DNA from: Candidatus Methylomirabilis sp. | Lineage (GTDB): Bacteria > DYJV01 | Direction: 5' to 3' | Assembly: GCA_020722945.1 (NCBI GenBank) | Contig: DYJV01000017.1 | Span: 1 to 41,122 of the forward strand | Length of the DNA: 41,122 nucleotides | Shown here: piece by piece, positions 1-41,122 of the stretch | How positions within the stretch are numbered: position 1 is the first letter of the stretch | How the letters are laid out: every line of letters begins with the position of its first letter | The notes under the pieces: model-generated | Seen by the model: the letters and a program-made list of their open reading frames with translations, nothing else | Database searches by the model: none | Told to the model about the DNA's origin: nothing | Position numbers and translations under genes: made by a program

Positions 1-62
1 ATAAATCACCTGTTGTTGTTCTATTGAGGTATTATAAATATTTTGAAAACCTTAAAGCAAAC
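1..62. other. Window edge, no gene seen
   Basis: AT-rich sequence downstream of the RNase HI-like gene, which ends at 63 on the minus strand. I see no open reading frame, RNA gene or clear terminator here; the downstream neighbour lies outside the window. Confidence 0.5.
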
Positions 63-614
63 TCATGATTTTTCATCTATTGCTTCATTTGCAAGTTTAT
101 CGGCTAATTTATTACGCTCTCTTGGAATATGGGAGATAGTGAAGTTGTAGTTTTTAAGATAATTGTTGGCTTTACTGTAAAGCTCTTGTAATTTGCTATC
201 TCTAACTTTATAGACACCTTTTATCTGTTTAACAACAAGTTCAGAATCGAGGAAGATATTTATGACTTTACAATCAAATTTATTTAAAGATTCAAGTGCA
301 AAAATTAGAGCAAGATACTCAGCTTCATTGTTACTCTTGATACCAAGAAACTTTTTATCTTTAAAAATAATTGTATCATCTTCATCTAAAAATATAAACC
401 CTGCTCCTGCTTCTCCGGGATTATTACGGGATGCTCCGTCAGAAAAGATTTTAATAGATTTGTGCGACTTTTTTGGGGAATCAGCTGATATCTCTTTGAG
501 AAAATTGACTATTTCAGTTTTATCAGTAGATGGCTGCTCTTTAAAGAAAGTCAAATCATCAATATTGTCAATCAGAAAGTTTATAAAGTGGTTGATGTTA
601 GGCGATATTTTCAT
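63..614 (-). CDS. Ribonuclease HI family protein
   Basis: Likely degrades the RNA strand of RNA-DNA hybrids in the cytoplasm. The protein is 183 residues. An N-terminal extension of about 50 residues precedes an RNase H fold. All four acidic catalytic positions are visible: Asp59 in SDGASRNNPG, Glu98 in NNEAEYLAL, Asp123 in FLDSE and Asp172 in the RNKLADKLAN segment. The start overlaps the end of the zinc-ribbon gene by 17 bp, so the two are probably translated from one message. The arrangement resembles the short RNase HI/reverse-transcriptase-like family rather than E. coli RnhA with its basic protrusion. The role of the N-terminal extension is unknown; it has no hybrid-binding domain motif that I can recognise. 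Confidence 0.85.
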   Translation of the reverse strand: MKISPNINHFINFLIDNIDDLTFFKEQPSTDKTEIVNFLKEISADSPKKSHKSIKIFSDGASRNNPGEAGAGFIFLDEDDTIIFKDKKFLGIKSNNEAEYLALIFALESLNKFDCKVINIFLDSELVVKQIKGVYKVRDSKLQELYSKANNYLKNYNFTISHIPRERNKLADKLANEAIDEKS

Positions 615-1311
615 TCCATATCAAAATTCTCTGACAAGATGGACATTGAATAATCTTGGCACGTTTTCTTATTTCTATGACTAATTGTGGAGGTAACTTC
701 ATAAAGCAGCCCGAACATGTCCCTGAAGATATTAAGGTAACAGCAACACCATTTCTCTTGCTTCTGATCATGTCGTATTGCCTTAATATGTTTTTATCAA
801 TATCTTTGGCTATAACTTCCCTCTGGAGATTATTCTCCCCTATAATCTGATTGTATTGATTCATTTTTTCATCAGCATCTTTGAGAAAATTGTCAAATTC
901 ATCTTTAAACTGAGAGAAAGATTCTTTAATTTCGTTATACTCTTTACTTTTCTTTTCAAACTCCTCCATATTATTTATGGCATTGTCTTCTGCATCCTTT
1001 ATCTCTTTCTTTGCAACAGTAATCTCTTTCTGTGTTTCATTGAACTCTTTATATGTTTTTAACATATAGAGCTTCTCCTCTTTTCTTAATATGAGCTCCT
1101 TTTTGTTTTCGATATATGCTTCTCTTTCATCTCTCTCATTTTTTAGAACCTCTAACTTAATGGTAATATCCTCAAAAGCTTTCTCCTTTTCAGCAAAGAT
1201 ATCCCTTCTCTTGCTTATTTCTTGAGGAATCTTGGCTAACTCATTTTGATAATCATAAATTACCTTGTCAATCTTTTGAAGCTCCAGAAGAGAGTAAAAC
1301 ATTTTCTCCAT
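598..1311 (-). CDS. Coiled-coil protein with C-terminal C4 zinc ribbon (CT398/DUF164-like)
   Basis: The protein is 237 residues. Residues from about 10 to 180 are rich in Glu, Lys, Ile and Asn with heptad-like spacing, typical of a long antiparallel coiled coil. The C-terminus has two CxxC pairs, CSGC and CPSC, separated by about 24 residues, forming a probable zinc ribbon. This architecture matches the widespread bacterial C4-type zinc ribbon family related to chlamydial CT398. The family's molecular role is not well defined; nucleic-acid binding or an adaptor role has been suggested. The ATG at 1311 has a good ribosome binding site, AAGGAG. It sits between the Nif3-family gene and the RNase HI gene, a neighbourhood I recall seeing in other bacteria but did not check. 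Confidence 0.8.
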   Translation of the reverse strand: MEKMFYSLLELQKIDKVIYDYQNELAKIPQEISKRRDIFAEKEKAFEDITIKLEVLKNERDEREAYIENKKELILRKEEKLYMLKTYKEFNETQKEITVAKKEIKDAEDNAINNMEEFEKKSKEYNEIKESFSQFKDEFDNFLKDADEKMNQYNQIIGENNLQREVIAKDIDKNILRQYDMIRSKRNGVAVTLISSGTCSGCFMKLPPQLVIEIRKRAKIIQCPSCQRILIWNENIA

Positions 1312-1328
1312 TAAAATCTCCTTATATT

Positions 1329-2450
1329 TTATCTATATTTGAAAACATCTTTTTGGGGGAAAACAATTGTTTCTATCTGAAATTCTCTATCAAGAAGATC
1401 TTTTAGAAGCTCTGTAAAGATAATTTCAGAGTGAAAGTGTCCAATATCGATTACAGGAACAGAGCTATAAAAGGCATCAAACCCTTCATGATACTTCATA
1501 TCTCCTGTGATATAGATATCCACCCCCTCTTTTACTGCATCTTTGTAGAAACTCATCCCACTTCCGGGACAAACAGCAATTTTCTTAACCTTTAAATTTT
1601 CGTTACACTTTGTAAATTTTACCATATCAATAGAAAATTTCTCTTTTAGAGTAGTTATAAACTGCTCCAAAGAGATATCTCCTTCTAAATGACCTATCCT
1701 TCCAAAGCCTCCAATAAAAGCCCCCTTAACATTCATAGGATAAATATCTATCACTGGCTCCTGATAAGGGTGGAGATCTTTGAGCTTGTTTATAAGTTTG
1801 TTAAGATCATTATCATTGACAGTAATCTCTGTTCTAAACTCCTCAATGCGGTTGAGTCTCCCTTTTTCACCTAAAAAAGGCTCTGAATCTGGAAGAGGAT
1901 AAAATGTCCCTATACCCTCTGTAAAGAAGCTGCACGCTTTATAATCACCAATAACAGCAACACTCTCTTTTTCAAAAAAGGTTAGGAATTTTTCAATAAA
2001 ATCTTTTGGAATGAATGTAACTACCTTAAACAATTTCTTAAATGAATTTACAGTAAAAGGGGTAATTTTTGATGCACCAAGTTTTTTAAGAAAAAAATCT
2101 GCAAGTCCATCAACTGCTTTATCAACATTTGTATGGAAAGAGAAAATATTAATATCATTTTTTATAGCTTTTATTACGATATTATCAATAAATCTGGTAT
2201 AATTGATAGATTGTAGAGGTTTAAAGATAAGTGGATGGTGCGAAATTATGATATTAGCGTTAGACTTCACTGCAAAATCAACTACCTCTTCTGTAATATC
2301 GAGAGAAATTAATATTTTTGAAATAGGGGAGTTGTTAATAATAATCTGGCTTCCAGAATTATCCCAATCCTCTTGAAGAGAGAGAGCAAAGTATTGATTG
2401 ATCTTTTTTATTATTGTTTCAACATTCATAGAGTAAGTGATGTGGTGCAT
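1329..2450 (-). CDS. Nif3-family dinuclear metal protein (YqfO/YbgI type)
   Basis: Nif3-like proteins form hexameric toroids with a two-metal site; they are often annotated as GTP cyclohydrolase I type 2, but their true substrate is uncertain. The 373 residues are longer than YbgI (about 250), which fits the long subfamily with a PII-like domain inserted in the middle. Metal-site motifs are visible: ISHHPLIF and SFHTNVD in the N-terminal half, and GHFHSE followed by the conserved acidic residue near the C-terminus. Two ATG starts are possible. The one at 2450 has AAGGTG at reasonable spacing. The one at 2429 (MNVETI) matches the usual family N-terminus but has no visible ribosome binding site. 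I keep 2450 with reservation because a terminator-like hairpin ends right before it. Confidence 0.85.
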   Translation of the reverse strand: MHHITYSMNVETIIKKINQYFALSLQEDWDNSGSQIIINNSPISKILISLDITEEVVDFAVKSNANIIISHHPLIFKPLQSINYTRFIDNIVIKAIKNDINIFSFHTNVDKAVDGLADFFLKKLGASKITPFTVNSFKKLFKVVTFIPKDFIEKFLTFFEKESVAVIGDYKACSFFTEGIGTFYPLPDSEPFLGEKGRLNRIEEFRTEITVNDNDLNKLINKLKDLHPYQEPVIDIYPMNVKGAFIGGFGRIGHLEGDISLEQFITTLKEKFSIDMVKFTKCNENLKVKKIAVCPGSGMSFYKDAVKEGVDIYITGDMKYHEGFDAFYSSVPVIDIGHFHSEIIFTELLKDLLDREFQIETIVFPQKDVFKYR

Positions 2451-2476
2451 AAAAAAAGCACCTTTTAGTAAGGTGC
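2451..2476 (-). terminator. Terminator-like hairpin between tRNA and Nif3-family gene
   Basis: Reading the minus strand, GCACCTT, a 5-nt loop and AAGGTGC form a perfect 7-bp stem (2476-2458), followed directly by seven T (2457-2451). This has the form of an intrinsic terminator for the era-tRNA transcript. Its 3' arm also contains the AAGGTG that would be the ribosome binding site of the Nif3-family gene, whose first ATG is at 2450. Confidence 0.65.
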
Positions 2477-2579
2477 ATTTTATTTATATGGGATATTGAA
2501 ATATTTTAAAAATATGTTGGTTAATTGGTGTATTAGGGTCATTGCTCCACTTTAGACATAAATAAACATATAGTAAAAA

Positions 2580-2652
2580 TGGGCCCACTAGGATTTGAAC
2601 CTAGGACCTACCGGTTATGAGCCGGTGGCTCTACCAACTGAGCTATAGGCCC
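2580..2652 (-). tRNA. tRNA with anticodon CAU, probably tRNA-Ile2
   Basis: The minus strand folds into a complete cloverleaf of 73 nt: acceptor stem GGGCCTA with TGGGCCC, D stem GCTC/GAGC, anticodon stem ACCGG/CCGGT with loop CTCATAA, T stem CTAGG/CCTAG with loop TTCAAAT, and discriminator A. No 3' CCA is encoded. Anticodon CAU is shared by elongator Met, initiator Met and Ile2. It is not an initiator, because the first pair is a normal G-C and the anticodon stem lacks the three G-C pairs next to the loop. C4-G69 and C5-G68 in the acceptor stem are known TilS determinants of tRNA-Ile2 in E. coli, so Ile2 (lysidine-modified, reading AUA) is favoured over elongator Met. Confidence 0.9.
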
Positions 2653-2698
2653 CATTGTAAAACAGAAGAACAGTATGTAAAAAATTATTTAAATTTTG

Positions 2699-3592
2699 TC
2701 AAGTAATTTTTGAAGAAATTACATCTTGAACTATATCAGAATCTTTTGTCCAATTATCAACAACTTTTACAAAAAGCTCAAGATATATCTTTTTATTGAG
2801 AAATTTCTCAATATCTTTTCTTGCAGCTATACCTATTTTTTTTATCATATCTCCATTTTTACCAACTAATATACTCTTTTGTGAACTCTTTTCGACTATG
2901 ATAGTAGCACCAATTTTTGATAATTTGTCAAACTCCTGAAAATAATCAATAGTAACAGCAACAGAGTATGGAATCTCTTCATGAGTGAGATTAAACACCT
3001 TTTCTCGTATCATTTCAGAGACGATAAATTTCTCACTATCAGGGGAAATTATATCATCAGGATAATATTGTGGTCCACAGGGGAGATATTTTAAGATAAT
3101 ATTTACAATATTTTCAAGATTTTGGAGTTTTTTGAGAGAGATAGGGATGATCTCATCAAACACTCCAAGTGAATTATACTTTTCGATGAGTGGTAGAAGC
3201 TCCTCTTTCTTTATTAGATCAACTTTATTAATAAGGAGAATAGCATTAGATATTTTATTCTGTTTTAAATAATTTTTATCTTTCTCAAAATTATTTTTAT
3301 CAACATCCGTAACATAAACAACAAGATTGTTATCAGATATAACTGACTGTGTCTGAGCCATCATTATTCTATTCATCTGTTTTTTAGGATTGTGAAGTCC
3401 CGGAGTATCAAGCAGAACAATCTGAGCATCTTCCATGTTTAGGATACCTGTTATTGTGTATCTTGTGGTTTGTGGCTTAGATGAAACAATAGATATCTTT
3501 TCACCTAAAAGAAAATTTAGAAGGGTAGATTTGCCAACATTTGCCCTTCCTAAAATAGCAACAAAACCTGATTTAAAATTTTTACTCTCCAT
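2699..3592 (-). CDS. era: GTPase Era
   Basis: Era is an essential GTPase that binds the 3' end of 16S rRNA and acts in 30S subunit maturation. The product is 297 residues from the ATG at 3592, the usual Era length. Visible motifs are the P-loop GRANVGKST, switch II DTPGLH, NKVD for guanine specificity, and a C-terminal KH domain with the GKNGDMIKKIG loop. An upstream in-frame start would add 33 residues inside cobM and is not supported. The chosen start is five bases after the cobM stop, with AGGGA upstream. A tRNA gene follows 46 bases downstream on the same strand. Confidence 0.95.
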   Translation of the reverse strand: MESKNFKSGFVAILGRANVGKSTLLNFLLGEKISIVSSKPQTTRYTITGILNMEDAQIVLLDTPGLHNPKKQMNRIMMAQTQSVISDNNLVVYVTDVDKNNFEKDKNYLKQNKISNAILLINKVDLIKKEELLPLIEKYNSLGVFDEIIPISLKKLQNLENIVNIILKYLPCGPQYYPDDIISPDSEKFIVSEMIREKVFNLTHEEIPYSVAVTIDYFQEFDKLSKIGATIIVEKSSQKSILVGKNGDMIKKIGIAARKDIEKFLNKKIYLELFVKVVDNWTKDSDIVQDVISSKIT

Positions 3593-3596
3593 AAAA

Positions 3597-4370
3597 TTAG
3601 TCCCTAAACTCTGTTTTGAAATTTTTATCATAAAGCTTTGATTTAATGAGAGATTCAAAGTTCCTATTTTTTCTGTTAAAAACATCTCCAACCATTATAA
3701 GAGCAGTTTTGGATATTTTGTTATTTTTGACAGTTTCGCACATCTTGCTCACATTAGTGTAAAATATCTCTTCGTCCGACCATGAAACCCTCTTTGCAAT
3801 TACAACAGGGGTATCGTGGGTGTATTCACCTTTAAGCAGACTATCCCTAACCTCATCTATCATAGATACACTAAGGAAGATAATTAAGGTGCAGCCTATT
3901 TTTGCTATATTTTCAAGATTCTCTTGTGGTGGGACAGGTGTTCTTCCCTCTAATCTTGTAAAAATAACTGTTTGAGAAATCTCTGGTAGGGTAAGCTCAC
4001 TTTTAGATGCTGCTGCTGCTGCAAAAGCTGAGGAAACTCCGGGGATTATTTCAAAATCGATACCATTTGCTTCAAGAAATGTAATCTGCTCCAATATTGC
4101 ACCATATAGTGAAGGATCCCCTGTATGGACACGTGCTACAATCTTTTTTTGCAAGAAAGATTGATAGATTAGGTCTGTGACCTGATGAAGATTCATTACT
4201 GCACTATTGTATATTTCTACATTTTCACTCTTGCAGTAAGATAAAATTTCTTGATTTACCAGAGAACCTGTATATATAACTACATCGGCAATAGATAGAA
4301 TCTTTGCCCCTTTGATAGTAATAAGTTCTTTATCACCGGGTCCTGCTCCTATAAAGTAAACATATTTCAT
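3597..4370 (-). CDS. cobM: Precorrin-4 / cobalt-precorrin-4 C11-methyltransferase
   Basis: This SAM-dependent enzyme methylates C11 of the corrin ring precursor in cobalamin synthesis (CobM aerobic, CbiF anaerobic naming). The 257-residue protein has the tetrapyrrole methylase signatures: YFIGAGPGD at the N-terminus, the central HTGDPSLYGA loop, the IPGVSS segment and the TRLEGRTP motif typical of the CobM/CbiF branch. An anaerobe would normally use the cobalt-early route, so CbiF may be the better name. It is separated from any other corrin gene in this window and is wedged between mreB (6 bp away) and era (4 bp away). No clear ribosome binding site precedes the ATG, which suggests coupling to mreB translation. 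It contributes to B12, the cofactor of the mutase encoded at 22300-24361. Confidence 0.9.
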   Translation of the reverse strand: MKYVYFIGAGPGDKELITIKGAKILSIADVVIYTGSLVNQEILSYCKSENVEIYNSAVMNLHQVTDLIYQSFLQKKIVARVHTGDPSLYGAILEQITFLEANGIDFEIIPGVSSAFAAAAASKSELTLPEISQTVIFTRLEGRTPVPPQENLENIAKIGCTLIIFLSVSMIDEVRDSLLKGEYTHDTPVVIAKRVSWSDEEIFYTNVSKMCETVKNNKISKTALIMVGDVFNRKNRNFESLIKSKLYDKNFKTEFRD

Positions 4371-4376
4371 TTAATA

Positions 4377-5399
4377 TTAGTTGATAAATACACTTTTGAA
4401 TTTTTTGTAATTTTCCATAGCTATTCCTGTCCCTTTTGCAACATCAGTAAGTGGACTTTCGGTAACTTGAACTTTAAGACCTGTTTCGTGGGTGATTAAT
4501 TTGTCAAGACCTCTTATCAAAGCTCCACCCCCTGACAAAAATATCCCTCTGTCAAGAATATCTGCTGATAGTTCTGGAGGGGTTTTTTCAAGTGCTCTTT
4601 TAACTGAGTTTACAATTTCTCTGACCGGTTCGCTCAAAGCTTCTCTTATATCAACACTTGTAACATTTATATTTTTGGGTATACCTGAAACAATATCTCT
4701 ACCGGCTACATCACAGCTAAGCTCCTCTTCAAGAGGGAAAGCACTTCCAATTGCCATTTTGACTCGTTCTGCACTATTTTCACCAATGATTAGGTTGTGA
4801 TTTTTTTTGAAGTATTCCATAATAGATTCATTGCCTTCATCACCAGCAACTCTGACAGATTCACTATATGCAACAGAAGAGAGACTGATAACTGCAACTT
4901 CCGTGGTGCCGCCGCCAATGTCAACTATCATATTCCCTGTAGGTTCTGATATATCAAGGTTAGCTCCTATTGATGCAGCCATAGGCTCTTCTATAAGTAA
5001 TACCTCTCTGCCGCCAGCTTGAATTGCGGAATCAATAACGGCTTTCTTCTCAACCTGAGTAATTCCAGCAGGAACACATACTGCTATTCTTGGTTTAATA
5101 ATTCTCTTATTTTTCAATACTTTACTTATAAAAAATCTAATCATCTCCTTTGTAGTATCAAAATCTGAGATTACACCGTCTTTTAGGGGTCTAATAGATT
5201 CAAGTCCAGGAGGAGTTTTCCCCATCATTTTTTTGGCTGCATCTCCTACATAAACAACTCGCTTGCTGCTTTTATCGTAAACAACAACAGATGGCTCATT
5301 TAGGACAATACCTTCACCTTTAACATAAAAAAGGGTATTTGCTGTTCCAAGGTCTATAGCTATATCTTTAGATAAAAAATTTAATAATTTTGAGAACAT
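4377..5399 (-). CDS. mreB: Rod shape-determining protein MreB
   Basis: MreB is the bacterial actin that organises lateral cell wall synthesis along the inner membrane. The 340-residue protein has the actin-fold nucleotide motifs: IAIDLGTANT (phosphate 1), VDIGGGTTEVAVIS (phosphate 2) and LSGGGALIRGLD (adenosine). The short N-terminal stretch MFSKLLNFL before the fold is the hydrophobic or amphipathic membrane anchor seen in Gram-negative MreB. The ATG at 5399 is preferred over an in-frame TTG four codons upstream because GGAG sits at correct spacing before it. No mreC or mreD follows, which is unusual for a canonical mre operon. The gene starts two bases after the stop of the GAF-domain gene, so the two are coupled. 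Confidence 0.95.
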   Translation of the reverse strand: MFSKLLNFLSKDIAIDLGTANTLFYVKGEGIVLNEPSVVVYDKSSKRVVYVGDAAKKMMGKTPPGLESIRPLKDGVISDFDTTKEMIRFFISKVLKNKRIIKPRIAVCVPAGITQVEKKAVIDSAIQAGGREVLLIEEPMAASIGANLDISEPTGNMIVDIGGGTTEVAVISLSSVAYSESVRVAGDEGNESIMEYFKKNHNLIIGENSAERVKMAIGSAFPLEEELSCDVAGRDIVSGIPKNINVTSVDIREALSEPVREIVNSVKRALEKTPPELSADILDRGIFLSGGGALIRGLDKLITHETGLKVQVTESPLTDVAKGTGIAMENYKKFKSVFIN

Positions 5400-5401
5400 T
5401 A

Positions 5402-6775
5402 TCAACTCCAATTAAAATTTTTGATTATATCTAATTTATGGTTTTTGACAGAATTAAATATTGTTACTTGAAATTGGAGACGCATCTCCTCACCATCTAC
5501 AACAATTACTCTATTTTCAAAGCTTTTTTCTATAAGTCCCTTTTTTCTTTCAACACTATTTAGATAACTATGAGAATATAGAAGAGCAAATTGGGTAATT
5601 GATAAAAGTGCTCCAATAGTATTCTCTTCTATGGTTGAATCTAAAGCTGTTTTTACTATTCTAAAACATTTTAAGATATTTTGCAAAGGAAATTTGTTTA
5701 CTAAAGAAGAAAAATTTTTAAGTTTAAAAATTACTACCCCATAGTGGGAAAATTTATCTTTTGTAAGATAATTATAAAAAAAATGTTCACGGTAAAATCC
5801 TGATGAGGGTTCTGTTTTAACTAAAAGATTCATCTGGTCAGTTGCTATAATTTGATAAGAGATCATATAGAGCAGGTCATACAAATAAATGAAGAGCTGA
5901 TTGTAGTTATATACAGTTTTCATATTAAAAAATATAAAAATTCCAATTAGTTCGTTAGCATGAATTAGGGGGAAATATAGAAAATTCTTGATCTTATCTT
6001 TTAGGATGCTCTCATTTTCAGCAAAAATATTTAGGGTAGAGTCAATATCCTCAATAAATTTGGGGTGTTTTACTTTGTTGTTAAGGTATGTTCCAACAAT
6101 GGTGTCATCTTTTTTTAATACCTTATCTTTTAACCCCTCTATATCTTTAAAATTTGTGGCAACAATCCTGAATGTCTCATCATATTCATTAAAAATAAGA
6201 GCACCAAAATCAAAATTTATAAACTCAGAGAGTATATCAATTATTTTGGTTGAATTATGATAATCTACCGAAATAGAGTGAAGTTTAGATTTTATGGTTT
6301 TGGAGATATTCCCATAATCAATAATATTTTTAATGTCTTTGGCAGCTTCCCTTATCTTGACTATTTTGTGAATCATTTGAGCAGAATGGTATAGGAGCTT
6401 CTGCTGTTTCTCAGGGAGTGTATAACTTTTTTTGGTGTCAATGTAGAGCAATCCGTCAAAATTCCCTACTGGAACAGCAAAAAGAGTCTTGATCTCCTCT
6501 TTTTTCTTATAAATATCAAAAAAAACTTTATATTCAAAATCATTATCATCTTTAATAGATATAGGTTTTTTAAGGTTGCTGAGCCATACCTTGAGGCTTT
6601 TGCCGATATTTATACCAAAATTATGATTTATTGAGTTACTTAGTGAGTAGAAAGAGGAGAGCTTTAAAATATTTGATTGGTTGTCAAATTCGTAAAAAGC
6701 AGTAGTAAAGCTTTCAAATATATTTGAAATAAGTGAAATAAGCTCATCAATCTCTTTATTTATTTTAATTGCCAC
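5402..6775 (-). CDS. GAF-domain protein with degenerate GGDEF-like C-terminus
   Basis: The protein is 457 residues, has no signal peptide and is probably cytoplasmic. Residues about 10-150 and 165-320 look like two GAF-type sensor domains: alternating strands and helices with motifs such as LFAVPVGNFDGLLYIDT and FLYFPLIHANELIGIFIFF. Residues about 325-455 resemble a diguanylate cyclase fold (YGVVIFKLKNFSSLVNKF, later LLSITQFALLYSH), but the GGDEF signature is replaced by SITQF, so no cyclase activity is expected. Translation starts at a GTG that overlaps the end of the PmbA-like gene by 11 bp, and the stop lies two bases before mreB. The coupling suggests a cytosolic sensor linked to MreB expression or function, but this is inference; I do not recognise a named family. 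Confidence 0.6.
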   Translation of the reverse strand: MAIKINKEIDELISLISNIFESFTTAFYEFDNQSNILKLSSFYSLSNSINHNFGINIGKSLKVWLSNLKKPISIKDDNDFEYKVFFDIYKKKEEIKTLFAVPVGNFDGLLYIDTKKSYTLPEKQQKLLYHSAQMIHKIVKIREAAKDIKNIIDYGNISKTIKSKLHSISVDYHNSTKIIDILSEFINFDFGALIFNEYDETFRIVATNFKDIEGLKDKVLKKDDTIVGTYLNNKVKHPKFIEDIDSTLNIFAENESILKDKIKNFLYFPLIHANELIGIFIFFNMKTVYNYNQLFIYLYDLLYMISYQIIATDQMNLLVKTEPSSGFYREHFFYNYLTKDKFSHYGVVIFKLKNFSSLVNKFPLQNILKCFRIVKTALDSTIEENTIGALLSITQFALLYSHSYLNSVERKKGLIEKSFENRVIVVDGEEMRLQFQVTIFNSVKNHKLDIIKNFNWS

Positions 6776-8111
6776 TTATCCCCAACCCATCCACCATAAT
6801 TGATGGTGAAACAACACTTCCATTTACTTTTGTATCATTAAAAACTGATACACAATTTTTTAGAATGTCTTTGATACTCCCTGAAACAACAAACTCTTTT
6901 ATTGGATATGTAAGCTCTCCATTCTCTATCATTATCCCTTCACCTCCAAGTGAGAACTCCCCTGATATAGTATCAGCAAGGTGCAATCCCATAATATTTG
7001 TAAGGAGAATCCCTTTATGAAGAGATTTGATGCTCTGTTTGAGATCATCGTTACCTTCTTTGAGGATAAAGTTACTATATGTGGTAATTGGTAAAGTTTT
7101 GAAACTTGTATAAAAAGCATTCCCTGAGTAATTGGTCTTATGTTTCTTTGAGTAGTATAAATTGTATAAAAAAGAGTTTAATTCACCAGATTTTATAAGG
7201 TATTTGGGGGATGTTGGTGTCCCTTCATCGTCAAATGGTGCTGAAGAGATATACCTTACATCAGAAGCGTCGTCAATTAGAGTTATCTTGTTGGCTGCAA
7301 TCTTATCACCTATTTTTGATTTAAAGAACATAGATTTGCTCTTTTCAATGTTTTCTGCATAAAATGATGGTGCAATAATAGTAAGTATCTCGCCTACAAG
7401 CTCATTTTCGATAATTACAGGGCATTTGAGACTCTTTGCTTTATGAGGATTAAGCATCCTTACAGCTTTGTATCCTGCATTATCAGATAAAAAATTTATA
7501 TTGTCGATATTGATACACTTTTTGGAAATGAAATTTTCGTAACCGACCATACTGCTCTCATTATCTTTTGCAACAGTAGTTACACCTGCACCGCAATAAT
7601 TGGTCTTGTAATTTTTGCTGATATTATTTGAATTTAGATATGAAACTTCAATTTCACCATTAAAACAGCCTGAATCTTTGACATTTTGTATCCTTTTATC
7701 GTATTTTAAAGCTCTCTCCTCTATCATACAAGCAATCTCAAATTTCTTTTGAGTGGTAAGAGATGATATATTGTCATCGTATAAATTTGGAATAGAGTTA
7801 TCAATATCTAAATATTTAAATTCATTGTTGTAAAAGGAGTGTAACGGATCGGGTGATACAAAATTTGAATAGTTGAGAGCATCAATTAGAAGTTTATCAA
7901 AATGTTCTGAATTGTCAGTGAAATAAGTGAAACCTACTTTAGAGTCTTTTAGTAATCTAACGGAGTAAACAGATTCAGATGAACTTTTAAAATCTTCACT
8001 CCTCCCATTTTTGACTGTGATAGAGTTTTTGGAAGTCCTTTTGCCTATTATTTCGTAGGCGTCTATATTTAAAGATTTAAGTTTATCTATGATAGTATCA
8101 AATGTTATCAT
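6765..8111 (-). CDS. pmbA: TldD/PmbA family protein, PmbA (TldE)-like
   Basis: TldD and PmbA (TldE) form a heterodimeric metalloprotease that unwinds and cleaves peptides, known from microcin B17 maturation and CcdA turnover. The 448-residue protein matches the family's usual length. It has the N-terminal pattern in which ITVKNGRSEDF is followed by YSVRLLKDSKVGFTYF, the central PVIIENELVGEIL segment, and the C-terminal SGEFSLGGEGIMIENGELTYPIKEFVVSGS block. I see no HExxxH zinc motif, so this is the PmbA/TldE partner rather than the catalytic TldD. No tldD lies next to it in this window. The start has AAAGGTG upstream and faces a 506-bp divergent region. Confidence 0.85.
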   Translation of the reverse strand: MITFDTIIDKLKSLNIDAYEIIGKRTSKNSITVKNGRSEDFKSSSESVYSVRLLKDSKVGFTYFTDNSEHFDKLLIDALNYSNFVSPDPLHSFYNNEFKYLDIDNSIPNLYDDNISSLTTQKKFEIACMIEERALKYDKRIQNVKDSGCFNGEIEVSYLNSNNISKNYKTNYCGAGVTTVAKDNESSMVGYENFISKKCINIDNINFLSDNAGYKAVRMLNPHKAKSLKCPVIIENELVGEILTIIAPSFYAENIEKSKSMFFKSKIGDKIAANKITLIDDASDVRYISSAPFDDEGTPTSPKYLIKSGELNSFLYNLYYSKKHKTNYSGNAFYTSFKTLPITTYSNFILKEGNDDLKQSIKSLHKGILLTNIMGLHLADTISGEFSLGGEGIMIENGELTYPIKEFVVSGSIKDILKNCVSVFNDTKVNGSVVSPSIMVDGLGISGN

Positions 8112-8411
8112 TCTAACACCTTTTAGAATTAGATATTTTAAATATGGCTCAATATTGCTGAAATGTAAAAACTTTTTATATTTTGAAAAATATAAAAAAT
8201 ATTTTATCGAAAAATGAATATTCTAAAATAAACTGTATTGTCAAGATAAAATTTTATATTTAAAAATTGCTACCACTCTTTTAAATAAAATTTTATTTAA
8301 CTTTGTTTCTCAAAAAACTTTTTTGAAATTGTAAATTTGCCAAAAAAGTTGACCCAATTTTTTTTAATTTATGGGAGCAATTTACTCTGAAATTCGGGAT
8401 AAATTATACTT

Positions 8412-8430
8412 TGAAAGTAAGACTTTCAAT
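8412..8430. promoter_or_regulatory. Inverted repeat TTGAAAGT-AAG-ACTTTCAA
   Basis: Perfect 8-bp arms around a 3-nt spacer, lying in the divergent region and 12 bases before a TATAAT (8442-8447). It is not followed by a T run, so it looks more like a protein-binding palindrome than a terminator. The binding protein is unknown. Confidence 0.35.
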
Positions 8431-8537
8431 TTCTCTTGTCTATAATGTTTTATTTTTAGAAATATAGTTATTGTAATAGATATTATTTCAATATCATTTT
8501 TTAATATTAAAATAATCCCCACCTTTATCCTTTTCTC

Positions 8538-8566
8538 TTGAAAAAATTTTTTTTAAAAATTATATT
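8538..8566 (+). promoter_or_regulatory. Predicted sigma-70 promoter for the hybrid kinase
   Basis: TTGAAA at 8538-8543 and TATATT at 8561-8566 are separated by 17 bp, the best spacing. The start codon at 8618 is about 50 bases downstream, preceded by AAGGGGG. In such AT-rich sequence, chance matches are common. Confidence 0.45.
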
Positions 8567-8617
8567 TACTTTAATCTGATTAACAAAAGTATCTAATCTA
8601 CCCTCAAGGGGGCTCTG

Positions 8618-11530
8618 ATGAAAAGATTTTTTATTTTATCGTTTATTCTTCTACTAATCCCATTTATAATTTACTACTATTTGACCTCTACCAGCACAAC
8701 TCTCACCCCAGAGGAGTCAGCTTTTATTAAAGATAAAACAGTAGTGTTTGTTAGTCAGCTTGAATATCCACCCTTTGAATTTATTGCTCCTCATGGTGAA
8801 CAGACAGGTATGGCTGTAGAAATTGCGAGATGGATAGGGACAGAGTTTGGTTTTAAAGCAAGATTTGTAAATACATCTTTTCATAAAGCCCAAGAGATGA
8901 TTCTCAAAGGTGATGCAGATGTCCTTACAAGTTTCTTTTATAGTGTTGAAAGAGATAAATATTTTGATTTTACTCAAACAGTATTTGTAATACCTGCTTC
9001 AATTTTTGTAAAGATAGACAATGTTGATATTAAAGGTATAAAAGATTTAAATGGGAAAAAGGTTGCTATTCAGAAGGGTGATTATGCAATAGATTTTCTA
9101 AAGAAGCAAGGTATTGATTTTAAATTAGTTGCTACAGAAAGTTTTATCCGTGCAACTGAAGCTCTCCTATCTGGTGAGGTTGATGTGATGCTTGGTGATG
9201 AGCAGATAGTTTTGTATTATCTCCATTCAATCAATGCTTTTTCGAAAGTAAAGATAATAGGTACCCCTTTATATGAGGGGCTATGCAGTATGTCTGTAAA
9301 AGATGGGAACAAAACTCTCCTCTCAGTTATTAATAAAGGTATACAACTTGCCAAAAAGAAAGGGATAATCAGCTCAATTCAGCGAAAATGGCTCAATAGC
9401 AAGGTAGAACCAAGTTATTATACATATCTTCCATATTTAATAACTATATCTGTAATTCTCCTAATTTCTATAATATTGGTATGGATATGGAACATACTTC
9501 TCAAAAGAAAGATAAAAGAGAAAACTAATGCTCTTGAAGAGACACTTCTTAAACTTGGGAATAGTGAGAAGAAATTCAGGGGATTTTTTGAGCAATCATC
9601 TACCCCTTATCTGCTACTTGATAAAAATGGTTTCATAGATTGCAATATGGCTGCTATCAGTATGCTAAGAGGGAGAGATAAAGCTGATTTGTTGCTCCAT
9701 CCTGCACAACTTTCTCCTGAATATCAGCCTGATGGAGAGTTGTCATCTGAAAAAGCTAAAAAAATCATCGATTCAGTTTTTGAGACCAAAGAGAGTAAAA
9801 GTTTTGAATGGTTACATAAACGATTGGATGGTGAATCTTTTTGGGCATTTGTAAATCTCTGTATTGTTCCTTACGATGGACGGGAGATAATATTTACTAC
9901 ATGGGCAGATATCTCAGAGTTGAAGAAGCTTCAGCAAATTATACTTGATGACAAAGAAAATCTTGAAGTTACTTTGAAGTCAATAGGGGACGGGGTAATA
10001 AAAGTTGATGCTAATACTAAAATTCAAATGATGAATTCTGTTGCAGAGAAGCTCACTGGCTGGAGCTATCAGGAAGCACAAGGGAAGCCACTTTCTGATG
10101 TATTTGTTATAGAGGATGTTGATACAGGTCAAGCAATTTTGAATCCTGTTATGGAAGTTTTAAATTCAGGGAAGGTAGTAGAATTATCTTCTAATGCGGT
10201 TTTAGTTTCCAAAAATATGAATAGATATGATATATTTGATAGTGCATCTCCAATAAAAGATAAAAGTGGAAATATTATAGGAGTTGTTCTTGTCTTTAGG
10301 GATGTAACAGAAAAAAATAAACAAGATAGAGAACTTTTAAAATCTGAAAAATTGAGATCACTTGGAGTCCTTGCAGGTGGCATAGCTCACGATTTTAATA
10401 ATCTCCTTACCTCAATTTACGGTTATATATCACTTTCAAAGAGTATGCTCCCCGAAGATAGTAAAGCTCATACACTTATATCAAAAGCAGAACAATCTAT
10501 AGATAATGCAACTAAGCTCACAAAACAGCTTCTCACCTTCTCAAAGGGTGGAGAGCCGATATTAGAAAATGTTGATCTTAAAATATTGATAAAAGAGGTT
10601 GTGAAATTCAATTTAAGTGGTAAAAATGTAAAACCTTTCTTCGATATTAGTGATGAACTGTATGATATCAATGCAGATAGGGGACAGTTGTCCCAAGTAT
10701 TATCCAACCTCACCATAAATGCAGTTCAAGCAATGAAAGATGGCAGGAATATTTATATTAAAGTTTCAAATATAGATAATCCTTCTGAAGAGTTGAAAGG
10801 GAGTTTTATAAAGATAGAATTCAAAGATCAAGGAGAGGGTATCCCTCCATCTTTAATAGACAAGATATTTGACCCATACTTTACCACCAAAAGCAGTGGA
10901 ACAGGTTTGGGACTCTCTATTGTCTATTCAATAGTGAAAAAACATGGAGGTAAAATATTTGTAAAATCAGATGTTGGGAAAGGGACAGAATTTACTATCT
11001 ATTTGCCAGCATCAAAAGGTTTGGTGAAAGGTAATGCCAATATCATAAAAGATGAAGATACAACTTATATTTCTAACGAGGAGAGTGGTGTAAAACCTTA
11101 TTTCGAGAAACAATTCCCCCTTAAACAAAATAAAGATGATAAGAATAGTAGTAATTACAAAATACTACTGCTTGATGATGAAAAGGATGTTTTGTCAACA
11201 TTAAAAGATATGCTTGAAGCATTATCAAATAGGGTGGAGGGTTATACAACAAGTGAAGAGGCTATCCAATCTTACAGAGAAGCATTTGAAAGAGGCGATA
11301 AGTTTGATATTGTTATCCTTGATCTGATTCTGCCGGGTGATATAGGGGGTAAGGAGGTTATGGAGAAACTAATAGAGATTGATCCTGATGTCCGAGCAAT
11401 AGTTTCAAGCGGCTACTCTGACAATGAAGTTCTTGCAAATTATCAGAAATATGGATTTAAGGGTAAGCTTGCAAAGCCGTATCTCATACAAAAGTTAAAA
11501 GCTGAGATTAATAGGGTAGCATATATCTAA
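8618..11530 (+). CDS. Hybrid sensor histidine kinase with periplasmic SBP_bac_3-type sensor and C-terminal receiver
   Basis: The 970-residue membrane sensor has a signal-anchor at 1-24. Residues 35-265 form a type 3 solute-binding (amino-acid-binding-like) domain in the periplasm, with the motif YPPFEFIAPHGEQTGMAVEI. A transmembrane helix follows at about 271-295. Two PAS domains follow at about 318-435 and 446-565. The kinase core has the phosphoacceptor His591 in GGIAHDFNN, the N box around Asn701, and G boxes DQGEG and GTGLGLS (about 737-767), typical of NtrB-like HPK4 kinases. A receiver domain at about 847-970 has the acidic pair DDE, phosphoacceptor Asp902 and Lys953. No output regulator is adjacent, so the partner must be encoded elsewhere or signalling ends in the receiver. 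The ligand is probably a small polar or amino-acid-like molecule, by family analogy. Confidence 0.92.
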   Translation: MKRFFILSFILLLIPFIIYYYLTSTSTTLTPEESAFIKDKTVVFVSQLEYPPFEFIAPHGEQTGMAVEIARWIGTEFGFKARFVNTSFHKAQEMILKGDADVLTSFFYSVERDKYFDFTQTVFVIPASIFVKIDNVDIKGIKDLNGKKVAIQKGDYAIDFLKKQGIDFKLVATESFIRATEALLSGEVDVMLGDEQIVLYYLHSINAFSKVKIIGTPLYEGLCSMSVKDGNKTLLSVINKGIQLAKKKGIISSIQRKWLNSKVEPSYYTYLPYLITISVILLISIILVWIWNILLKRKIKEKTNALEETLLKLGNSEKKFRGFFEQSSTPYLLLDKNGFIDCNMAAISMLRGRDKADLLLHPAQLSPEYQPDGELSSEKAKKIIDSVFETKESKSFEWLHKRLDGESFWAFVNLCIVPYDGREIIFTTWADISELKKLQQIILDDKENLEVTLKSIGDGVIKVDANTKIQMMNSVAEKLTGWSYQEAQGKPLSDVFVIEDVDTGQAILNPVMEVLNSGKVVELSSNAVLVSKNMNRYDIFDSASPIKDKSGNIIGVVLVFRDVTEKNKQDRELLKSEKLRSLGVLAGGIAHDFNNLLTSIYGYISLSKSMLPEDSKAHTLISKAEQSIDNATKLTKQLLTFSKGGEPILENVDLKILIKEVVKFNLSGKNVKPFFDISDELYDINADRGQLSQVLSNLTINAVQAMKDGRNIYIKVSNIDNPSEELKGSFIKIEFKDQGEGIPPSLIDKIFDPYFTTKSSGTGLGLSIVYSIVKKHGGKIFVKSDVGKGTEFTIYLPASKGLVKGNANIIKDEDTTYISNEESGVKPYFEKQFPLKQNKDDKNSSNYKILLLDDEKDVLSTLKDMLEALSNRVEGYTTSEEAIQSYREAFERGDKFDIVILDLILPGDIGGKEVMEKLIEIDPDVRAIVSSGYSDNEVLANYQKYGFKGKLAKPYLIQKLKAEINRVAYI

Positions 11531-11771
11531 AAATATTTTTTAAGAAATCTTTATTTTTTTTAAAGTTTAAAAAACTTTAATTTGCTTGACTTCTATAATG
11601 GCTATGTTGTATATCAGCTTTTATATAATGATAATTCATATCATTAATGAAATATTTACAATTCTATCAGATTTAGACCTTATAGTTCCTACTAAGTTCA
11701 ATGATAATCCACTAAATCAAAATATTTAAGTTTTTTATTTTTTGTATCAACATAAAAAAAAAGGGGGAGAG
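11531..11771. promoter_or_regulatory. Intergenic region with candidate rubredoxin promoter
   Basis: The region is very AT-rich. TTGACT at 11586-11591 with TATATC at 11610-11615 (18-bp spacing) is a plausible promoter for rubredoxin, with a long leader of about 150 bases. I see no clear terminator after the kinase. No other gene is supported. Confidence 0.35.
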
Positions 11772-11933
11772 ATGAAAAAGTATATTTGTCAAGTATGTGG
11801 TTATGTTTATGACCCTGCAGAAGGTGATCCTGATCATGGGGTTGCAGCAGGCACAAGTTTTGAAGATTTGCCTGAAGATTGGGTTTGTCCTATCTGTGGT
11901 GCTGAAAAGAGTGATTTTAGTGTAGAAGAATAG
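11772..11933 (+). CDS. Rubredoxin
   Basis: Rubredoxin is a small one-electron carrier with a single Fe(Cys)4 centre, used in anaerobes for peroxide or superoxide detoxification and other redox transfers. The 53-residue protein has both knuckles, [17 protein letters not shown] and [13 protein letters not shown], and the usual aromatic core. The ATG at 11772 follows AAGGGGGA, while an earlier in-frame start would add a poor Lys/Gly-rich extension. It stands alone between the hybrid kinase and the convergent catabolic operon. No rubrerythrin or superoxide reductase gene is adjacent. Confidence 0.95.
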
Positions 11934-11940
11934 AAATTTG

Positions 11941-11975
11941 GATAAATAGGTAATCTACAAGATTATCTATTTATC
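11941..11975. terminator. Long stem-loop between convergent genes
   Basis: GATAAATAGGTAATCT at 11941-11956 pairs with 11960-11975 in a 16-bp stem (one G-U on RNA) with loop ACA. It sits just after the rubredoxin stop and 74 bp before the end of the convergent molybdenum hydroxylase gene. It has no strong T run on either strand, so it may be a bidirectional 3'-end hairpin rather than a classical intrinsic terminator. Confidence 0.55.
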
Positions 11976-12049
11976 TCTCCAAATCAAATATATTTTAGAT
12001 AGTTGATCTAAATCCCTTTTTCACACACTATAACCAACATAGATTTAAT

Positions 12050-14425
12050 CTATTTTTTCTCTTCACAAATTTTATACATTAACTTTTCACAAGTAAATGG
12101 TAAGCTGTTTATCCTCACTCCTACTGCATTTTTAATTGCATTTCCAATAGCAGGGGCAACTGGGATAAGACCAATTTCACCTATACCTTTTGCTCCAAAT
12201 GGTCCGAGAGGATCACCTTTTTCAATAAGTTTTATATTTATCTCAGGTGTATCCATAAAAGTTGGGACTTTATAATCGAGCAGGTCAGGGTTCATTATCT
12301 TGCCATTTTGAAGAATCATCTGTTCGTAAAGTGCAAAACCAATCCCCTGCATTACTCCTCCATAGATTTGACCTTCGAGAAGCATAGGATTCATTGCTTT
12401 TCCCACATCATGAGCAGCAACAAATTTTAAAATTTTAACCTCACCTGTCTCATCGTCTATCTCAACTTCTACACCATGAGCAGCAAAAACGTATGTTTCA
12501 CTGATATTACCCTTTGATTTCGTGGGGTTAAGCATATCTGTATCAGGTTCAAAGAAAGTTTCTGTAACTATCATATTGCCATCTTTAGAGCCCCTGAAAT
12601 GTATTCTTCTTAATATCTTATCTAATGGGATATGGTAGTCTATCTCCTCACTACTCCTCTTCAAAAAGATTGATCTATTTTTTATATCTAACTCATCTTT
12701 TATACTTAATAAATGTAGCAAATCACCTTTGAAATTTTTATTTTCTCTGTTTTTCTTAATTACTTCATCCTTCATAAATAGTGTAGCATACTCAAGAATT
12801 TTATTTTTTGCTTCGGTTGAACATCTTATAGCTGCTTTACATGAAACATACATCTGTCTACTTGCATGTGTTCCAACATCCCATGGACATATATCTGTGT
12901 CGTGTCTGATAATTTTTATATCTTCTGGAAAAACACCGAGAATCTCAGAGACTGTCTGTGAGATGACAGTTTCTGAACCTTGTCCTATTTCGGTAGCTCC
13001 AGTATAGATATAAACTTTACCAAAATCATCTAATCTCAGTATCATCCCATGTCCATCAGAGCGATATATTCTTGCAGCTCCACCTACATGTATCAGTGCA
13101 GCAATTCCCACTCCTCTATTTTTGACTCTTTTTTTATCCCAATCAAGTTCTTTTTTTACTGTATTGATACACTCTTTGAGGCCACAAGATGAAATTTGTA
13201 AGCCCATTGGAGTAGTATCTCCTGTTTCATTTGCATTTAACAACCTAAATTCAATAGGGTCGATGCCAATTTTTGTAGCCAGCTCATCAATTGAGCTCTC
13301 TATTGCAAATGTAGCTTGAGGGTTCCCGTATCCCCTAAAAGCTTGTGAATAAATATTATTGGTATAAATACATTTTGCTTGAAAAGCAACAGCAGGGACT
13401 CTATACAATGAACTCATAGGAACAAACATTACAGATGGAGTTGTTGCTCCCCAAGAGGTATATGCCCCATTGTCGAGGATAGCGTCAGCTTTTCTGAATG
13501 TGAGTTTACCATTTGCATCACACCCATGGGAGATGGTTATTACAGAGGGTTGTCTTGGAGCCATTGCAATAAACTCTTCTGTTCTATCAAAGAGAATTTT
13601 GACAGGTTTCTTACTCATCCATGCGAGTATCACTGCAATATGTTCGTAACAGTGTGTATCAAGTTTATTTCCAAAAGCTCCACCAATAGTAGGGGTAACG
13701 ACCCTGACATTTTTATCTTTTAGAGCTAAAGAGTGTAGTAAATCAGTAAAATCGTTCTGTGCAAGATTTGGTATCTGTGTAGGCATATAAACCGTAAGGT
13801 TGTTTTGGTGGTCAAACTCTGCAATTACACCTGTGGTTCCCATGCAGCAGTGGTGAGCCCAAGAAGTCTCATATCGCCCTTCGACTATATATTTAGATTT
13901 TTTCATATACTCTTCAATATTGTTGTGCTCAAACTTCCATTTTACAGGTAAGGTATTGTTTTTTATAGGTTTACCATTTGAATCAAAATCATGTATCGAT
14001 GGTGCTCCATCTTTCATAGCTTCAAATGGGTCAAAAACAGACTCTATCGGTTCATATTCCACTTTTATAAGGGAGATAGCCTCCTCTGCAACATCTTCAG
14101 AGATAGCAGCAACAGCAGCAACCTCATCCCTATATTGCCTAACTTTATCAGACTTTATTATAGGATTATCCTTCATAAAACCTATTTTAAAATTTTTTGC
14201 AGGGTTTGTGTCTCTTGTTAGGAGTGCTTTAACCCCAGCAACTTTAAGAGCTTTTGATATATCAATATTTTTTATCAGTGCATGACTATACTCACTTCTT
14301 TTTATCTTGCCATATAACATTTTGGGTCTTTTAAGGTCTTGGATATAGATTGCTTCACCTGTCAATTTTTCAGGAGCATCTATTTTTGGCAATCTTTTCC
14401 CTATAAAAGAAAATTCATTTTTCAT
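12050..14425 (-). CDS. Molybdenum hydroxylase large (Mo-binding) subunit, xanthine dehydrogenase family
   Basis: This subunit carries the molybdopterin cofactor and hydroxylates an aromatic or N-heterocyclic carbon with water as oxygen donor. The 791-residue protein has the family's pterin motifs: IGGAFGNK, QAFRGYGNPQATFAIES, GATEIGQGSE and the C-terminal GPFGAKGIGEIG. The essential base is present as Glu750, aligned with Glu1261 of bovine xanthine oxidase. It is the last gene of the leftward operon, two bases after the small subunit. In the proposed indole-3-acetate pathway this complex is the best candidate for hydroxylating C2 of the indole ring to 2-oxoindole-3-acetate. The exact substrate cannot be read from sequence; other N-heterocycles remain possible. 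Confidence 0.85.
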   Translation of the reverse strand: MKNEFSFIGKRLPKIDAPEKLTGEAIYIQDLKRPKMLYGKIKRSEYSHALIKNIDISKALKVAGVKALLTRDTNPAKNFKIGFMKDNPIIKSDKVRQYRDEVAAVAAISEDVAEEAISLIKVEYEPIESVFDPFEAMKDGAPSIHDFDSNGKPIKNNTLPVKWKFEHNNIEEYMKKSKYIVEGRYETSWAHHCCMGTTGVIAEFDHQNNLTVYMPTQIPNLAQNDFTDLLHSLALKDKNVRVVTPTIGGAFGNKLDTHCYEHIAVILAWMSKKPVKILFDRTEEFIAMAPRQPSVITISHGCDANGKLTFRKADAILDNGAYTSWGATTPSVMFVPMSSLYRVPAVAFQAKCIYTNNIYSQAFRGYGNPQATFAIESSIDELATKIGIDPIEFRLLNANETGDTTPMGLQISSCGLKECINTVKKELDWDKKRVKNRGVGIAALIHVGGAARIYRSDGHGMILRLDDFGKVYIYTGATEIGQGSETVISQTVSEILGVFPEDIKIIRHDTDICPWDVGTHASRQMYVSCKAAIRCSTEAKNKILEYATLFMKDEVIKKNRENKNFKGDLLHLLSIKDELDIKNRSIFLKRSSEEIDYHIPLDKILRRIHFRGSKDGNMIVTETFFEPDTDMLNPTKSKGNISETYVFAAHGVEVEIDDETGEVKILKFVAAHDVGKAMNPMLLEGQIYGGVMQGIGFALYEQMILQNGKIMNPDLLDYKVPTFMDTPEINIKLIEKGDPLGPFGAKGIGEIGLIPVAPAIGNAIKNAVGVRINSLPFTCEKLMYKICEEKK

Positions 14426-14427
14426 TA

Positions 14428-14925
14428 CTAATCCCCTGTCTGAATAGCAGAGTTTCTCTTCTCTATAAGGTTCTTTACACTTTCAATAATCTGGAGATAA
14501 CCTGTGCATCTACAGATATTACCTGAAAGGGCTTTCTTTATATCATCTTTACTTATATTTTTATAATTATCACTTAATTCATCAATAAAAGCTTTTGTGC
14601 TCAAAACCATACCCGGAGTGCAAAAACCACATTGAACAGCACCATTTTCAAGGAATGCTCTCTGTATTTCAGAAAGTTGACCGTTTTTAGCTACTCCTTC
14701 GATTGTGGTAACATCTTTACCCTCTATCTCGATTGCAGGGTAGAGACAGCTATTGATATTTAATTTATCAACAATAACTGTGCATGCACCACATTCACCC
14801 ATTCCGCAACCCTCTTTTGTCCCGGTCAGTTGAAAATTATCCCTCAATATATCTATTAAAAATTGATTCTCTTCAATATAGCATTCAACACTCTCTCCAT
14901 TTAATCTGAATGATATCTTCTTCAT
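14428..14925 (-). CDS. Molybdenum hydroxylase [2Fe-2S] small subunit
   Basis: This subunit relays electrons between the Mo site and FAD through two [2Fe-2S] clusters. In 165 residues it has the plant-ferredoxin-type cluster ligands Cys40, Cys45, Cys48 and Cys60 (motif GCGMGECGAC) and the second cluster motifs CGFCTPGM and CRCTGY. The length is standard. It lies between the FAD subunit (11 bp upstream) and the Mo subunit (2 bp downstream), giving transcription order FAD, FeS, Mo. The ATG at 14925 follows AGAGAGG. Confidence 0.92.
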   Translation of the reverse strand: MKKISFRLNGESVECYIEENQFLIDILRDNFQLTGTKEGCGMGECGACTVIVDKLNINSCLYPAIEIEGKDVTTIEGVAKNGQLSEIQRAFLENGAVQCGFCTPGMVLSTKAFIDELSDNYKNISKDDIKKALSGNICRCTGYLQIIESVKNLIEKRNSAIQTGD

Positions 14926-14936
14926 GCAGCCTCTCT

Positions 14937-15800
14937 TTACTTTCTTAATCTTCTAAATGCTTCGAGACTTGCTCTTCTTACATATACAGCTACAACTTTT
15001 CTCTTATGCCAATCTATGCCACGTATGTCAGTTATCGGAGAACACTCATCCTTTGCAATTTCCCCTGCTTGATATAAAATCTCCTCTGAAAAAATTTTAT
15101 CTTTAAGAAAATTTTCTGTTTTGAATGCACGTATAGGTGTGGGAGCAACTGTTGTTAATCCTATTTTTGCATCGGTTATAATCTCTCCATTTAGATTCAG
15201 ATTAACAGCAACCCCTACATTTGCCAAATCCATTGCACCTCTCTTCATAAATTTGTAGTATGCTGAAGAAGTGGTGGGAGATGGCTTTTTTATTATAATT
15301 TCGGTTAACAACTGCTCCTGATTCAGTAAAGTTTTCTTTGGCCCTATAAAAAAATCTTTAAGATCGAGAATACTCTCTTTAAGTGTATTGTCGATTATCT
15401 TAATTTTTGCCTCATATACAAGAAGTGGGGAGAGTGTGTCAGCAGCGGGTGATGCGTTGCAGATGTTACCCCCCAATGTTCCTACATTTCTTATCTGGAT
15501 TGATGCCATTCTTATAAGTGCATCGTAAAGGGCAGGAAAATTACACCTTACTATTGGAGATAACTCTATATCCCTTAGAGGTGTAGAGCTTTTGATTACG
15601 ATATTATTGCCTACATCGTAAATACCGTAGAGGTCTTTAATGTTTCTAAGAGATATAAGTGTTTTAGGAGCTATAATCCCCTTTTTCATCAGAAGAAAAA
15701 TATCTGTCCCACCGGCTATAAAAAGAGAGTTTTCAGTGTCGACTTTTTTCAAAGTCAAAGCTTCTTCTATGGTTAAAGGTTTAAAGTATCTGAATTTCAC
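14937..15800 (-). CDS. Molybdenum hydroxylase FAD-binding medium subunit
   Basis: This subunit passes electrons from the iron-sulfur subunit to an external acceptor through FAD. The 287-residue protein has the two FAD-binding signatures of the CoxM/XdhB family: AGGTDIFLLMKKG and RNVGTLGGNICNASPAAD. It lacks the cysteine-rich insert found in the paralogue at 27593-28561, so it is a plain hydroxylase-type subunit. I chose GTG at 15800, preceded by AAGGGG, over an in-frame GTG seven codons upstream that has no ribosome binding site. A 104-bp gap containing a strong hairpin separates it from the binding-protein gene upstream. Confidence 0.88.
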   Translation of the reverse strand: MKFRYFKPLTIEEALTLKKVDTENSLFIAGGTDIFLLMKKGIIAPKTLISLRNIKDLYGIYDVGNNIVIKSSTPLRDIELSPIVRCNFPALYDALIRMASIQIRNVGTLGGNICNASPAADTLSPLLVYEAKIKIIDNTLKESILDLKDFFIGPKKTLLNQEQLLTEIIIKKPSPTTSSAYYKFMKRGAMDLANVGVAVNLNLNGEIITDAKIGLTTVAPTPIRAFKTENFLKDKIFSEEILYQAGEIAKDECSPITDIRGIDWHKRKVVAVYVRRASLEAFRRLRK

Positions 15801-15851
15801 ATTAAATCCCCTTATTGGCACAATAATACTATATCAACATTTTTTTAAAGA

Positions 15852-15890
15852 GTTTTGGCAGATATTAAAGACCGTAATATCTGCCAAAAC
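15852..15890 (-). terminator. Perfect 16-bp stem-loop after the ABC binding-protein gene
   Basis: The arms 15852-15867 and 15875-15890 are perfect inverted copies (GTTTTGGCAGATATTA) with a 7-nt loop, starting 15 bases after the stop of the binding-protein gene. On the minus strand only TCTTT follows, so termination would be partial. A hairpin here fits the common pattern of protecting the binding-protein message and reducing expression of distal genes, in this case the molybdenum hydroxylase. Confidence 0.65.
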
Positions 15891-15904
15891 ATACTTCTCA
15901 TATT

Positions 15905-17044
15905 TTATTTAACAAGCTCCCATTTGCCGTTGGCTACTTTTACAAGAACGACATCTTTAATATCAAGTCCATTGTGGTCAGTAGGTGAAAGATCGTATAT
16001 TCCACTTATCCCTATGTATCCTTTTGTATTTTCTATTGCGTCTCTCAATTTATCTTTGTCAGTTGAACCTTTGGTTTTTTCAAGAGCATCAACAACTATA
16101 TATGCAGCATCCACACCATAAGCTACCATTGTCCCTGGAGGGTTGCCAAATTTTTTAGTAAACATCTTTACAAATTCCTGAATTTTCTTCTTTTGAGGGT
16201 CATTGTCTGCTAACTGTTCAGAAACATAAACTTTAGTAGCAGGCATGATGACACCTTCTGCTGCGTCACCTGCAACTTTGAGGAATATAGGATCGCACTG
16301 ACCATGGCATTGGAAGAGGGGTTGTTTCATATCGAGTCGTTTCTTATTTTTTGCAACTATTCCACCAGCAGGACCTATTGTCCAGCATATTATTACATCA
16401 GGTTTATTCTCTTTCATCTTGACAAGTTGAGGTGTCATATCTACATCTTTTGTCCCAAAACTTTCAGAGGTAGTCATCTTTACTCCATAGTTAGCTTCAA
16501 TCTGTTTAGCAACAGTAAAACCATCTTTTCCAAAGCCATCTGCAGCATATATAAAACCGTAAGTTTTGAGCCCGTTTGCTTTCATATATTCAAATATTTT
16601 TCCGAGTGCAGATGATGACCTATATGGTGATTTGAAAACATACTTCACAGGTGGTTTGTCGATAATCACATCACTCCCTGCGTGCATAAATATAGGGACT
16701 TTCACACTGTCAATGTATGGTTTGATTGCCATTCCAGAGCCTGTGGTTGTAGGTCCAATAATTAGTGCAACCCCATCATTTTCAACTAATTTTTTTGTGT
16801 TCATCAATGTTTTGGTAGGGTCCGATTCAGTATCGTAGCCTATAAATTCTATCTTCTTGCCATTTATCCCACCTTTTGAATTTACATCTTGAAAGATAAG
16901 ATCACAAGCCTCTTTCTGTGATATTCCAATATGTGCGGCAGGTCCGGTAAGTGCAAACAACCCACCTATTTTGATCACTTCACCTGCAACAAGTGACCCT
17001 GTAAATGATAAAATAACCAGTAATGACAATAAAATTTTTTTCAT
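15905..17044 (-). CDS. Branched-chain amino acid-type (HAAT) ABC transporter substrate-binding protein
   Basis: This periplasmic receptor delivers ligand to the LivHMGF transporter. The 379-residue protein begins with a signal peptide (MKKILLSLLVILSFTGSLVAG) and continues with the Leu/Ile/Val-binding fold, seen in IKIGGLFALTGPAA, NSKGGINGKKIEFIGYDTESDP and LIIGPTTTGSG. Related proteins bind aromatic acids as well as amino acids; given its operon partners, the proposed ligand is an aromatic acid such as indole-3-acetate. The ATG at 17044 is preferred over 17056 because GGAGGGG lies just before it. Its cognate permease and ATPase genes are not adjacent but lie in the divergent operon at 29997-33348. 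Confidence 0.9.
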   Translation of the reverse strand: MKKILLSLLVILSFTGSLVAGEVIKIGGLFALTGPAAHIGISQKEACDLIFQDVNSKGGINGKKIEFIGYDTESDPTKTLMNTKKLVENDGVALIIGPTTTGSGMAIKPYIDSVKVPIFMHAGSDVIIDKPPVKYVFKSPYRSSSALGKIFEYMKANGLKTYGFIYAADGFGKDGFTVAKQIEANYGVKMTTSESFGTKDVDMTPQLVKMKENKPDVIICWTIGPAGGIVAKNKKRLDMKQPLFQCHGQCDPIFLKVAGDAAEGVIMPATKVYVSEQLADNDPQKKKIQEFVKMFTKKFGNPPGTMVAYGVDAAYIVVDALEKTKGSTDKDKLRDAIENTKGYIGISGIYDLSPTDHNGLDIKDVVLVKVANGKWELVK

Positions 17045-17097
17045 GATCCCCTCCATTGTTTTAATCTTTAGCCATAATTTTTATGACTAATAGTTTG

Positions 17098-18390
17098 TTA
17101 ATTGAATCTGTTATCAAAAACTCTTTTGGTTTTTCTCTCTGATCTTGGTAAAGCTCTATGGTCAACAATCTCAACTGCTGTTGTTACCATAATTTTTTTC
17201 TTGATTTGATCTTGTATAAACTGTGAAAGTTTATCTCTATCAATACCTTTACTAAACTCTGATTCCTCTACTTTGAGAAGCATATAATCTTTTCCATCAT
17301 TTTCCCTATTGAGATGAACTTGATATTCACTTCCTACACTTTCAATCCTTGAAAGGATAGTATCTATTTCACTTGGATATATATTTACTCCTCTAAATAT
17401 AAACATATCATCACTTCTGCCAAGTATCCTATCGTGTCTTGGCAAAAAGCAACCACACTTGCAAATACCAGGTATAATCTTTGTAATATCTCTTGAACGA
17501 TATCGGACAAGTGGTGCAGCTTCTTTGAAGAGAGTTGTATATACCATCTCACCCGTTTCACCCTCTTTGACAGGTTGCAATGTGTCAGGATCTATAATCT
17601 CTAAAATATAAAAATCTGCCCAATAGTGTATCCCATTGTGGAATTTACAATCAAGCCCTGTCCCTGGTCCATAAAGCTCTGTCAACCCCGGTATATCAAA
17701 GATATCATTTACCCCTGTCAATGAACTTATCTTTCTTATGATTGAATCACTTGTTCTTTCTGAACCGAGAATTATCTTTTTTAGGTTGATTTTATCCCGT
17801 ATCCCCCTTTTATTAATCTCTTCAGCCATCAGTAGAGCCATAGAAGCTGTGCAGCAGATAACAGTAGATTGAAAATCAATCAAAAATTCACATTGAAGAT
17901 CAAGGTTTCCCGGTCCTGTCGGTATTGACATTGCTCCAAATTTTTCACACCCTATCTGAAATCCAAAACCTGCTGTCCATACACCGTAACCTACACATAT
18001 CTGGACTCTATCCTCCTCTGTGAGGCCTGCCATTTCGTAGCATCTTGCAAACATATACAACCAGTCTTCAATATCTCTATCAGTGTAAGATAATATTTTT
18101 CTCTTACCTGTTGTCCCGCTTGAGGCATGAATCCTAATAATATCTCTAAAATCAACACTCTTTAGAGGGAATGGATATTCATCTCTCAAATCTTGAGCAG
18201 TTGTAAATGGAAGTTTTACAATGTCATTAAGAGTCTTTATATCATCAGGTTTGACCCCTGCTTCATTGAATTTTCTGTTGTAAAAACTTGAGTTGTTGTA
18301 AGCATGAGTGACTGTCCATTTTAATCTTTCGAGCTGTAATTTTTTAAGCTCCTCAATATTTTTTACCTTAGGCGGAAATTTTTGAAGCAT
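17098..18390 (-). CDS. PaaK-type aryl-CoA ligase (AMP-forming)
   Basis: This adenylate-forming enzyme activates an aryl-carboxylic acid to its CoA thioester with ATP. The 430 residues match phenylacetate-CoA ligase length. Visible motifs are the phosphate loop IHASSGTTGKRK, the YGVWTAGFGFQ segment, the adenine-region motif GLTELYGPG and the hinge region HDRILGRSDDMFIFRGVNIYPSEI, followed by the small C-terminal domain typical of PaaK. In Aromatoleum, IaaB is an indoleacetate-CoA ligase of this family in the iaa operon; the same role, or activation of (2-aminophenyl)succinate, is inferred here. The substrate is not proven. Good AAGGAG upstream of the ATG. Confidence 0.85.
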   Translation of the reverse strand: MLQKFPPKVKNIEELKKLQLERLKWTVTHAYNNSSFYNRKFNEAGVKPDDIKTLNDIVKLPFTTAQDLRDEYPFPLKSVDFRDIIRIHASSGTTGKRKILSYTDRDIEDWLYMFARCYEMAGLTEEDRVQICVGYGVWTAGFGFQIGCEKFGAMSIPTGPGNLDLQCEFLIDFQSTVICCTASMALLMAEEINKRGIRDKINLKKIILGSERTSDSIIRKISSLTGVNDIFDIPGLTELYGPGTGLDCKFHNGIHYWADFYILEIIDPDTLQPVKEGETGEMVYTTLFKEAAPLVRYRSRDITKIIPGICKCGCFLPRHDRILGRSDDMFIFRGVNIYPSEIDTILSRIESVGSEYQVHLNRENDGKDYMLLKVEESEFSKGIDRDKLSQFIQDQIKKKIMVTTAVEIVDHRALPRSERKTKRVFDNRFN

Positions 18391-18418
18391 TATAATCTCC
18401 TTAACTATTTGAAATTAT

Positions 18419-20137
18419 TTATTTAAATTTTTCTCTCTTTGAAATCTGTGTAAAAGTATCGGGGTCAATTACTACACCGTAGTCACTCTCTGCTTTTTCT
18501 ATTGAAATTACTTGGTTTTGGACATCTCTTAATAATTTATCTACTTCCCGTTCAAGAGGATTTCCGTAACCACCGCCGCCACCTGCTTCCTGATAGTAGA
18601 TGGTGCCTTTTTTTATATTGTCTATCATATCTTTGGTGGTTGTCCTATAAATTCTTCCGTCAGGGTAAATCAGCTCTATTTTGTTTAGTGTCCCCTCTTT
18701 CCCTCCGTGAGAACCGAAAGCAGGTTCAATATCTCCATCACCAAATGTAACAAGTTTTGTATTGTCACTACCTATTATAAATTTTGTTTTTACTCCGAGA
18801 CCACCTCTCCATCTACCCGCACCTGCTGAATCTTCCCAATATTCGTGCTGGAGTAAAAGATGTGGTGTCTGCTGTTCAAACATTTCATAATCTTGATCCA
18901 AAACTCCGCCAGAAGCATCAATCATACCTATATGGTCATAACCATCACAACCCATGATAGCACCAGAGCCGCCTTTTAATCCCATAAAGCATATATCAAC
19001 ATAAGACTCATTTTTTTTCGGATTGATTCCTGTTGTAAGAGAGCATAAAAGCTCATTCCACTCTGCTGTTACTCTATCAGGGATAGCTTGAGACAAAGCT
19101 CTCATAATTGCATCAGCATTGTTAGGGCAGAGATGATTCCCATAAGTTGTTGCCGCAGGGTATTTTGCATTAAGTATTGTCCCCTCAGGGATAATGATCT
19201 CAATAGGTCTTATCATCCCCTGATTGTGGGGGATGTCGGGGCTGACCATTTGAAGAAAAGTAAGGATAGTAGCTGATGCGCTTGAAGTGAATGTTCCATT
19301 TACAAAGCCTGGGGTTTGCAGATCTGTGCCACTATAATCAAAAATTATCTTCTCATCTTCAACAGTAATAGTCACCCGTATTTTATATTTTGAATTGGGA
19401 ATTTTACCATCATAAAAAACGTTGCTTTCACCTTTATAAATTCCGTTGGGGATACTTTTTATCTCTGATTTCATCATCTTTTCAGTAGAATCAAATAGGT
19501 AATTTTTGTGTGCTTCAAAAACCTCTACTCCATATCTTTCGATTATATCGAGAAATCTTCTCTCACCCACAACACAGCTGCCAATTTCAGCTTTCATATC
19601 CTCTGCAACAATAGGTAGTCTTATATTTGCAAAGATAAGGTTCCATACATCTTTTCTAAGTTTTCCCTTCTCATACACTTTTACAGGTGGTATCCTAAGG
19701 GCTTCCTGCCAAACTTCAGTTGCCGCAGGATTGTATCCACCCTGCACAGCACCACCGATATCTGCCTGATGCCCTTTACATGCAGACCAGCCTACAAGCT
19801 CATCTTTGTAAAAGATAGGTTTGTATACTGCAACATCGTTGTTTTGGTTGCCAAATGAAAAAACATCGTTGTGAAAGATAACATCACCTGGGTATATTTC
19901 GCTACCAAAATAATTTATTATATATTTGCAGACAGGTGCCAAAGAGAATGCAAGTATTGGCAGATTTTCTGTTTGCTCAAGCATGTTCCCCTCTCTATCG
20001 TAAAGACCTGTCACAAAATCTTTTGCTTCACAAAGGATAGGGGATCTTGTTGTTTTTTCAAGAGCAATGCTCATCTCATCTGTGATAGCTTTTAATCTCC
20101 GTCTTAATATTGAAACAAGAACTTTATCTATATTCAT
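18419..20137 (-). CDS. HyuB-family subunit of ATP-dependent amide/lactam hydrolase (IaaC/IaaE-like)
   Basis: The hydantoinase B/oxoprolinase/acetone carboxylase alpha family partners with HyuA proteins to hydrolyse cyclic amides using ATP, or to carboxylate ketones. The 572-residue protein has the family hallmarks DVIFHNDVFSFGNQNNDVAV, WSACKGHQADIGG and the C-terminal glycine-rich block ending YYQEAGGGGGYGNPLER. It begins 14 bases after the HyuA gene. Acetone carboxylases need a third, small gamma subunit, which is absent here, arguing for hydrolysis. In the Iaa pathway IaaCE opens the 2-oxoindole-3-acetate lactam to (2-aminophenyl)succinate; that function is inferred from the gene set. A general N-methylhydantoinase or oxoprolinase role is the alternative. 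Confidence 0.82.
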   Translation of the reverse strand: MNIDKVLVSILRRRLKAITDEMSIALEKTTRSPILCEAKDFVTGLYDREGNMLEQTENLPILAFSLAPVCKYIINYFGSEIYPGDVIFHNDVFSFGNQNNDVAVYKPIFYKDELVGWSACKGHQADIGGAVQGGYNPAATEVWQEALRIPPVKVYEKGKLRKDVWNLIFANIRLPIVAEDMKAEIGSCVVGERRFLDIIERYGVEVFEAHKNYLFDSTEKMMKSEIKSIPNGIYKGESNVFYDGKIPNSKYKIRVTITVEDEKIIFDYSGTDLQTPGFVNGTFTSSASATILTFLQMVSPDIPHNQGMIRPIEIIIPEGTILNAKYPAATTYGNHLCPNNADAIMRALSQAIPDRVTAEWNELLCSLTTGINPKKNESYVDICFMGLKGGSGAIMGCDGYDHIGMIDASGGVLDQDYEMFEQQTPHLLLQHEYWEDSAGAGRWRGGLGVKTKFIIGSDNTKLVTFGDGDIEPAFGSHGGKEGTLNKIELIYPDGRIYRTTTKDMIDNIKKGTIYYQEAGGGGGYGNPLEREVDKLLRDVQNQVISIEKAESDYGVVIDPDTFTQISKREKFK

Positions 20138-20151
20138 TTACCCTCCCTATC

Positions 20152-22263
20152 TCAATTTTGGATAACTCTTGATAAAACTTTATCTTCAATCTCTTTTAGA
20201 TAAACAGTGTAACTTCCAAATTTATCAACTATCACTGAAAATTCAGGTGTAATAAAAGCCGTGGTATTGGTCTGCTCCAAGATAGCAGGACCTGATACTC
20301 TGTTCCCATATTTTAGTTGAAGAGAATCAAAAACATCTACCTCTTCAAATCTCTTTTTTGAAGGGATAAAGACATCTCTTCTTTTTTTGAAAGCTTTATC
20401 GGGAAGCTCCCCGTCATACTCCATAACAGGAAAATTAGGTTTGACTGTTTTCCCGATAACTTTTAATCTTAAATTTATAAGTTCGATAGGAGTCCGCTCA
20501 TTTTCGAGTGAGTAACCGAAAAGAGTGTTATGTGCAGGGTGAAATTTCTTTGCAATTAAATCCCAGTTACAATCGATTATATCTTTTTCAGGTATTTCGA
20601 CACTGACTTCATGATACTGTCTTGAATATCTTAAATCGAGTGAATATACAAACTCTATTTTGTTGGTATCTCTGATACCTTCGCTCTTTAATGTTTTTAT
20701 CCCTGTGCTCTTCATCTCTTCAAAATATTTTTTGAAAATTTTCTTATCAATATTTTCAAGATTAGAGATATAGCTCCTTACATAATCGTGTTCAAGGTCT
20801 GAAATGAGCATCCCTGCGGCACAGAAAATGGATGATTCCCTTGGTATAATAAGTATTGGTATGTCAAGCTCCATTGCTATCATACATGCATGATTGGGAC
20901 CTGCTCCACCAGCAACTATCATTGGGAGATCTCTTGGATCCACCCCTTCACTGACTGCGATCTCTCTGACTGCTGCTGCCATATTTACATTGATAATGTT
21001 ATACATACCTGCTGAAGCTTCGTAAAGTCCAAATTTGAGTGGTTTCGCTATTTTTTTTTCTATTGCTTTTGAAGCTTTATCTTTGTCAAGTTTCATCTTT
21101 CCACCTGCAAAGAAATCTGGGTCTAAATATCCGAGCACAATATCGGCATCTGTGCATGTAGGCTCTTCACCACCAAGTGAATAGCAGACAGGTCCAGGTT
21201 TGGAACCTGCACTTTGAGGTCCCATTCGTAAAAGACCACCCTCATCTATCCAACCGATGCTCCCACCGCCAGCACCGATAGTTACAACATTGAGCATTGG
21301 GAGTGCTGTTCGAAGTCTGTTGATATAACCACTTGTTGTAACAGTAGGTTTGCCATTTTTTACAACAGCAGTATCAAAACTTGTGCCACCCATATCTGTA
21401 GTTATAAAACTATCGTAACCTTGTGGTTTTACATAAATAGTGCCTGCTACTGGTCCACCAGCAGGGCCAGACAGTAGTGTGGATGCAGATTTTGATATTG
21501 CACTTTCAGGTGAAACTACTCCACCATTTGATGTCATTATCAGTAGAGTCCCTTTAAAATTCTCTTTTTCTAACCTCTTCATAAGTGATGTTAGGTATCT
21601 TTTTAAAATAGGTCCAACATAAGAGTTGAGAGATGTTGTGCTGACTCTATCGTAAAATCTGACAGATGGAAGAAGTTCAAAAGATACTGTTAGATAAATA
21701 TCCTCAAAATCTCTCTTTACAATTTTTGCTACTTCATTTTCATGGATTGGGTTTGCAAATGAATTCATAAAGCATATTGCAATTGCTTCAACTTTTTCTT
21801 TTTTTAGTTTATCTATTTGGGATTGAAGATTTGATTTGTCAAGTGGAGTTACGATTTCACCTACGGAGTTGATACGCTCTTTTACAGGAAGCCTGAGGTA
21901 TCTTTCTACAACAGGTTTTGCATTTTCATATCTGTTGTTATACTGCTCCTCCCTTACCCCTCTTCTCATCTCAAGTGCATCCCTGACCCCCTCTGTGGTA
22001 AGTAGTGCGGTTTTTGCACCATTGTAGGTAAGTATAGCATTTGTGGTGACAGTTGTCCCATGAACTATTGTTGAGACTTTTTGGAGGAAATCTCTTAATG
22101 ATAGCCCATGTGCATCAGCCATCTCTTTTAATCCTTTCATTGTTGCAATTGAAGGGTCATCTGGAGTTGATAAAACTTTATATATTTCAGTGGAGCCATC
22201 ATCAGATGTAAGTAGAAAATCTGTGAATGTTCCACCAACATCGATACCTATTTTGTAATTCAT
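20152..22263 (-). CDS. HyuA-family ATP-binding subunit of amide/lactam hydrolase (IaaC/IaaE-like)
   Basis: This is the ATP-using partner of the HyuB-type protein. The 703-residue chain starts with a hydantoinase A N-terminal ASKHA-fold phosphate motif, IGIDVGGTFTDFLL, and has a second, TDMGGTSFDTAVV, near residue 290, then GAGGGSIGWIDEGG and AGGAGPNHACMIA. The C-terminal domain of about 200 residues matches the hydantoinase A family. These motifs support phosphorylation of a lactam oxygen during ring opening, as in 5-oxoprolinase and caprolactamase. It follows the mutase genes and precedes HyuB, so mutase, hydrolase and ligase are co-expressed. Which of IaaC and IaaE corresponds to this subunit I cannot say. 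Confidence 0.82.
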   Translation of the reverse strand: MNYKIGIDVGGTFTDFLLTSDDGSTEIYKVLSTPDDPSIATMKGLKEMADAHGLSLRDFLQKVSTIVHGTTVTTNAILTYNGAKTALLTTEGVRDALEMRRGVREEQYNNRYENAKPVVERYLRLPVKERINSVGEIVTPLDKSNLQSQIDKLKKEKVEAIAICFMNSFANPIHENEVAKIVKRDFEDIYLTVSFELLPSVRFYDRVSTTSLNSYVGPILKRYLTSLMKRLEKENFKGTLLIMTSNGGVVSPESAISKSASTLLSGPAGGPVAGTIYVKPQGYDSFITTDMGGTSFDTAVVKNGKPTVTTSGYINRLRTALPMLNVVTIGAGGGSIGWIDEGGLLRMGPQSAGSKPGPVCYSLGGEEPTCTDADIVLGYLDPDFFAGGKMKLDKDKASKAIEKKIAKPLKFGLYEASAGMYNIINVNMAAAVREIAVSEGVDPRDLPMIVAGGAGPNHACMIAMELDIPILIIPRESSIFCAAGMLISDLEHDYVRSYISNLENIDKKIFKKYFEEMKSTGIKTLKSEGIRDTNKIEFVYSLDLRYSRQYHEVSVEIPEKDIIDCNWDLIAKKFHPAHNTLFGYSLENERTPIELINLRLKVIGKTVKPNFPVMEYDGELPDKAFKKRRDVFIPSKKRFEEVDVFDSLQLKYGNRVSGPAILEQTNTTAFITPEFSVIVDKFGSYTVYLKEIEDKVLSRVIQN

Positions 22264-22299
22264 TAAAAACTCCTTTAAAGCAATTTTTCTATTCAGAAA

Positions 22300-23940
22300 T
22301 TAACCAAAAATATTAGGTTCTTCAAAAACTCCATATACCTCTCTAAACACATCTGCCATCTCTCCAACTGTGGCATAAGATTTACAGCATTCAACAAGTG
22401 AAGGCATAACATTTTGACCATTTAAAGCAGTTTTTTTAAGTGTATCAATAGAAGATTTTACTCTTCTGTTGTCTCTTGTTCTTTTTAATTTTTTTAACTC
22501 CTCTATCTTTTTTTTTGCAGATTCTTCGTCATATTCGTGGAGTTTTACCTCCTGTTTATTTTCATCCATAATGTATCTGTTTACACCAACTTTTATATAT
22601 TTGCCATCTTCAAGACCTTTTTGATAATCGTATGCTTGAAGTGCAATTTTCCTCTGAACAAACCCATCCTCAACAGCTTTAAGCATCCCACCATAATTAT
22701 CTATCTCTGCAATCTCTTTCTCTATAAGAGATTCCATCTCCTTTGTGATACTTTCAATAAAGTAGGACCCCGCAAGAGGATCCACAGTGTCTCTCAAGCC
22801 GACCTCGTCCATAAGCATCTGTAGAGTTCTTAGTGAGATTAGTGCAGATTCTTCAGTGGGGATAGTATAGGCTTCATCGTATGAGCATAAAGCTGTAGTC
22901 TGTGCTCCACCAAGTGCTGCTGCAAGACCGTAGTATGCACCTCTTACGATGTTGTTCATAGGTTGCTCTTTAGTTAGGCCTGAACCGCCACCACCAAATA
23001 GACCACGGAAGAAGAGAACTTTACTGTCTTTTTTACCTGCACCATATCTGTTTTTTAAATTCTTTGCCCATATCTTCCGTGCTGCTCTTAATTTTGCAAC
23101 TGTCTCCCAGATATTGCCGTAGATATTTATGTTAAACGAGAAACTTCCGACAAAATCATCAATATCAAGACCCCTCTTTAAAACCTCATCTATATAGGTA
23201 TTGGCAATCTGAATTGCGTAAGCTATCTCTTGTGCAGGGGTAGCACCAGATTCTCTAATATGGTAGCCGCATATACTCACAGGGTTACATTTGGGAAGCT
23301 CTTTGACAGAGTATTCGATGGTGTCTCCGATAAGTTTTACACCATGTCGGGGTGGGTAGATCCAAGCTCCTCTGCCGATTATCTCTTTTAAGATGTCGTT
23401 TTGAGGAGTTGCACTTATGACATTTTTTGAGTATCCATATCTCTCTGCAACTGCCTGATACATTGCAAGCATTATTGAGGCAACAGCATTTATTGTGAGT
23501 CCAGAACCTATTTTTTCAAGAGGTATATCTTTAAATGCTATTTCAAAATCGAGTAGAGTATCAACAGCCATTCCAACTCTTCCCACTTCACCTTCAGCTT
23601 CAGGAGAATCGGAATCGTATCCCATTTGAGTGGGTAGATCAAATGCAACATTTAAACCATTCTGTCCATTTGCTATTAATAATTTGAATCTTTCATTTGT
23701 CTGAGCAGGTGTCCCAAAACCTGAATATTGTCTCATTGTCCAACCTCTGCTCCTATAACCGAGAGGATGAATCCCTCTTGTAAAAGGGTAGTCCCCCGGG
23801 TCACTGAGGTCTTTATCGTAACTAAAATCTAATTTTGCAAGGTCGTCAGGGGTGTAAAGAGGTTTTACTTTAATACCTGAAAGATACTCAACTTCTACTA
23901 TCTTATCTTTTTTATCTTTTATATATTTTGCTACACCCAT
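22300..23940 (-). CDS. B12-dependent acyl-CoA mutase large subunit (IaaG/H-like, carboxylate-type)
   Basis: This catalytic TIM-barrel subunit performs radical carbon-skeleton rearrangement of a CoA ester. The 546-residue protein matches split methylmalonyl-CoA mutase large subunits. Tyr72 (in RQYSGF) and Arg190 (ten residues after Gln180 in PQNDILKE) align with Tyr89 and Arg207 of Propionibacterium methylmalonyl-CoA mutase, which bind the substrate carboxylate. Isobutyryl-CoA mutase has Phe and Gln there, and 2-hydroxyisobutyryl-CoA mutase has Ile plus an Asp where this protein has Ala99. His227 lies in the conserved GYH motif. The region FFRGLFGGGGSGLT replaces the usual SQTSGWSLT, suggesting a remodelled pocket. 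With its neighbours, (2-aminophenyl)succinyl-CoA to (2-aminobenzyl)malonyl-CoA is the best-fitting reaction; methylmalonyl-CoA mutase is the alternative. Confidence 0.82.
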   Translation of the reverse strand: MGVAKYIKDKKDKIVEVEYLSGIKVKPLYTPDDLAKLDFSYDKDLSDPGDYPFTRGIHPLGYRSRGWTMRQYSGFGTPAQTNERFKLLIANGQNGLNVAFDLPTQMGYDSDSPEAEGEVGRVGMAVDTLLDFEIAFKDIPLEKIGSGLTINAVASIMLAMYQAVAERYGYSKNVISATPQNDILKEIIGRGAWIYPPRHGVKLIGDTIEYSVKELPKCNPVSICGYHIRESGATPAQEIAYAIQIANTYIDEVLKRGLDIDDFVGSFSFNINIYGNIWETVAKLRAARKIWAKNLKNRYGAGKKDSKVLFFRGLFGGGGSGLTKEQPMNNIVRGAYYGLAAALGGAQTTALCSYDEAYTIPTEESALISLRTLQMLMDEVGLRDTVDPLAGSYFIESITKEMESLIEKEIAEIDNYGGMLKAVEDGFVQRKIALQAYDYQKGLEDGKYIKVGVNRYIMDENKQEVKLHEYDEESAKKKIEELKKLKRTRDNRRVKSSIDTLKKTALNGQNVMPSLVECCKSYATVGEMADVFREVYGVFEEPNIFG

Positions 23941-23959
23941 TTTGACTCCTCTATATTTT

Positions 23960-24361
23960 TTATAACTTTGAATTGAGAGTATTATTTAAGAAGGATAAAG
24001 TTTTTTTTAGAGGGGTTCCACCCGGAAAAACGCCTTTAACTCCAATTTTTTTCAGTAATTCTATATCTTTATCAGGAATTACTCCACCTACAAAAACAAC
24101 TATGTCATCTGCTTTATTCTCCCTTAATTTCTCGATAATTTTGGTAGAGTAGTATAGGTGAGCACCTGATAATATTGAGAGACCTAAGGCATCAACATCT
24201 TCTTGTATTGCTGTAATAACTATTTGGTCAATAGATTTGTGGAGACCTGAATATATAACCTCAAATCCTGATTCTCTCAAAGCATGGGCAACTATCTTTG
24301 CTCCTTTATCGTGACCATCAAGACCCGGCTTTGCAATTAAGATTCTAAAATGTTTATTCAT
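23960..24361 (-). CDS. B12-binding small subunit of acyl-CoA mutase
   Basis: This 133-residue protein is a stand-alone cobalamin-binding Rossmann domain that supplies adenosylcobalamin to the large subunit. The base-off signature LDGHDKG (His17 as the lower axial ligand), the nucleotide-loop motif LSILSGAH, and VGGVIP followed by GVFPGGTP are all present. The size matches HcmB, IcmB and other split-mutase small subunits. It precedes the large subunit by 19 bp in transcription order. No MeaB/ArgK-type G-protein chaperone gene is next to it, although most split mutases need one. Confidence 0.92.
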   Translation of the reverse strand: MNKHFRILIAKPGLDGHDKGAKIVAHALRESGFEVIYSGLHKSIDQIVITAIQEDVDALGLSILSGAHLYYSTKIIEKLRENKADDIVVFVGGVIPDKDIELLKKIGVKGVFPGGTPLKKTLSFLNNTLNSKL

Positions 24362-24387
24362 TTGGAAAAACCTTTGTTTGTATGGTG

Positions 24388-24816
24388 TTAAGATTTACTC
24401 TTTTTAATATTAAACTCACCATCGCATATTTCAGTGAGCACCCCACACATTTCATCTGGATAATTTATGAATGAATACCTGTTGCCAAAAAGTTCTCTCG
24501 GTTTTTCATCAATCAGTTTATAACCTTTATCTTTTAGCTCTTTGATCTTAGATGGGACATTATCTACACCGTAAGATATTAAGAAAACACCTTCACCCCT
24601 TTTATTTATAAACTTTGCAACTTCACCATCAGGGGTAGTTGATTCCATGAGCTCTATTGCAACTTCTCCAAGGTAGTATCTTGCAACTTTTATCTTTTCA
24701 CTTTCAGCTATGTATTCGGAGTGAAGCTCCAATCCAAGCACATCTTGATAAATTTTCTTCCCTTTTTCGAGATCTTTGACTGCTATACAGATATGATCTA
24801 TTTTTTTTGTTTTCAT
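24388..24816 (-). CDS. Methylmalonyl-CoA epimerase-like VOC protein, metal site altered
   Basis: The VOC-fold protein (142 residues) resembles methylmalonyl-CoA epimerase, with the two repeated betaalphabetabetabeta units (IDHICIAVKDLEKGKKIYQDVLG and the C-terminal half). His8 and Glu129 (in CGVLTEIC) match two epimerase metal or acid-base positions. The usual GLHHIA motif, which carries a metal-binding His, is replaced by GVFLIS (Phe78 and Leu79), so the standard Co/Mn site is incomplete. It sits directly upstream of the mutase small subunit, where an epimerase would set the stereochemistry at C2 of an arylsuccinyl- or arylmalonyl-CoA. Activity as an epimerase is therefore plausible from context but not from residues. 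Confidence 0.72.
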   Translation of the reverse strand: MKTKKIDHICIAVKDLEKGKKIYQDVLGLELHSEYIAESEKIKVARYYLGEVAIELMESTTPDGEVAKFINKRGEGVFLISYGVDNVPSKIKELKDKGYKLIDEKPRELFGNRYSFINYPDEMCGVLTEICDGEFNIKKSKS

Positions 24817-24831
24817 GACCCCTCTTAATTT

Positions 24832-27105
24832 TTATCTATTTTTTTGAGTAATTTCTTTTAAAACTTTGTCAGGTGTTATGGGAAAATCTTTTATCCATAC
24901 ACCTATTGCATCAAAAACAGCGTTACCTACTGCCTGAAAACCGTTCATTGAACCGAAAAGTCCTGCTTCCTTTGCTCCAAAAGGACCTTTAGGATCATTG
25001 GTAATTACTACATCAGCATAAATTTTGTCAGGGACATCGAGAGATGTAGGTATTTTGTATTCGAGGAAATCGGGATTTAACATCTGACCATTGTCCCATA
25101 AATGTTCTTCAAGAATTGTAGATACACCACCAGAAGCAACAGAACCTTCATACTGCCCCTCAACTCCCTTTCTATTGATAGGGTATCCACAATCTTGGAA
25201 ACCTGTTGCCTCGACAATATTGACATTGCCGGTATATCGGTCAATTTTCACCTCCATTATATTTGCACCAAAACTGAAAGTTGTTGCCTGTTGACCAATA
25301 GGATTTTTGACCCACTCTCTGTCGTTGGATACTTCAGGCATATAATGCCCCCTCCCCATAATATGTCTATCTTCTATCAACCCTTTCCTCACAACAGCAT
25401 GAAGTGGGAGTTTAAGGGCTGGATCCTTTTTTGAAAAAACAACTTTATCACTTATATCAAGCTCTTTAGTGCTGCATTTGAGGATCTCTGATGCAAGTTT
25501 TACTATCTGTTTTCTTGCATCTTCACACGCTTTTTTGACAGCATTCCCACCTACAAGGACAGCTGCTTGAGAGTATGCTCCAACATCAAGAGTTGTAACT
25601 TCTGTATCAGCAGCAACAATATGTATCTCATCTGTGGGGACTCCAAGCACTTCTGATGCTATTTGAACCATAGCATGGTAGTTCCCTTGTCCATTATCAA
25701 CAACACCTGTAATTATAGTAGGGTAGCCATCTTCATTAAACTTTACAAAACAGCTTGAACCACCCCTTATCCCCATAGGGAATCCACACATCATACCATT
25801 TGCACCCATTCCAATGCCTTGGTATGCTGGGAGTTTACCCCTTTTGGAACCCCATTTGGATTTTTTTGAAGCTCTTTTTATGGCATCAGATAAACCACAG
25901 CTAAAAATTTTTGACTTAGTTGCCTGATATTCACCTTTTTTAAGTGCGTTTCTCAATCTTATCTCAACAGGATCGATATTGAGCTTATTTGCTATCATAT
26001 CAAGCTGCATACCTAATCCTCCCAAAAATGCTCTTCCATGGCAACGATACATACCTCGTATCGGTTTGTTGGTGTAAACCCGATAACTATTGAGTCTGAC
26101 ATTTGGAAGTCTGTATGTCTCCTCCCATACAAGAAATGGAACAGATGCAGCTATTGGTCCTGTGCTTGAATATCCCCCACCATCCATGATAACTTTTATA
26201 TCTTGAGCTATTATCTCTCCATCTTTACTGACTCCAGTCTTTACATTCATAACCATATCGTGGACTTGTCTTGTGCAAGTCATGCTCTCTTCCCTTGAAT
26301 ACACTATCTTTACAGCTCTTTTTGATTTTATAGAAAGGAGAGATGTTATAAAATCGAGAGGGAATATATCTGATCTCCCCCCAAAAGCTCCACCAATTGC
26401 TGGGCGACGGACAATAACTTTATTGAGCGGCATATGAAGAAGATTAGATAGAGCTTTTGCTTTTGTATGTGGAGATGCATTAGGTATCCACAATTCAAGT
26501 ATTCCATCACTTCTGTAATTAGCAACTACGGCATAATTTTCAAGCATACCGTAAGTTTCTCCATTTGAGGTGAATCTCTCCTCACTGACAAGATAAGATT
26601 CAGCAAAACCTTTTTCCACATTGCCAACTTCGATCTTAACATGAATATTTATGTTGTTTTTGAAATCGTTGTGAATTAATGGTGCTCCATCTTTGATAGA
26701 CTCCTCTGCGTCAAATATTGCAGGTAGTGGCTGATAGTCAACTTTTATAAGATTAATGGCTTCAATAGCTGTCTCCTCATCAATAGCAGCAACAGCGGCA
26801 ACTTCCTCCCCTATAAATCTGACCTTATCTGATGCGATTAACTGGTGATCTCGTGTATATTTGAATACTCCCCACTTCTCCCCAAATGTATCATCTCTTG
26901 TAACAACAGCTTTCACTCCGGGTAATTTTTCTGCTTTTGATGTGTCTATATTTTTTATGATAGCGTGAGGATAAGGGGAGTGTAATACTTTGCCTACAAG
27001 CATTTTAGGTATTTTGATGTCAGCAGTGTATAGAGCCTCTCCTGTTGCCTTTTGTGGTGTATCTATACGAGGTATACTTTTCCCGATTATTTTGTATTTT
27101 GGCAT
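24832..27105 (-). CDS. Molybdenum enzyme large subunit, 4-hydroxybenzoyl-CoA reductase alpha-like
   Basis: This Mo-binding subunit of the xanthine oxidase superfamily is 757 residues, the size of HcrA. Pterin motifs are present: IGGAFGGRSD, IRGMYRCHGRAFLGGLG, GVVDNGQGNYHAMVQ and GPFGAKEAGLFG. The final motif is unusual: where hydroxylases, including the paralogue at 12050-14425, have the essential Glu (GIGEIG), this protein has Leu716 (EAGLFG). Its partner FAD subunit carries the [4Fe-4S] insert diagnostic for 4-hydroxybenzoyl-CoA reductase, so a low-potential reductive reaction or an unusual oxidation is possible. The gene follows the small subunit by 24 bp with GGAGG before the ATG. The substrate is unknown; an aryl-CoA ester or indole derivative is likely from context. 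Confidence 0.8.
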   Translation of the reverse strand: MPKYKIIGKSIPRIDTPQKATGEALYTADIKIPKMLVGKVLHSPYPHAIIKNIDTSKAEKLPGVKAVVTRDDTFGEKWGVFKYTRDHQLIASDKVRFIGEEVAAVAAIDEETAIEAINLIKVDYQPLPAIFDAEESIKDGAPLIHNDFKNNINIHVKIEVGNVEKGFAESYLVSEERFTSNGETYGMLENYAVVANYRSDGILELWIPNASPHTKAKALSNLLHMPLNKVIVRRPAIGGAFGGRSDIFPLDFITSLLSIKSKRAVKIVYSREESMTCTRQVHDMVMNVKTGVSKDGEIIAQDIKVIMDGGGYSSTGPIAASVPFLVWEETYRLPNVRLNSYRVYTNKPIRGMYRCHGRAFLGGLGMQLDMIANKLNIDPVEIRLRNALKKGEYQATKSKIFSCGLSDAIKRASKKSKWGSKRGKLPAYQGIGMGANGMMCGFPMGIRGGSSCFVKFNEDGYPTIITGVVDNGQGNYHAMVQIASEVLGVPTDEIHIVAADTEVTTLDVGAYSQAAVLVGGNAVKKACEDARKQIVKLASEILKCSTKELDISDKVVFSKKDPALKLPLHAVVRKGLIEDRHIMGRGHYMPEVSNDREWVKNPIGQQATTFSFGANIMEVKIDRYTGNVNIVEATGFQDCGYPINRKGVEGQYEGSVASGGVSTILEEHLWDNGQMLNPDFLEYKIPTSLDVPDKIYADVVITNDPKGPFGAKEAGLFGSMNGFQAVGNAVFDAIGVWIKDFPITPDKVLKEITQKNR

Positions 27106-27129
27106 TATATCCTCCAGAATCTTGAAAAG

Positions 27130-27600
27130 TTAGGACAATTTTGAAGCTTCTTCAATTGCGTCAGTTATCTTGATGTAGCCAGTGCACCTGCATATATTCC
27201 CTGAAATAGCTTCTCTTATCTCATTGCGGGATAGTTTACTTCTTTTCTGTTCTATAAGTGAAAGCCCTGTAAGTATCATTCCTGATGAGCAGAATCCACA
27301 TTGAATTGCATGATTTCTGATAAATGATTCTTGTATTGGGTGAAGTTTACCATCAACGGCAACACCCTCTATAGTTCTTATCTTTTTATGCTCTACCTCA
27401 ACAGCAAGTATGAGGCATGCTCTCATAGGCAGACCGTCAATGAGGACAGTGCATGCTCCACAACTTCCATCGTCACAACCCTCCTTTGCACCAGTAAGAT
27501 CAAGCCTATTTCTTAAGACATCAAGCAACGTTTCGTTGGGGAAAATCTCTAATTCATAAATATCGTTGTTGATATTTAGATATATCTTCCTCTTATCCAT
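27130..27600 (-). CDS. Molybdenum enzyme [2Fe-2S] small subunit, HcrC-like
   Basis: The 156-residue protein carries two [2Fe-2S] clusters. First-cluster ligands are Cys42, Cys47, Cys50 and Cys62 (GCDDGSCGAC). Second-cluster motifs are CGFCSSGM (Cys101, Cys104) and CRCTGY (Cys137, Cys139). The size is close to HcrC of 4-hydroxybenzoyl-CoA reductase. I start at ATG 27600 (MDKRKIYLN); the longer in-frame extension to 27687 lies wholly inside the upstream FAD-subunit gene. The ATG overlaps the FAD-subunit stop codon region (ATGGATAA), so the two are translationally coupled. Confidence 0.92.
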   Translation of the reverse strand: MDKRKIYLNINNDIYELEIFPNETLLDVLRNRLDLTGAKEGCDDGSCGACTVLIDGLPMRACLILAVEVEHKKIRTIEGVAVDGKLHPIQESFIRNHAIQCGFCSSGMILTGLSLIEQKRSKLSRNEIREAISGNICRCTGYIKITDAIEEASKLS

Positions 27601-28561
27601 TTGTAACTCCAAAATTATCGATGATTTTTTGAAATAAAGTTGTAGATAGTAATTTTCTATGCTCTGGAGTAGAGGGCATATTGGCAATAGGTTTTGGTTG
27701 TTTCTCTATGATTGAGGTGATTTTACCTAATCTATCTTTTGAAAAATTGGTTATATCTATTGTAATAGGTTGTGAATCAACTGCATTTAAGACTATCCTC
27801 ATATTTGAAGGATTATCCTTGCTATAACCTACGGCAACTCCTGAAAGTGGGTAGTCTATAGAATTTCTCAATCTAAATTTTTCGTAAAATGATATTTTGG
27901 TTGAAATATTTTTGAGGATCAGTTGTGTAACTACTTCGTTTGTTTTTAGGATATTAGGTTTTGTGCCATCTCCTGTATAAAAATCTTTAAGTGGAATTGT
28001 TCTAAAAGTTTCTCCATTAAATATTTCGAGCTCAGCATCAACTGAAATTAGCATTGGTGGGAGATCAGCACTAAATACCGCAAAGCATTTTTTGGAACCG
28101 GGCAAGGCATTGCATACATTGCCACCCAGCTTGTAGCAAGGTTTACGGCTGCTTCTCCAATTTGCAGATTGGTTGTAGTATAGACATCTTGTATCAAGAG
28201 AGATATTCCCACCGATAGTTGCTCTGTTTTGTAAAGGTGGAGCGGCAATAAGTTTCCCTGCTATTGCAAGAGATGGGAATACTTTTTTTATAATCGGAGA
28301 GTTAATTATTTCAGAAATAGTGGTCAAAGAGCCTATCAAAAGGGTATCACTCTCTTTTTTATAATTGATAAATCTCATCTCATCAATTTTTGAAAGAGAT
28401 ACAAGGAGATCTAAATTTGGATATAAACTTTTTTTTATGTTGGGAATAATCTGTGTGCCGCCTGCAGAGTATAAATATCTACTACTGTTTTTTAGAAGAA
28501 AGAATGAAAGCTCTGAGATAGTGAGAGGAATGACTACATCAAACTTTGATGGTAATCCCAT
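27593..28561 (-). CDS. FAD subunit with [4Fe-4S] insert, 4-hydroxybenzoyl-CoA reductase beta-like
   Basis: The medium subunit has the FAD motifs SAGGTQIIPNIKK and RATIGGNISLDTRC. After the second motif it carries a cysteine-rich insert with Cys126, Cys142, Cys150 and Cys159. The spacing is identical to Cys122, 138, 146 and 155, which bind the extra [4Fe-4S] cluster in Thauera aromatica 4-hydroxybenzoyl-CoA reductase. The flanking residues CLYYNQS and NWR are also HcrB-like. In that enzyme the cluster lets low-potential ferredoxin electrons drive reductive dehydroxylation. It is the first gene of the leftward operon. ATG 28561 has AGGGGG upstream and is preferred over an in-frame TTG five codons earlier. 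The length, 322 residues, matches HcrB. Confidence 0.85.
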   Translation of the reverse strand: MGLPSKFDVVIPLTISELSFFLLKNSSRYLYSAGGTQIIPNIKKSLYPNLDLLVSLSKIDEMRFINYKKESDTLLIGSLTTISEIINSPIIKKVFPSLAIAGKLIAAPPLQNRATIGGNISLDTRCLYYNQSANWRSSRKPCYKLGGNVCNALPGSKKCFAVFSADLPPMLISVDAELEIFNGETFRTIPLKDFYTGDGTKPNILKTNEVVTQLILKNISTKISFYEKFRLRNSIDYPLSGVAVGYSKDNPSNMRIVLNAVDSQPITIDITNFSKDRLGKITSIIEKQPKPIANMPSTPEHRKLLSTTLFQKIIDNFGVTNG

Positions 28562-28581
28562 AATGCCCCCTGCCAAAGAAA

Positions 28582-28593
28582 TATGTATACATA
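28582..28593. promoter_or_regulatory. Palindromic operator TATGTATACATA, leftward side
   Basis: Perfect 12-bp palindrome between the leftward promoter and the first gene of the leftward operon, at about +13 to +24. It is identical to the palindrome at 28744-28755. The TGTATACA core resembles sites of FCD-type GntR regulators, and a GntR/FCD gene lies at the end of the rightward operon. Confidence 0.7.
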
Positions 28594-28612
28594 AAATATT
28601 ATTTTAATTGGC

Positions 28613-28639
28613 ATTATAATATAAAAATTTTTTTGTCAA
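28613..28639 (-). promoter_or_regulatory. Predicted promoter of the leftward catabolic operon
   Basis: On the minus strand, TTGACA (28639-28634) and TATAAT (28618-28613) are both perfect consensus boxes, separated by 15 bp, which is shorter than optimal. The start codon at 28561 lies about 50 bp downstream, with the palindromic operator in between. Confidence 0.6.
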
Positions 28640-28716
28640 TAAAATTTTTATAAAAATATTATAGCTGTAACATACTATATTTTTTGTGTTTTTTTGATAT
28701 TATTGAAAAATTTTTC

Positions 28717-28745
28717 TTGACAACTAACATTGTTTTAAGTATGTA
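28717..28745 (+). promoter_or_regulatory. Predicted promoter of the rightward catabolic operon
   Basis: TTGACA at 28717-28722 and TATGTA at 28740-28745 are 17 bp apart. The operator palindrome at 28744-28755 overlaps the -10 box and the expected start point, a layout suited to repression. The gene starts at 28779. Confidence 0.55.
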
Positions 28746-28755
28746 TGTATACATA
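28744..28755. promoter_or_regulatory. Palindromic operator TATGTATACATA, rightward side
   Basis: Second exact copy of the 12-bp palindrome, 162 bp from the first and overlapping the rightward -10 box. An additional ATGT half-repeat precedes it (28741-28744). It is a probable site for the GntR/FCD regulator at 34482-35135. Confidence 0.7.
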
Positions 28756-28778
28756 AAAATGCAAAAATAGAGGTTTTA

Positions 28779-29975
28779 ATGGAGACTTCCCATTTATTTT
28801 CAAAGGTTACAGTTCTTGCATTGGAGCAGGCTATAGTGGTTCCTTACTTTACCTACAAGATGGTTATAGATGGAGCAAATGTTATAAGATTGGAACACCC
28901 TATAAATCACGACCCAAATAGATTAGTTGGTGATAGAGTGATTGACGAAGATAAGATGAATAGCTATTTTCTCACTATTAACAGTGGCAAAAAGTGTGTT
29001 ACCCTAAACCTTAAATCTAAAAAGGGGCAGGCTCTTTTATACGATATGATCAAATCTCTCGATGTAGATATTTTTATAACCAACCAATTACCTAAAAATT
29101 ACGATACTCTTGGTATAAGTTATGACAAGATCTCATCAGTAAAAGAAGATATTATCTGGGTTGGTGTTACAGGTTTTGGCAAAGATAGCAATGAGGGAGC
29201 ATACGACCCAATACTTCAAGCAAGAGCTGCTCTTATGGATCTCACAGGTGAAGCGTCTGGTGACCCTCAGGTTATAGGTATTCCACTACCCGATATGGGA
29301 AGCAGTGAGCAAATTTATGGACTTGTGATGAAAGCTCTTTTTAAAAAAGCTGTTACCTCCAAAGGTAGCAGGATAGATTTTTCAATGTTCAGAAGTAGTG
29401 TGAGTTGGCATGCTATTAATATCCCGATGGTCTCTTCATTCAACAAAAAGATTACAAGAAGGGGTAATACTCACGAATTTTTTGCACCTGTATCTGTCTA
29501 CAAAACAAAAGATTCCTACATTTATATTGCTATTGGAAACAATCGGCAATGGGAAGATTTTTCCAAACTTCAAACATTCTCCTCTCTTGATATTCCAGAT
29601 TATAAGCTTAATGAAGGTAGGATAAAAGATGTTACTAATCTTAACAACAAAATCAACAAAATCACCTCTTCACTTTACACTGATGAGCTTCTGCAAATGT
29701 TAAAAGAGATAACTGTCCCTTCATCTAAGATAAACTCTCTTGAAGATCTATTGTCAGACCCCCATTTGGATAATAAATTCCTAAAAAGTATCGATAAAGA
29801 TAAAAATTTAGAGATCAAATTATCTCCACCTGCTTACGATACAGATTTTATAAATGATTCAAGGACTTTATCTTTTCCGCCAAGATTAGGTGAGCATAAT
29901 ATCGAGATATACAGAGATATCCTCAAAATATCAGATGACCAACTTTTACAATTAAAAAATGAAGGGGTGATATGA
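28779..29975 (+). CDS. iaaL: Class III (family III) CoA-transferase, IaaL-like
   Basis: Family III CoA-transferases move CoA between carboxylic acids through an aspartyl-CoA anhydride. The 398-residue protein has the fold's N-terminal LALEQAIVVPYFTYKMVIDGANVIRLEHP pattern and the catalytic Asp172 in IGIPLPDMGSSEQIYG. Length is typical. IaaL of Aromatoleum is a phenylsuccinyl-CoA transferase of this class in auxin degradation; by gene context this enzyme would activate (2-aminophenyl)succinate. Substrate assignment is inference, and a general aryl-acid CoA-transferase is the alternative. It is the first gene of the rightward operon, with AGAGG before the ATG and a strong regulated promoter upstream. 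Confidence 0.72.
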   Translation: METSHLFSKVTVLALEQAIVVPYFTYKMVIDGANVIRLEHPINHDPNRLVGDRVIDEDKMNSYFLTINSGKKCVTLNLKSKKGQALLYDMIKSLDVDIFITNQLPKNYDTLGISYDKISSVKEDIIWVGVTGFGKDSNEGAYDPILQARAALMDLTGEASGDPQVIGIPLPDMGSSEQIYGLVMKALFKKAVTSKGSRIDFSMFRSSVSWHAINIPMVSSFNKKITRRGNTHEFFAPVSVYKTKDSYIYIAIGNNRQWEDFSKLQTFSSLDIPDYKLNEGRIKDVTNLNNKINKITSSLYTDELLQMLKEITVPSSKINSLEDLLSDPHLDNKFLKSIDKDKNLEIKLSPPAYDTDFINDSRTLSFPPRLGEHNIEIYRDILKISDDQLLQLKNEGVI

Positions 29976-29996
29976 CACCCTCTTTTGAGGATTAAG

Positions 29997-30872
29997 ATGG
30001 AGAATATATTACAATTTATAATTTCAGGGATTACAACAGGGAGTATATATGCTTTGATAGCATTAGGATTCTCTGTTATTAACAATTCAACCGGCATTGT
30101 CAATATACTTCAATGTGAGTTTATAACTTATGGCGGGATGCTCACAGTTACATTTTATCTCTTCTCAAAATTTCCACTTCCGTTGGCAATAATATTTTCA
30201 GTTATAGTTGTTGCAATTTTTGCAGGTCTTTTTGAACGTTTAATAATAAGAAATTCAAAATCAAAAGATATTATGCTTCTGATATTCATAACCATTGGAG
30301 CTTCGATATTCTTTAAAGGGCTTGCTCTTCTTATTTGGGGTTCAGACCCTTTTACTATACCATCTTTCTCTGGTGAGCAGATTATAAAATTTTTGGGGGC
30401 TGTGATTATTCCGCAAAATTTATGGATATTAGGTATTACTTTTGTTACCGTAACTCTTTTACATCTTTTCTTTAAAAATACAATTACAGGAAAAGCTATG
30501 AGAGCTGTCTCTATCAATAAAAAAGCAGCAGAGATTGTTGGGATAAATATCAATAAGATGATATTCTTGTCATTTGTAATAAGTGGATTTCTTGGTTCAA
30601 TTGCAGGCATAATAATAGCACCTATCACTACCACTTCCTACGATATAGGATTTATGCTTGGGCTAAAAGGTTTTGCTGCTGCTATACTTGGTGGTTATGG
30701 TAGTATGGCAGGTTCTGTTGTCGGTGGTTTGCTTCTTGGAATCCTTGAAAGCATAGGTGCAGGTGAAATTTCCTCAACTTACAAAGATGTAATTGCTTTT
30801 GTTGTTCTTATCCTCATCCTTTTTATTAAACCAACAGGTATTTTAGGCAGCAGATATGTTGACAAAGTTTAA
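29997..30872 (+). CDS. livH: HAAT-family ABC transporter permease LivH
   Basis: LivH-type inner-membrane permease of a branched-chain amino acid-like importer. The 291-residue protein is strongly hydrophobic, with about eight membrane segments and the family motifs TTGSIYALIALGFSVINNSTGIVN near the start and LKGFAAAILGGYGSMAGSVVGGLLLGILE near the cytoplasmic coupling region. ATG 29997 has TGAGGAT upstream; the earlier in-frame TTG overlaps that ribosome binding site. It belongs to the rightward operon and probably works with the binding protein encoded at 15905-17044. Confidence 0.9.
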   Translation: MENILQFIISGITTGSIYALIALGFSVINNSTGIVNILQCEFITYGGMLTVTFYLFSKFPLPLAIIFSVIVVAIFAGLFERLIIRNSKSKDIMLLIFITIGASIFFKGLALLIWGSDPFTIPSFSGEQIIKFLGAVIIPQNLWILGITFVTVTLLHLFFKNTITGKAMRAVSINKKAAEIVGININKMIFLSFVISGFLGSIAGIIIAPITTTSYDIGFMLGLKGFAAAILGGYGSMAGSVVGGLLLGILESIGAGEISSTYKDVIAFVVLILILFIKPTGILGSRYVDKV

Positions 30873-31794
30873 AGATAATTTTCTTTACCAACTAATTTTT
30901 ACTATTATCGTGTCCTTTATCCTCTATATCTGTATAAAGAGTAACTATCTAATATTGGTAATGAATATTATAGGTTTAAATGCAATTATAGTCATAGGTA
31001 TCAATCTCCTCGTAGGTTATGCAGGTCAAATTTCACTTGGACATGCAGCTTTTTACGGTATAGGGGCATATAGTTCAACTATTCTTACCACAACTTACAG
31101 TTTTAATCCATGGCTTGCTCTCATACTTGCCGCAATTATCACTGCTGTTTCTGCTTTTATTATAGGGAAACCATCTCTCAAATTAAAGGGGCACTATCTT
31201 GTTATGGCAACACTTGGTTTTAATATGATTGTCTCTATTATTCTTGTTCAATGGGAAGAGTTTACAGGTGGACCTTCAGGGATACCGGGAATACCGTATC
31301 TTAAAATAGGTGATTTTGTGTTTAATTCAGATAAAAAGTTTTTTATACTTATTTTGATATTTTTAATCTTATCATTAATTACTGCTCACAATCTTGTTAA
31401 TTCAAGAGTTGGACGGGGGATACGCTCTTTACATAGTAGTGAAATTGCAGCCGCATCATTGGGTATAGATGTAAGTGAGTATAAAATAAAAATTTTTGTT
31501 TTGAGTGCTGTTCTTGCAAGTATCTCAGGGAGTTTGTATGCTCACTACTTTACTTTTATAAGTCCCAAATCTTTTGATATAATTTTTTCAATAAAAATTA
31601 TTATAATGTCTATCTTTGGTGGGATATCCACTATCTGGGGAGCATTGATAGGTAGTGCAGTATTGACAATACTTGGAGAAGTGCTAACAATTATTGAAGA
31701 TTTCTCCACTATTACATTAGGGTTGATACTGATATTTACACTTATGTTTATTCCTGAAGGTGTTGTAGGTTACATAAAAAAAAGGATAAAATAG
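30856..31794 (+). CDS. livM: HAAT-family ABC transporter permease LivM
   Basis: Second permease of the Liv-type importer, 312 residues, multi-spanning. Family motifs include NLLVGYAGQISLGHAAFYGIGAY and the coupling segment FGGISTIWGALIGSAVLTIL. The start overlaps livH by 17 bp, indicating coupled translation. The length lacks any fused ATPase domain, as is normal. Confidence 0.9.
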   Translation: MLTKFKDNFLYQLIFTIIVSFILYICIKSNYLILVMNIIGLNAIIVIGINLLVGYAGQISLGHAAFYGIGAYSSTILTTTYSFNPWLALILAAIITAVSAFIIGKPSLKLKGHYLVMATLGFNMIVSIILVQWEEFTGGPSGIPGIPYLKIGDFVFNSDKKFFILILIFLILSLITAHNLVNSRVGRGIRSLHSSEIAAASLGIDVSEYKIKIFVLSAVLASISGSLYAHYFTFISPKSFDIIFSIKIIIMSIFGGISTIWGALIGSAVLTILGEVLTIIEDFSTITLGLILIFTLMFIPEGVVGYIKKRIK

Positions 31795-31818
31795 TATTTA
31801 AAATAAAGGATTATTAGA

Positions 31819-32595
31819 TTGAAGGTTTTAGAGGTAAAAAATATCTACAAAAGTTTTGGTGGGCTGATGGCTTTATCAAATATAACATTTGATATTGATG
31901 ATGCTTCAATTACATCTATAATTGGTCCAAATGGAGCAGGCAAATCAACGCTTATCAATGTAATATCTGGTATATATAAGCCTGATAAAGGTTCAGTATT
32001 TGTTGGAGGTAGAGAGATTACAGGTGTCCCATTACATCGGATAAATAGGTATGGAATAAAGAGAACATTTCAGAATATTCAGATATTTTCAAATCTTACA
32101 GTCATCGAAAATATAATGCTTGGTTTTCATTCTGTTACAAAATATGAATTTATAAATTGTATCTTAAACCTCAAATATGTAAAAGATCAGGAGGAGTTTA
32201 TTAAGATTGAGAGCAGAAATATACTCAAGCAGTTCAAGATGGAGCATTTTGCTGATAAGTATGCGTCGGAGCTACCTTATGGGCAGCAAAAGAAGCTTGA
32301 AATTGCAAGGACAATTGCTGCTAATCCAGATATTATCTTTCTTGATGAACCTGCAGCAGGTCTCAATATTTCAGAAACAAAGGAGATAAGTGAAATTATC
32401 ATAAGATTAAAGATGAATGGCAAATCTATTATATTGATAGAGCACGATATGAATATGGTTATGGATATATCTGATAAGATAGTTGTTCTTAATTTTGGAG
32501 AAAAGATAGCAGAAGGTTCATCTTACGATATACAAAATAATATTGATGTTATCTCCGCATATCTTGGAAAATCGTTTAACAATAAAATGGAGTAA
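31819..32595 (+). CDS. livG: HAAT-family ABC transporter ATPase LivG
   Basis: First ATP-binding subunit of the importer, 258 residues. Walker A is GPNGAGKST, Walker B is IIFLDEP, and the signature region is SELPYGQQKKLEIARTIA, the LPYGQQ form typical of LivG. The LivG/BraF-type loop around RTFQNIQIFSNLTVIENIMLG is present. Translation starts at TTG with AAAGGA upstream, suggesting modest expression. Confidence 0.92.
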   Translation: MKVLEVKNIYKSFGGLMALSNITFDIDDASITSIIGPNGAGKSTLINVISGIYKPDKGSVFVGGREITGVPLHRINRYGIKRTFQNIQIFSNLTVIENIMLGFHSVTKYEFINCILNLKYVKDQEEFIKIESRNILKQFKMEHFADKYASELPYGQQKKLEIARTIAANPDIIFLDEPAAGLNISETKEISEIIIRLKMNGKSIILIEHDMNMVMDISDKIVVLNFGEKIAEGSSYDIQNNIDVISAYLGKSFNNKME

Positions 32596-32598
32596 ACT

Positions 32599-33348
32599 TT
32601 GTTAGATGTAACCAATGTTTCCACATATTATGGGCAGATAGAAGCTGTAAAGGATGTATCGATTTCTATCAAAAGTGGTGAAATAATCTCAATAATAGGG
32701 AACAATGGAGCAGGGAAAACTACACTTATAAATACAATTTCAGGGTTAATAAAACCTAAAAAAGGGAGTATCACTTTTAATGGTGTTGAGATAACAACTT
32801 CTACTGTCAATAAGATAGTAAATTTGGGGATAGTCCAAGTTCCTGAGGGGAGAGAAGTATTTTCATCCCTGACTGTAAAAGAGAATCTTGAGTTGGGAGC
32901 TTATTCAAGATACAAAAAGGAAAGCAAGGAAGATATATCTGAATCTCTTGAAGATATTTATATGTTATTCCCTATTTTAAAGATGCGGGAGAAGCAGGTT
33001 GCAGGGACATTGAGTGGGGGTGAGCAGCAGATGCTTGCAATTGGCAGAGGTTTGATGTCAAAGCCTAAACTTATGCTCCTTGATGAGCCATCTTTGGGTC
33101 TTGCTCCACTTGTGGTTGAAGAAGTCTTTGAAACAGTAAAAAAGCTTAATAAAAGTGGGACTACTTTTATAATAGTTGAGCAGAATGCTTTTACTGCTCT
33201 TAAATATTCAGAGAGAGCTTATATTTTTGAATTAGGTAAAGTTGTTCTTCAGGGGAATTCAAGGGATCTTCTCAATGATCCAAAGATTGAGGAGTCATTT
33301 CTCGGTAAAAAAGCTATCAAAATTAAATCTGGAGGTTACGATGCCTGA
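32599..33348 (+). CDS. livF: HAAT-family ABC transporter ATPase LivF
   Basis: Second ATP-binding subunit, 249 residues. Walker A is GNNGAGKTT, the signature is GTLSGGEQQMLAIGRGLM, and Walker B is LMLLDEPSLGL. The LivF-type motif VPEGREVFSSLTVKENLELGA is present. The start is TTG, three bases after livG, with GGAG upstream. Its end overlaps the start of the acyl-CoA dehydrogenase gene by 8 bp. Confidence 0.92.
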   Translation: MLDVTNVSTYYGQIEAVKDVSISIKSGEIISIIGNNGAGKTTLINTISGLIKPKKGSITFNGVEITTSTVNKIVNLGIVQVPEGREVFSSLTVKENLELGAYSRYKKESKEDISESLEDIYMLFPILKMREKQVAGTLSGGEQQMLAIGRGLMSKPKLMLLDEPSLGLAPLVVEEVFETVKKLNKSGTTFIIVEQNAFTALKYSERAYIFELGKVVLQGNSRDLLNDPKIEESFLGKKAIKIKSGGYDA

Positions 33349-34474
33349 TGAATACAAGCTATTTAGAGAATCTGTAAGAAGATTCGTTGATAATGAGATA
33401 AAACCTTATGCTCAAGAGTTTGAAGATCGAAAAGAGTTTCCGATGCCACTTTTCAAAAAAATTGCAAAGATGGGTTATTTCGGTATCAGGTATCCTGAAG
33501 AGGTTGGAGGTAGCTCCGGAACAGCAACTATGTTTAATATTTTATGTGAAGAGCTTGCGAGGGGTTATATGAGTATTGCAGCGATAACAGCGATGCAGTG
33601 CTTGATGGGGACAAATTTTATCTTTAAATATGGGACAAAAAATCATCATGATAACTATCTTAAACCTGCTATTAGAGGTGAAAAGATAGCAACATTTGCA
33701 TTGACAGAGCCTGATGCAGGTAGTGATCTTTCGAATATAAAGAGTATTGCTGAGCGAAAGGGTGATAGATTCATCATAAATGGTAGTAAAACATGGATTA
33801 CTAATTCATCTGTTGCTGATTTTTTTACGGTTTTGTGTCTGACTGACAGAGAGAAGAGGCTAAAAGGTGCAAATTTTTTCTTAATTCCAAAAGAGGTAAA
33901 AGGGCTTACTGTTTCAAAAAAATTTGATAAAATTGGGACAAAATCTGCTGAAAATTCTGAAATATTTCTATCTAATGTTGAAGTTCCTATCGAAAATATG
34001 CTTGGGCAAGAGGGTAAAGGGATGAGTAACCTCCTCCAAATCCTTTCAGAGATAAGGACAATGACAGCTGCACTCAGTCTTGGATTGCTCCGAGCTGCTT
34101 TTGAAGAGAGCAGGAGATACTCCAAACAGAGAGTTCAGTTTGGTAAACCGATAGGTAGTTTTCAGTTGATCCAATCCAAATTGGCAAATATGGCTACAGA
34201 TATAGAAGTTTCAAAATGTTTCCTTTATAAAGTTTCAAAGATGATTGATAATGGTGAGAAGTGTGAGAAAGAAGCCTCAATGGCTAAATATTTTATATCT
34301 GAAGCTGCATGTAGAGCAGTAGACCAAGCTACGAGAATTTTTGGAAGTTATGGATTTTCATCTGAATATCCGGTTGGTAGATTTTTTACAGATTCAAGAT
34401 TTCTCCTCTTTGGCGGAGGGACATCAGAGATATTACAGAATAATATTGCAAGGGAAATATTGGAGGATAATTAA
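33341..34474 (+). CDS. iaaF: Acyl-CoA dehydrogenase lacking the usual catalytic Glu; IaaF-like (benzylmalonyl-CoA dehydrogenase)
   Basis: The 377-residue flavoprotein has all acyl-CoA dehydrogenase landmarks: FALTEPDAGSDL, INGSKTWITN, RVQFGKPIGSFQLIQ and RIFGSYGFSSEYPVGRFFTDSR. At the canonical base position the usual YEGTSEI is replaced by GGGTSEI (Gly359). The alternative base position of isovaleryl-CoA dehydrogenase, just before Arg239, is Ile238. IaaF of Aromatoleum oxidises and decarboxylates benzylmalonyl-CoA to cinnamoyl-CoA, with loss of CO2 replacing proton removal, so no base would be needed. ATG 33341, with GGAGG before it, overlaps the livF end; a longer upstream reading lies inside livF and is not real. 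Glu237 nearby could serve as an alternative base, so function remains inferred. Confidence 0.75.
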   Translation: MPDEYKLFRESVRRFVDNEIKPYAQEFEDRKEFPMPLFKKIAKMGYFGIRYPEEVGGSSGTATMFNILCEELARGYMSIAAITAMQCLMGTNFIFKYGTKNHHDNYLKPAIRGEKIATFALTEPDAGSDLSNIKSIAERKGDRFIINGSKTWITNSSVADFFTVLCLTDREKRLKGANFFLIPKEVKGLTVSKKFDKIGTKSAENSEIFLSNVEVPIENMLGQEGKGMSNLLQILSEIRTMTAALSLGLLRAAFEESRRYSKQRVQFGKPIGSFQLIQSKLANMATDIEVSKCFLYKVSKMIDNGEKCEKEASMAKYFISEAACRAVDQATRIFGSYGFSSEYPVGRFFTDSRFLLFGGGTSEILQNNIAREILEDN

Positions 34475-34481
34475 TTTATAG

Positions 34482-35135
34482 ATGACAAAAAAAGAGCAGA
34501 TATATAAAGATTTAAAGAAAAAATTGCTTGAATCAAAGATAAAGAGTTACGATGTCTTAAAGGAGGAGGAGCTTGCCGCAAAATATAAAATTAGCCGAAC
34601 TCCTATTAGGGAAGCACTCCAGCTTCTTGATAAAGAGGGTTTTCTAAAAAAGGTAAAGAAAGTAGGGTATATGCTCTGTCCACTTTCAAAAAAAGACCTT
34701 AACGAGATAATTGGGATAAGAAGTATTCTTGAAAGTTATGCAGCATATCTTGCCACTATAAACTATGAAAAGAGTGTTATTGATAAATTAAATAAAATAA
34801 ATGAAAAAGCGTATCAAACCATTCTCAATAATGATTTTGAGAGTTTTTTTAAGATCAATTCAGACTTTCACGAAACTATATACAATGCAAGTGGGAATCA
34901 GAGGTTGATACTCCTTATAAAAAATTTAAATGAAAATTTCATCAGGTATAGAGTGATGCTGCTCAAAGTAAAAAAGATGCCTGAGATTTCATACAACGAT
35001 CATCTTGAGATGATAGATGCGATGGAGAGCAGAAATGCTGATAAAGTTGAGAAACTTGTAAAAGAGCATATTATAAAGGGTGGGAAGATCCTTATAGATC
35101 ATATCAATAGTAGTGATATTGAGATATTTGGTTAG
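34482..35135 (+). CDS. GntR-family transcriptional regulator, FCD subgroup
   Basis: The 217-residue protein has an N-terminal winged helix-turn-helix (residues about 5-70, ELAAKYKISRTPIREALQLLDKEGFLKK) and an all-helical FCD effector domain (about 75-210), in which metal-ligand-type residues can be seen (the Asp/His motif DFHETIYNASGN and DHLEMIDAMESR). FCD regulators usually bind carboxylic acids and act as repressors. The gene is the last in the rightward operon, seven bases after iaaF-like. The twin TATGTATACATA sites at 28582 and 28744 match its expected operator form, so autoregulation and control of both operons are likely. The known Aromatoleum iaa regulator is, as I recall, of another family, so the control would be independently evolved. 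Confidence 0.88.
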   Translation: MTKKEQIYKDLKKKLLESKIKSYDVLKEEELAAKYKISRTPIREALQLLDKEGFLKKVKKVGYMLCPLSKKDLNEIIGIRSILESYAAYLATINYEKSVIDKLNKINEKAYQTILNNDFESFFKINSDFHETIYNASGNQRLILLIKNLNENFIRYRVMLLKVKKMPEISYNDHLEMIDAMESRNADKVEKLVKEHIIKGGKILIDHINSSDIEIFG

Positions 35136-35161
35136 CTTTTTCTTGTATTTAGAGTGTTCTT

Positions 35162-36007
35162 TTAAGATTTTATGCTCTTCTCAATTATAAGGTAGTTTCC
35201 TGCTGGAATCCCATAAATTTTTTTGATAAATAGCTCACACCTATCGAGATAATGTTTACCCTTGTTAAAAATTTTTATTAACACTTTTTGTGGTGCTCCT
35301 ACCATAAAAGAGTAGCAAATTGGTATATTATCTACTATTTTATAGTTACTCCCAAATGCTTTGTTTAAAATTTTATTCATATCACCCAGAGTATAGAATT
35401 TGTAAAATTTTAGTTTGTTCTTAAATGCAAGGTCGCTCCTAACGTTTGAACCCCACTTTGGAAGAGAGAGACCGAAAAAAAAGTAGCTAAAAAAAGCAAG
35501 GCTGTATCTTCTTGGAACTCCCAATATTAGTTTACCATTTGGTTTGATCACTCTAAATATCTCTTTGAGTGTTTTTTCAGGTTTTTCAAGATGCTCCAAA
35601 ACTCCGTAGATTATCACTGTATCAAGGTGGTTATCTTTAAAGGGGAGAGTGTTCATATCACCATTTATAGGGAGAAATTGAGATGAGTATCCATTGATAT
35701 CTGCTCTATGAGATGCTGTTTGTAGCATTGCATTTGAAAAATCTAAACCTACCATCTCTGATACACCATTTTTTATGTAAACTTGGACAATTTGACCATT
35801 GCCGCAGCCAAATTCAGCGATCTTTGAATTTTTTGCAATATGTTTATTTACAATGTATTCAACAGGTTTCTCAACGCTTTTTTTAAAAACCCATCCTTCA
35901 AAATCAGAGTTTGCCCTCCCTGAAAGGTCAACTATTCCGTAGTATTTCGAAATCTTTTCATGTGTATCTTTTATAACTTTTGAATAATTATCTAACTTCC
36001 CATTCAT
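35162..36007 (-). CDS. Class I SAM-dependent methyltransferase
   Basis: The 281-residue protein has SAM motif I IAEFGCGNGQ (residues about 63-72), the acidic motif II residue in VGLDFSN and the DTVIIYGVLEHLEKPEKTL motif of the Methyltransf_11 group. It is the last gene of the glycan-export operon and overlaps the Wzt gene by 20 bp. The acceptor is not identifiable from sequence; sugar or lipid O-methylation is suggested by the neighbourhood. Confidence 0.75.
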   Translation of the reverse strand: MNGKLDNYSKVIKDTHEKISKYYGIVDLSGRANSDFEGWVFKKSVEKPVEYIVNKHIAKNSKIAEFGCGNGQIVQVYIKNGVSEMVGLDFSNAMLQTASHRADINGYSSQFLPINGDMNTLPFKDNHLDTVIIYGVLEHLEKPEKTLKEIFRVIKPNGKLILGVPRRYSLAFFSYFFFGLSLPKWGSNVRSDLAFKNKLKFYKFYTLGDMNKILNKAFGSNYKIVDNIPICYSFMVGAPQKVLIKIFNKGKHYLDRCELFIKKIYGIPAGNYLIIEKSIKS

Positions 36008-37130
36008 GTTCTATCCTTAAAAATCCGAGTTCTTCAGAGTTTTTTGAAATTTCAAAGTTTATACCTTTACTATCGTAAGTGAGATTGGCTGTTTCATCTA
36101 TTACTGCAAAAATTATCTGATATTTACCATTAGTAAAAGGATTTTTGTTTATCAAAAATGAGACTTCCCCCTCTTTTTTTCTGATAATTTCCAAATTATC
36201 GTGAAAAGTCGATGTTCCAAAACATACAGTCCCATCCTCTCTCATTATAACTAATCCAGCGTGTATTGGAAGATTCATCTTGTTTTCGAATCTCATTGAA
36301 ACTTTTATATCTTCACTATTTTGATAGAGATTTTTAGCAATAGTTACAGATTTGACAGTTACAAGTGGATTATTATCCGCTTTTACGATATTTTTTTCTC
36401 CTTTGTTTGCAGATGCCTCTTCATAATCACTTACAACATCAAATACATTACCTATCTTTCTGATACTCCCATTTTCAATCCATACTGCCCTATTGCAGAT
36501 ATGGGTGATATGATACATGTTGTGTGAGCAGAATATGATATTTTTACCAGCTTGTTTGAATTCAAGTATTTTATTTAGACTTTTCTTCTGAAAATATCCA
36601 TCACCAACGGACAAAGCCTCATCAATTATGAGTATGTCTGGATCAGCACAAGTTGCTACTGAGAATGCAAGTCTGACATACATTCCTGAGGAGTAAGTTT
36701 TTACAGGCTGGTTAATAAAATCTCCCAATTCAGAGAATGCAACAATCTCATCAAATTTATTTTGGATATCTTTATTTGAAAGGGATAATAGCTTCCCTGC
36801 AAGGTAGATATTTTCAGCACCTGTGAGCTCAGGGTGAAACCCTGTGCCAAGCTCTAAGATAGGGGAGACTCTCCCTACGATTTTAAATTCTCCATGAGAG
36901 GGGGTAAGTGTTTTTGATAAAATTTTTAAAAGTGTGCTTTTTCCAGCTCCATTGTTCCCAATGATACCTAAGGTTTCACCCTTTGGAATTGTCAGATTGA
37001 TATCTTTAAGTGCCCAAAACTCCCTATGGTAGCTTTTCCTGAAAATTAGCTCTTTTAGCCTATCTTTTGGATTTGAGTAGATAGTATAATATTTACTTAT
37101 ATTTTTTAAAGAAACAACTGTTTCTATCAT
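35988..37130 (-). CDS. wzt: Polysaccharide ABC exporter ATPase with C-terminal carbohydrate-recognition domain (Wzt-like)
   Basis: This ATPase drives export of a lipid-linked polysaccharide across the inner membrane. Of 380 residues, about 1-240 form the nucleotide-binding domain with Walker A GNNGAGKS (58-65), signature TYSSGMYVRLAFSVA and Walker B ILIIDEALSVGD. Residues about 255-380 form a beta-rich extension resembling the Wzt C-terminal domain, which in E. coli O8/O9a recognises the terminal modification of the O-antigen. The extension suggests that export depends on a capping group, fitting the nearby methyltransferases. Its ATG overlaps the stop of the radical SAM gene (ATGA). Confidence 0.88.
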   Translation of the reverse strand: MIETVVSLKNISKYYTIYSNPKDRLKELIFRKSYHREFWALKDINLTIPKGETLGIIGNNGAGKSTLLKILSKTLTPSHGEFKIVGRVSPILELGTGFHPELTGAENIYLAGKLLSLSNKDIQNKFDEIVAFSELGDFINQPVKTYSSGMYVRLAFSVATCADPDILIIDEALSVGDGYFQKKSLNKILEFKQAGKNIIFCSHNMYHITHICNRAVWIENGSIRKIGNVFDVVSDYEEASANKGEKNIVKADNNPLVTVKSVTIAKNLYQNSEDIKVSMRFENKMNLPIHAGLVIMREDGTVCFGTSTFHDNLEIIRKKEGEVSFLINKNPFTNGKYQIIFAVIDETANLTYDSKGINFEISKNSEELGFLRIEHEWEVR

Positions 37131-38047
37131 ATTTTATGGTAACTTTCACACGATGGAGTTTTTTCGTAACAGATATTGTCGGTAATATTTTTCGTTAAAA
37201 TTACCCCACCACCCCATATATCGCAATTTGAACATAATTTTATCTTGTTTGTCAACTTTTTCTGATGTAACTCTCTAAAATTATTAAATTTATCGTTGTT
37301 GAAAATTGTAACAATGCTCTCTTTTATGACATCACCCATACACTCGTCAAGATTGTTATCTTCACAGCACAACCCAACTTTGCCATCAAAACTTATTACA
37401 AATTGGTTAAATAGGTGAGGGCAGGGTGATGGCTCTATCCCGCTTAATCCCAAGATTTTGCTGCCTATGGGTCTAAATTTTGAAAAGATAACTTTGTTCA
37501 CCTTTGGTAACCATCTTTTGAGGTAATTATCTTTTTCACTCTCCATATCGGGATAAACCACCATATTCATTGTGATATAAGGCTTTTGAGAGTTCAAACT
37601 CTCTCTTTTTTTGATAAGGTAATCTATATTTTTCTCAATTTTATTAAGGTCTGTGTGCTGCCTGAAGTAACTATGTTTCTCTGGATCTGTCCCATCTACG
37701 CTAAAAGCTATCCAGTCAATTCCGATAGATAAGACTTTATCACTCCATTCTGGTGTAAAAAGCATTCCATTACTCATAAAACCGAGATATATATTTTTAA
37801 ATTTTTTTGTAAAGATAAGTAGCTCTTCGAGTTCTTTGTAAAGGAGTGGTTCACCAGCACCATGTGTAAGGAGTGTAACAGGAGTCCCCCATTCACCGAT
37901 CTCTTGGACAACTTTTCTCCATATGCTGCTTTGCATATGTCCGAGAGCTCTCCTCTTTTCGACACCTACTCCGTGGAAGTGACAATATCTACACCTTATA
38001 TTACAAAAATTTGTAACTTCAAGTATAACCTCTTTTGGATAAATCAA
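37127..38047 (-). CDS. Radical SAM protein with SPASM-type C-terminal cysteines
   Basis: The 306-residue protein has the radical SAM [4Fe-4S] motif CxxxCxxC (Cys15, Cys19, Cys22 in FCNIRCRYC), the GAGEPLLYKELEELL motif near residue 64 and FSVDGTDPEKH. The C-terminal third holds further cysteines (CPHLF, GLCCEDNN, CSNC), typical of a SPASM auxiliary cluster domain. Overlaps of 4 bp with genes on both sides place it firmly in the glycan-export operon. The reaction is unknown: SPASM proteins often modify peptides, but related proteins in surface-glycan loci may act on sugars or other small molecules. Confidence 0.82.
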   Translation of the reverse strand: MIYPKEVILEVTNFCNIRCRYCHFHGVGVEKRRALGHMQSSIWRKVVQEIGEWGTPVTLLTHGAGEPLLYKELEELLIFTKKFKNIYLGFMSNGMLFTPEWSDKVLSIGIDWIAFSVDGTDPEKHSYFRQHTDLNKIEKNIDYLIKKRESLNSQKPYITMNMVVYPDMESEKDNYLKRWLPKVNKVIFSKFRPIGSKILGLSGIEPSPCPHLFNQFVISFDGKVGLCCEDNNLDECMGDVIKESIVTIFNNDKFNNFRELHQKKLTNKIKLCSNCDIWGGGVILTKNITDNICYEKTPSCESYHKI

Positions 38048-38829
38048 TTTTCTGCTCGCCCCCTTTTCACACTTTTGATATATATCTCATCTGCATAGAT
38101 TGGAATGATTGGGAATAGTAATTTTGATAAGATATTATCAAATTTCTGGATAATATCACTCTTTGAAAGATTAAAAAATGGGTTTAGCCCAAACTTTACA
38201 CTCAAAATATCAAAATTTGCTCTCTCTATTAAGATTTGTATCTCTTTATACGAGTATTCCCTTATATGTCCAAAAGTAGCACCATATCTTCCTGTCTCAA
38301 TGTCAGGATTTACTTGTCTGCCTGTAATAAATCTTGCTATATTTGAAAGTCTTGAAAGGTTGGGAGTTGATATAATCAATTCACCACCAAATTTAAGGCA
38401 TCTATGTATCTCTGATAAGGTAGGTATAACCTTTTCAGGATATAGATGCTCGATTACATCACAGAAAAATATCTTGTCAAAGGATAAATCTTTAAATGGT
38501 AAGCCGTTGTTAAGGTCTTGGAATGTTAGATTTATTTTGTTACTCTCTAATAGTTGGAGATATTCACTGTTGAGAAACTCTCTGCTTGGGTGTTCAGTGG
38601 TAAAAATATCACCACCTTTAAACTTTAAAGCAAAAGTAAGTATCCCGTAGCCAACTCCTATTTCAAGAATTGTAGAATTTTTGAAATCTCTCAGACTTGA
38701 AATATTGAGTATTTTAAGATAGTGTTCAAACCATACCTTTTGATAAAGTGTATCGTGAGTTGGAATATTAAATTTGTGAAAAAAGGGTGAGAGTTGTTCA
38801 ACTGCCTGTTGAAGAAAAGTTCTATTCAT
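38044..38829 (-). CDS. Class I SAM-dependent methyltransferase
   Basis: The 261-residue protein has SAM motif I ILEIGVGYGILTF (residues about 54-66), the DKIFFCDVIEHLYPEKV motif and a C-terminal domain common to Methyltransf_23-type sugar or lipid methyltransferases. The ATG at 38829 lies five bases after the upstream stop and follows AAGGAGAG; an in-frame ATG at 38862 would overlap the upstream gene by 28 bp. It is coupled to the radical SAM gene. A chain-terminating or sugar-ring methylation is possible, given the Wzt C-terminal domain, but the substrate is not determined. Confidence 0.75.
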   Translation of the reverse strand: MNRTFLQQAVEQLSPFFHKFNIPTHDTLYQKVWFEHYLKILNISSLRDFKNSTILEIGVGYGILTFALKFKGGDIFTTEHPSREFLNSEYLQLLESNKINLTFQDLNNGLPFKDLSFDKIFFCDVIEHLYPEKVIPTLSEIHRCLKFGGELIISTPNLSRLSNIARFITGRQVNPDIETGRYGATFGHIREYSYKEIQILIERANFDILSVKFGLNPFFNLSKSDIIQKFDNILSKLLFPIIPIYADEIYIKSVKRGRAEN

Positions 38830-38834
38830 AAAAA

Positions 38835-39974
38835 TTATACTCTCCTTAATCGGAATAGCCATGAGAATGTTTCGAGAGAGTTTGTGTCAGCATCAAAATT
38901 GCCTTTAAGTTTTTCAATAAAATCATCTGCAAATTGTGGTATTGGCAACTTTTGAGGTTGGAGTATCTCGATTTTAAAATTTGACTCTTCAAAAAGCTCC
39001 CTAATACCACTTTCAGTAAAAAATCTTATATGTCCGACACATAAATTCCCAAATGGTAGATATTCAAATTTTCCATTTATAAGGTCAAATATATTTGACC
39101 AATGCCCGATATTTGGGATGCTCCCGATCAGCACGCCTTGATTTTCAAGGATATTATAACATTTTTTAACTACTCCCCAAGGATTGTAAAGGTGCTCAAG
39201 TATATCAGCACATATTATCGTATCAAATTTCTCTTTGATTTCTAATTTTTCGATATCTCCAGTAATAATTTTATCGTAAATATCTTCTGTTTTTTTGGAG
39301 AGTTCGGAAGATAGTTCTACCCCTGTTATCTTGATTTTACCTCTAATTTCCTTTAATCTTTTCCCAAAATTGCCAGAGGCACAACCTATATCGAGTAAGT
39401 TTGTAGACTCTTCAGGTATCAAGTGAAACAAATCAGCTCTATCAGCTTCAAATACATTTCCAAATCGATGAACAAATGCACCTTTTACTATACATTTGGT
39501 TACTGTGTTATTGAAAATTTTATTTATTGGGATATCTTGTGGAACTTTTCTTCTATCCACTGCAAATAAAAATGGATCGGGTGAATCACTCTCTGTGAGT
39601 CTAACACCATAATTAAGTTTCTCTGAGAAATGGTCAAAGGTTGTAAAATTAATATAATCTGGAGGGGAGTCCTCTAACTGCTCTATATTTGATGAGAATT
39701 GAGAAGTTGCAAAAGCAACTGCAAATTTGCTATCAAGAGCTTTTTGTAGGAAGAGCTTTGAATTTGCTGATGGAACAGATAATGGATCTAAAAAAAAGAT
39801 TAATTTGTCAGAAGAACTCTTCAAATCAGCAATACTTTCATCACCATTTATTAATGATGTTTTACATCTCCACTGCTTCTCAATCTTTTTTCTACAAAAT
39901 TTGTAACCAAAATTTATTTCAAAGATATCAGAAGTAGCGGGGTGAATTATAAATGTATCGATATTATATGACAT
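38835..39974 (-). CDS. Two-domain protein: unidentified N-terminal domain plus SAM methyltransferase
   Basis: Of 379 residues, about 1-175 form a domain I do not recognise; the segment KLIFFLDPLSVPSANSKLFLQKAL loosely recalls a family 2 glycosyltransferase core without its DxD, so it may be a degenerate one. Residues about 180-379 form a class I methyltransferase with motif I LLDIGCASGNFG (193-204), ITGVELSS and DTIICADILEHLYNPWGV. The start overlaps wzm by 11 bp. It could link glycan assembly with methyl capping, but this is inferred only from architecture and position. Confidence 0.65.
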   Translation of the reverse strand: MSYNIDTFIIHPATSDIFEINFGYKFCRKKIEKQWRCKTSLINGDESIADLKSSSDKLIFFLDPLSVPSANSKLFLQKALDSKFAVAFATSQFSSNIEQLEDSPPDYINFTTFDHFSEKLNYGVRLTESDSPDPFLFAVDRRKVPQDIPINKIFNNTVTKCIVKGAFVHRFGNVFEADRADLFHLIPEESTNLLDIGCASGNFGKRLKEIRGKIKITGVELSSELSKKTEDIYDKIITGDIEKLEIKEKFDTIICADILEHLYNPWGVVKKCYNILENQGVLIGSIPNIGHWSNIFDLINGKFEYLPFGNLCVGHIRFFTESGIRELFEESNFKIEILQPQKLPIPQFADDFIEKLKGNFDADTNSLETFSWLFRLRRV

Positions 39975-40761
39975 CTACAAAACCTGTTTTCAGTTTTTTA
40001 AAGACCTTCATCCCTATTGCGAAAATAATCAATGAAAATAGGAAACTCCACAGTAGTGAATATTGAAAATCAAATTTACCTGTAAGGATAATATCTCTAT
40101 AAATTTCAACAAATCCTGTAAATGGATTTATCTTGATTATAAATTGAAAATTCTCAGGGATCATATAAATTGGGTATACGATAGGAGTTGCATAAAACCA
40201 TACTTGAAAGAGAATGCTAAATATCTGGGTGATATCCTTTATGTAAGTAGTAAATGAAGCGAGGATCAGGCTGATACCGATACCCATGAGTATCTGGAAA
40301 AAAAGTATAAATGGGATATAAATTATAGTGAGTGGCAAGAATATACCTGATTTTGTATAGTTGTAAATTCCATAAAGTATTATAAAAAGTAAAAAACCTG
40401 AAAAATGAATTATCGTAGCTGATAAATTTACACTTATAGGGAGAGCTTCAAGAGGAAAGGGGATTTTTTTGACAGCTTCAGAGTTTTCGAATATAATAGT
40501 GGAACTTCTCATGCAACCTTCCTGAAATCCGATCCAAGGAAAGAGTGCTATTATCAGAAAGATAAAGAAAGATTCAGTCCCTGCAATGGGTCCAAGTTTT
40601 ATCTTGAATATAACAGAGAATATAAAGTAGTATATTCCTATTAGAAATATAGATTGAAAAAATACCCAAGATATCCCCAATAGGCTGCCTGCATACCTTG
40701 TTTTGAGGTCTTTTTTGGTAAAAAATATTATAAAATTGATTAAGTTAATTAAGTTGGACAT
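39964..40761 (-). CDS. wzm: Polysaccharide ABC exporter permease (Wzm/KpsM/TagG-like)
   Basis: The 265-residue ABC-2-type integral membrane protein has six predicted membrane segments and the family start pattern FFTKKDLKTRYAGSLLGISWVFFQSI, followed by the cytoplasmic loop EGCMRSSTIIFENSEAVKKIPFP. It pairs with the Wzt-like ATPase to form the exporter. It is the first gene of the leftward glycan operon. No clear ribosome binding site precedes the ATG at 40761, but no better in-frame start is available. Confidence 0.88.
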   Translation of the reverse strand: MSNLINLINFIIFFTKKDLKTRYAGSLLGISWVFFQSIFLIGIYYFIFSVIFKIKLGPIAGTESFFIFLIIALFPWIGFQEGCMRSSTIIFENSEAVKKIPFPLEALPISVNLSATIIHFSGFLLFIILYGIYNYTKSGIFLPLTIIYIPFILFFQILMGIGISLILASFTTYIKDITQIFSILFQVWFYATPIVYPIYMIPENFQFIIKINPFTGFVEIYRDIILTGKFDFQYSLLWSFLFSLIIFAIGMKVFKKLKTGFVDVI

Positions 40762-41122
40762 ATAGTTTATACGTTTTTAAAGATATCCTTTCATAATCAC
40801 ATGCTCTTTCTACTTTTTAAGTTCTTTTAGTATCAACAACCGTAATATGTCAAGAAAATTTACCTGTCTGTAGCAGGTAGATACTTTTTTAAATACACTC
40901 TCTTTTAACACTCTGCCTATCAGCCTGCCTATTGGTAGGTAGTTGAGAGGATTATTAATGTTAAATTGAGAATGTTAAATTATTTTTTCCAACCCCTATC
41001 ATCTAAATCCTAACCCCTGTCATTTCAAACCTGCCCTATCTCCTCCCTTGAGCGTTAATAAACATAGGCAGGTGTGGCGTTTAATTCCCCTCTACTCAAG
41101 GGGTGGCACCGTTAGGTGACGG
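40762..41122. other. Non-coding, hairpin- and repeat-rich region
   Basis: No credible gene. From left to right: a possible wzm promoter with a minus-strand TTGACA (40853-40848); a hairpin TACCTG/CAGGTA at 40861-40879 followed five bases later by six T; direct repeats CTGCCTAT at 40913 and 40925; a hairpin at 40925-40942; direct repeats AATGTTAAATT at 40957 and 40971; two imperfect copies of AACCCCT(A/G)TCAT near 40994 and 41012; and the start of a palindromic element at the window edge. Base composition is richer in G and C at the right end than in the flanking genes. Confidence 0.6.
41045..41122. repeat. Palindromic interspersed-repeat-like element, cut by window end
   Basis: CCCTTGAG at 41045-41052 is inverted as CTCAAGGG at 41095-41102. 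Then come a CCCC...GGGG hairpin (41087-41103) and a CACC-GTTA-GGTG hairpin (41107-41118) ending GACGG. The pattern GGGGTGGCA followed by a small hairpin and GACGG resembles interspersed palindromic repeats seen between genes in several bacterial groups. Copy number cannot be judged from this window. Confidence 0.45.

Follow-up and report, generated by a model that had tools for sequence, protein, structure and literature searches.

The 2012 study of Azoarcus evansii reportedly placed a GntR-type regulator with the iaa genes, and the iaa cluster is said to contain a fusion of enoyl-CoA hydratase and 3-hydroxyacyl-CoA dehydrogenase (ECH/HADH) as well as a thiolase. The iaa operon of Aromatoleum aromaticum EbN1 and A. 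evansii shares with the locus described here a binding protein, a CoA ligase, HyuAB, a class III CoA-transferase, a split B12 mutase, an acyl-CoA dehydrogenase (ACAD) with a GGG motif and a Mo hydroxylase (PMC8360864). Further iaa clusters are known from Ferroglobus, Desulfatiglans, NaphS2, Desulfocarbo, Rhodopseudomonas and Thermoplasmatales (PMC8360864); thus, the pathway had already been reported in other groups, archaea and sulfate reducers included, and is not newly extended beyond the betaproteobacteria, as an earlier note on this DNA had proposed for the case of a Deferribacterota-like host. Compared by description, Ferroglobus placidus, Desulfatiglans anilini, NaphS2 and Desulfocarbo resemble the present case in having an Iaa core outside the betaproteobacteria, in strict anaerobes (PMC8360864). 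The iaa clusters of several strict anaerobes are reported with an ETF paralogue (PMC8360864), whereas the island described here contains no dedicated ETF gene.

The locus lies in a window of 41,122 nucleotides (the whole stretch of DNA that was analysed) from an uncultured bacterium that has few known relatives, in which positions 12050-35135 form two divergent operons. It very probably encodes the import of indole-3-acetate (IAA) and its anaerobic conversion toward 2-aminobenzoyl-CoA by an Aromatoleum-type Iaa route. The minus operon, in order of transcription, runs from FAD1-FeS1-MoA1 (28561..24832) through the epimerase-like gene, mutS, mutL, HyuA, HyuB, the ligase and the binding protein to FAD2-FeS2-MoA2 (ending at 12050); the plus operon (28779..35135) contains the CoA-transferase, livHMGF, the ACAD and the GntR/FCD regulator. 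Every gene type named in the earlier note was found where the note had placed it: the Mo hydroxylase is of the XDH type, the aryl-CoA ligase is PaaK-like, the importer is of the Liv type and the regulator belongs to GntR/FCD, and HyuAB, the split B12 mutase, the class III CoA-transferase and the ACAD complete the set. The two Mo enzymes are of differing kinds: MoA2 is of the hydroxylase type, and MoA1-FeS1-FAD1 resembles 4-hydroxybenzoyl-CoA reductase (HBCR). This second Mo enzyme and the epimerase-like gene were absent from that note. With improved start positions for the ACAD (~33341), FeS1 (~27600) and FAD1 (~28561), the features are as follows:

12050..14425, minus strand: MoA2, XDH-type Mo hydroxylase subunit, putative indole-ring 2-hydroxylation (PF01315/PF02738/PF20256)
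14428..14925, minus strand: FeS2, [2Fe-2S] subunit of the MoA2 hydroxylase (PF01799/PF00111)
14937..15821, minus strand: FAD2, FAD subunit of the MoA2 hydroxylase, lacking the [4Fe-4S] loop (PF00941/PF03450)
15905..17056, minus strand: periplasmic binding protein of the Liv-type ABC importer, IaaM-like (PF13458; 71% identity to G001)
17098..18390, minus strand: PaaK-like aryl-CoA ligase, IaaB-like, putative indoleacetyl-CoA formation (PF14535/PF00501; 77% identity to G001)
18419..20137, minus strand: HyuB, partner subunit of the lactam hydrolase (PF02538)
20152..22263, minus strand: HyuA, ATP-dependent lactam hydrolase subunit, IaaCE-type, putative 2-oxoindoleacetyl-CoA opening (PF05378/PF01968/PF19278)
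22300..23940, minus strand: mutL, catalytic subunit of the split acyl-CoA mutase, IaaG-like, putative arylsuccinyl-CoA mutase (TIGR00641, above cut-off)
23960..24361, minus strand: mutS, B12-binding subunit of the split acyl-CoA mutase, IaaH-like (TIGR00640, above cut-off)
24388..24816, minus strand: methylmalonyl-CoA-epimerase-like protein (TIGR03081, below cut-off; 84% identity to G001)
24832..27105, minus strand: MoA1, 4-HBCR-like Mo subunit (PDB 1rm6_A; TIGR03194; 80% identity to G001)
27130..27600, minus strand: FeS1, [2Fe-2S] subunit of the MoA1 enzyme (PF01799/PF00111; 67% identity to G001)
27593..28561, minus strand: FAD1, FAD/[4Fe-4S] subunit of the MoA1 enzyme, transcribed first in the minus operon (best NCBIfam TIGR03195)
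28583..28592, no strand: ATGTATACAT palindrome in the divergent spacer, candidate operator of the minus operon
28745..28754, no strand: ATGTATACAT palindrome in the divergent spacer, candidate operator of the plus operon
28779..29975, plus strand: class III CoA-transferase, IaaL-like (PF02515)
29985..33348, plus strand: livHMGF, Liv-type ABC importer permeases and ATPases (two PF02653, two PF00005; order kept in G001)
33341..34474, plus strand: ACAD with GGG motif, IaaF-like, putative decarboxylating arylmalonyl-CoA dehydrogenase (PF00441/PF02770/PF02771)
34482..35135, plus strand: GntR/FCD regulator (PF00392 and PF07729; 53% identity in G001, same place)

Relative to the A. aromaticum/A. evansii operon, the island additionally contains a whole Liv importer, the HBCR-like Mo enzyme and the epimerase-like gene, but lacks the ECH/HADH fusion and thiolase, and its host has a class II benzoyl-CoA reductase. 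A domain search of the window detected no enoyl-CoA hydratase, 3-hydroxyacyl-CoA dehydrogenase or thiolase within the island. The later β-oxidation genes thus lie elsewhere, and the island, contrary to the earlier note, is not complete. An ECH/HADH fusion is present in the L086 cluster and adjoining L036/L106, and none was found in the host genome.

The same arrangement is found in G001, a member of another family of the same order, where gene order and divergent layout are kept on contigs C62 and C394 with different flanks (identity of 80% for the mutase, 82% for HyuB and 71% for the ACAD). This recurrence excludes a chance assembly of genes. HyuA, HyuB, ACAD, mutS, mutL, the CoA-transferase and a MoA2-type hydroxylase also recur together in four clusters (L035, L036, L085 and L086) of relatives that belong to several lineages and include two Bacteroidota. 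All four also contain genes for indolepyruvate:ferredoxin oxidoreductase, which ties the pathway to indoleacetyl-CoA. Genome contigs were scanned with two narrow patterns, TKEQPMN and M[DK]E[NE]KQE; of the five loci returned, none was from Aromatoleum. Plasmid collections contained no orthologue, the best mutase reaching ~45% and the best HyuB 37% identity.

The active-site motif of the ACAD, FLLFGGGTSEIL, reads GGG, the published criterion for IaaF; GGG was found in every iaa-type ACAD collected, and other ACADs have YEG, VEG or GEG. In the published comparison, every IaaF orthologue has GGG in place of YEG, and no other subclass considered there shows it (PMC8360864). The clustering of the mutase was likewise checked: mutL belongs to a clade of eight rows with full support (100/100), A. 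aromaticum IaaG not being among the rows, and all members whose loci can be read are iaa-type. The other 42 mutases, two of which are paralogues from the host itself, fall outside. HyuA and HyuB are 50-53% and 67-69% identical, respectively, to their counterparts in indolepyruvate-linked clusters; plasmid-borne HyuB proteins do not exceed 37%. The Mo subunits of all iaa-type clusters are closer to MoA2, which retains the catalytic glutamate (41-48% identity), than to MoA1. The counterparts of IaaB and IaaL are both present by family; the ligase scores 397 bits against TIGR02155 (cut-off 646), and the CoA-transferase is 33-35% identical to its homologues in iaa-type clusters, with the aspartate of its LPDMG motif aligned to the conserved family aspartate.

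The closest named NCBIfam of HyuA is the caprolactamase alpha subunit. Caprolactam degradation by CapAB was rejected, since HyuAB score only 668 and 417 bits against NF050156 and NF050157, far under the cut-offs of 1000.

In G088, a divergent cluster (L087) has a GGG dehydrogenase together with a mutase of the IaaG clade, but its HyuAB and CoA-transferase are only distantly related. Membership in the mutase clade alone therefore does not fix the substrate, and the core can evidently be joined to other partners. This would suit a related N-heteroaromatic or arylsuccinate-forming compound as substrate, for example a ring-substituted indoleacetate, with MoA1 removing the ring substituent. HBCR is a ring dehydroxylase, and the HBCR-like enzyme has no counterpart inside the L085 and L086 clusters, which also fits such a role. 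We nevertheless regard a substrate of this kind as improbable: MoA2, HyuAB and the CoA-transferase are closest to indolepyruvate-linked clusters, and an HBCR-type enzyme is also found within the G061 cluster, whose entry enzyme is indolepyruvate:ferredoxin oxidoreductase.

The interpretation of the locus as an auxin island, already given in the earlier note, is backed by the GGG motif, the mutase clade, the indolepyruvate-linked relatives and the benzoyl-CoA pathway of the host. The individual steps are deduced from family, motif and synteny. IAA would be taken up by the Liv-type importer and activated to indoleacetyl-CoA by the PaaK-like ligase. MoA2-FeS2-FAD2 is predicted to hydroxylate the indole ring, yielding 2-oxoindoleacetyl-CoA, the lactam of which HyuAB would open with ATP to (2-aminophenyl)succinyl-CoA. 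The class III CoA-transferase would then shift CoA to the other carboxyl group, allowing the B12 mutase (mutLS) to form (2-aminobenzyl)malonyl-CoA, and the epimerase-like protein may provide the right enantiomer for the dehydrogenase. Oxidation and decarboxylation by the GGG dehydrogenase would give 2-aminocinnamoyl-CoA, which enzymes encoded outside the island could convert to 2-aminobenzoyl-CoA by hydration, oxidation and thiolysis. In a separate and less certain step, MoA1-FeS1-FAD1 may reductively deaminate 2-aminobenzoyl-CoA to benzoyl-CoA, which would enter the pathway with the class II reductase and BamA, whose genes lie elsewhere in the genome.

A ligase or CoA-transferase and a methylmalonyl-CoA-mutase-type enzyme are also used in alkane or aryl-alkane degradation by fumarate addition, where the mutase rearranges alkylsuccinyl-CoA before oxidation and decarboxylation. 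This option is extremely improbable and was rejected on gene content: the window contains no glycyl radical enzyme, such a pathway gives no function to HyuAB or to two Mo enzymes, and the GGG motif is the one reported for IaaF.

The nearest families of the epimerase-like protein are methylmalonyl-CoA epimerases of the VOC superfamily. In contrast to these, it stays below the TIGR03081 cut-off (97.7 versus 115 bits), and a conserved histidine position is replaced, HH being FL in both orthologues (window and G001). A separate, canonical-looking methylmalonyl-CoA epimerase adjoins another mutase of the host (C10). The IaaF reaction is enantiospecific, and methylmalonyl-CoA epimerase restarted turnover in vitro (PMC8360864). 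The island protein is possibly a (2-aminobenzyl)malonyl-CoA epimerase, and the gene offers a partner for the enantiospecific reaction.

MoA1-FeS1-FAD1 shares with HBCR (1rm6) the three-subunit architecture and the extra [4Fe-4S] loop of the FAD subunit. The best PDB match of MoA1 is the 4-HBCR alpha subunit 1rm6_A (E 1.2e-121), and the four loop cysteines of FAD1 (C131, C147, C155 and C164 in ORF numbering; C-x15-C-x7-C-x8-C) are all conserved in the alignment to 1rm6_B. Unlike HBCR, the enzyme is encoded inside an iaa island, both subunits remain under the family cut-offs (MoA1 608 bits against TIGR03194, its best NCBIfam, cut-off 995; FAD1 204 bits against TIGR03195, cut-off 405), and the catalytic glutamate of the xanthine-oxidase family (GAKxxGE) is leucine in MoA1 and its G001 orthologue. 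HBCR-type beta subunits are present in all seven iaa-positive genomes; in the comparison with a spread genome set they occur in 5/5 iaa-positive genomes versus 42/367 (Fisher p 2.7e-5, uncorrected for kinship). A single ancestral HBCR-like iaa component was rejected. The beta subunits form no clade and the Bacteroidota copies keep the glutamate, which indicates that the MoA1 enzyme was probably recruited separately.

Reductive deamination of 2-aminobenzoyl-CoA has been reported as an activity in A. evansii (PMC4539516), with no gene named in the literature searched. An HBCR-like product was proposed for the reductive deamination of aminobenzoyl-CoA in D. anilini, but this putative 4-aminobenzoyl-CoA reductase would have a para-amino substrate derived from aniline (PMC7500099), whereas the MoA1 candidate would act on an ortho-amino product of indoleacetate. 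We tentatively propose that MoA1-FeS1-FAD1 may represent a new HBCR-like branch that lacks the glutamate present in most other xanthine-oxidase-family enzymes and reductively removes the amino group of 2-aminobenzoyl-CoA, or of an earlier 2-amino-aryl CoA ester, leaving the unsubstituted CoA ester. Since MoA1 and MoA2 both belong to this family, are encoded in one operon, and MoA1 is under the 4-HBCR cut-off, MoA1 could instead be a second hydroxylase, e.g., for free IAA, with MoA2 acting on the CoA ester. Such a function, which would leave the pathway itself unaffected, is rather unlikely, considering the HBCR-type loop of FAD1, the loss in both orthologues of a glutamate that the hydroxylases require, and the MoA2-like nature of the hydroxylase common to all iaa-type clusters.

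The two ATGTATACAT candidate operators are probably the sites at which the GntR/FCD regulator acts. These palindromes occur twice in the 41 kb window (0.08 expected), both times inside the divergent spacer. In G001, ATGTATACAT is also present at the minus-operon site (L158:1807-1816), and a variant, ATGTGTGCATAAAA, occupies the equivalent of the plus-operon site. The textbook GntR operator TnGTnnnACnA has no match in the spacer.

Outside the island, the host genome has genes for BamB, BamA and the lower benzoyl-CoA pathway. The match of BamB to 4z3w_A spans the full length (E 2e-296), BamA and 6-hydroxycyclohex-1-ene-1-carbonyl-CoA dehydrogenase both exceed their cut-offs, and tetranucleotide profiles group the contigs of the downstream pathway with the window. 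A class I benzoyl-CoA reductase was rejected, the host having only distant HGD-D proteins and the class II enzyme instead. A Deferribacterota-like host, which had been considered earlier, is unsupported: among the genomes compared, the only relative nearer than the same domain is one member of the same order.

MoA1-FeS1-FAD1 provides concrete candidate genes for deaminating 2-aminobenzoyl-CoA reductively and, if this role is true, would link anaerobic auxin/tryptophan and anthranilate degradation to benzoyl-CoA. If the proposed pathway is right, a little-sampled lineage that has a class II benzoyl-CoA reductase would be among the anaerobic degraders of auxin, and the core genes of the pathway would be tied, via indolepyruvate:ferredoxin oxidoreductase, to the catabolism of tryptophan in Bacteroidota and other groups.

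The source genome (2.51 Mb in 184 contigs, completeness 98%, contamination 5.8%) contributes the window as one entire contig (C164, 41,122 bases), and Pfam and NCBIfam scans of it recovered every gene type that the earlier note had named. The genes form two divergent operons, separated by a spacer of about 200 bases:

Minus strand: FAD1-FeS1-MoA1, epimerase-like gene, mutS, mutL, HyuA, HyuB, ligase, binding protein, FAD2-FeS2-MoA2
Plus strand: CoA-transferase, livHMGF, acyl-CoA dehydrogenase, GntR/FCD regulator

The palindrome ATGTATACAT occurs twice in the window (0.08 expected), both times in the divergent spacer and once ahead of each operon. Ebenau-Jehle et al. 2012 are said to have described a GntR regulator in the Azoarcus iaa cluster too. 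A possible sensor is encoded just outside the island (8618-11530, plus strand): a hybrid histidine kinase that combines PAS domains and a receiver with an SBP_bac_3 domain in the periplasm. Further out, a tetrapyrrole methylase (3597-4370, minus strand), CbiF/CobM-like by eye, hints at B12 synthesis in a host whose mutase needs B12.

The only genome compared that is closer than the same domain is G001, from another family of the same order, so that the Deferribacterota-like host considered earlier is not supported. G001 contains the entire island with order and orientation kept, broken at the MoA1/FeS1 junction into two contigs, C62 and C394, and protein identities range from 45% (FAD1) to 84% (epimerase-like protein). 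Of the two palindromes in the spacer, G001 keeps one unchanged and has a variant of the second. The flanks are unlike: in the window, 35162-40761 (minus strand) encodes a Wzm/Wzt-like ABC exporter of the O-antigen type, accompanied by methyltransferases and a radical SAM/SPASM protein, and the G001 flank differs. A third, short contig (HyVt-111, L037) carries epimerase-like gene-mutS-mutL-HyuA.

IaaF has a published diagnostic mark, a GGG motif that replaces the active-site YEG of acyl-CoA dehydrogenases, and the members of this branch are all found in iaa operons (PMC8360864). The corresponding motif is FLLFGGGTSEIL in the window and FLLYGGGTSEIL in G001, and GGG is also present in the dehydrogenases of the related clusters L035, L036, L085, L086 and L087, while the remaining dehydrogenases collected, the window genome's own among them, have YEG, VEG or GEG there. 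A maximum-likelihood tree covering 50 mutases places the window protein in an eight-row clade with 100/100 support, together with G001, G088, G120, G210 and three Bacteroidota; the 42 other mutases, among them two paralogues from its own genome, lie outside. All clade members on contigs long enough to judge sit in iaa-type clusters. L087 (G088:C6:36001-56000) combines the GGG dehydrogenase and an IaaG-clade mutase with a Mo hydroxylase, MaoC-like protein, thiolase, HADH, amidohydrolase and Liv genes, and its HyuB and CoA-transferase are only 29% and 27% identical; it may encode a sister pathway that acts on a different substrate.

The A. aromaticum IaaF accepts a single enantiomer, and its reaction in vitro resumed when a methylmalonyl-CoA epimerase was supplied (PMC8360864). 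Between mutS and MoA1, the island encodes a VOC protein of this epimerase family, for which such a role is only plausible, because its family score is below the cut-off and both orthologues have lost the histidine at one conserved position. A canonical-looking copy adjoins another mutase on contig C10.

The three genes that open the minus operon, MoA1-FeS1-FAD1, probably do not encode a duplicate hydroxylase. The closest structure is 4-hydroxybenzoyl-CoA reductase (HBCR; 1rm6), and FAD1 has the [4Fe-4S] loop with all four of its cysteines, the hallmark of the HBCR family. A rival reading is a second hydroxylase; against it, the catalytic Glu, whose role is established in xanthine oxidase, is present in MoA2 but is Leu in MoA1 of both window and G001. 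A dehydroxylase for substituted substrates is another rival. Conversion of 2-aminobenzoyl-CoA to benzoyl-CoA has been reported for A. evansii (PMC4539516), and HBCR-like genes were proposed to act on the para-isomer in Desulfatiglans anilini (PMC7500099). All seven iaa-positive genomes have HBCR-type beta subunits, which in a spread sample are present in 5/5 versus 42/367 (p 2.7e-5, uncorrected for kinship). In Bacteroidota, an HBCR-like enzyme is encoded immediately upstream of HADH/ECH-HyuA-HyuB genes (G061) or close to benzoyl-CoA genes (G060). A single conserved HBCR-like iaa component was rejected, as the iaa-associated copies form no clade and the Bacteroidota copies are nearer to true HBCR and keep the Glu. 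Reductive deamination is therefore tentatively proposed as the most likely role, with clearly less than even confidence.

The published Iaa route heads for 2-aminobenzoyl-CoA or benzoyl-CoA. The same genome encodes, within a bam-like operon on C141, a BamB of 653 aa that aligns with benzoyl-CoA reductase 4z3w_A over its whole length (E 2e-296). C69 carries BamA (581 bits, cut-off 464), 6-hydroxycyclohex-1-ene-1-carbonyl-CoA dehydrogenase (493 bits, cut-off 339), glutaryl-CoA dehydrogenase and a thiolase. Contamination is unlikely, since both contigs group with the window by tetranucleotide profile (r ~0.95, versus 0.36-0.76 for the other genomes compared). The island had been called complete, but it lacks the intermediate beta-oxidation enzymes. 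An ECH/HADH fusion like the one reportedly described in Azoarcus by Ebenau-Jehle et al. 2012 is present in L086 and adjoins L036, and was not found in the window's own genome. The Bacteroidota benzoyl-CoA cluster L060 (G060:C26:60001-80000) combines BamA, 6-hydroxycyclohexene-carbonyl-CoA dehydrogenase, proteins of BcrB/HgdB-like and activase type and an HBCR-like Mo enzyme, and anaerobic benzoyl-CoA degradation in this phylum is worth a look.

By most testable features, the island appears to work like, and belong to, the Iaa kind. What sets it apart is that it adds an HBCR-like enzyme and an epimerase-like gene, encodes its importer in full and has no beta-oxidation genes. The proposed auxin degradation is backed, at the sequence level, by the GGG dehydrogenase, the mutase clade and indolepyruvate-linked relatives. 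Its claimed main novelty, extension beyond betaproteobacteria, falls because this was already known (PMC8360864).

Those relatives are L035 and L036 (Bacteroidota MAGs), L085 (G120) and L086 (G210), which unite HyuA, HyuB, GGG dehydrogenase, mutS, mutL, CoA-transferase and a MoA2-type hydroxylase. They also encode indolepyruvate:ferredoxin oxidoreductase, as a fused alpha subunit (in L035, TIGR03336 at 590 bits, below the 651 cut-off) and a beta subunit. Aminotransferase-like genes are nearby in L035, L085 and L086. No ligase was matched in these four clusters, which therefore resemble forms of this route that start from tryptophan; in the Aromatoleum iaa cluster, as in the window, ligase and importer take the place of the oxidoreductase. 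In L057 (G000:C106, 6105-7901 and 556-2298), an aldehyde ferredoxin oxidoreductase of the tungsten type lies close to a second IorA-like gene, with hemL and gatA alongside. Our literature search found no paper on iaa-type clusters joined to indolepyruvate:ferredoxin oxidoreductase. This tie across lineages is the strongest argument for the island's substrate, and the four clusters likely represent a tryptophan-to-aminobenzoyl-CoA route in several lineages.

Follow-up and report, generated by a model that had tools for sequence, protein, structure and literature searches.

A probable IaaG-type mutase large subunit with a clade-wide glycine-rich segment encoded in an iaa-type gene cluster

We analysed a contig of 41,122 nucleotides from Candidatus Methylomirabilis sp. 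(DYJV01000017.1; the whole stretch is hereafter called the window), in which an acyl-CoA mutase gene lies within a complete iaa-type set of genes comprising a PaaK-like ligase, a lactamase, two molybdenum enzymes, a CoA-transferase, a B12-binding subunit and an acyl-CoA dehydrogenase with a GGG motif (Table 1). On the minus strand, in the order of transcription, these are the 4-hydroxybenzoyl-CoA-reductase-like enzyme, a VOC protein, the B12-binding subunit, the mutase, the lactamase alpha and beta subunits, the ligase, a periplasmic binding protein, and the other molybdenum enzyme, a hydroxylase; the divergently transcribed genes on the plus strand encode the family III CoA-transferase, a Liv-type transporter, the acyl-CoA dehydrogenase and a GntR regulator. 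With the start set at the first TTG, the LivF and dehydrogenase open reading frames overlap at 33242-33348, and the true start of the dehydrogenase probably lies further downstream. Near the end of the cluster, we read a hybrid sensor kinase gene (8618-11530) with a periplasmic-binding-protein-like sensor part, which could sense the pathway substrate.

Table 1. Genes and sequence features of the mutase locus, with coordinates in the window.
Feature	Coordinates	Strand	Remarks
Molybdenum hydroxylase, three subunits	12050..15821	-	Type occurring in the compared iaa clusters
Branched-chain-amino-acid-type periplasmic binding protein	15905..17056	-	Profile searches
PaaK-type arylacetate-CoA ligase (IaaB-like role)	17098..18390	-	397 bits, below equivalog cut-offs
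ATP-dependent lactamase/hydantoinase beta (HyuB, IaaE-like)	18419..20137	-	Profile searches
ATP-dependent lactamase/hydantoinase alpha (HyuA, IaaC-like)	20152..22263	-	Profile searches
IaaG-type mutase large subunit (substrate-binding, TIM-barrel)	22300..23940	-	546 aa, open ORF
ALCSYDEA, residues 350-357	22870..22893	-	Replaces HTNSxDEA; no deletion
Glycine-rich segment FFRGLFGGGGSGLT, residues 310-323	22972..23013	-	Replaces R-x-H-x-Q-T-(S/A)-G of MCM/ICM
Arg190 codon (P. shermanii MCM Arg207)	23371..23373	-	Arg in 84/84 listed clade members
Tyr72 codon (P. shermanii MCM Tyr89)	23725..23727	-	Tyr in 84/84 listed clade members
IaaH-type B12-binding small subunit	23960..24361	-	TIGR00640, 145.7 bits, cut-off 57.45
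VOC protein, methylmalonyl-CoA epimerase-related	24388..24816	-	TIGR03081, 97.7 bits, below cut-off 114.95
Second molybdenum enzyme, 4-hydroxybenzoyl-CoA-reductase-like, three subunits	24832..28576	-	Four-Cys insert in FAD subunit
Family III CoA-transferase (IaaL-like role)	28779..29975	+	Adjoins IaaG in many loci
LivHMGF-type ABC transporter	29985..33348	+	Sequence reading
Acyl-CoA dehydrogenase, GGG for YEG, IaaF-like	33242..34474	+	Motif definition from PMC8360864
GntR-family regulator	34482..35135	+	Sequence reading; adjoins IaaG in most relatives

In profile searches, the mutase matched Pfam MM_CoA_mutase (PF01642) with 590 bits and TIGR00641 with 564 bits (cut-off 304), and the small subunit carries the DxHxxG motif in the form DGHDKG. 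The two genes, encoding an MM_CoA_mutase-type large subunit and a separate B12-binding subunit, have the layout of IaaGH. An AlphaFold model of the mutase, built with 20 relatives (pTM 0.84), has the overall fold of 2-hydroxyisobutyryl-CoA mutase (HCM) and methylmalonyl-CoA mutase (MCM), with Z of about 40 and with pLDDT below 50 at residues 317-322 and 353-362, that is, in both segments of interest described below. The closest solved structure by sequence and by fold is HCM (HcmAB, 4r3u; 41% identity in the Foldseek alignment, Z 40.2), which shares the two-subunit layout. MCM (P. shermanii 1req/4req, human 2xij/2xiq, M. tuberculosis 6oxc) shares the fold along with Tyr89/Arg207, Gln197, His244 and Asp369/Glu370. 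The fused isobutyryl-CoA mutase IcmF (4xc6, 5cjw) has the mutase fold as well, at about 26% identity in the Foldseek alignment, but differs by its fused G-protein and B12 domains.

Searching 386 genomes yielded four relatives closer to the window mutase than any MCM, and a scan of the species-genome collection added at least 80 loci with 63-81% identity, the best 80 coming mostly from metagenome bins of Desulfobacterota-like type; the named sources include NaphS2 and Desulfocarbo indianensis. The plasmid collection returned only mutases less than 60% identical to the window mutase, the best listed at about 45-47%. When placed in a tree together with MCM, HCM and further mutases, the proteins with the glycine-rich segment formed one group of 84, a lower bound (at least 84), the real clade being larger; the group of 83 without the most divergent row (L034) had support of 1.0, and the node adding that row had 0.41. 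A related protein from another genome (L007), sister to the clade, shares the glycine segment in a different, unrelated gene setting, which was uninformative; in the residue tally this divergent row was counted with the glycine type, replacing one clade member, whereas the signature comparison used the monophyletic 84.

The sequence-only reading of this DNA had equated Tyr72 and Arg190 with the carboxylate-binding pair of MCM and, on this ground, excluded isobutyryl- or 2-hydroxyisobutyryl-type specificity, and both points hold. The two residues aligned exactly to Tyr89 and Arg207 of P. shermanii MCM, which we take to be the pair that binds the carboxylate. At these positions, by contrast, HCM has Ile and Gln, and the HCM/ICM-type mutases in the alignment have Ile or Phe and Gln. 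That the window protein is a 2-hydroxyisobutyryl- or isobutyryl-CoA-type mutase, as the proximity of HCM in sequence and fold might suggest, is therefore extremely improbable, given Tyr and Arg at both specificity positions. Gln180 and His227, presumably the thioester-holding residues (Gln197 and His244 of MCM), are likewise maintained, Gln197 in 84/84 listed clade members and His244 in 83 rows counted.

The strongly divergent glycine-rich segment, the next element of that reading, is present as quoted: within FFRGLFGGGGSGLT, RGLFGGGGSGLT stands where P. shermanii MCM has RTHSQTSGWSLT, and LFGG where HCM has HCQT. The divergence is clade-wide rather than a chance feature of one protein, with the glycine segment found at positions 330-333 in 84/84 listed clade members (80 GGGG, 4 AGGG) and in 0/17 MCM-type and 0/14 Gln207-type mutases. 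Characterised close relatives sharing the segment had been named as grounds against the proposal; the closest solved relatives, HCM and MCM, are without it. The supposed one-residue shortening before DEA, however, proved incorrect: the stretch 326-371 is ungapped and 46 residues long in every row, both in the 84 relatives and in the 32 comparison mutases, and the window protein does not differ here from HCM or from the P. shermanii and human MCM. Thus, one of the three arguments initially advanced for a bulky dicarboxylic substrate, the deletion, is false.

Comparison of the 84 clade members with 17 MCM-type (Tyr/Arg) and 14 Gln207-type mutases identified 25 positions that are fixed differently in the clade, among them S114N, L152A, S164G, S241C, F287N, Q330G, T331G, A332G, V356A, H364A, T365L and N366C (P. 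shermanii numbering). These class-specific changes, absent from the methylmalonyl-, isobutyryl- and 2-hydroxyisobutyryl-type mutases compared, are concentrated at the barrel-strand ends, with 8 of the 25 positions on barrel strands assigned by DSSP in the model (Fisher p = 4e-5). If 312-319 and 349/352, homologous stretches without an assigned strand in the model, are also counted, the number rises to 12 of 25 (p = 4e-8), but the former value is the fairer one because these stretches were picked after the data had been seen. Summed over the strand-end positions considered, side-chain volume is about 257 cubic angstroms smaller in the clade, which agrees with an enlarged cavity without demonstrating one. 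To judge from the substitutions, the glycine segment may contribute to a larger pocket, and the set of residues common to the 84 relatives suggests a fit for a bulky aromatic acid.

The same differences bear on whether the protein might be an ordinary MCM serving propionate or succinate metabolism, its glycine segment being the product of neutral drift. The Tyr/Arg pair, the separate B12 subunit and the adjoining epimerase-like VOC gene are all MCM-like. Compared with MCM, however, the window mutase lacks His328-x-Gln330-Thr331 and His364-Thr365-Asn366, and has Asn in place of Phe287, with about 25 fixed class differences altogether; every or almost every MCM- and ICM-type row retains His328, Gln330, Thr331 and Asn366, and the changes are uniform among the 84 relatives. 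No linkage of the mutase to an acyl-CoA carboxylase of the propionate pathway was seen in the window. Moreover, the genome itself (2.5 Mb, 184 contigs) encodes two further mutases, one of the MCM type with Tyr/Arg (C10) and one of the ICM type with Phe/Gln (C56), and the former adjoins its own B12 subunit and genes that read as epimerase-like and carboxyltransferase-like. The ordinary MCM role thus appears to be already filled by the separate MCM-type mutase, and we consider drift from an ordinary MCM very unlikely.

Anaerobic breakdown of the plant hormone indoleacetate by microbes is a known, little studied route. IaaF catalyses the oxidative decarboxylation of benzylmalonyl-CoA, and IaaGH is the mutase preceding it in the pathway; all IaaF orthologues carry GGG and are encoded in iaa clusters (PMC8360864, Schuhle et al.). 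Close to the C-terminus, the window dehydrogenase reads LLFGGGTSEI, its GGG taking the place of the YEG found in most of the family, and it is predicted to be a decarboxylating benzylmalonyl-CoA dehydrogenase; the molybdenum hydroxylase is the predicted 2-hydroxylase of indoleacetate or indoleacetyl-CoA. GGG is also found in the dehydrogenases adjoining the mutase in relatives (AGG in one row), the exceptions listed being ordinary YEG dehydrogenases with about 30% identity. NaphS2 and D. indianensis, both published IaaF carriers (PMC8360864), each encode one mutase of the window clade, adjoining a GGG dehydrogenase. This dehydrogenase context, the clade shared with published iaa genomes, and the substitutions at the barrel-strand ends together make a bulky dicarboxylic substrate of the arylsuccinyl-CoA/benzylmalonyl-CoA type, as originally proposed, the best-supported reading. 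We conclude that the mutase is, with high probability, IaaG, the large subunit of (2-aminophenyl)succinyl-CoA/(2-aminobenzyl)malonyl-CoA mutase.

Like the window, the IaaGH systems of Aromatoleum aromaticum and of the predicted operons in NaphS2, Desulfocarbo and Ferroglobus have separate large and small subunits, and their operons include IaaF (GGG), a CoA-transferase, a ligase, an ATP-dependent lactamase and a molybdenum hydroxylase. Compared with these operons, the window adds the VOC epimerase-like gene and the 4-hydroxybenzoyl-CoA-reductase-like enzyme, whereas no ETF or MeaB gene was seen in its cluster. The link to the A. aromaticum operon runs via gene context and relatives. In the literature consulted, IaaGH has an assigned reaction, and we found no assay or structure of it.

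Among the relatives, two clusters (L032 and L033) have the order lactamase, dehydrogenase, B12 subunit, mutase, CoA-transferase and molybdenum hydroxylase, with genes reading as indolepyruvate oxidoreductase in the upstream part. A Desulfobacula cluster (L066) contains pyruvate/indolepyruvate-family oxidoreductase genes together with EtfB and MeaB, in line with the ETF genes described for strict anaerobes (PMC8360864). Two kinds of lactamase (HyuAB) occur beside the window mutase clade, 60-82% and about 30-36% identical to that of the window, respectively (L035-L114), and therefore the members of the clade need not all share one substrate. The two kinds are scattered over the mutase tree. Given these lactamases and the 4-hydroxybenzoyl-CoA-reductase-like enzyme of the window, the exact substrate across the clade is less certain than the class of the mutase. 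An enzyme acting on another bulky succinyl-CoA, such as an alkyl- or (hydroxyaryl)succinyl-CoA, in a cluster for an aromatic lactam or arylacetate other than indoleacetate, would accommodate the two lactamase kinds with one mutase clade, the reductase-like enzyme, which was not seen in the L032 and L033 clusters, and the glycine segment of the sister protein in its unrelated setting. We nevertheless regard such an enzyme as unlikely, because the IaaF-type GGG dehydrogenase with the ligase, lactamase, molybdenum hydroxylase and CoA-transferase makes up the published iaa set, and because indolepyruvate-oxidoreductase-type genes occur in the clusters of relatives and one is present in the genome studied here (IorA, 613 bits, just under the cut-off of 651).

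Under the IaaG assignment, the mutase and IaaH, encoded just upstream, would form an adenosylcobalamin-dependent enzyme interconverting (2-aminophenyl)succinyl-CoA and (2-aminobenzyl)malonyl-CoA, the pair that the pathway implies. By analogy with family chemistry, the free carboxylate would be held by Tyr72 and Arg190, as in MCM, and the thioester by the conserved Gln180 and His227, while homolysis of adenosylcobalamin would yield the 5'-deoxyadenosyl radical, followed by hydrogen abstraction and a 1,2-shift of the CoA-thioester group. The side-chain volume lost at the barrel-strand ends through F287N, S164G, Q330G, T331G and H364A may provide space for the aryl group. In the next step, the GGG dehydrogenase would remove CO2 and two electrons, giving 2-aminocinnamoyl-CoA.

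Elsewhere, the genome encodes BamA, scoring above the curated cut-off, together with a relative of BamB whose match to benzoyl-CoA reductase 4z3w reaches 987 bits; degradation of the ring via the class II benzoyl-CoA route is thus likely. The second molybdenum enzyme of the window has its best match to 1rm6 (409 bits), being most like Thauera 4-hydroxybenzoyl-CoA reductase. For its homologues in Desulfatiglans anilini, deamination of 4-aminobenzoyl-CoA has been suggested (PMC7500099), and a candidate deaminating role for the window enzyme would suit 2-aminobenzoyl-CoA. The VOC protein is a possible arylsuccinyl-/benzylmalonyl-CoA epimerase. An extended pathway, in which the VOC protein would epimerise arylsuccinyl-/benzylmalonyl-CoA and the reductase-like enzyme would reductively deaminate 2-aminobenzoyl-CoA to feed the class II benzoyl-CoA pathway, is a tentative proposal that we hold to be somewhat doubtful. 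The reductase-like enzyme recurs near IaaG in six loci (L035, L036, L095, L098, L101 and L113).

The signature of the clade, with Tyr/Arg kept and S114N, S164G, F287N, GGGG at 330-333 and Cys at 366, distinguishes benzylmalonyl-type mutases from methylmalonyl-CoA mutases, the annotation that they would otherwise tend to receive, and opens the pocket of the former to mutational testing. It parallels the GGG motif of IaaF, which its authors propose to provide room for a benzylmalonyl-type substrate (PMC8360864).

One further mutase, on contig C374 of genome G033 (L150, 5859-7661), is sister to the IaaG group. It has the Tyr/Arg pair and a GGGG segment, with Gly-Pro-His for Gly-Tyr-His; no B12 subunit was seen beside it on this contig, and its genome contains 19 mutase matches.

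Follow-up and report, generated by a model that had tools for sequence, protein, structure and literature searches.

We identified a molybdo-iron-sulfur flavoenzyme of the xanthine oxidase family, resembling 4-hydroxybenzoyl-CoA reductase (HBCR), as a member of the anaerobic indoleacetate (iaa) pathway in a 41,122-nucleotide stretch of DNA from Candidatus Methylomirabilis sp. (contig DYJV01000017.1; hereafter, the window). As to its reaction, we see about an even chance that the complex works at low potential and forms benzoyl-CoA by reductive deamination of 2-aminobenzoyl-CoA. A wider proposal, which we make more tentatively and at somewhat less than an even chance, is that the clade of its large subunit is the missing 2-aminobenzoyl-CoA reductase, a xanthine oxidase family molybdoenzyme that would cleave an aromatic C-N bond reductively and, in many different sulfate reducers and related anaerobes, connect the degradation of indoleacetate, and possibly of anthranilate, with the benzoyl-CoA pathway. 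In the mechanism that we propose, the complex would be part of the iaa regulon and would most likely run reductively. Low-potential electrons, presumably from ferredoxin, would enter at the [4Fe-4S] cluster and the FAD subunit and would then pass through two [2Fe-2S] clusters to the molybdenum site, where the ring amino group of 2-aminobenzoyl-CoA would be removed to give benzoyl-CoA and ammonia; the benzoyl-CoA could then be used by the benzoyl-CoA pathway of the cell. No ferredoxin gene was found in the gene cluster of the window, which counts against this proposal.

The three genes of the complex lie on the minus strand. The HcrB-like FAD subunit, which has a four-cysteine insert of the [4Fe-4S] type, is encoded by an open reading frame of 322 amino acids (27593-28561) with an ATG at 28561, preceded by the Shine-Dalgarno-like stretch GGCAGGGGG. 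The gene for the HcrC-like small subunit (27130-27600; two predicted [2Fe-2S] clusters, Fer2_2) shares 8 bases with the FAD gene, and the HcrA-like molybdopterin subunit is encoded at 24832-27105; the three-subunit plan of HBCR (molybdenum, FAD, and two [2Fe-2S] clusters) is therefore present. The FAD subunit contains four cysteines in all, C126, C142, C150, and C159, with 15, 7, and 8 intervening residues. The original prediction that this is the spacing of Thauera HcrB was borne out by a gap-free phmmer alignment of the four-cysteine region with Thauera aromatica HcrB (1rm6_B; E 8e-37). The 15/7/8 spacing arose in 0 of 200,000 random placements of four cysteines and was absent from every non-FAD open reading frame of more than 200 amino acids in the two main locus sets, so it is not due to chance. 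It was kept exactly in 49 of 51 FAD subunits whose neighboring large subunit belongs to the clade of the window protein, the last gap being longer by one residue in the remaining 2. An AlphaFold2 model of the FAD subunit (mean pLDDT 91.7, with the insert well predicted) had its closest fold in 1rm6_B (Z 40.0, 316 aligned residues, rmsd 1.9), followed by 1ffv_C, a CO dehydrogenase subunit (Z 31.7). The insert is therefore of the HcrB type, as had been predicted. The HcrA-like subunit likewise matched 1rm6_A best (Z 46.0) and 1t3q_B next (Z 42.6). The sequence alignment, together with the full-length fold match, indicates that the cysteines of the FAD subunit would superpose on the cluster cysteines of HcrB, and these similarities suggest that the subunit binds a [4Fe-4S] cluster.

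Such a cluster had also been claimed to be diagnostic of a reductive, low-potential molybdoenzyme, and this claim did not hold. When the bacterial genome collection was searched, most of the FAD subunits closest to that of the window had the same spacing; they come from many phyla and include acidobacteria and alphaproteobacterial MAGs. A related cysteine-rich insert with other spacing occurs in the aldehyde oxidase FAD subunits 5y6q_B and PaoB (5g5g_B), and in PaoB it holds a cluster. Aldehyde oxidases are oxidative enzymes. We therefore regard the insert as the marker of a large subfamily and rejected the view that it signifies a reductive enzyme; as read from the sequence, it does not prove reductive use of the complex.

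The genes around the complex are those of the anaerobic iaa pathway. On the minus strand, from 28561 to 12050, the HcrB-, HcrC-, and HcrA-like genes are followed by genes for a VOC protein resembling methylmalonyl-CoA epimerase (24388-24816) and for the small (IaaH-like; 23960-24361) and large (IaaG-like; 22300-23940) subunits of a B12-binding mutase, which scored above the cut-offs of TIGR00640 and TIGR00641, respectively. Next are the alpha (IaaC-like; 20152-22263; NF050156, 668 bits) and beta (IaaE-like; 18419-20137; NF050157, 417 bits) subunits of a hydantoinase/caprolactamase-like enzyme, a PaaK-like aryl-CoA ligase (IaaB-like; 17098-18390; TIGR02155/NF041878), a Liv-type solute-binding protein recognized from its translation (15905-17056), and a second molybdoenzyme. 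The latter consists of an FAD subunit without the cysteine insert (14937-15821), whose translation has GGNICNASPAADT at that position, a [2Fe-2S] subunit also read from its translation (14428-14925), and a molybdenum subunit (12050-14425) that is a probable indoleacetate or indoleacetyl-CoA hydroxylase. Divergently, on the plus strand from 28779, are a family III CoA-transferase (IaaL-like; 28779-29975; PF02515), the permeases and ATPases of a Liv-type ABC transporter (LivHMGF; 29985-33348), an IaaF-like acyl-CoA dehydrogenase (33341-34474), and a GntR-family regulator, assigned from its translation (34482-35135). The dehydrogenase has GGG in place of YEG (LFGGGTSE), and this GGG motif is the defining feature of IaaF (PMC8360864). 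The CoA-transferase, the mutase pair, the hydantoinase-like pair, and the aryl-CoA ligase are thus all present in one cluster, and the HcrB-like gene stands at the head of the operon, as originally predicted. Beyond the GntR gene, from 35162 to 40761, the window contains unrelated methyltransferases, a radical SAM protein, and a polysaccharide-type ABC exporter.

Benzylmalonyl-CoA is reported to be converted by a methylmalonyl-CoA epimerase (PMC8360864); by this analogy, and from its neighborhood in clade loci, the VOC protein is a probable (aminobenzyl)malonyl-CoA epimerase. Of 61 clade loci, 32 have a gene of this type in the vicinity of the HcrABC-like genes. We considered whether it might be part of the complex, because it adjoins HcrA even where no mutase is nearby; membership in the same pathway is the simpler explanation. 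Methylmalonyl-CoA epimerases typically have an HHIAF motif. At that position, a conserved histidine is missing from the window protein and from the homologues aligned with it, so the metal site or the reaction may differ.

The divergent intergenic region (28562-28778) contains a perfect TTGACA-N-TATAAT promoter directed toward hcrB (28613-28639, minus strand) and two ATGTATACAT palindromes (28583-28592 and 28745-28754), one near each of the divergent genes, that are the sole copies in the window. In loci L020, L035, and L182, the palindrome is again found between these two genes, and it is probably the operator of the GntR regulator encoded at 34482-35135. Taken together, the predicted promoter and palindromes suggest that the complex is co-regulated with the indoleacetate pathway.

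We surveyed 395 Desulfobacterota genomes, many of them incomplete MAGs, using the IaaG mutase large subunit as the marker of the iaa pathway. The clade of the window's large subunit was carried by 57 genomes, the mutase by 76, the second molybdoenzyme by 75, and BamA by 105. The mutase was present in 53 of the 57 clade carriers compared to 23 of 338 non-carriers (Fisher p 2e-42, with related genomes counted as independent), and the clade was a regular companion of the mutase (53 of 76 IaaG-positive genomes). Relatives of the second molybdoenzyme were found in 70 of the 76; both molybdoenzymes occurred in 50, the HcrABC-like enzyme alone in 3, the second enzyme alone in 20, and neither in 3. 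These counts include at least one false negative, as G542 was scored clade-absent and does carry the clade; G348, also scored clade-absent, has HcrB, HcrC, and the epimerase at a contig end. Among BamA-positive genomes with neither the mutase nor the second enzyme, the clade was found in 1 of 39. Likewise, iaa core genes adjoined 26 of 61 clade loci compared to 1 of 74 other HcrA-family loci. These data indicate that the enzyme belongs to indoleacetate degradation and not to aromatic degradation at large, and they strongly support its membership in the iaa pathway. Since 50 genomes carry both molybdoenzymes, the HcrABC-like enzyme is additional to the likely hydroxylase rather than a replacement, in agreement with the original prediction that the complex points to an added reaction; the possibility that it is a stand-in for the indoleacetate hydroxylase was rejected as unlikely.

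In a tree of 151 large subunits, the window protein fell within a 62-member clade (support 100) consisting mainly of Desulfobacterota. The different gene contexts (iaa genes, the epimerase-like gene, or saccharopine-dehydrogenase-like and class III aminotransferase genes) were interspersed within the clade, which speaks for one function throughout. The phylum of the window was represented by 2 genomes in the set examined, and in the other, the sister genome (G001), the cluster is likewise present, split over two contigs (L020 and L144), with a large subunit 80% identical to that of the window. The arrangement was also conserved in Desulfobacterota loci L181, L182, and L216. Large subunits 72-74% identical to the window's were found in five Desulfobacterota genomes (G316, G417, G459, G556, and G439), which branch as sister to the lineage of the window; this suggests that the cluster was transferred between phyla. 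A plasmid search gave weak matches only. The window's genome encodes a third xanthine oxidase family enzyme on its own small contig (G000:C19:75-2336; L153). Elsewhere in the family, HcrABC-like enzymes with the same cysteine spacing at the alphaproteobacterial MAG loci L041-L070 are sister to Thauera HcrA.

The published anaerobic indoleacetate pathway stops at 2-aminobenzoyl-CoA (PMC9613470). Activity of a 2-aminobenzoyl-CoA reductase has been reported in denitrifiers, and Azoarcus evansii is reported to convert anthranilate to benzoyl-CoA anaerobically by means of a ligase and a 2-aminobenzoyl-CoA reductase (PMC4539516). In Desulfatiglans anilini, which is said to carry an iaa operon (PMC8360864), genes annotated as HBCR are suspected of acting on 4-aminobenzoyl-CoA and were induced on aniline and 4-aminobenzoate (PMC7500099). 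As far as we found, the literature searched names no gene for the reduction of 2-aminobenzoyl-CoA. The window genome (G000) encodes the benzoyl-CoA pathway: BamA and BamQ both scored above their cut-offs, a hydratase resembling BamR is present, and a BamB-like protein of the AOR (aldehyde:ferredoxin-oxidoreductase) family is encoded beside HdrA/FlpD-like genes. Given the end point of the pathway, the activities reported for Azoarcus and Desulfatiglans, and the benzoyl-CoA pathway in the genome, deamination of 2-aminobenzoyl-CoA is the most economical reading. The original prediction had implied a dehydroxylation; removal of the amino group from the compound at which the published pathway ends (PMC9613470) would fit best.

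Three observations count against deamination. Approximately 18-20 of the 76 IaaG-positive genomes have the second enzyme and lack the clade, with BamA present in 19 of 20, so iaa genomes of this kind would have to reach benzoyl-CoA in some other way. The sister genome, which is 92% complete, showed neither BamA nor a BamB-like AOR protein. Finally, the saccharopine-dehydrogenase-like and aminotransferase neighbors seen at 20 of 61 clade loci are not needed by the proposed reaction.

These neighbors bear on the alternative that survives best, which we still consider rather unlikely: that the substrate of the complex is a different amino-aryl intermediate of the iaa pathway, as in a reductive deamination of 2-aminocinnamoyl-CoA, or that the complex partially reduces the ring of 2-aminobenzoyl-CoA to an enamine or imine from which other enzymes remove the nitrogen. 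The tight link to the iaa pathway would fit such a role. Further amine or imine chemistry is suggested by the saccharopine-dehydrogenase-like and class III (glutamate-1-semialdehyde-aminomutase-like) aminotransferase genes, which stand beside the HcrABC-like genes at those 20 loci and accompany them repeatedly in Desulfobacterota (L203 11228-12373 and L227 12294-13556), and the dehydrogenase-like gene was found in 29 of 48 carriers compared to 1 of 16 non-carriers with IaaG and none of 14 others. However, this gene was not found in the window genome, its sister, or their closest Desulfobacterota relatives and so is not obligatory. HBCR-type chemistry, moreover, fits ring-conjugated thioesters and is established for them, as with benzoyl-CoA derivatives, which argues against this alternative.

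It is improbable that the complex is instead an oxidative indole-ring hydroxylase acting at C2 of indoleacetate or indoleacetyl-CoA, with a [4Fe-4S] cluster that serves only electron transfer, as in PaoABC-type aldehyde oxidases. Members of the xanthine oxidase family are mostly oxidative enzymes, cysteine-rich inserts do occur in aldehyde oxidases, and in the iaa pathway the pyrrole ring has to be hydroxylated once, as Ebenau-Jehle et al. reportedly described in 2012. However, the second molybdoenzyme, nearly constant in IaaG-positive genomes (70 of 76) and encoded after the aryl-CoA ligase gene in several loci, fits the core hydroxylase, and the joint presence of the two enzymes in 50 genomes shows that they are not alternatives.

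We considered it very unlikely that the complex is an ordinary HBCR, present in the operon by chance or serving tyrosine or phenol degradation, even though HBCR is the closest solved relative of both the FAD and the large subunit. All three subunits missed the HBCR equivalog cut-offs of NCBIfam by approximately 40-50%: 203.7 bits against 404.55 for the FAD subunit (TIGR03195), 158.6 against 257.8 for the small subunit (TIGR03193), and 607.8 against 994.55 for the large subunit (TIGR03194). The large subunit was not a member of the Thauera HcrA clade; the two clades are separate, each with a support of 100, and 30 columns are fixed differently between them. In addition, the window clade tracks the iaa genes and not the benzoyl-CoA pathway at large. 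Plain HBCR was therefore rejected, and the dehydroxylation implied by the original prediction was not supported. By the two features tested, cut-offs and clade, the complex is not HBCR, but it probably works like HBCR. Least probable of all is that it widens the substrate range of the pathway by dehydroxylating the ring of a hydroxylated derivative of indoleacetate or anthranilate, such as 5-hydroxyindoleacetate. This would explain why the complex is missing from some iaa genomes, and dehydroxylation is known for both HBCR and the urolithin C dehydroxylase Ucdh (PMC12771579). Against it, in the aminobenzoyl-CoA derived from such a compound a 5-hydroxyl would be in the meta position relative to the thioester, an arrangement expected to be unfavorable for HBCR chemistry, and the window contains no gene that would suggest a substrate of this type.

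The conversion of aminobenzoyl-CoA to benzoyl-CoA in anaerobes has been described before, with no named gene in the literature searched. The clade described here offers a concrete candidate gene set that differs from HBCR and that was found in over 50 genomes, almost all of them of indoleacetate degraders. Should reductive deamination of 2-aminobenzoyl-CoA be confirmed, reductive aromatic deamination would be added to the chemistry of the xanthine oxidase family, and the anaerobic auxin pathway would be complete as far as benzoyl-CoA. Even with a different reaction, the operon would still mark a widespread step that is absent from the published pathway.

Among known systems, HcrABC of Thauera aromatica (PDB 1rm6/1sb3) shares with the window complex the three-subunit plan and an identical four-cysteine spacing, and it is the best sequence and fold match for the FAD and molybdenum subunits. 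It differs in that the large subunit of the window is 32% identical, falls in a separate clade with 30 fixed substitutions, and is linked to indoleacetate genes, and in that the window subunits score approximately half to 60% of the equivalog cut-offs. The PaoABC-type aldehyde oxidases (5g5g and 5y6q) have a cysteine-rich insert at the same place in the FAD subunit; however, they are oxidative, their cysteine spacing is one that the window subunit does not have, and their matches were weaker (E 2e-9 and 1e-20, compared to 8e-37 for HcrB). The iaa pathway of Aromatoleum has in common with the window the ligase, the hydantoinase-like pair, the CoA-transferase, the B12 mutase pair, and the GGG acyl-CoA dehydrogenase (PMC8360864). 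The HcrABC-like complex and the epimerase-like gene of the window operon may set it apart from the Aromatoleum locus, iaaABCDEFGHIJKLMPQR (PMC9613470). The enzyme suspected of reducing 4-aminobenzoyl-CoA in Desulfatiglans anilini (ani and hcr clusters), compared by its description, is annotated as HBCR and likewise proposed to deaminate an aminobenzoyl-CoA reductively (PMC7500099), but it belongs to an aniline cluster, and its substrate has the amino group in the para rather than the ortho position.
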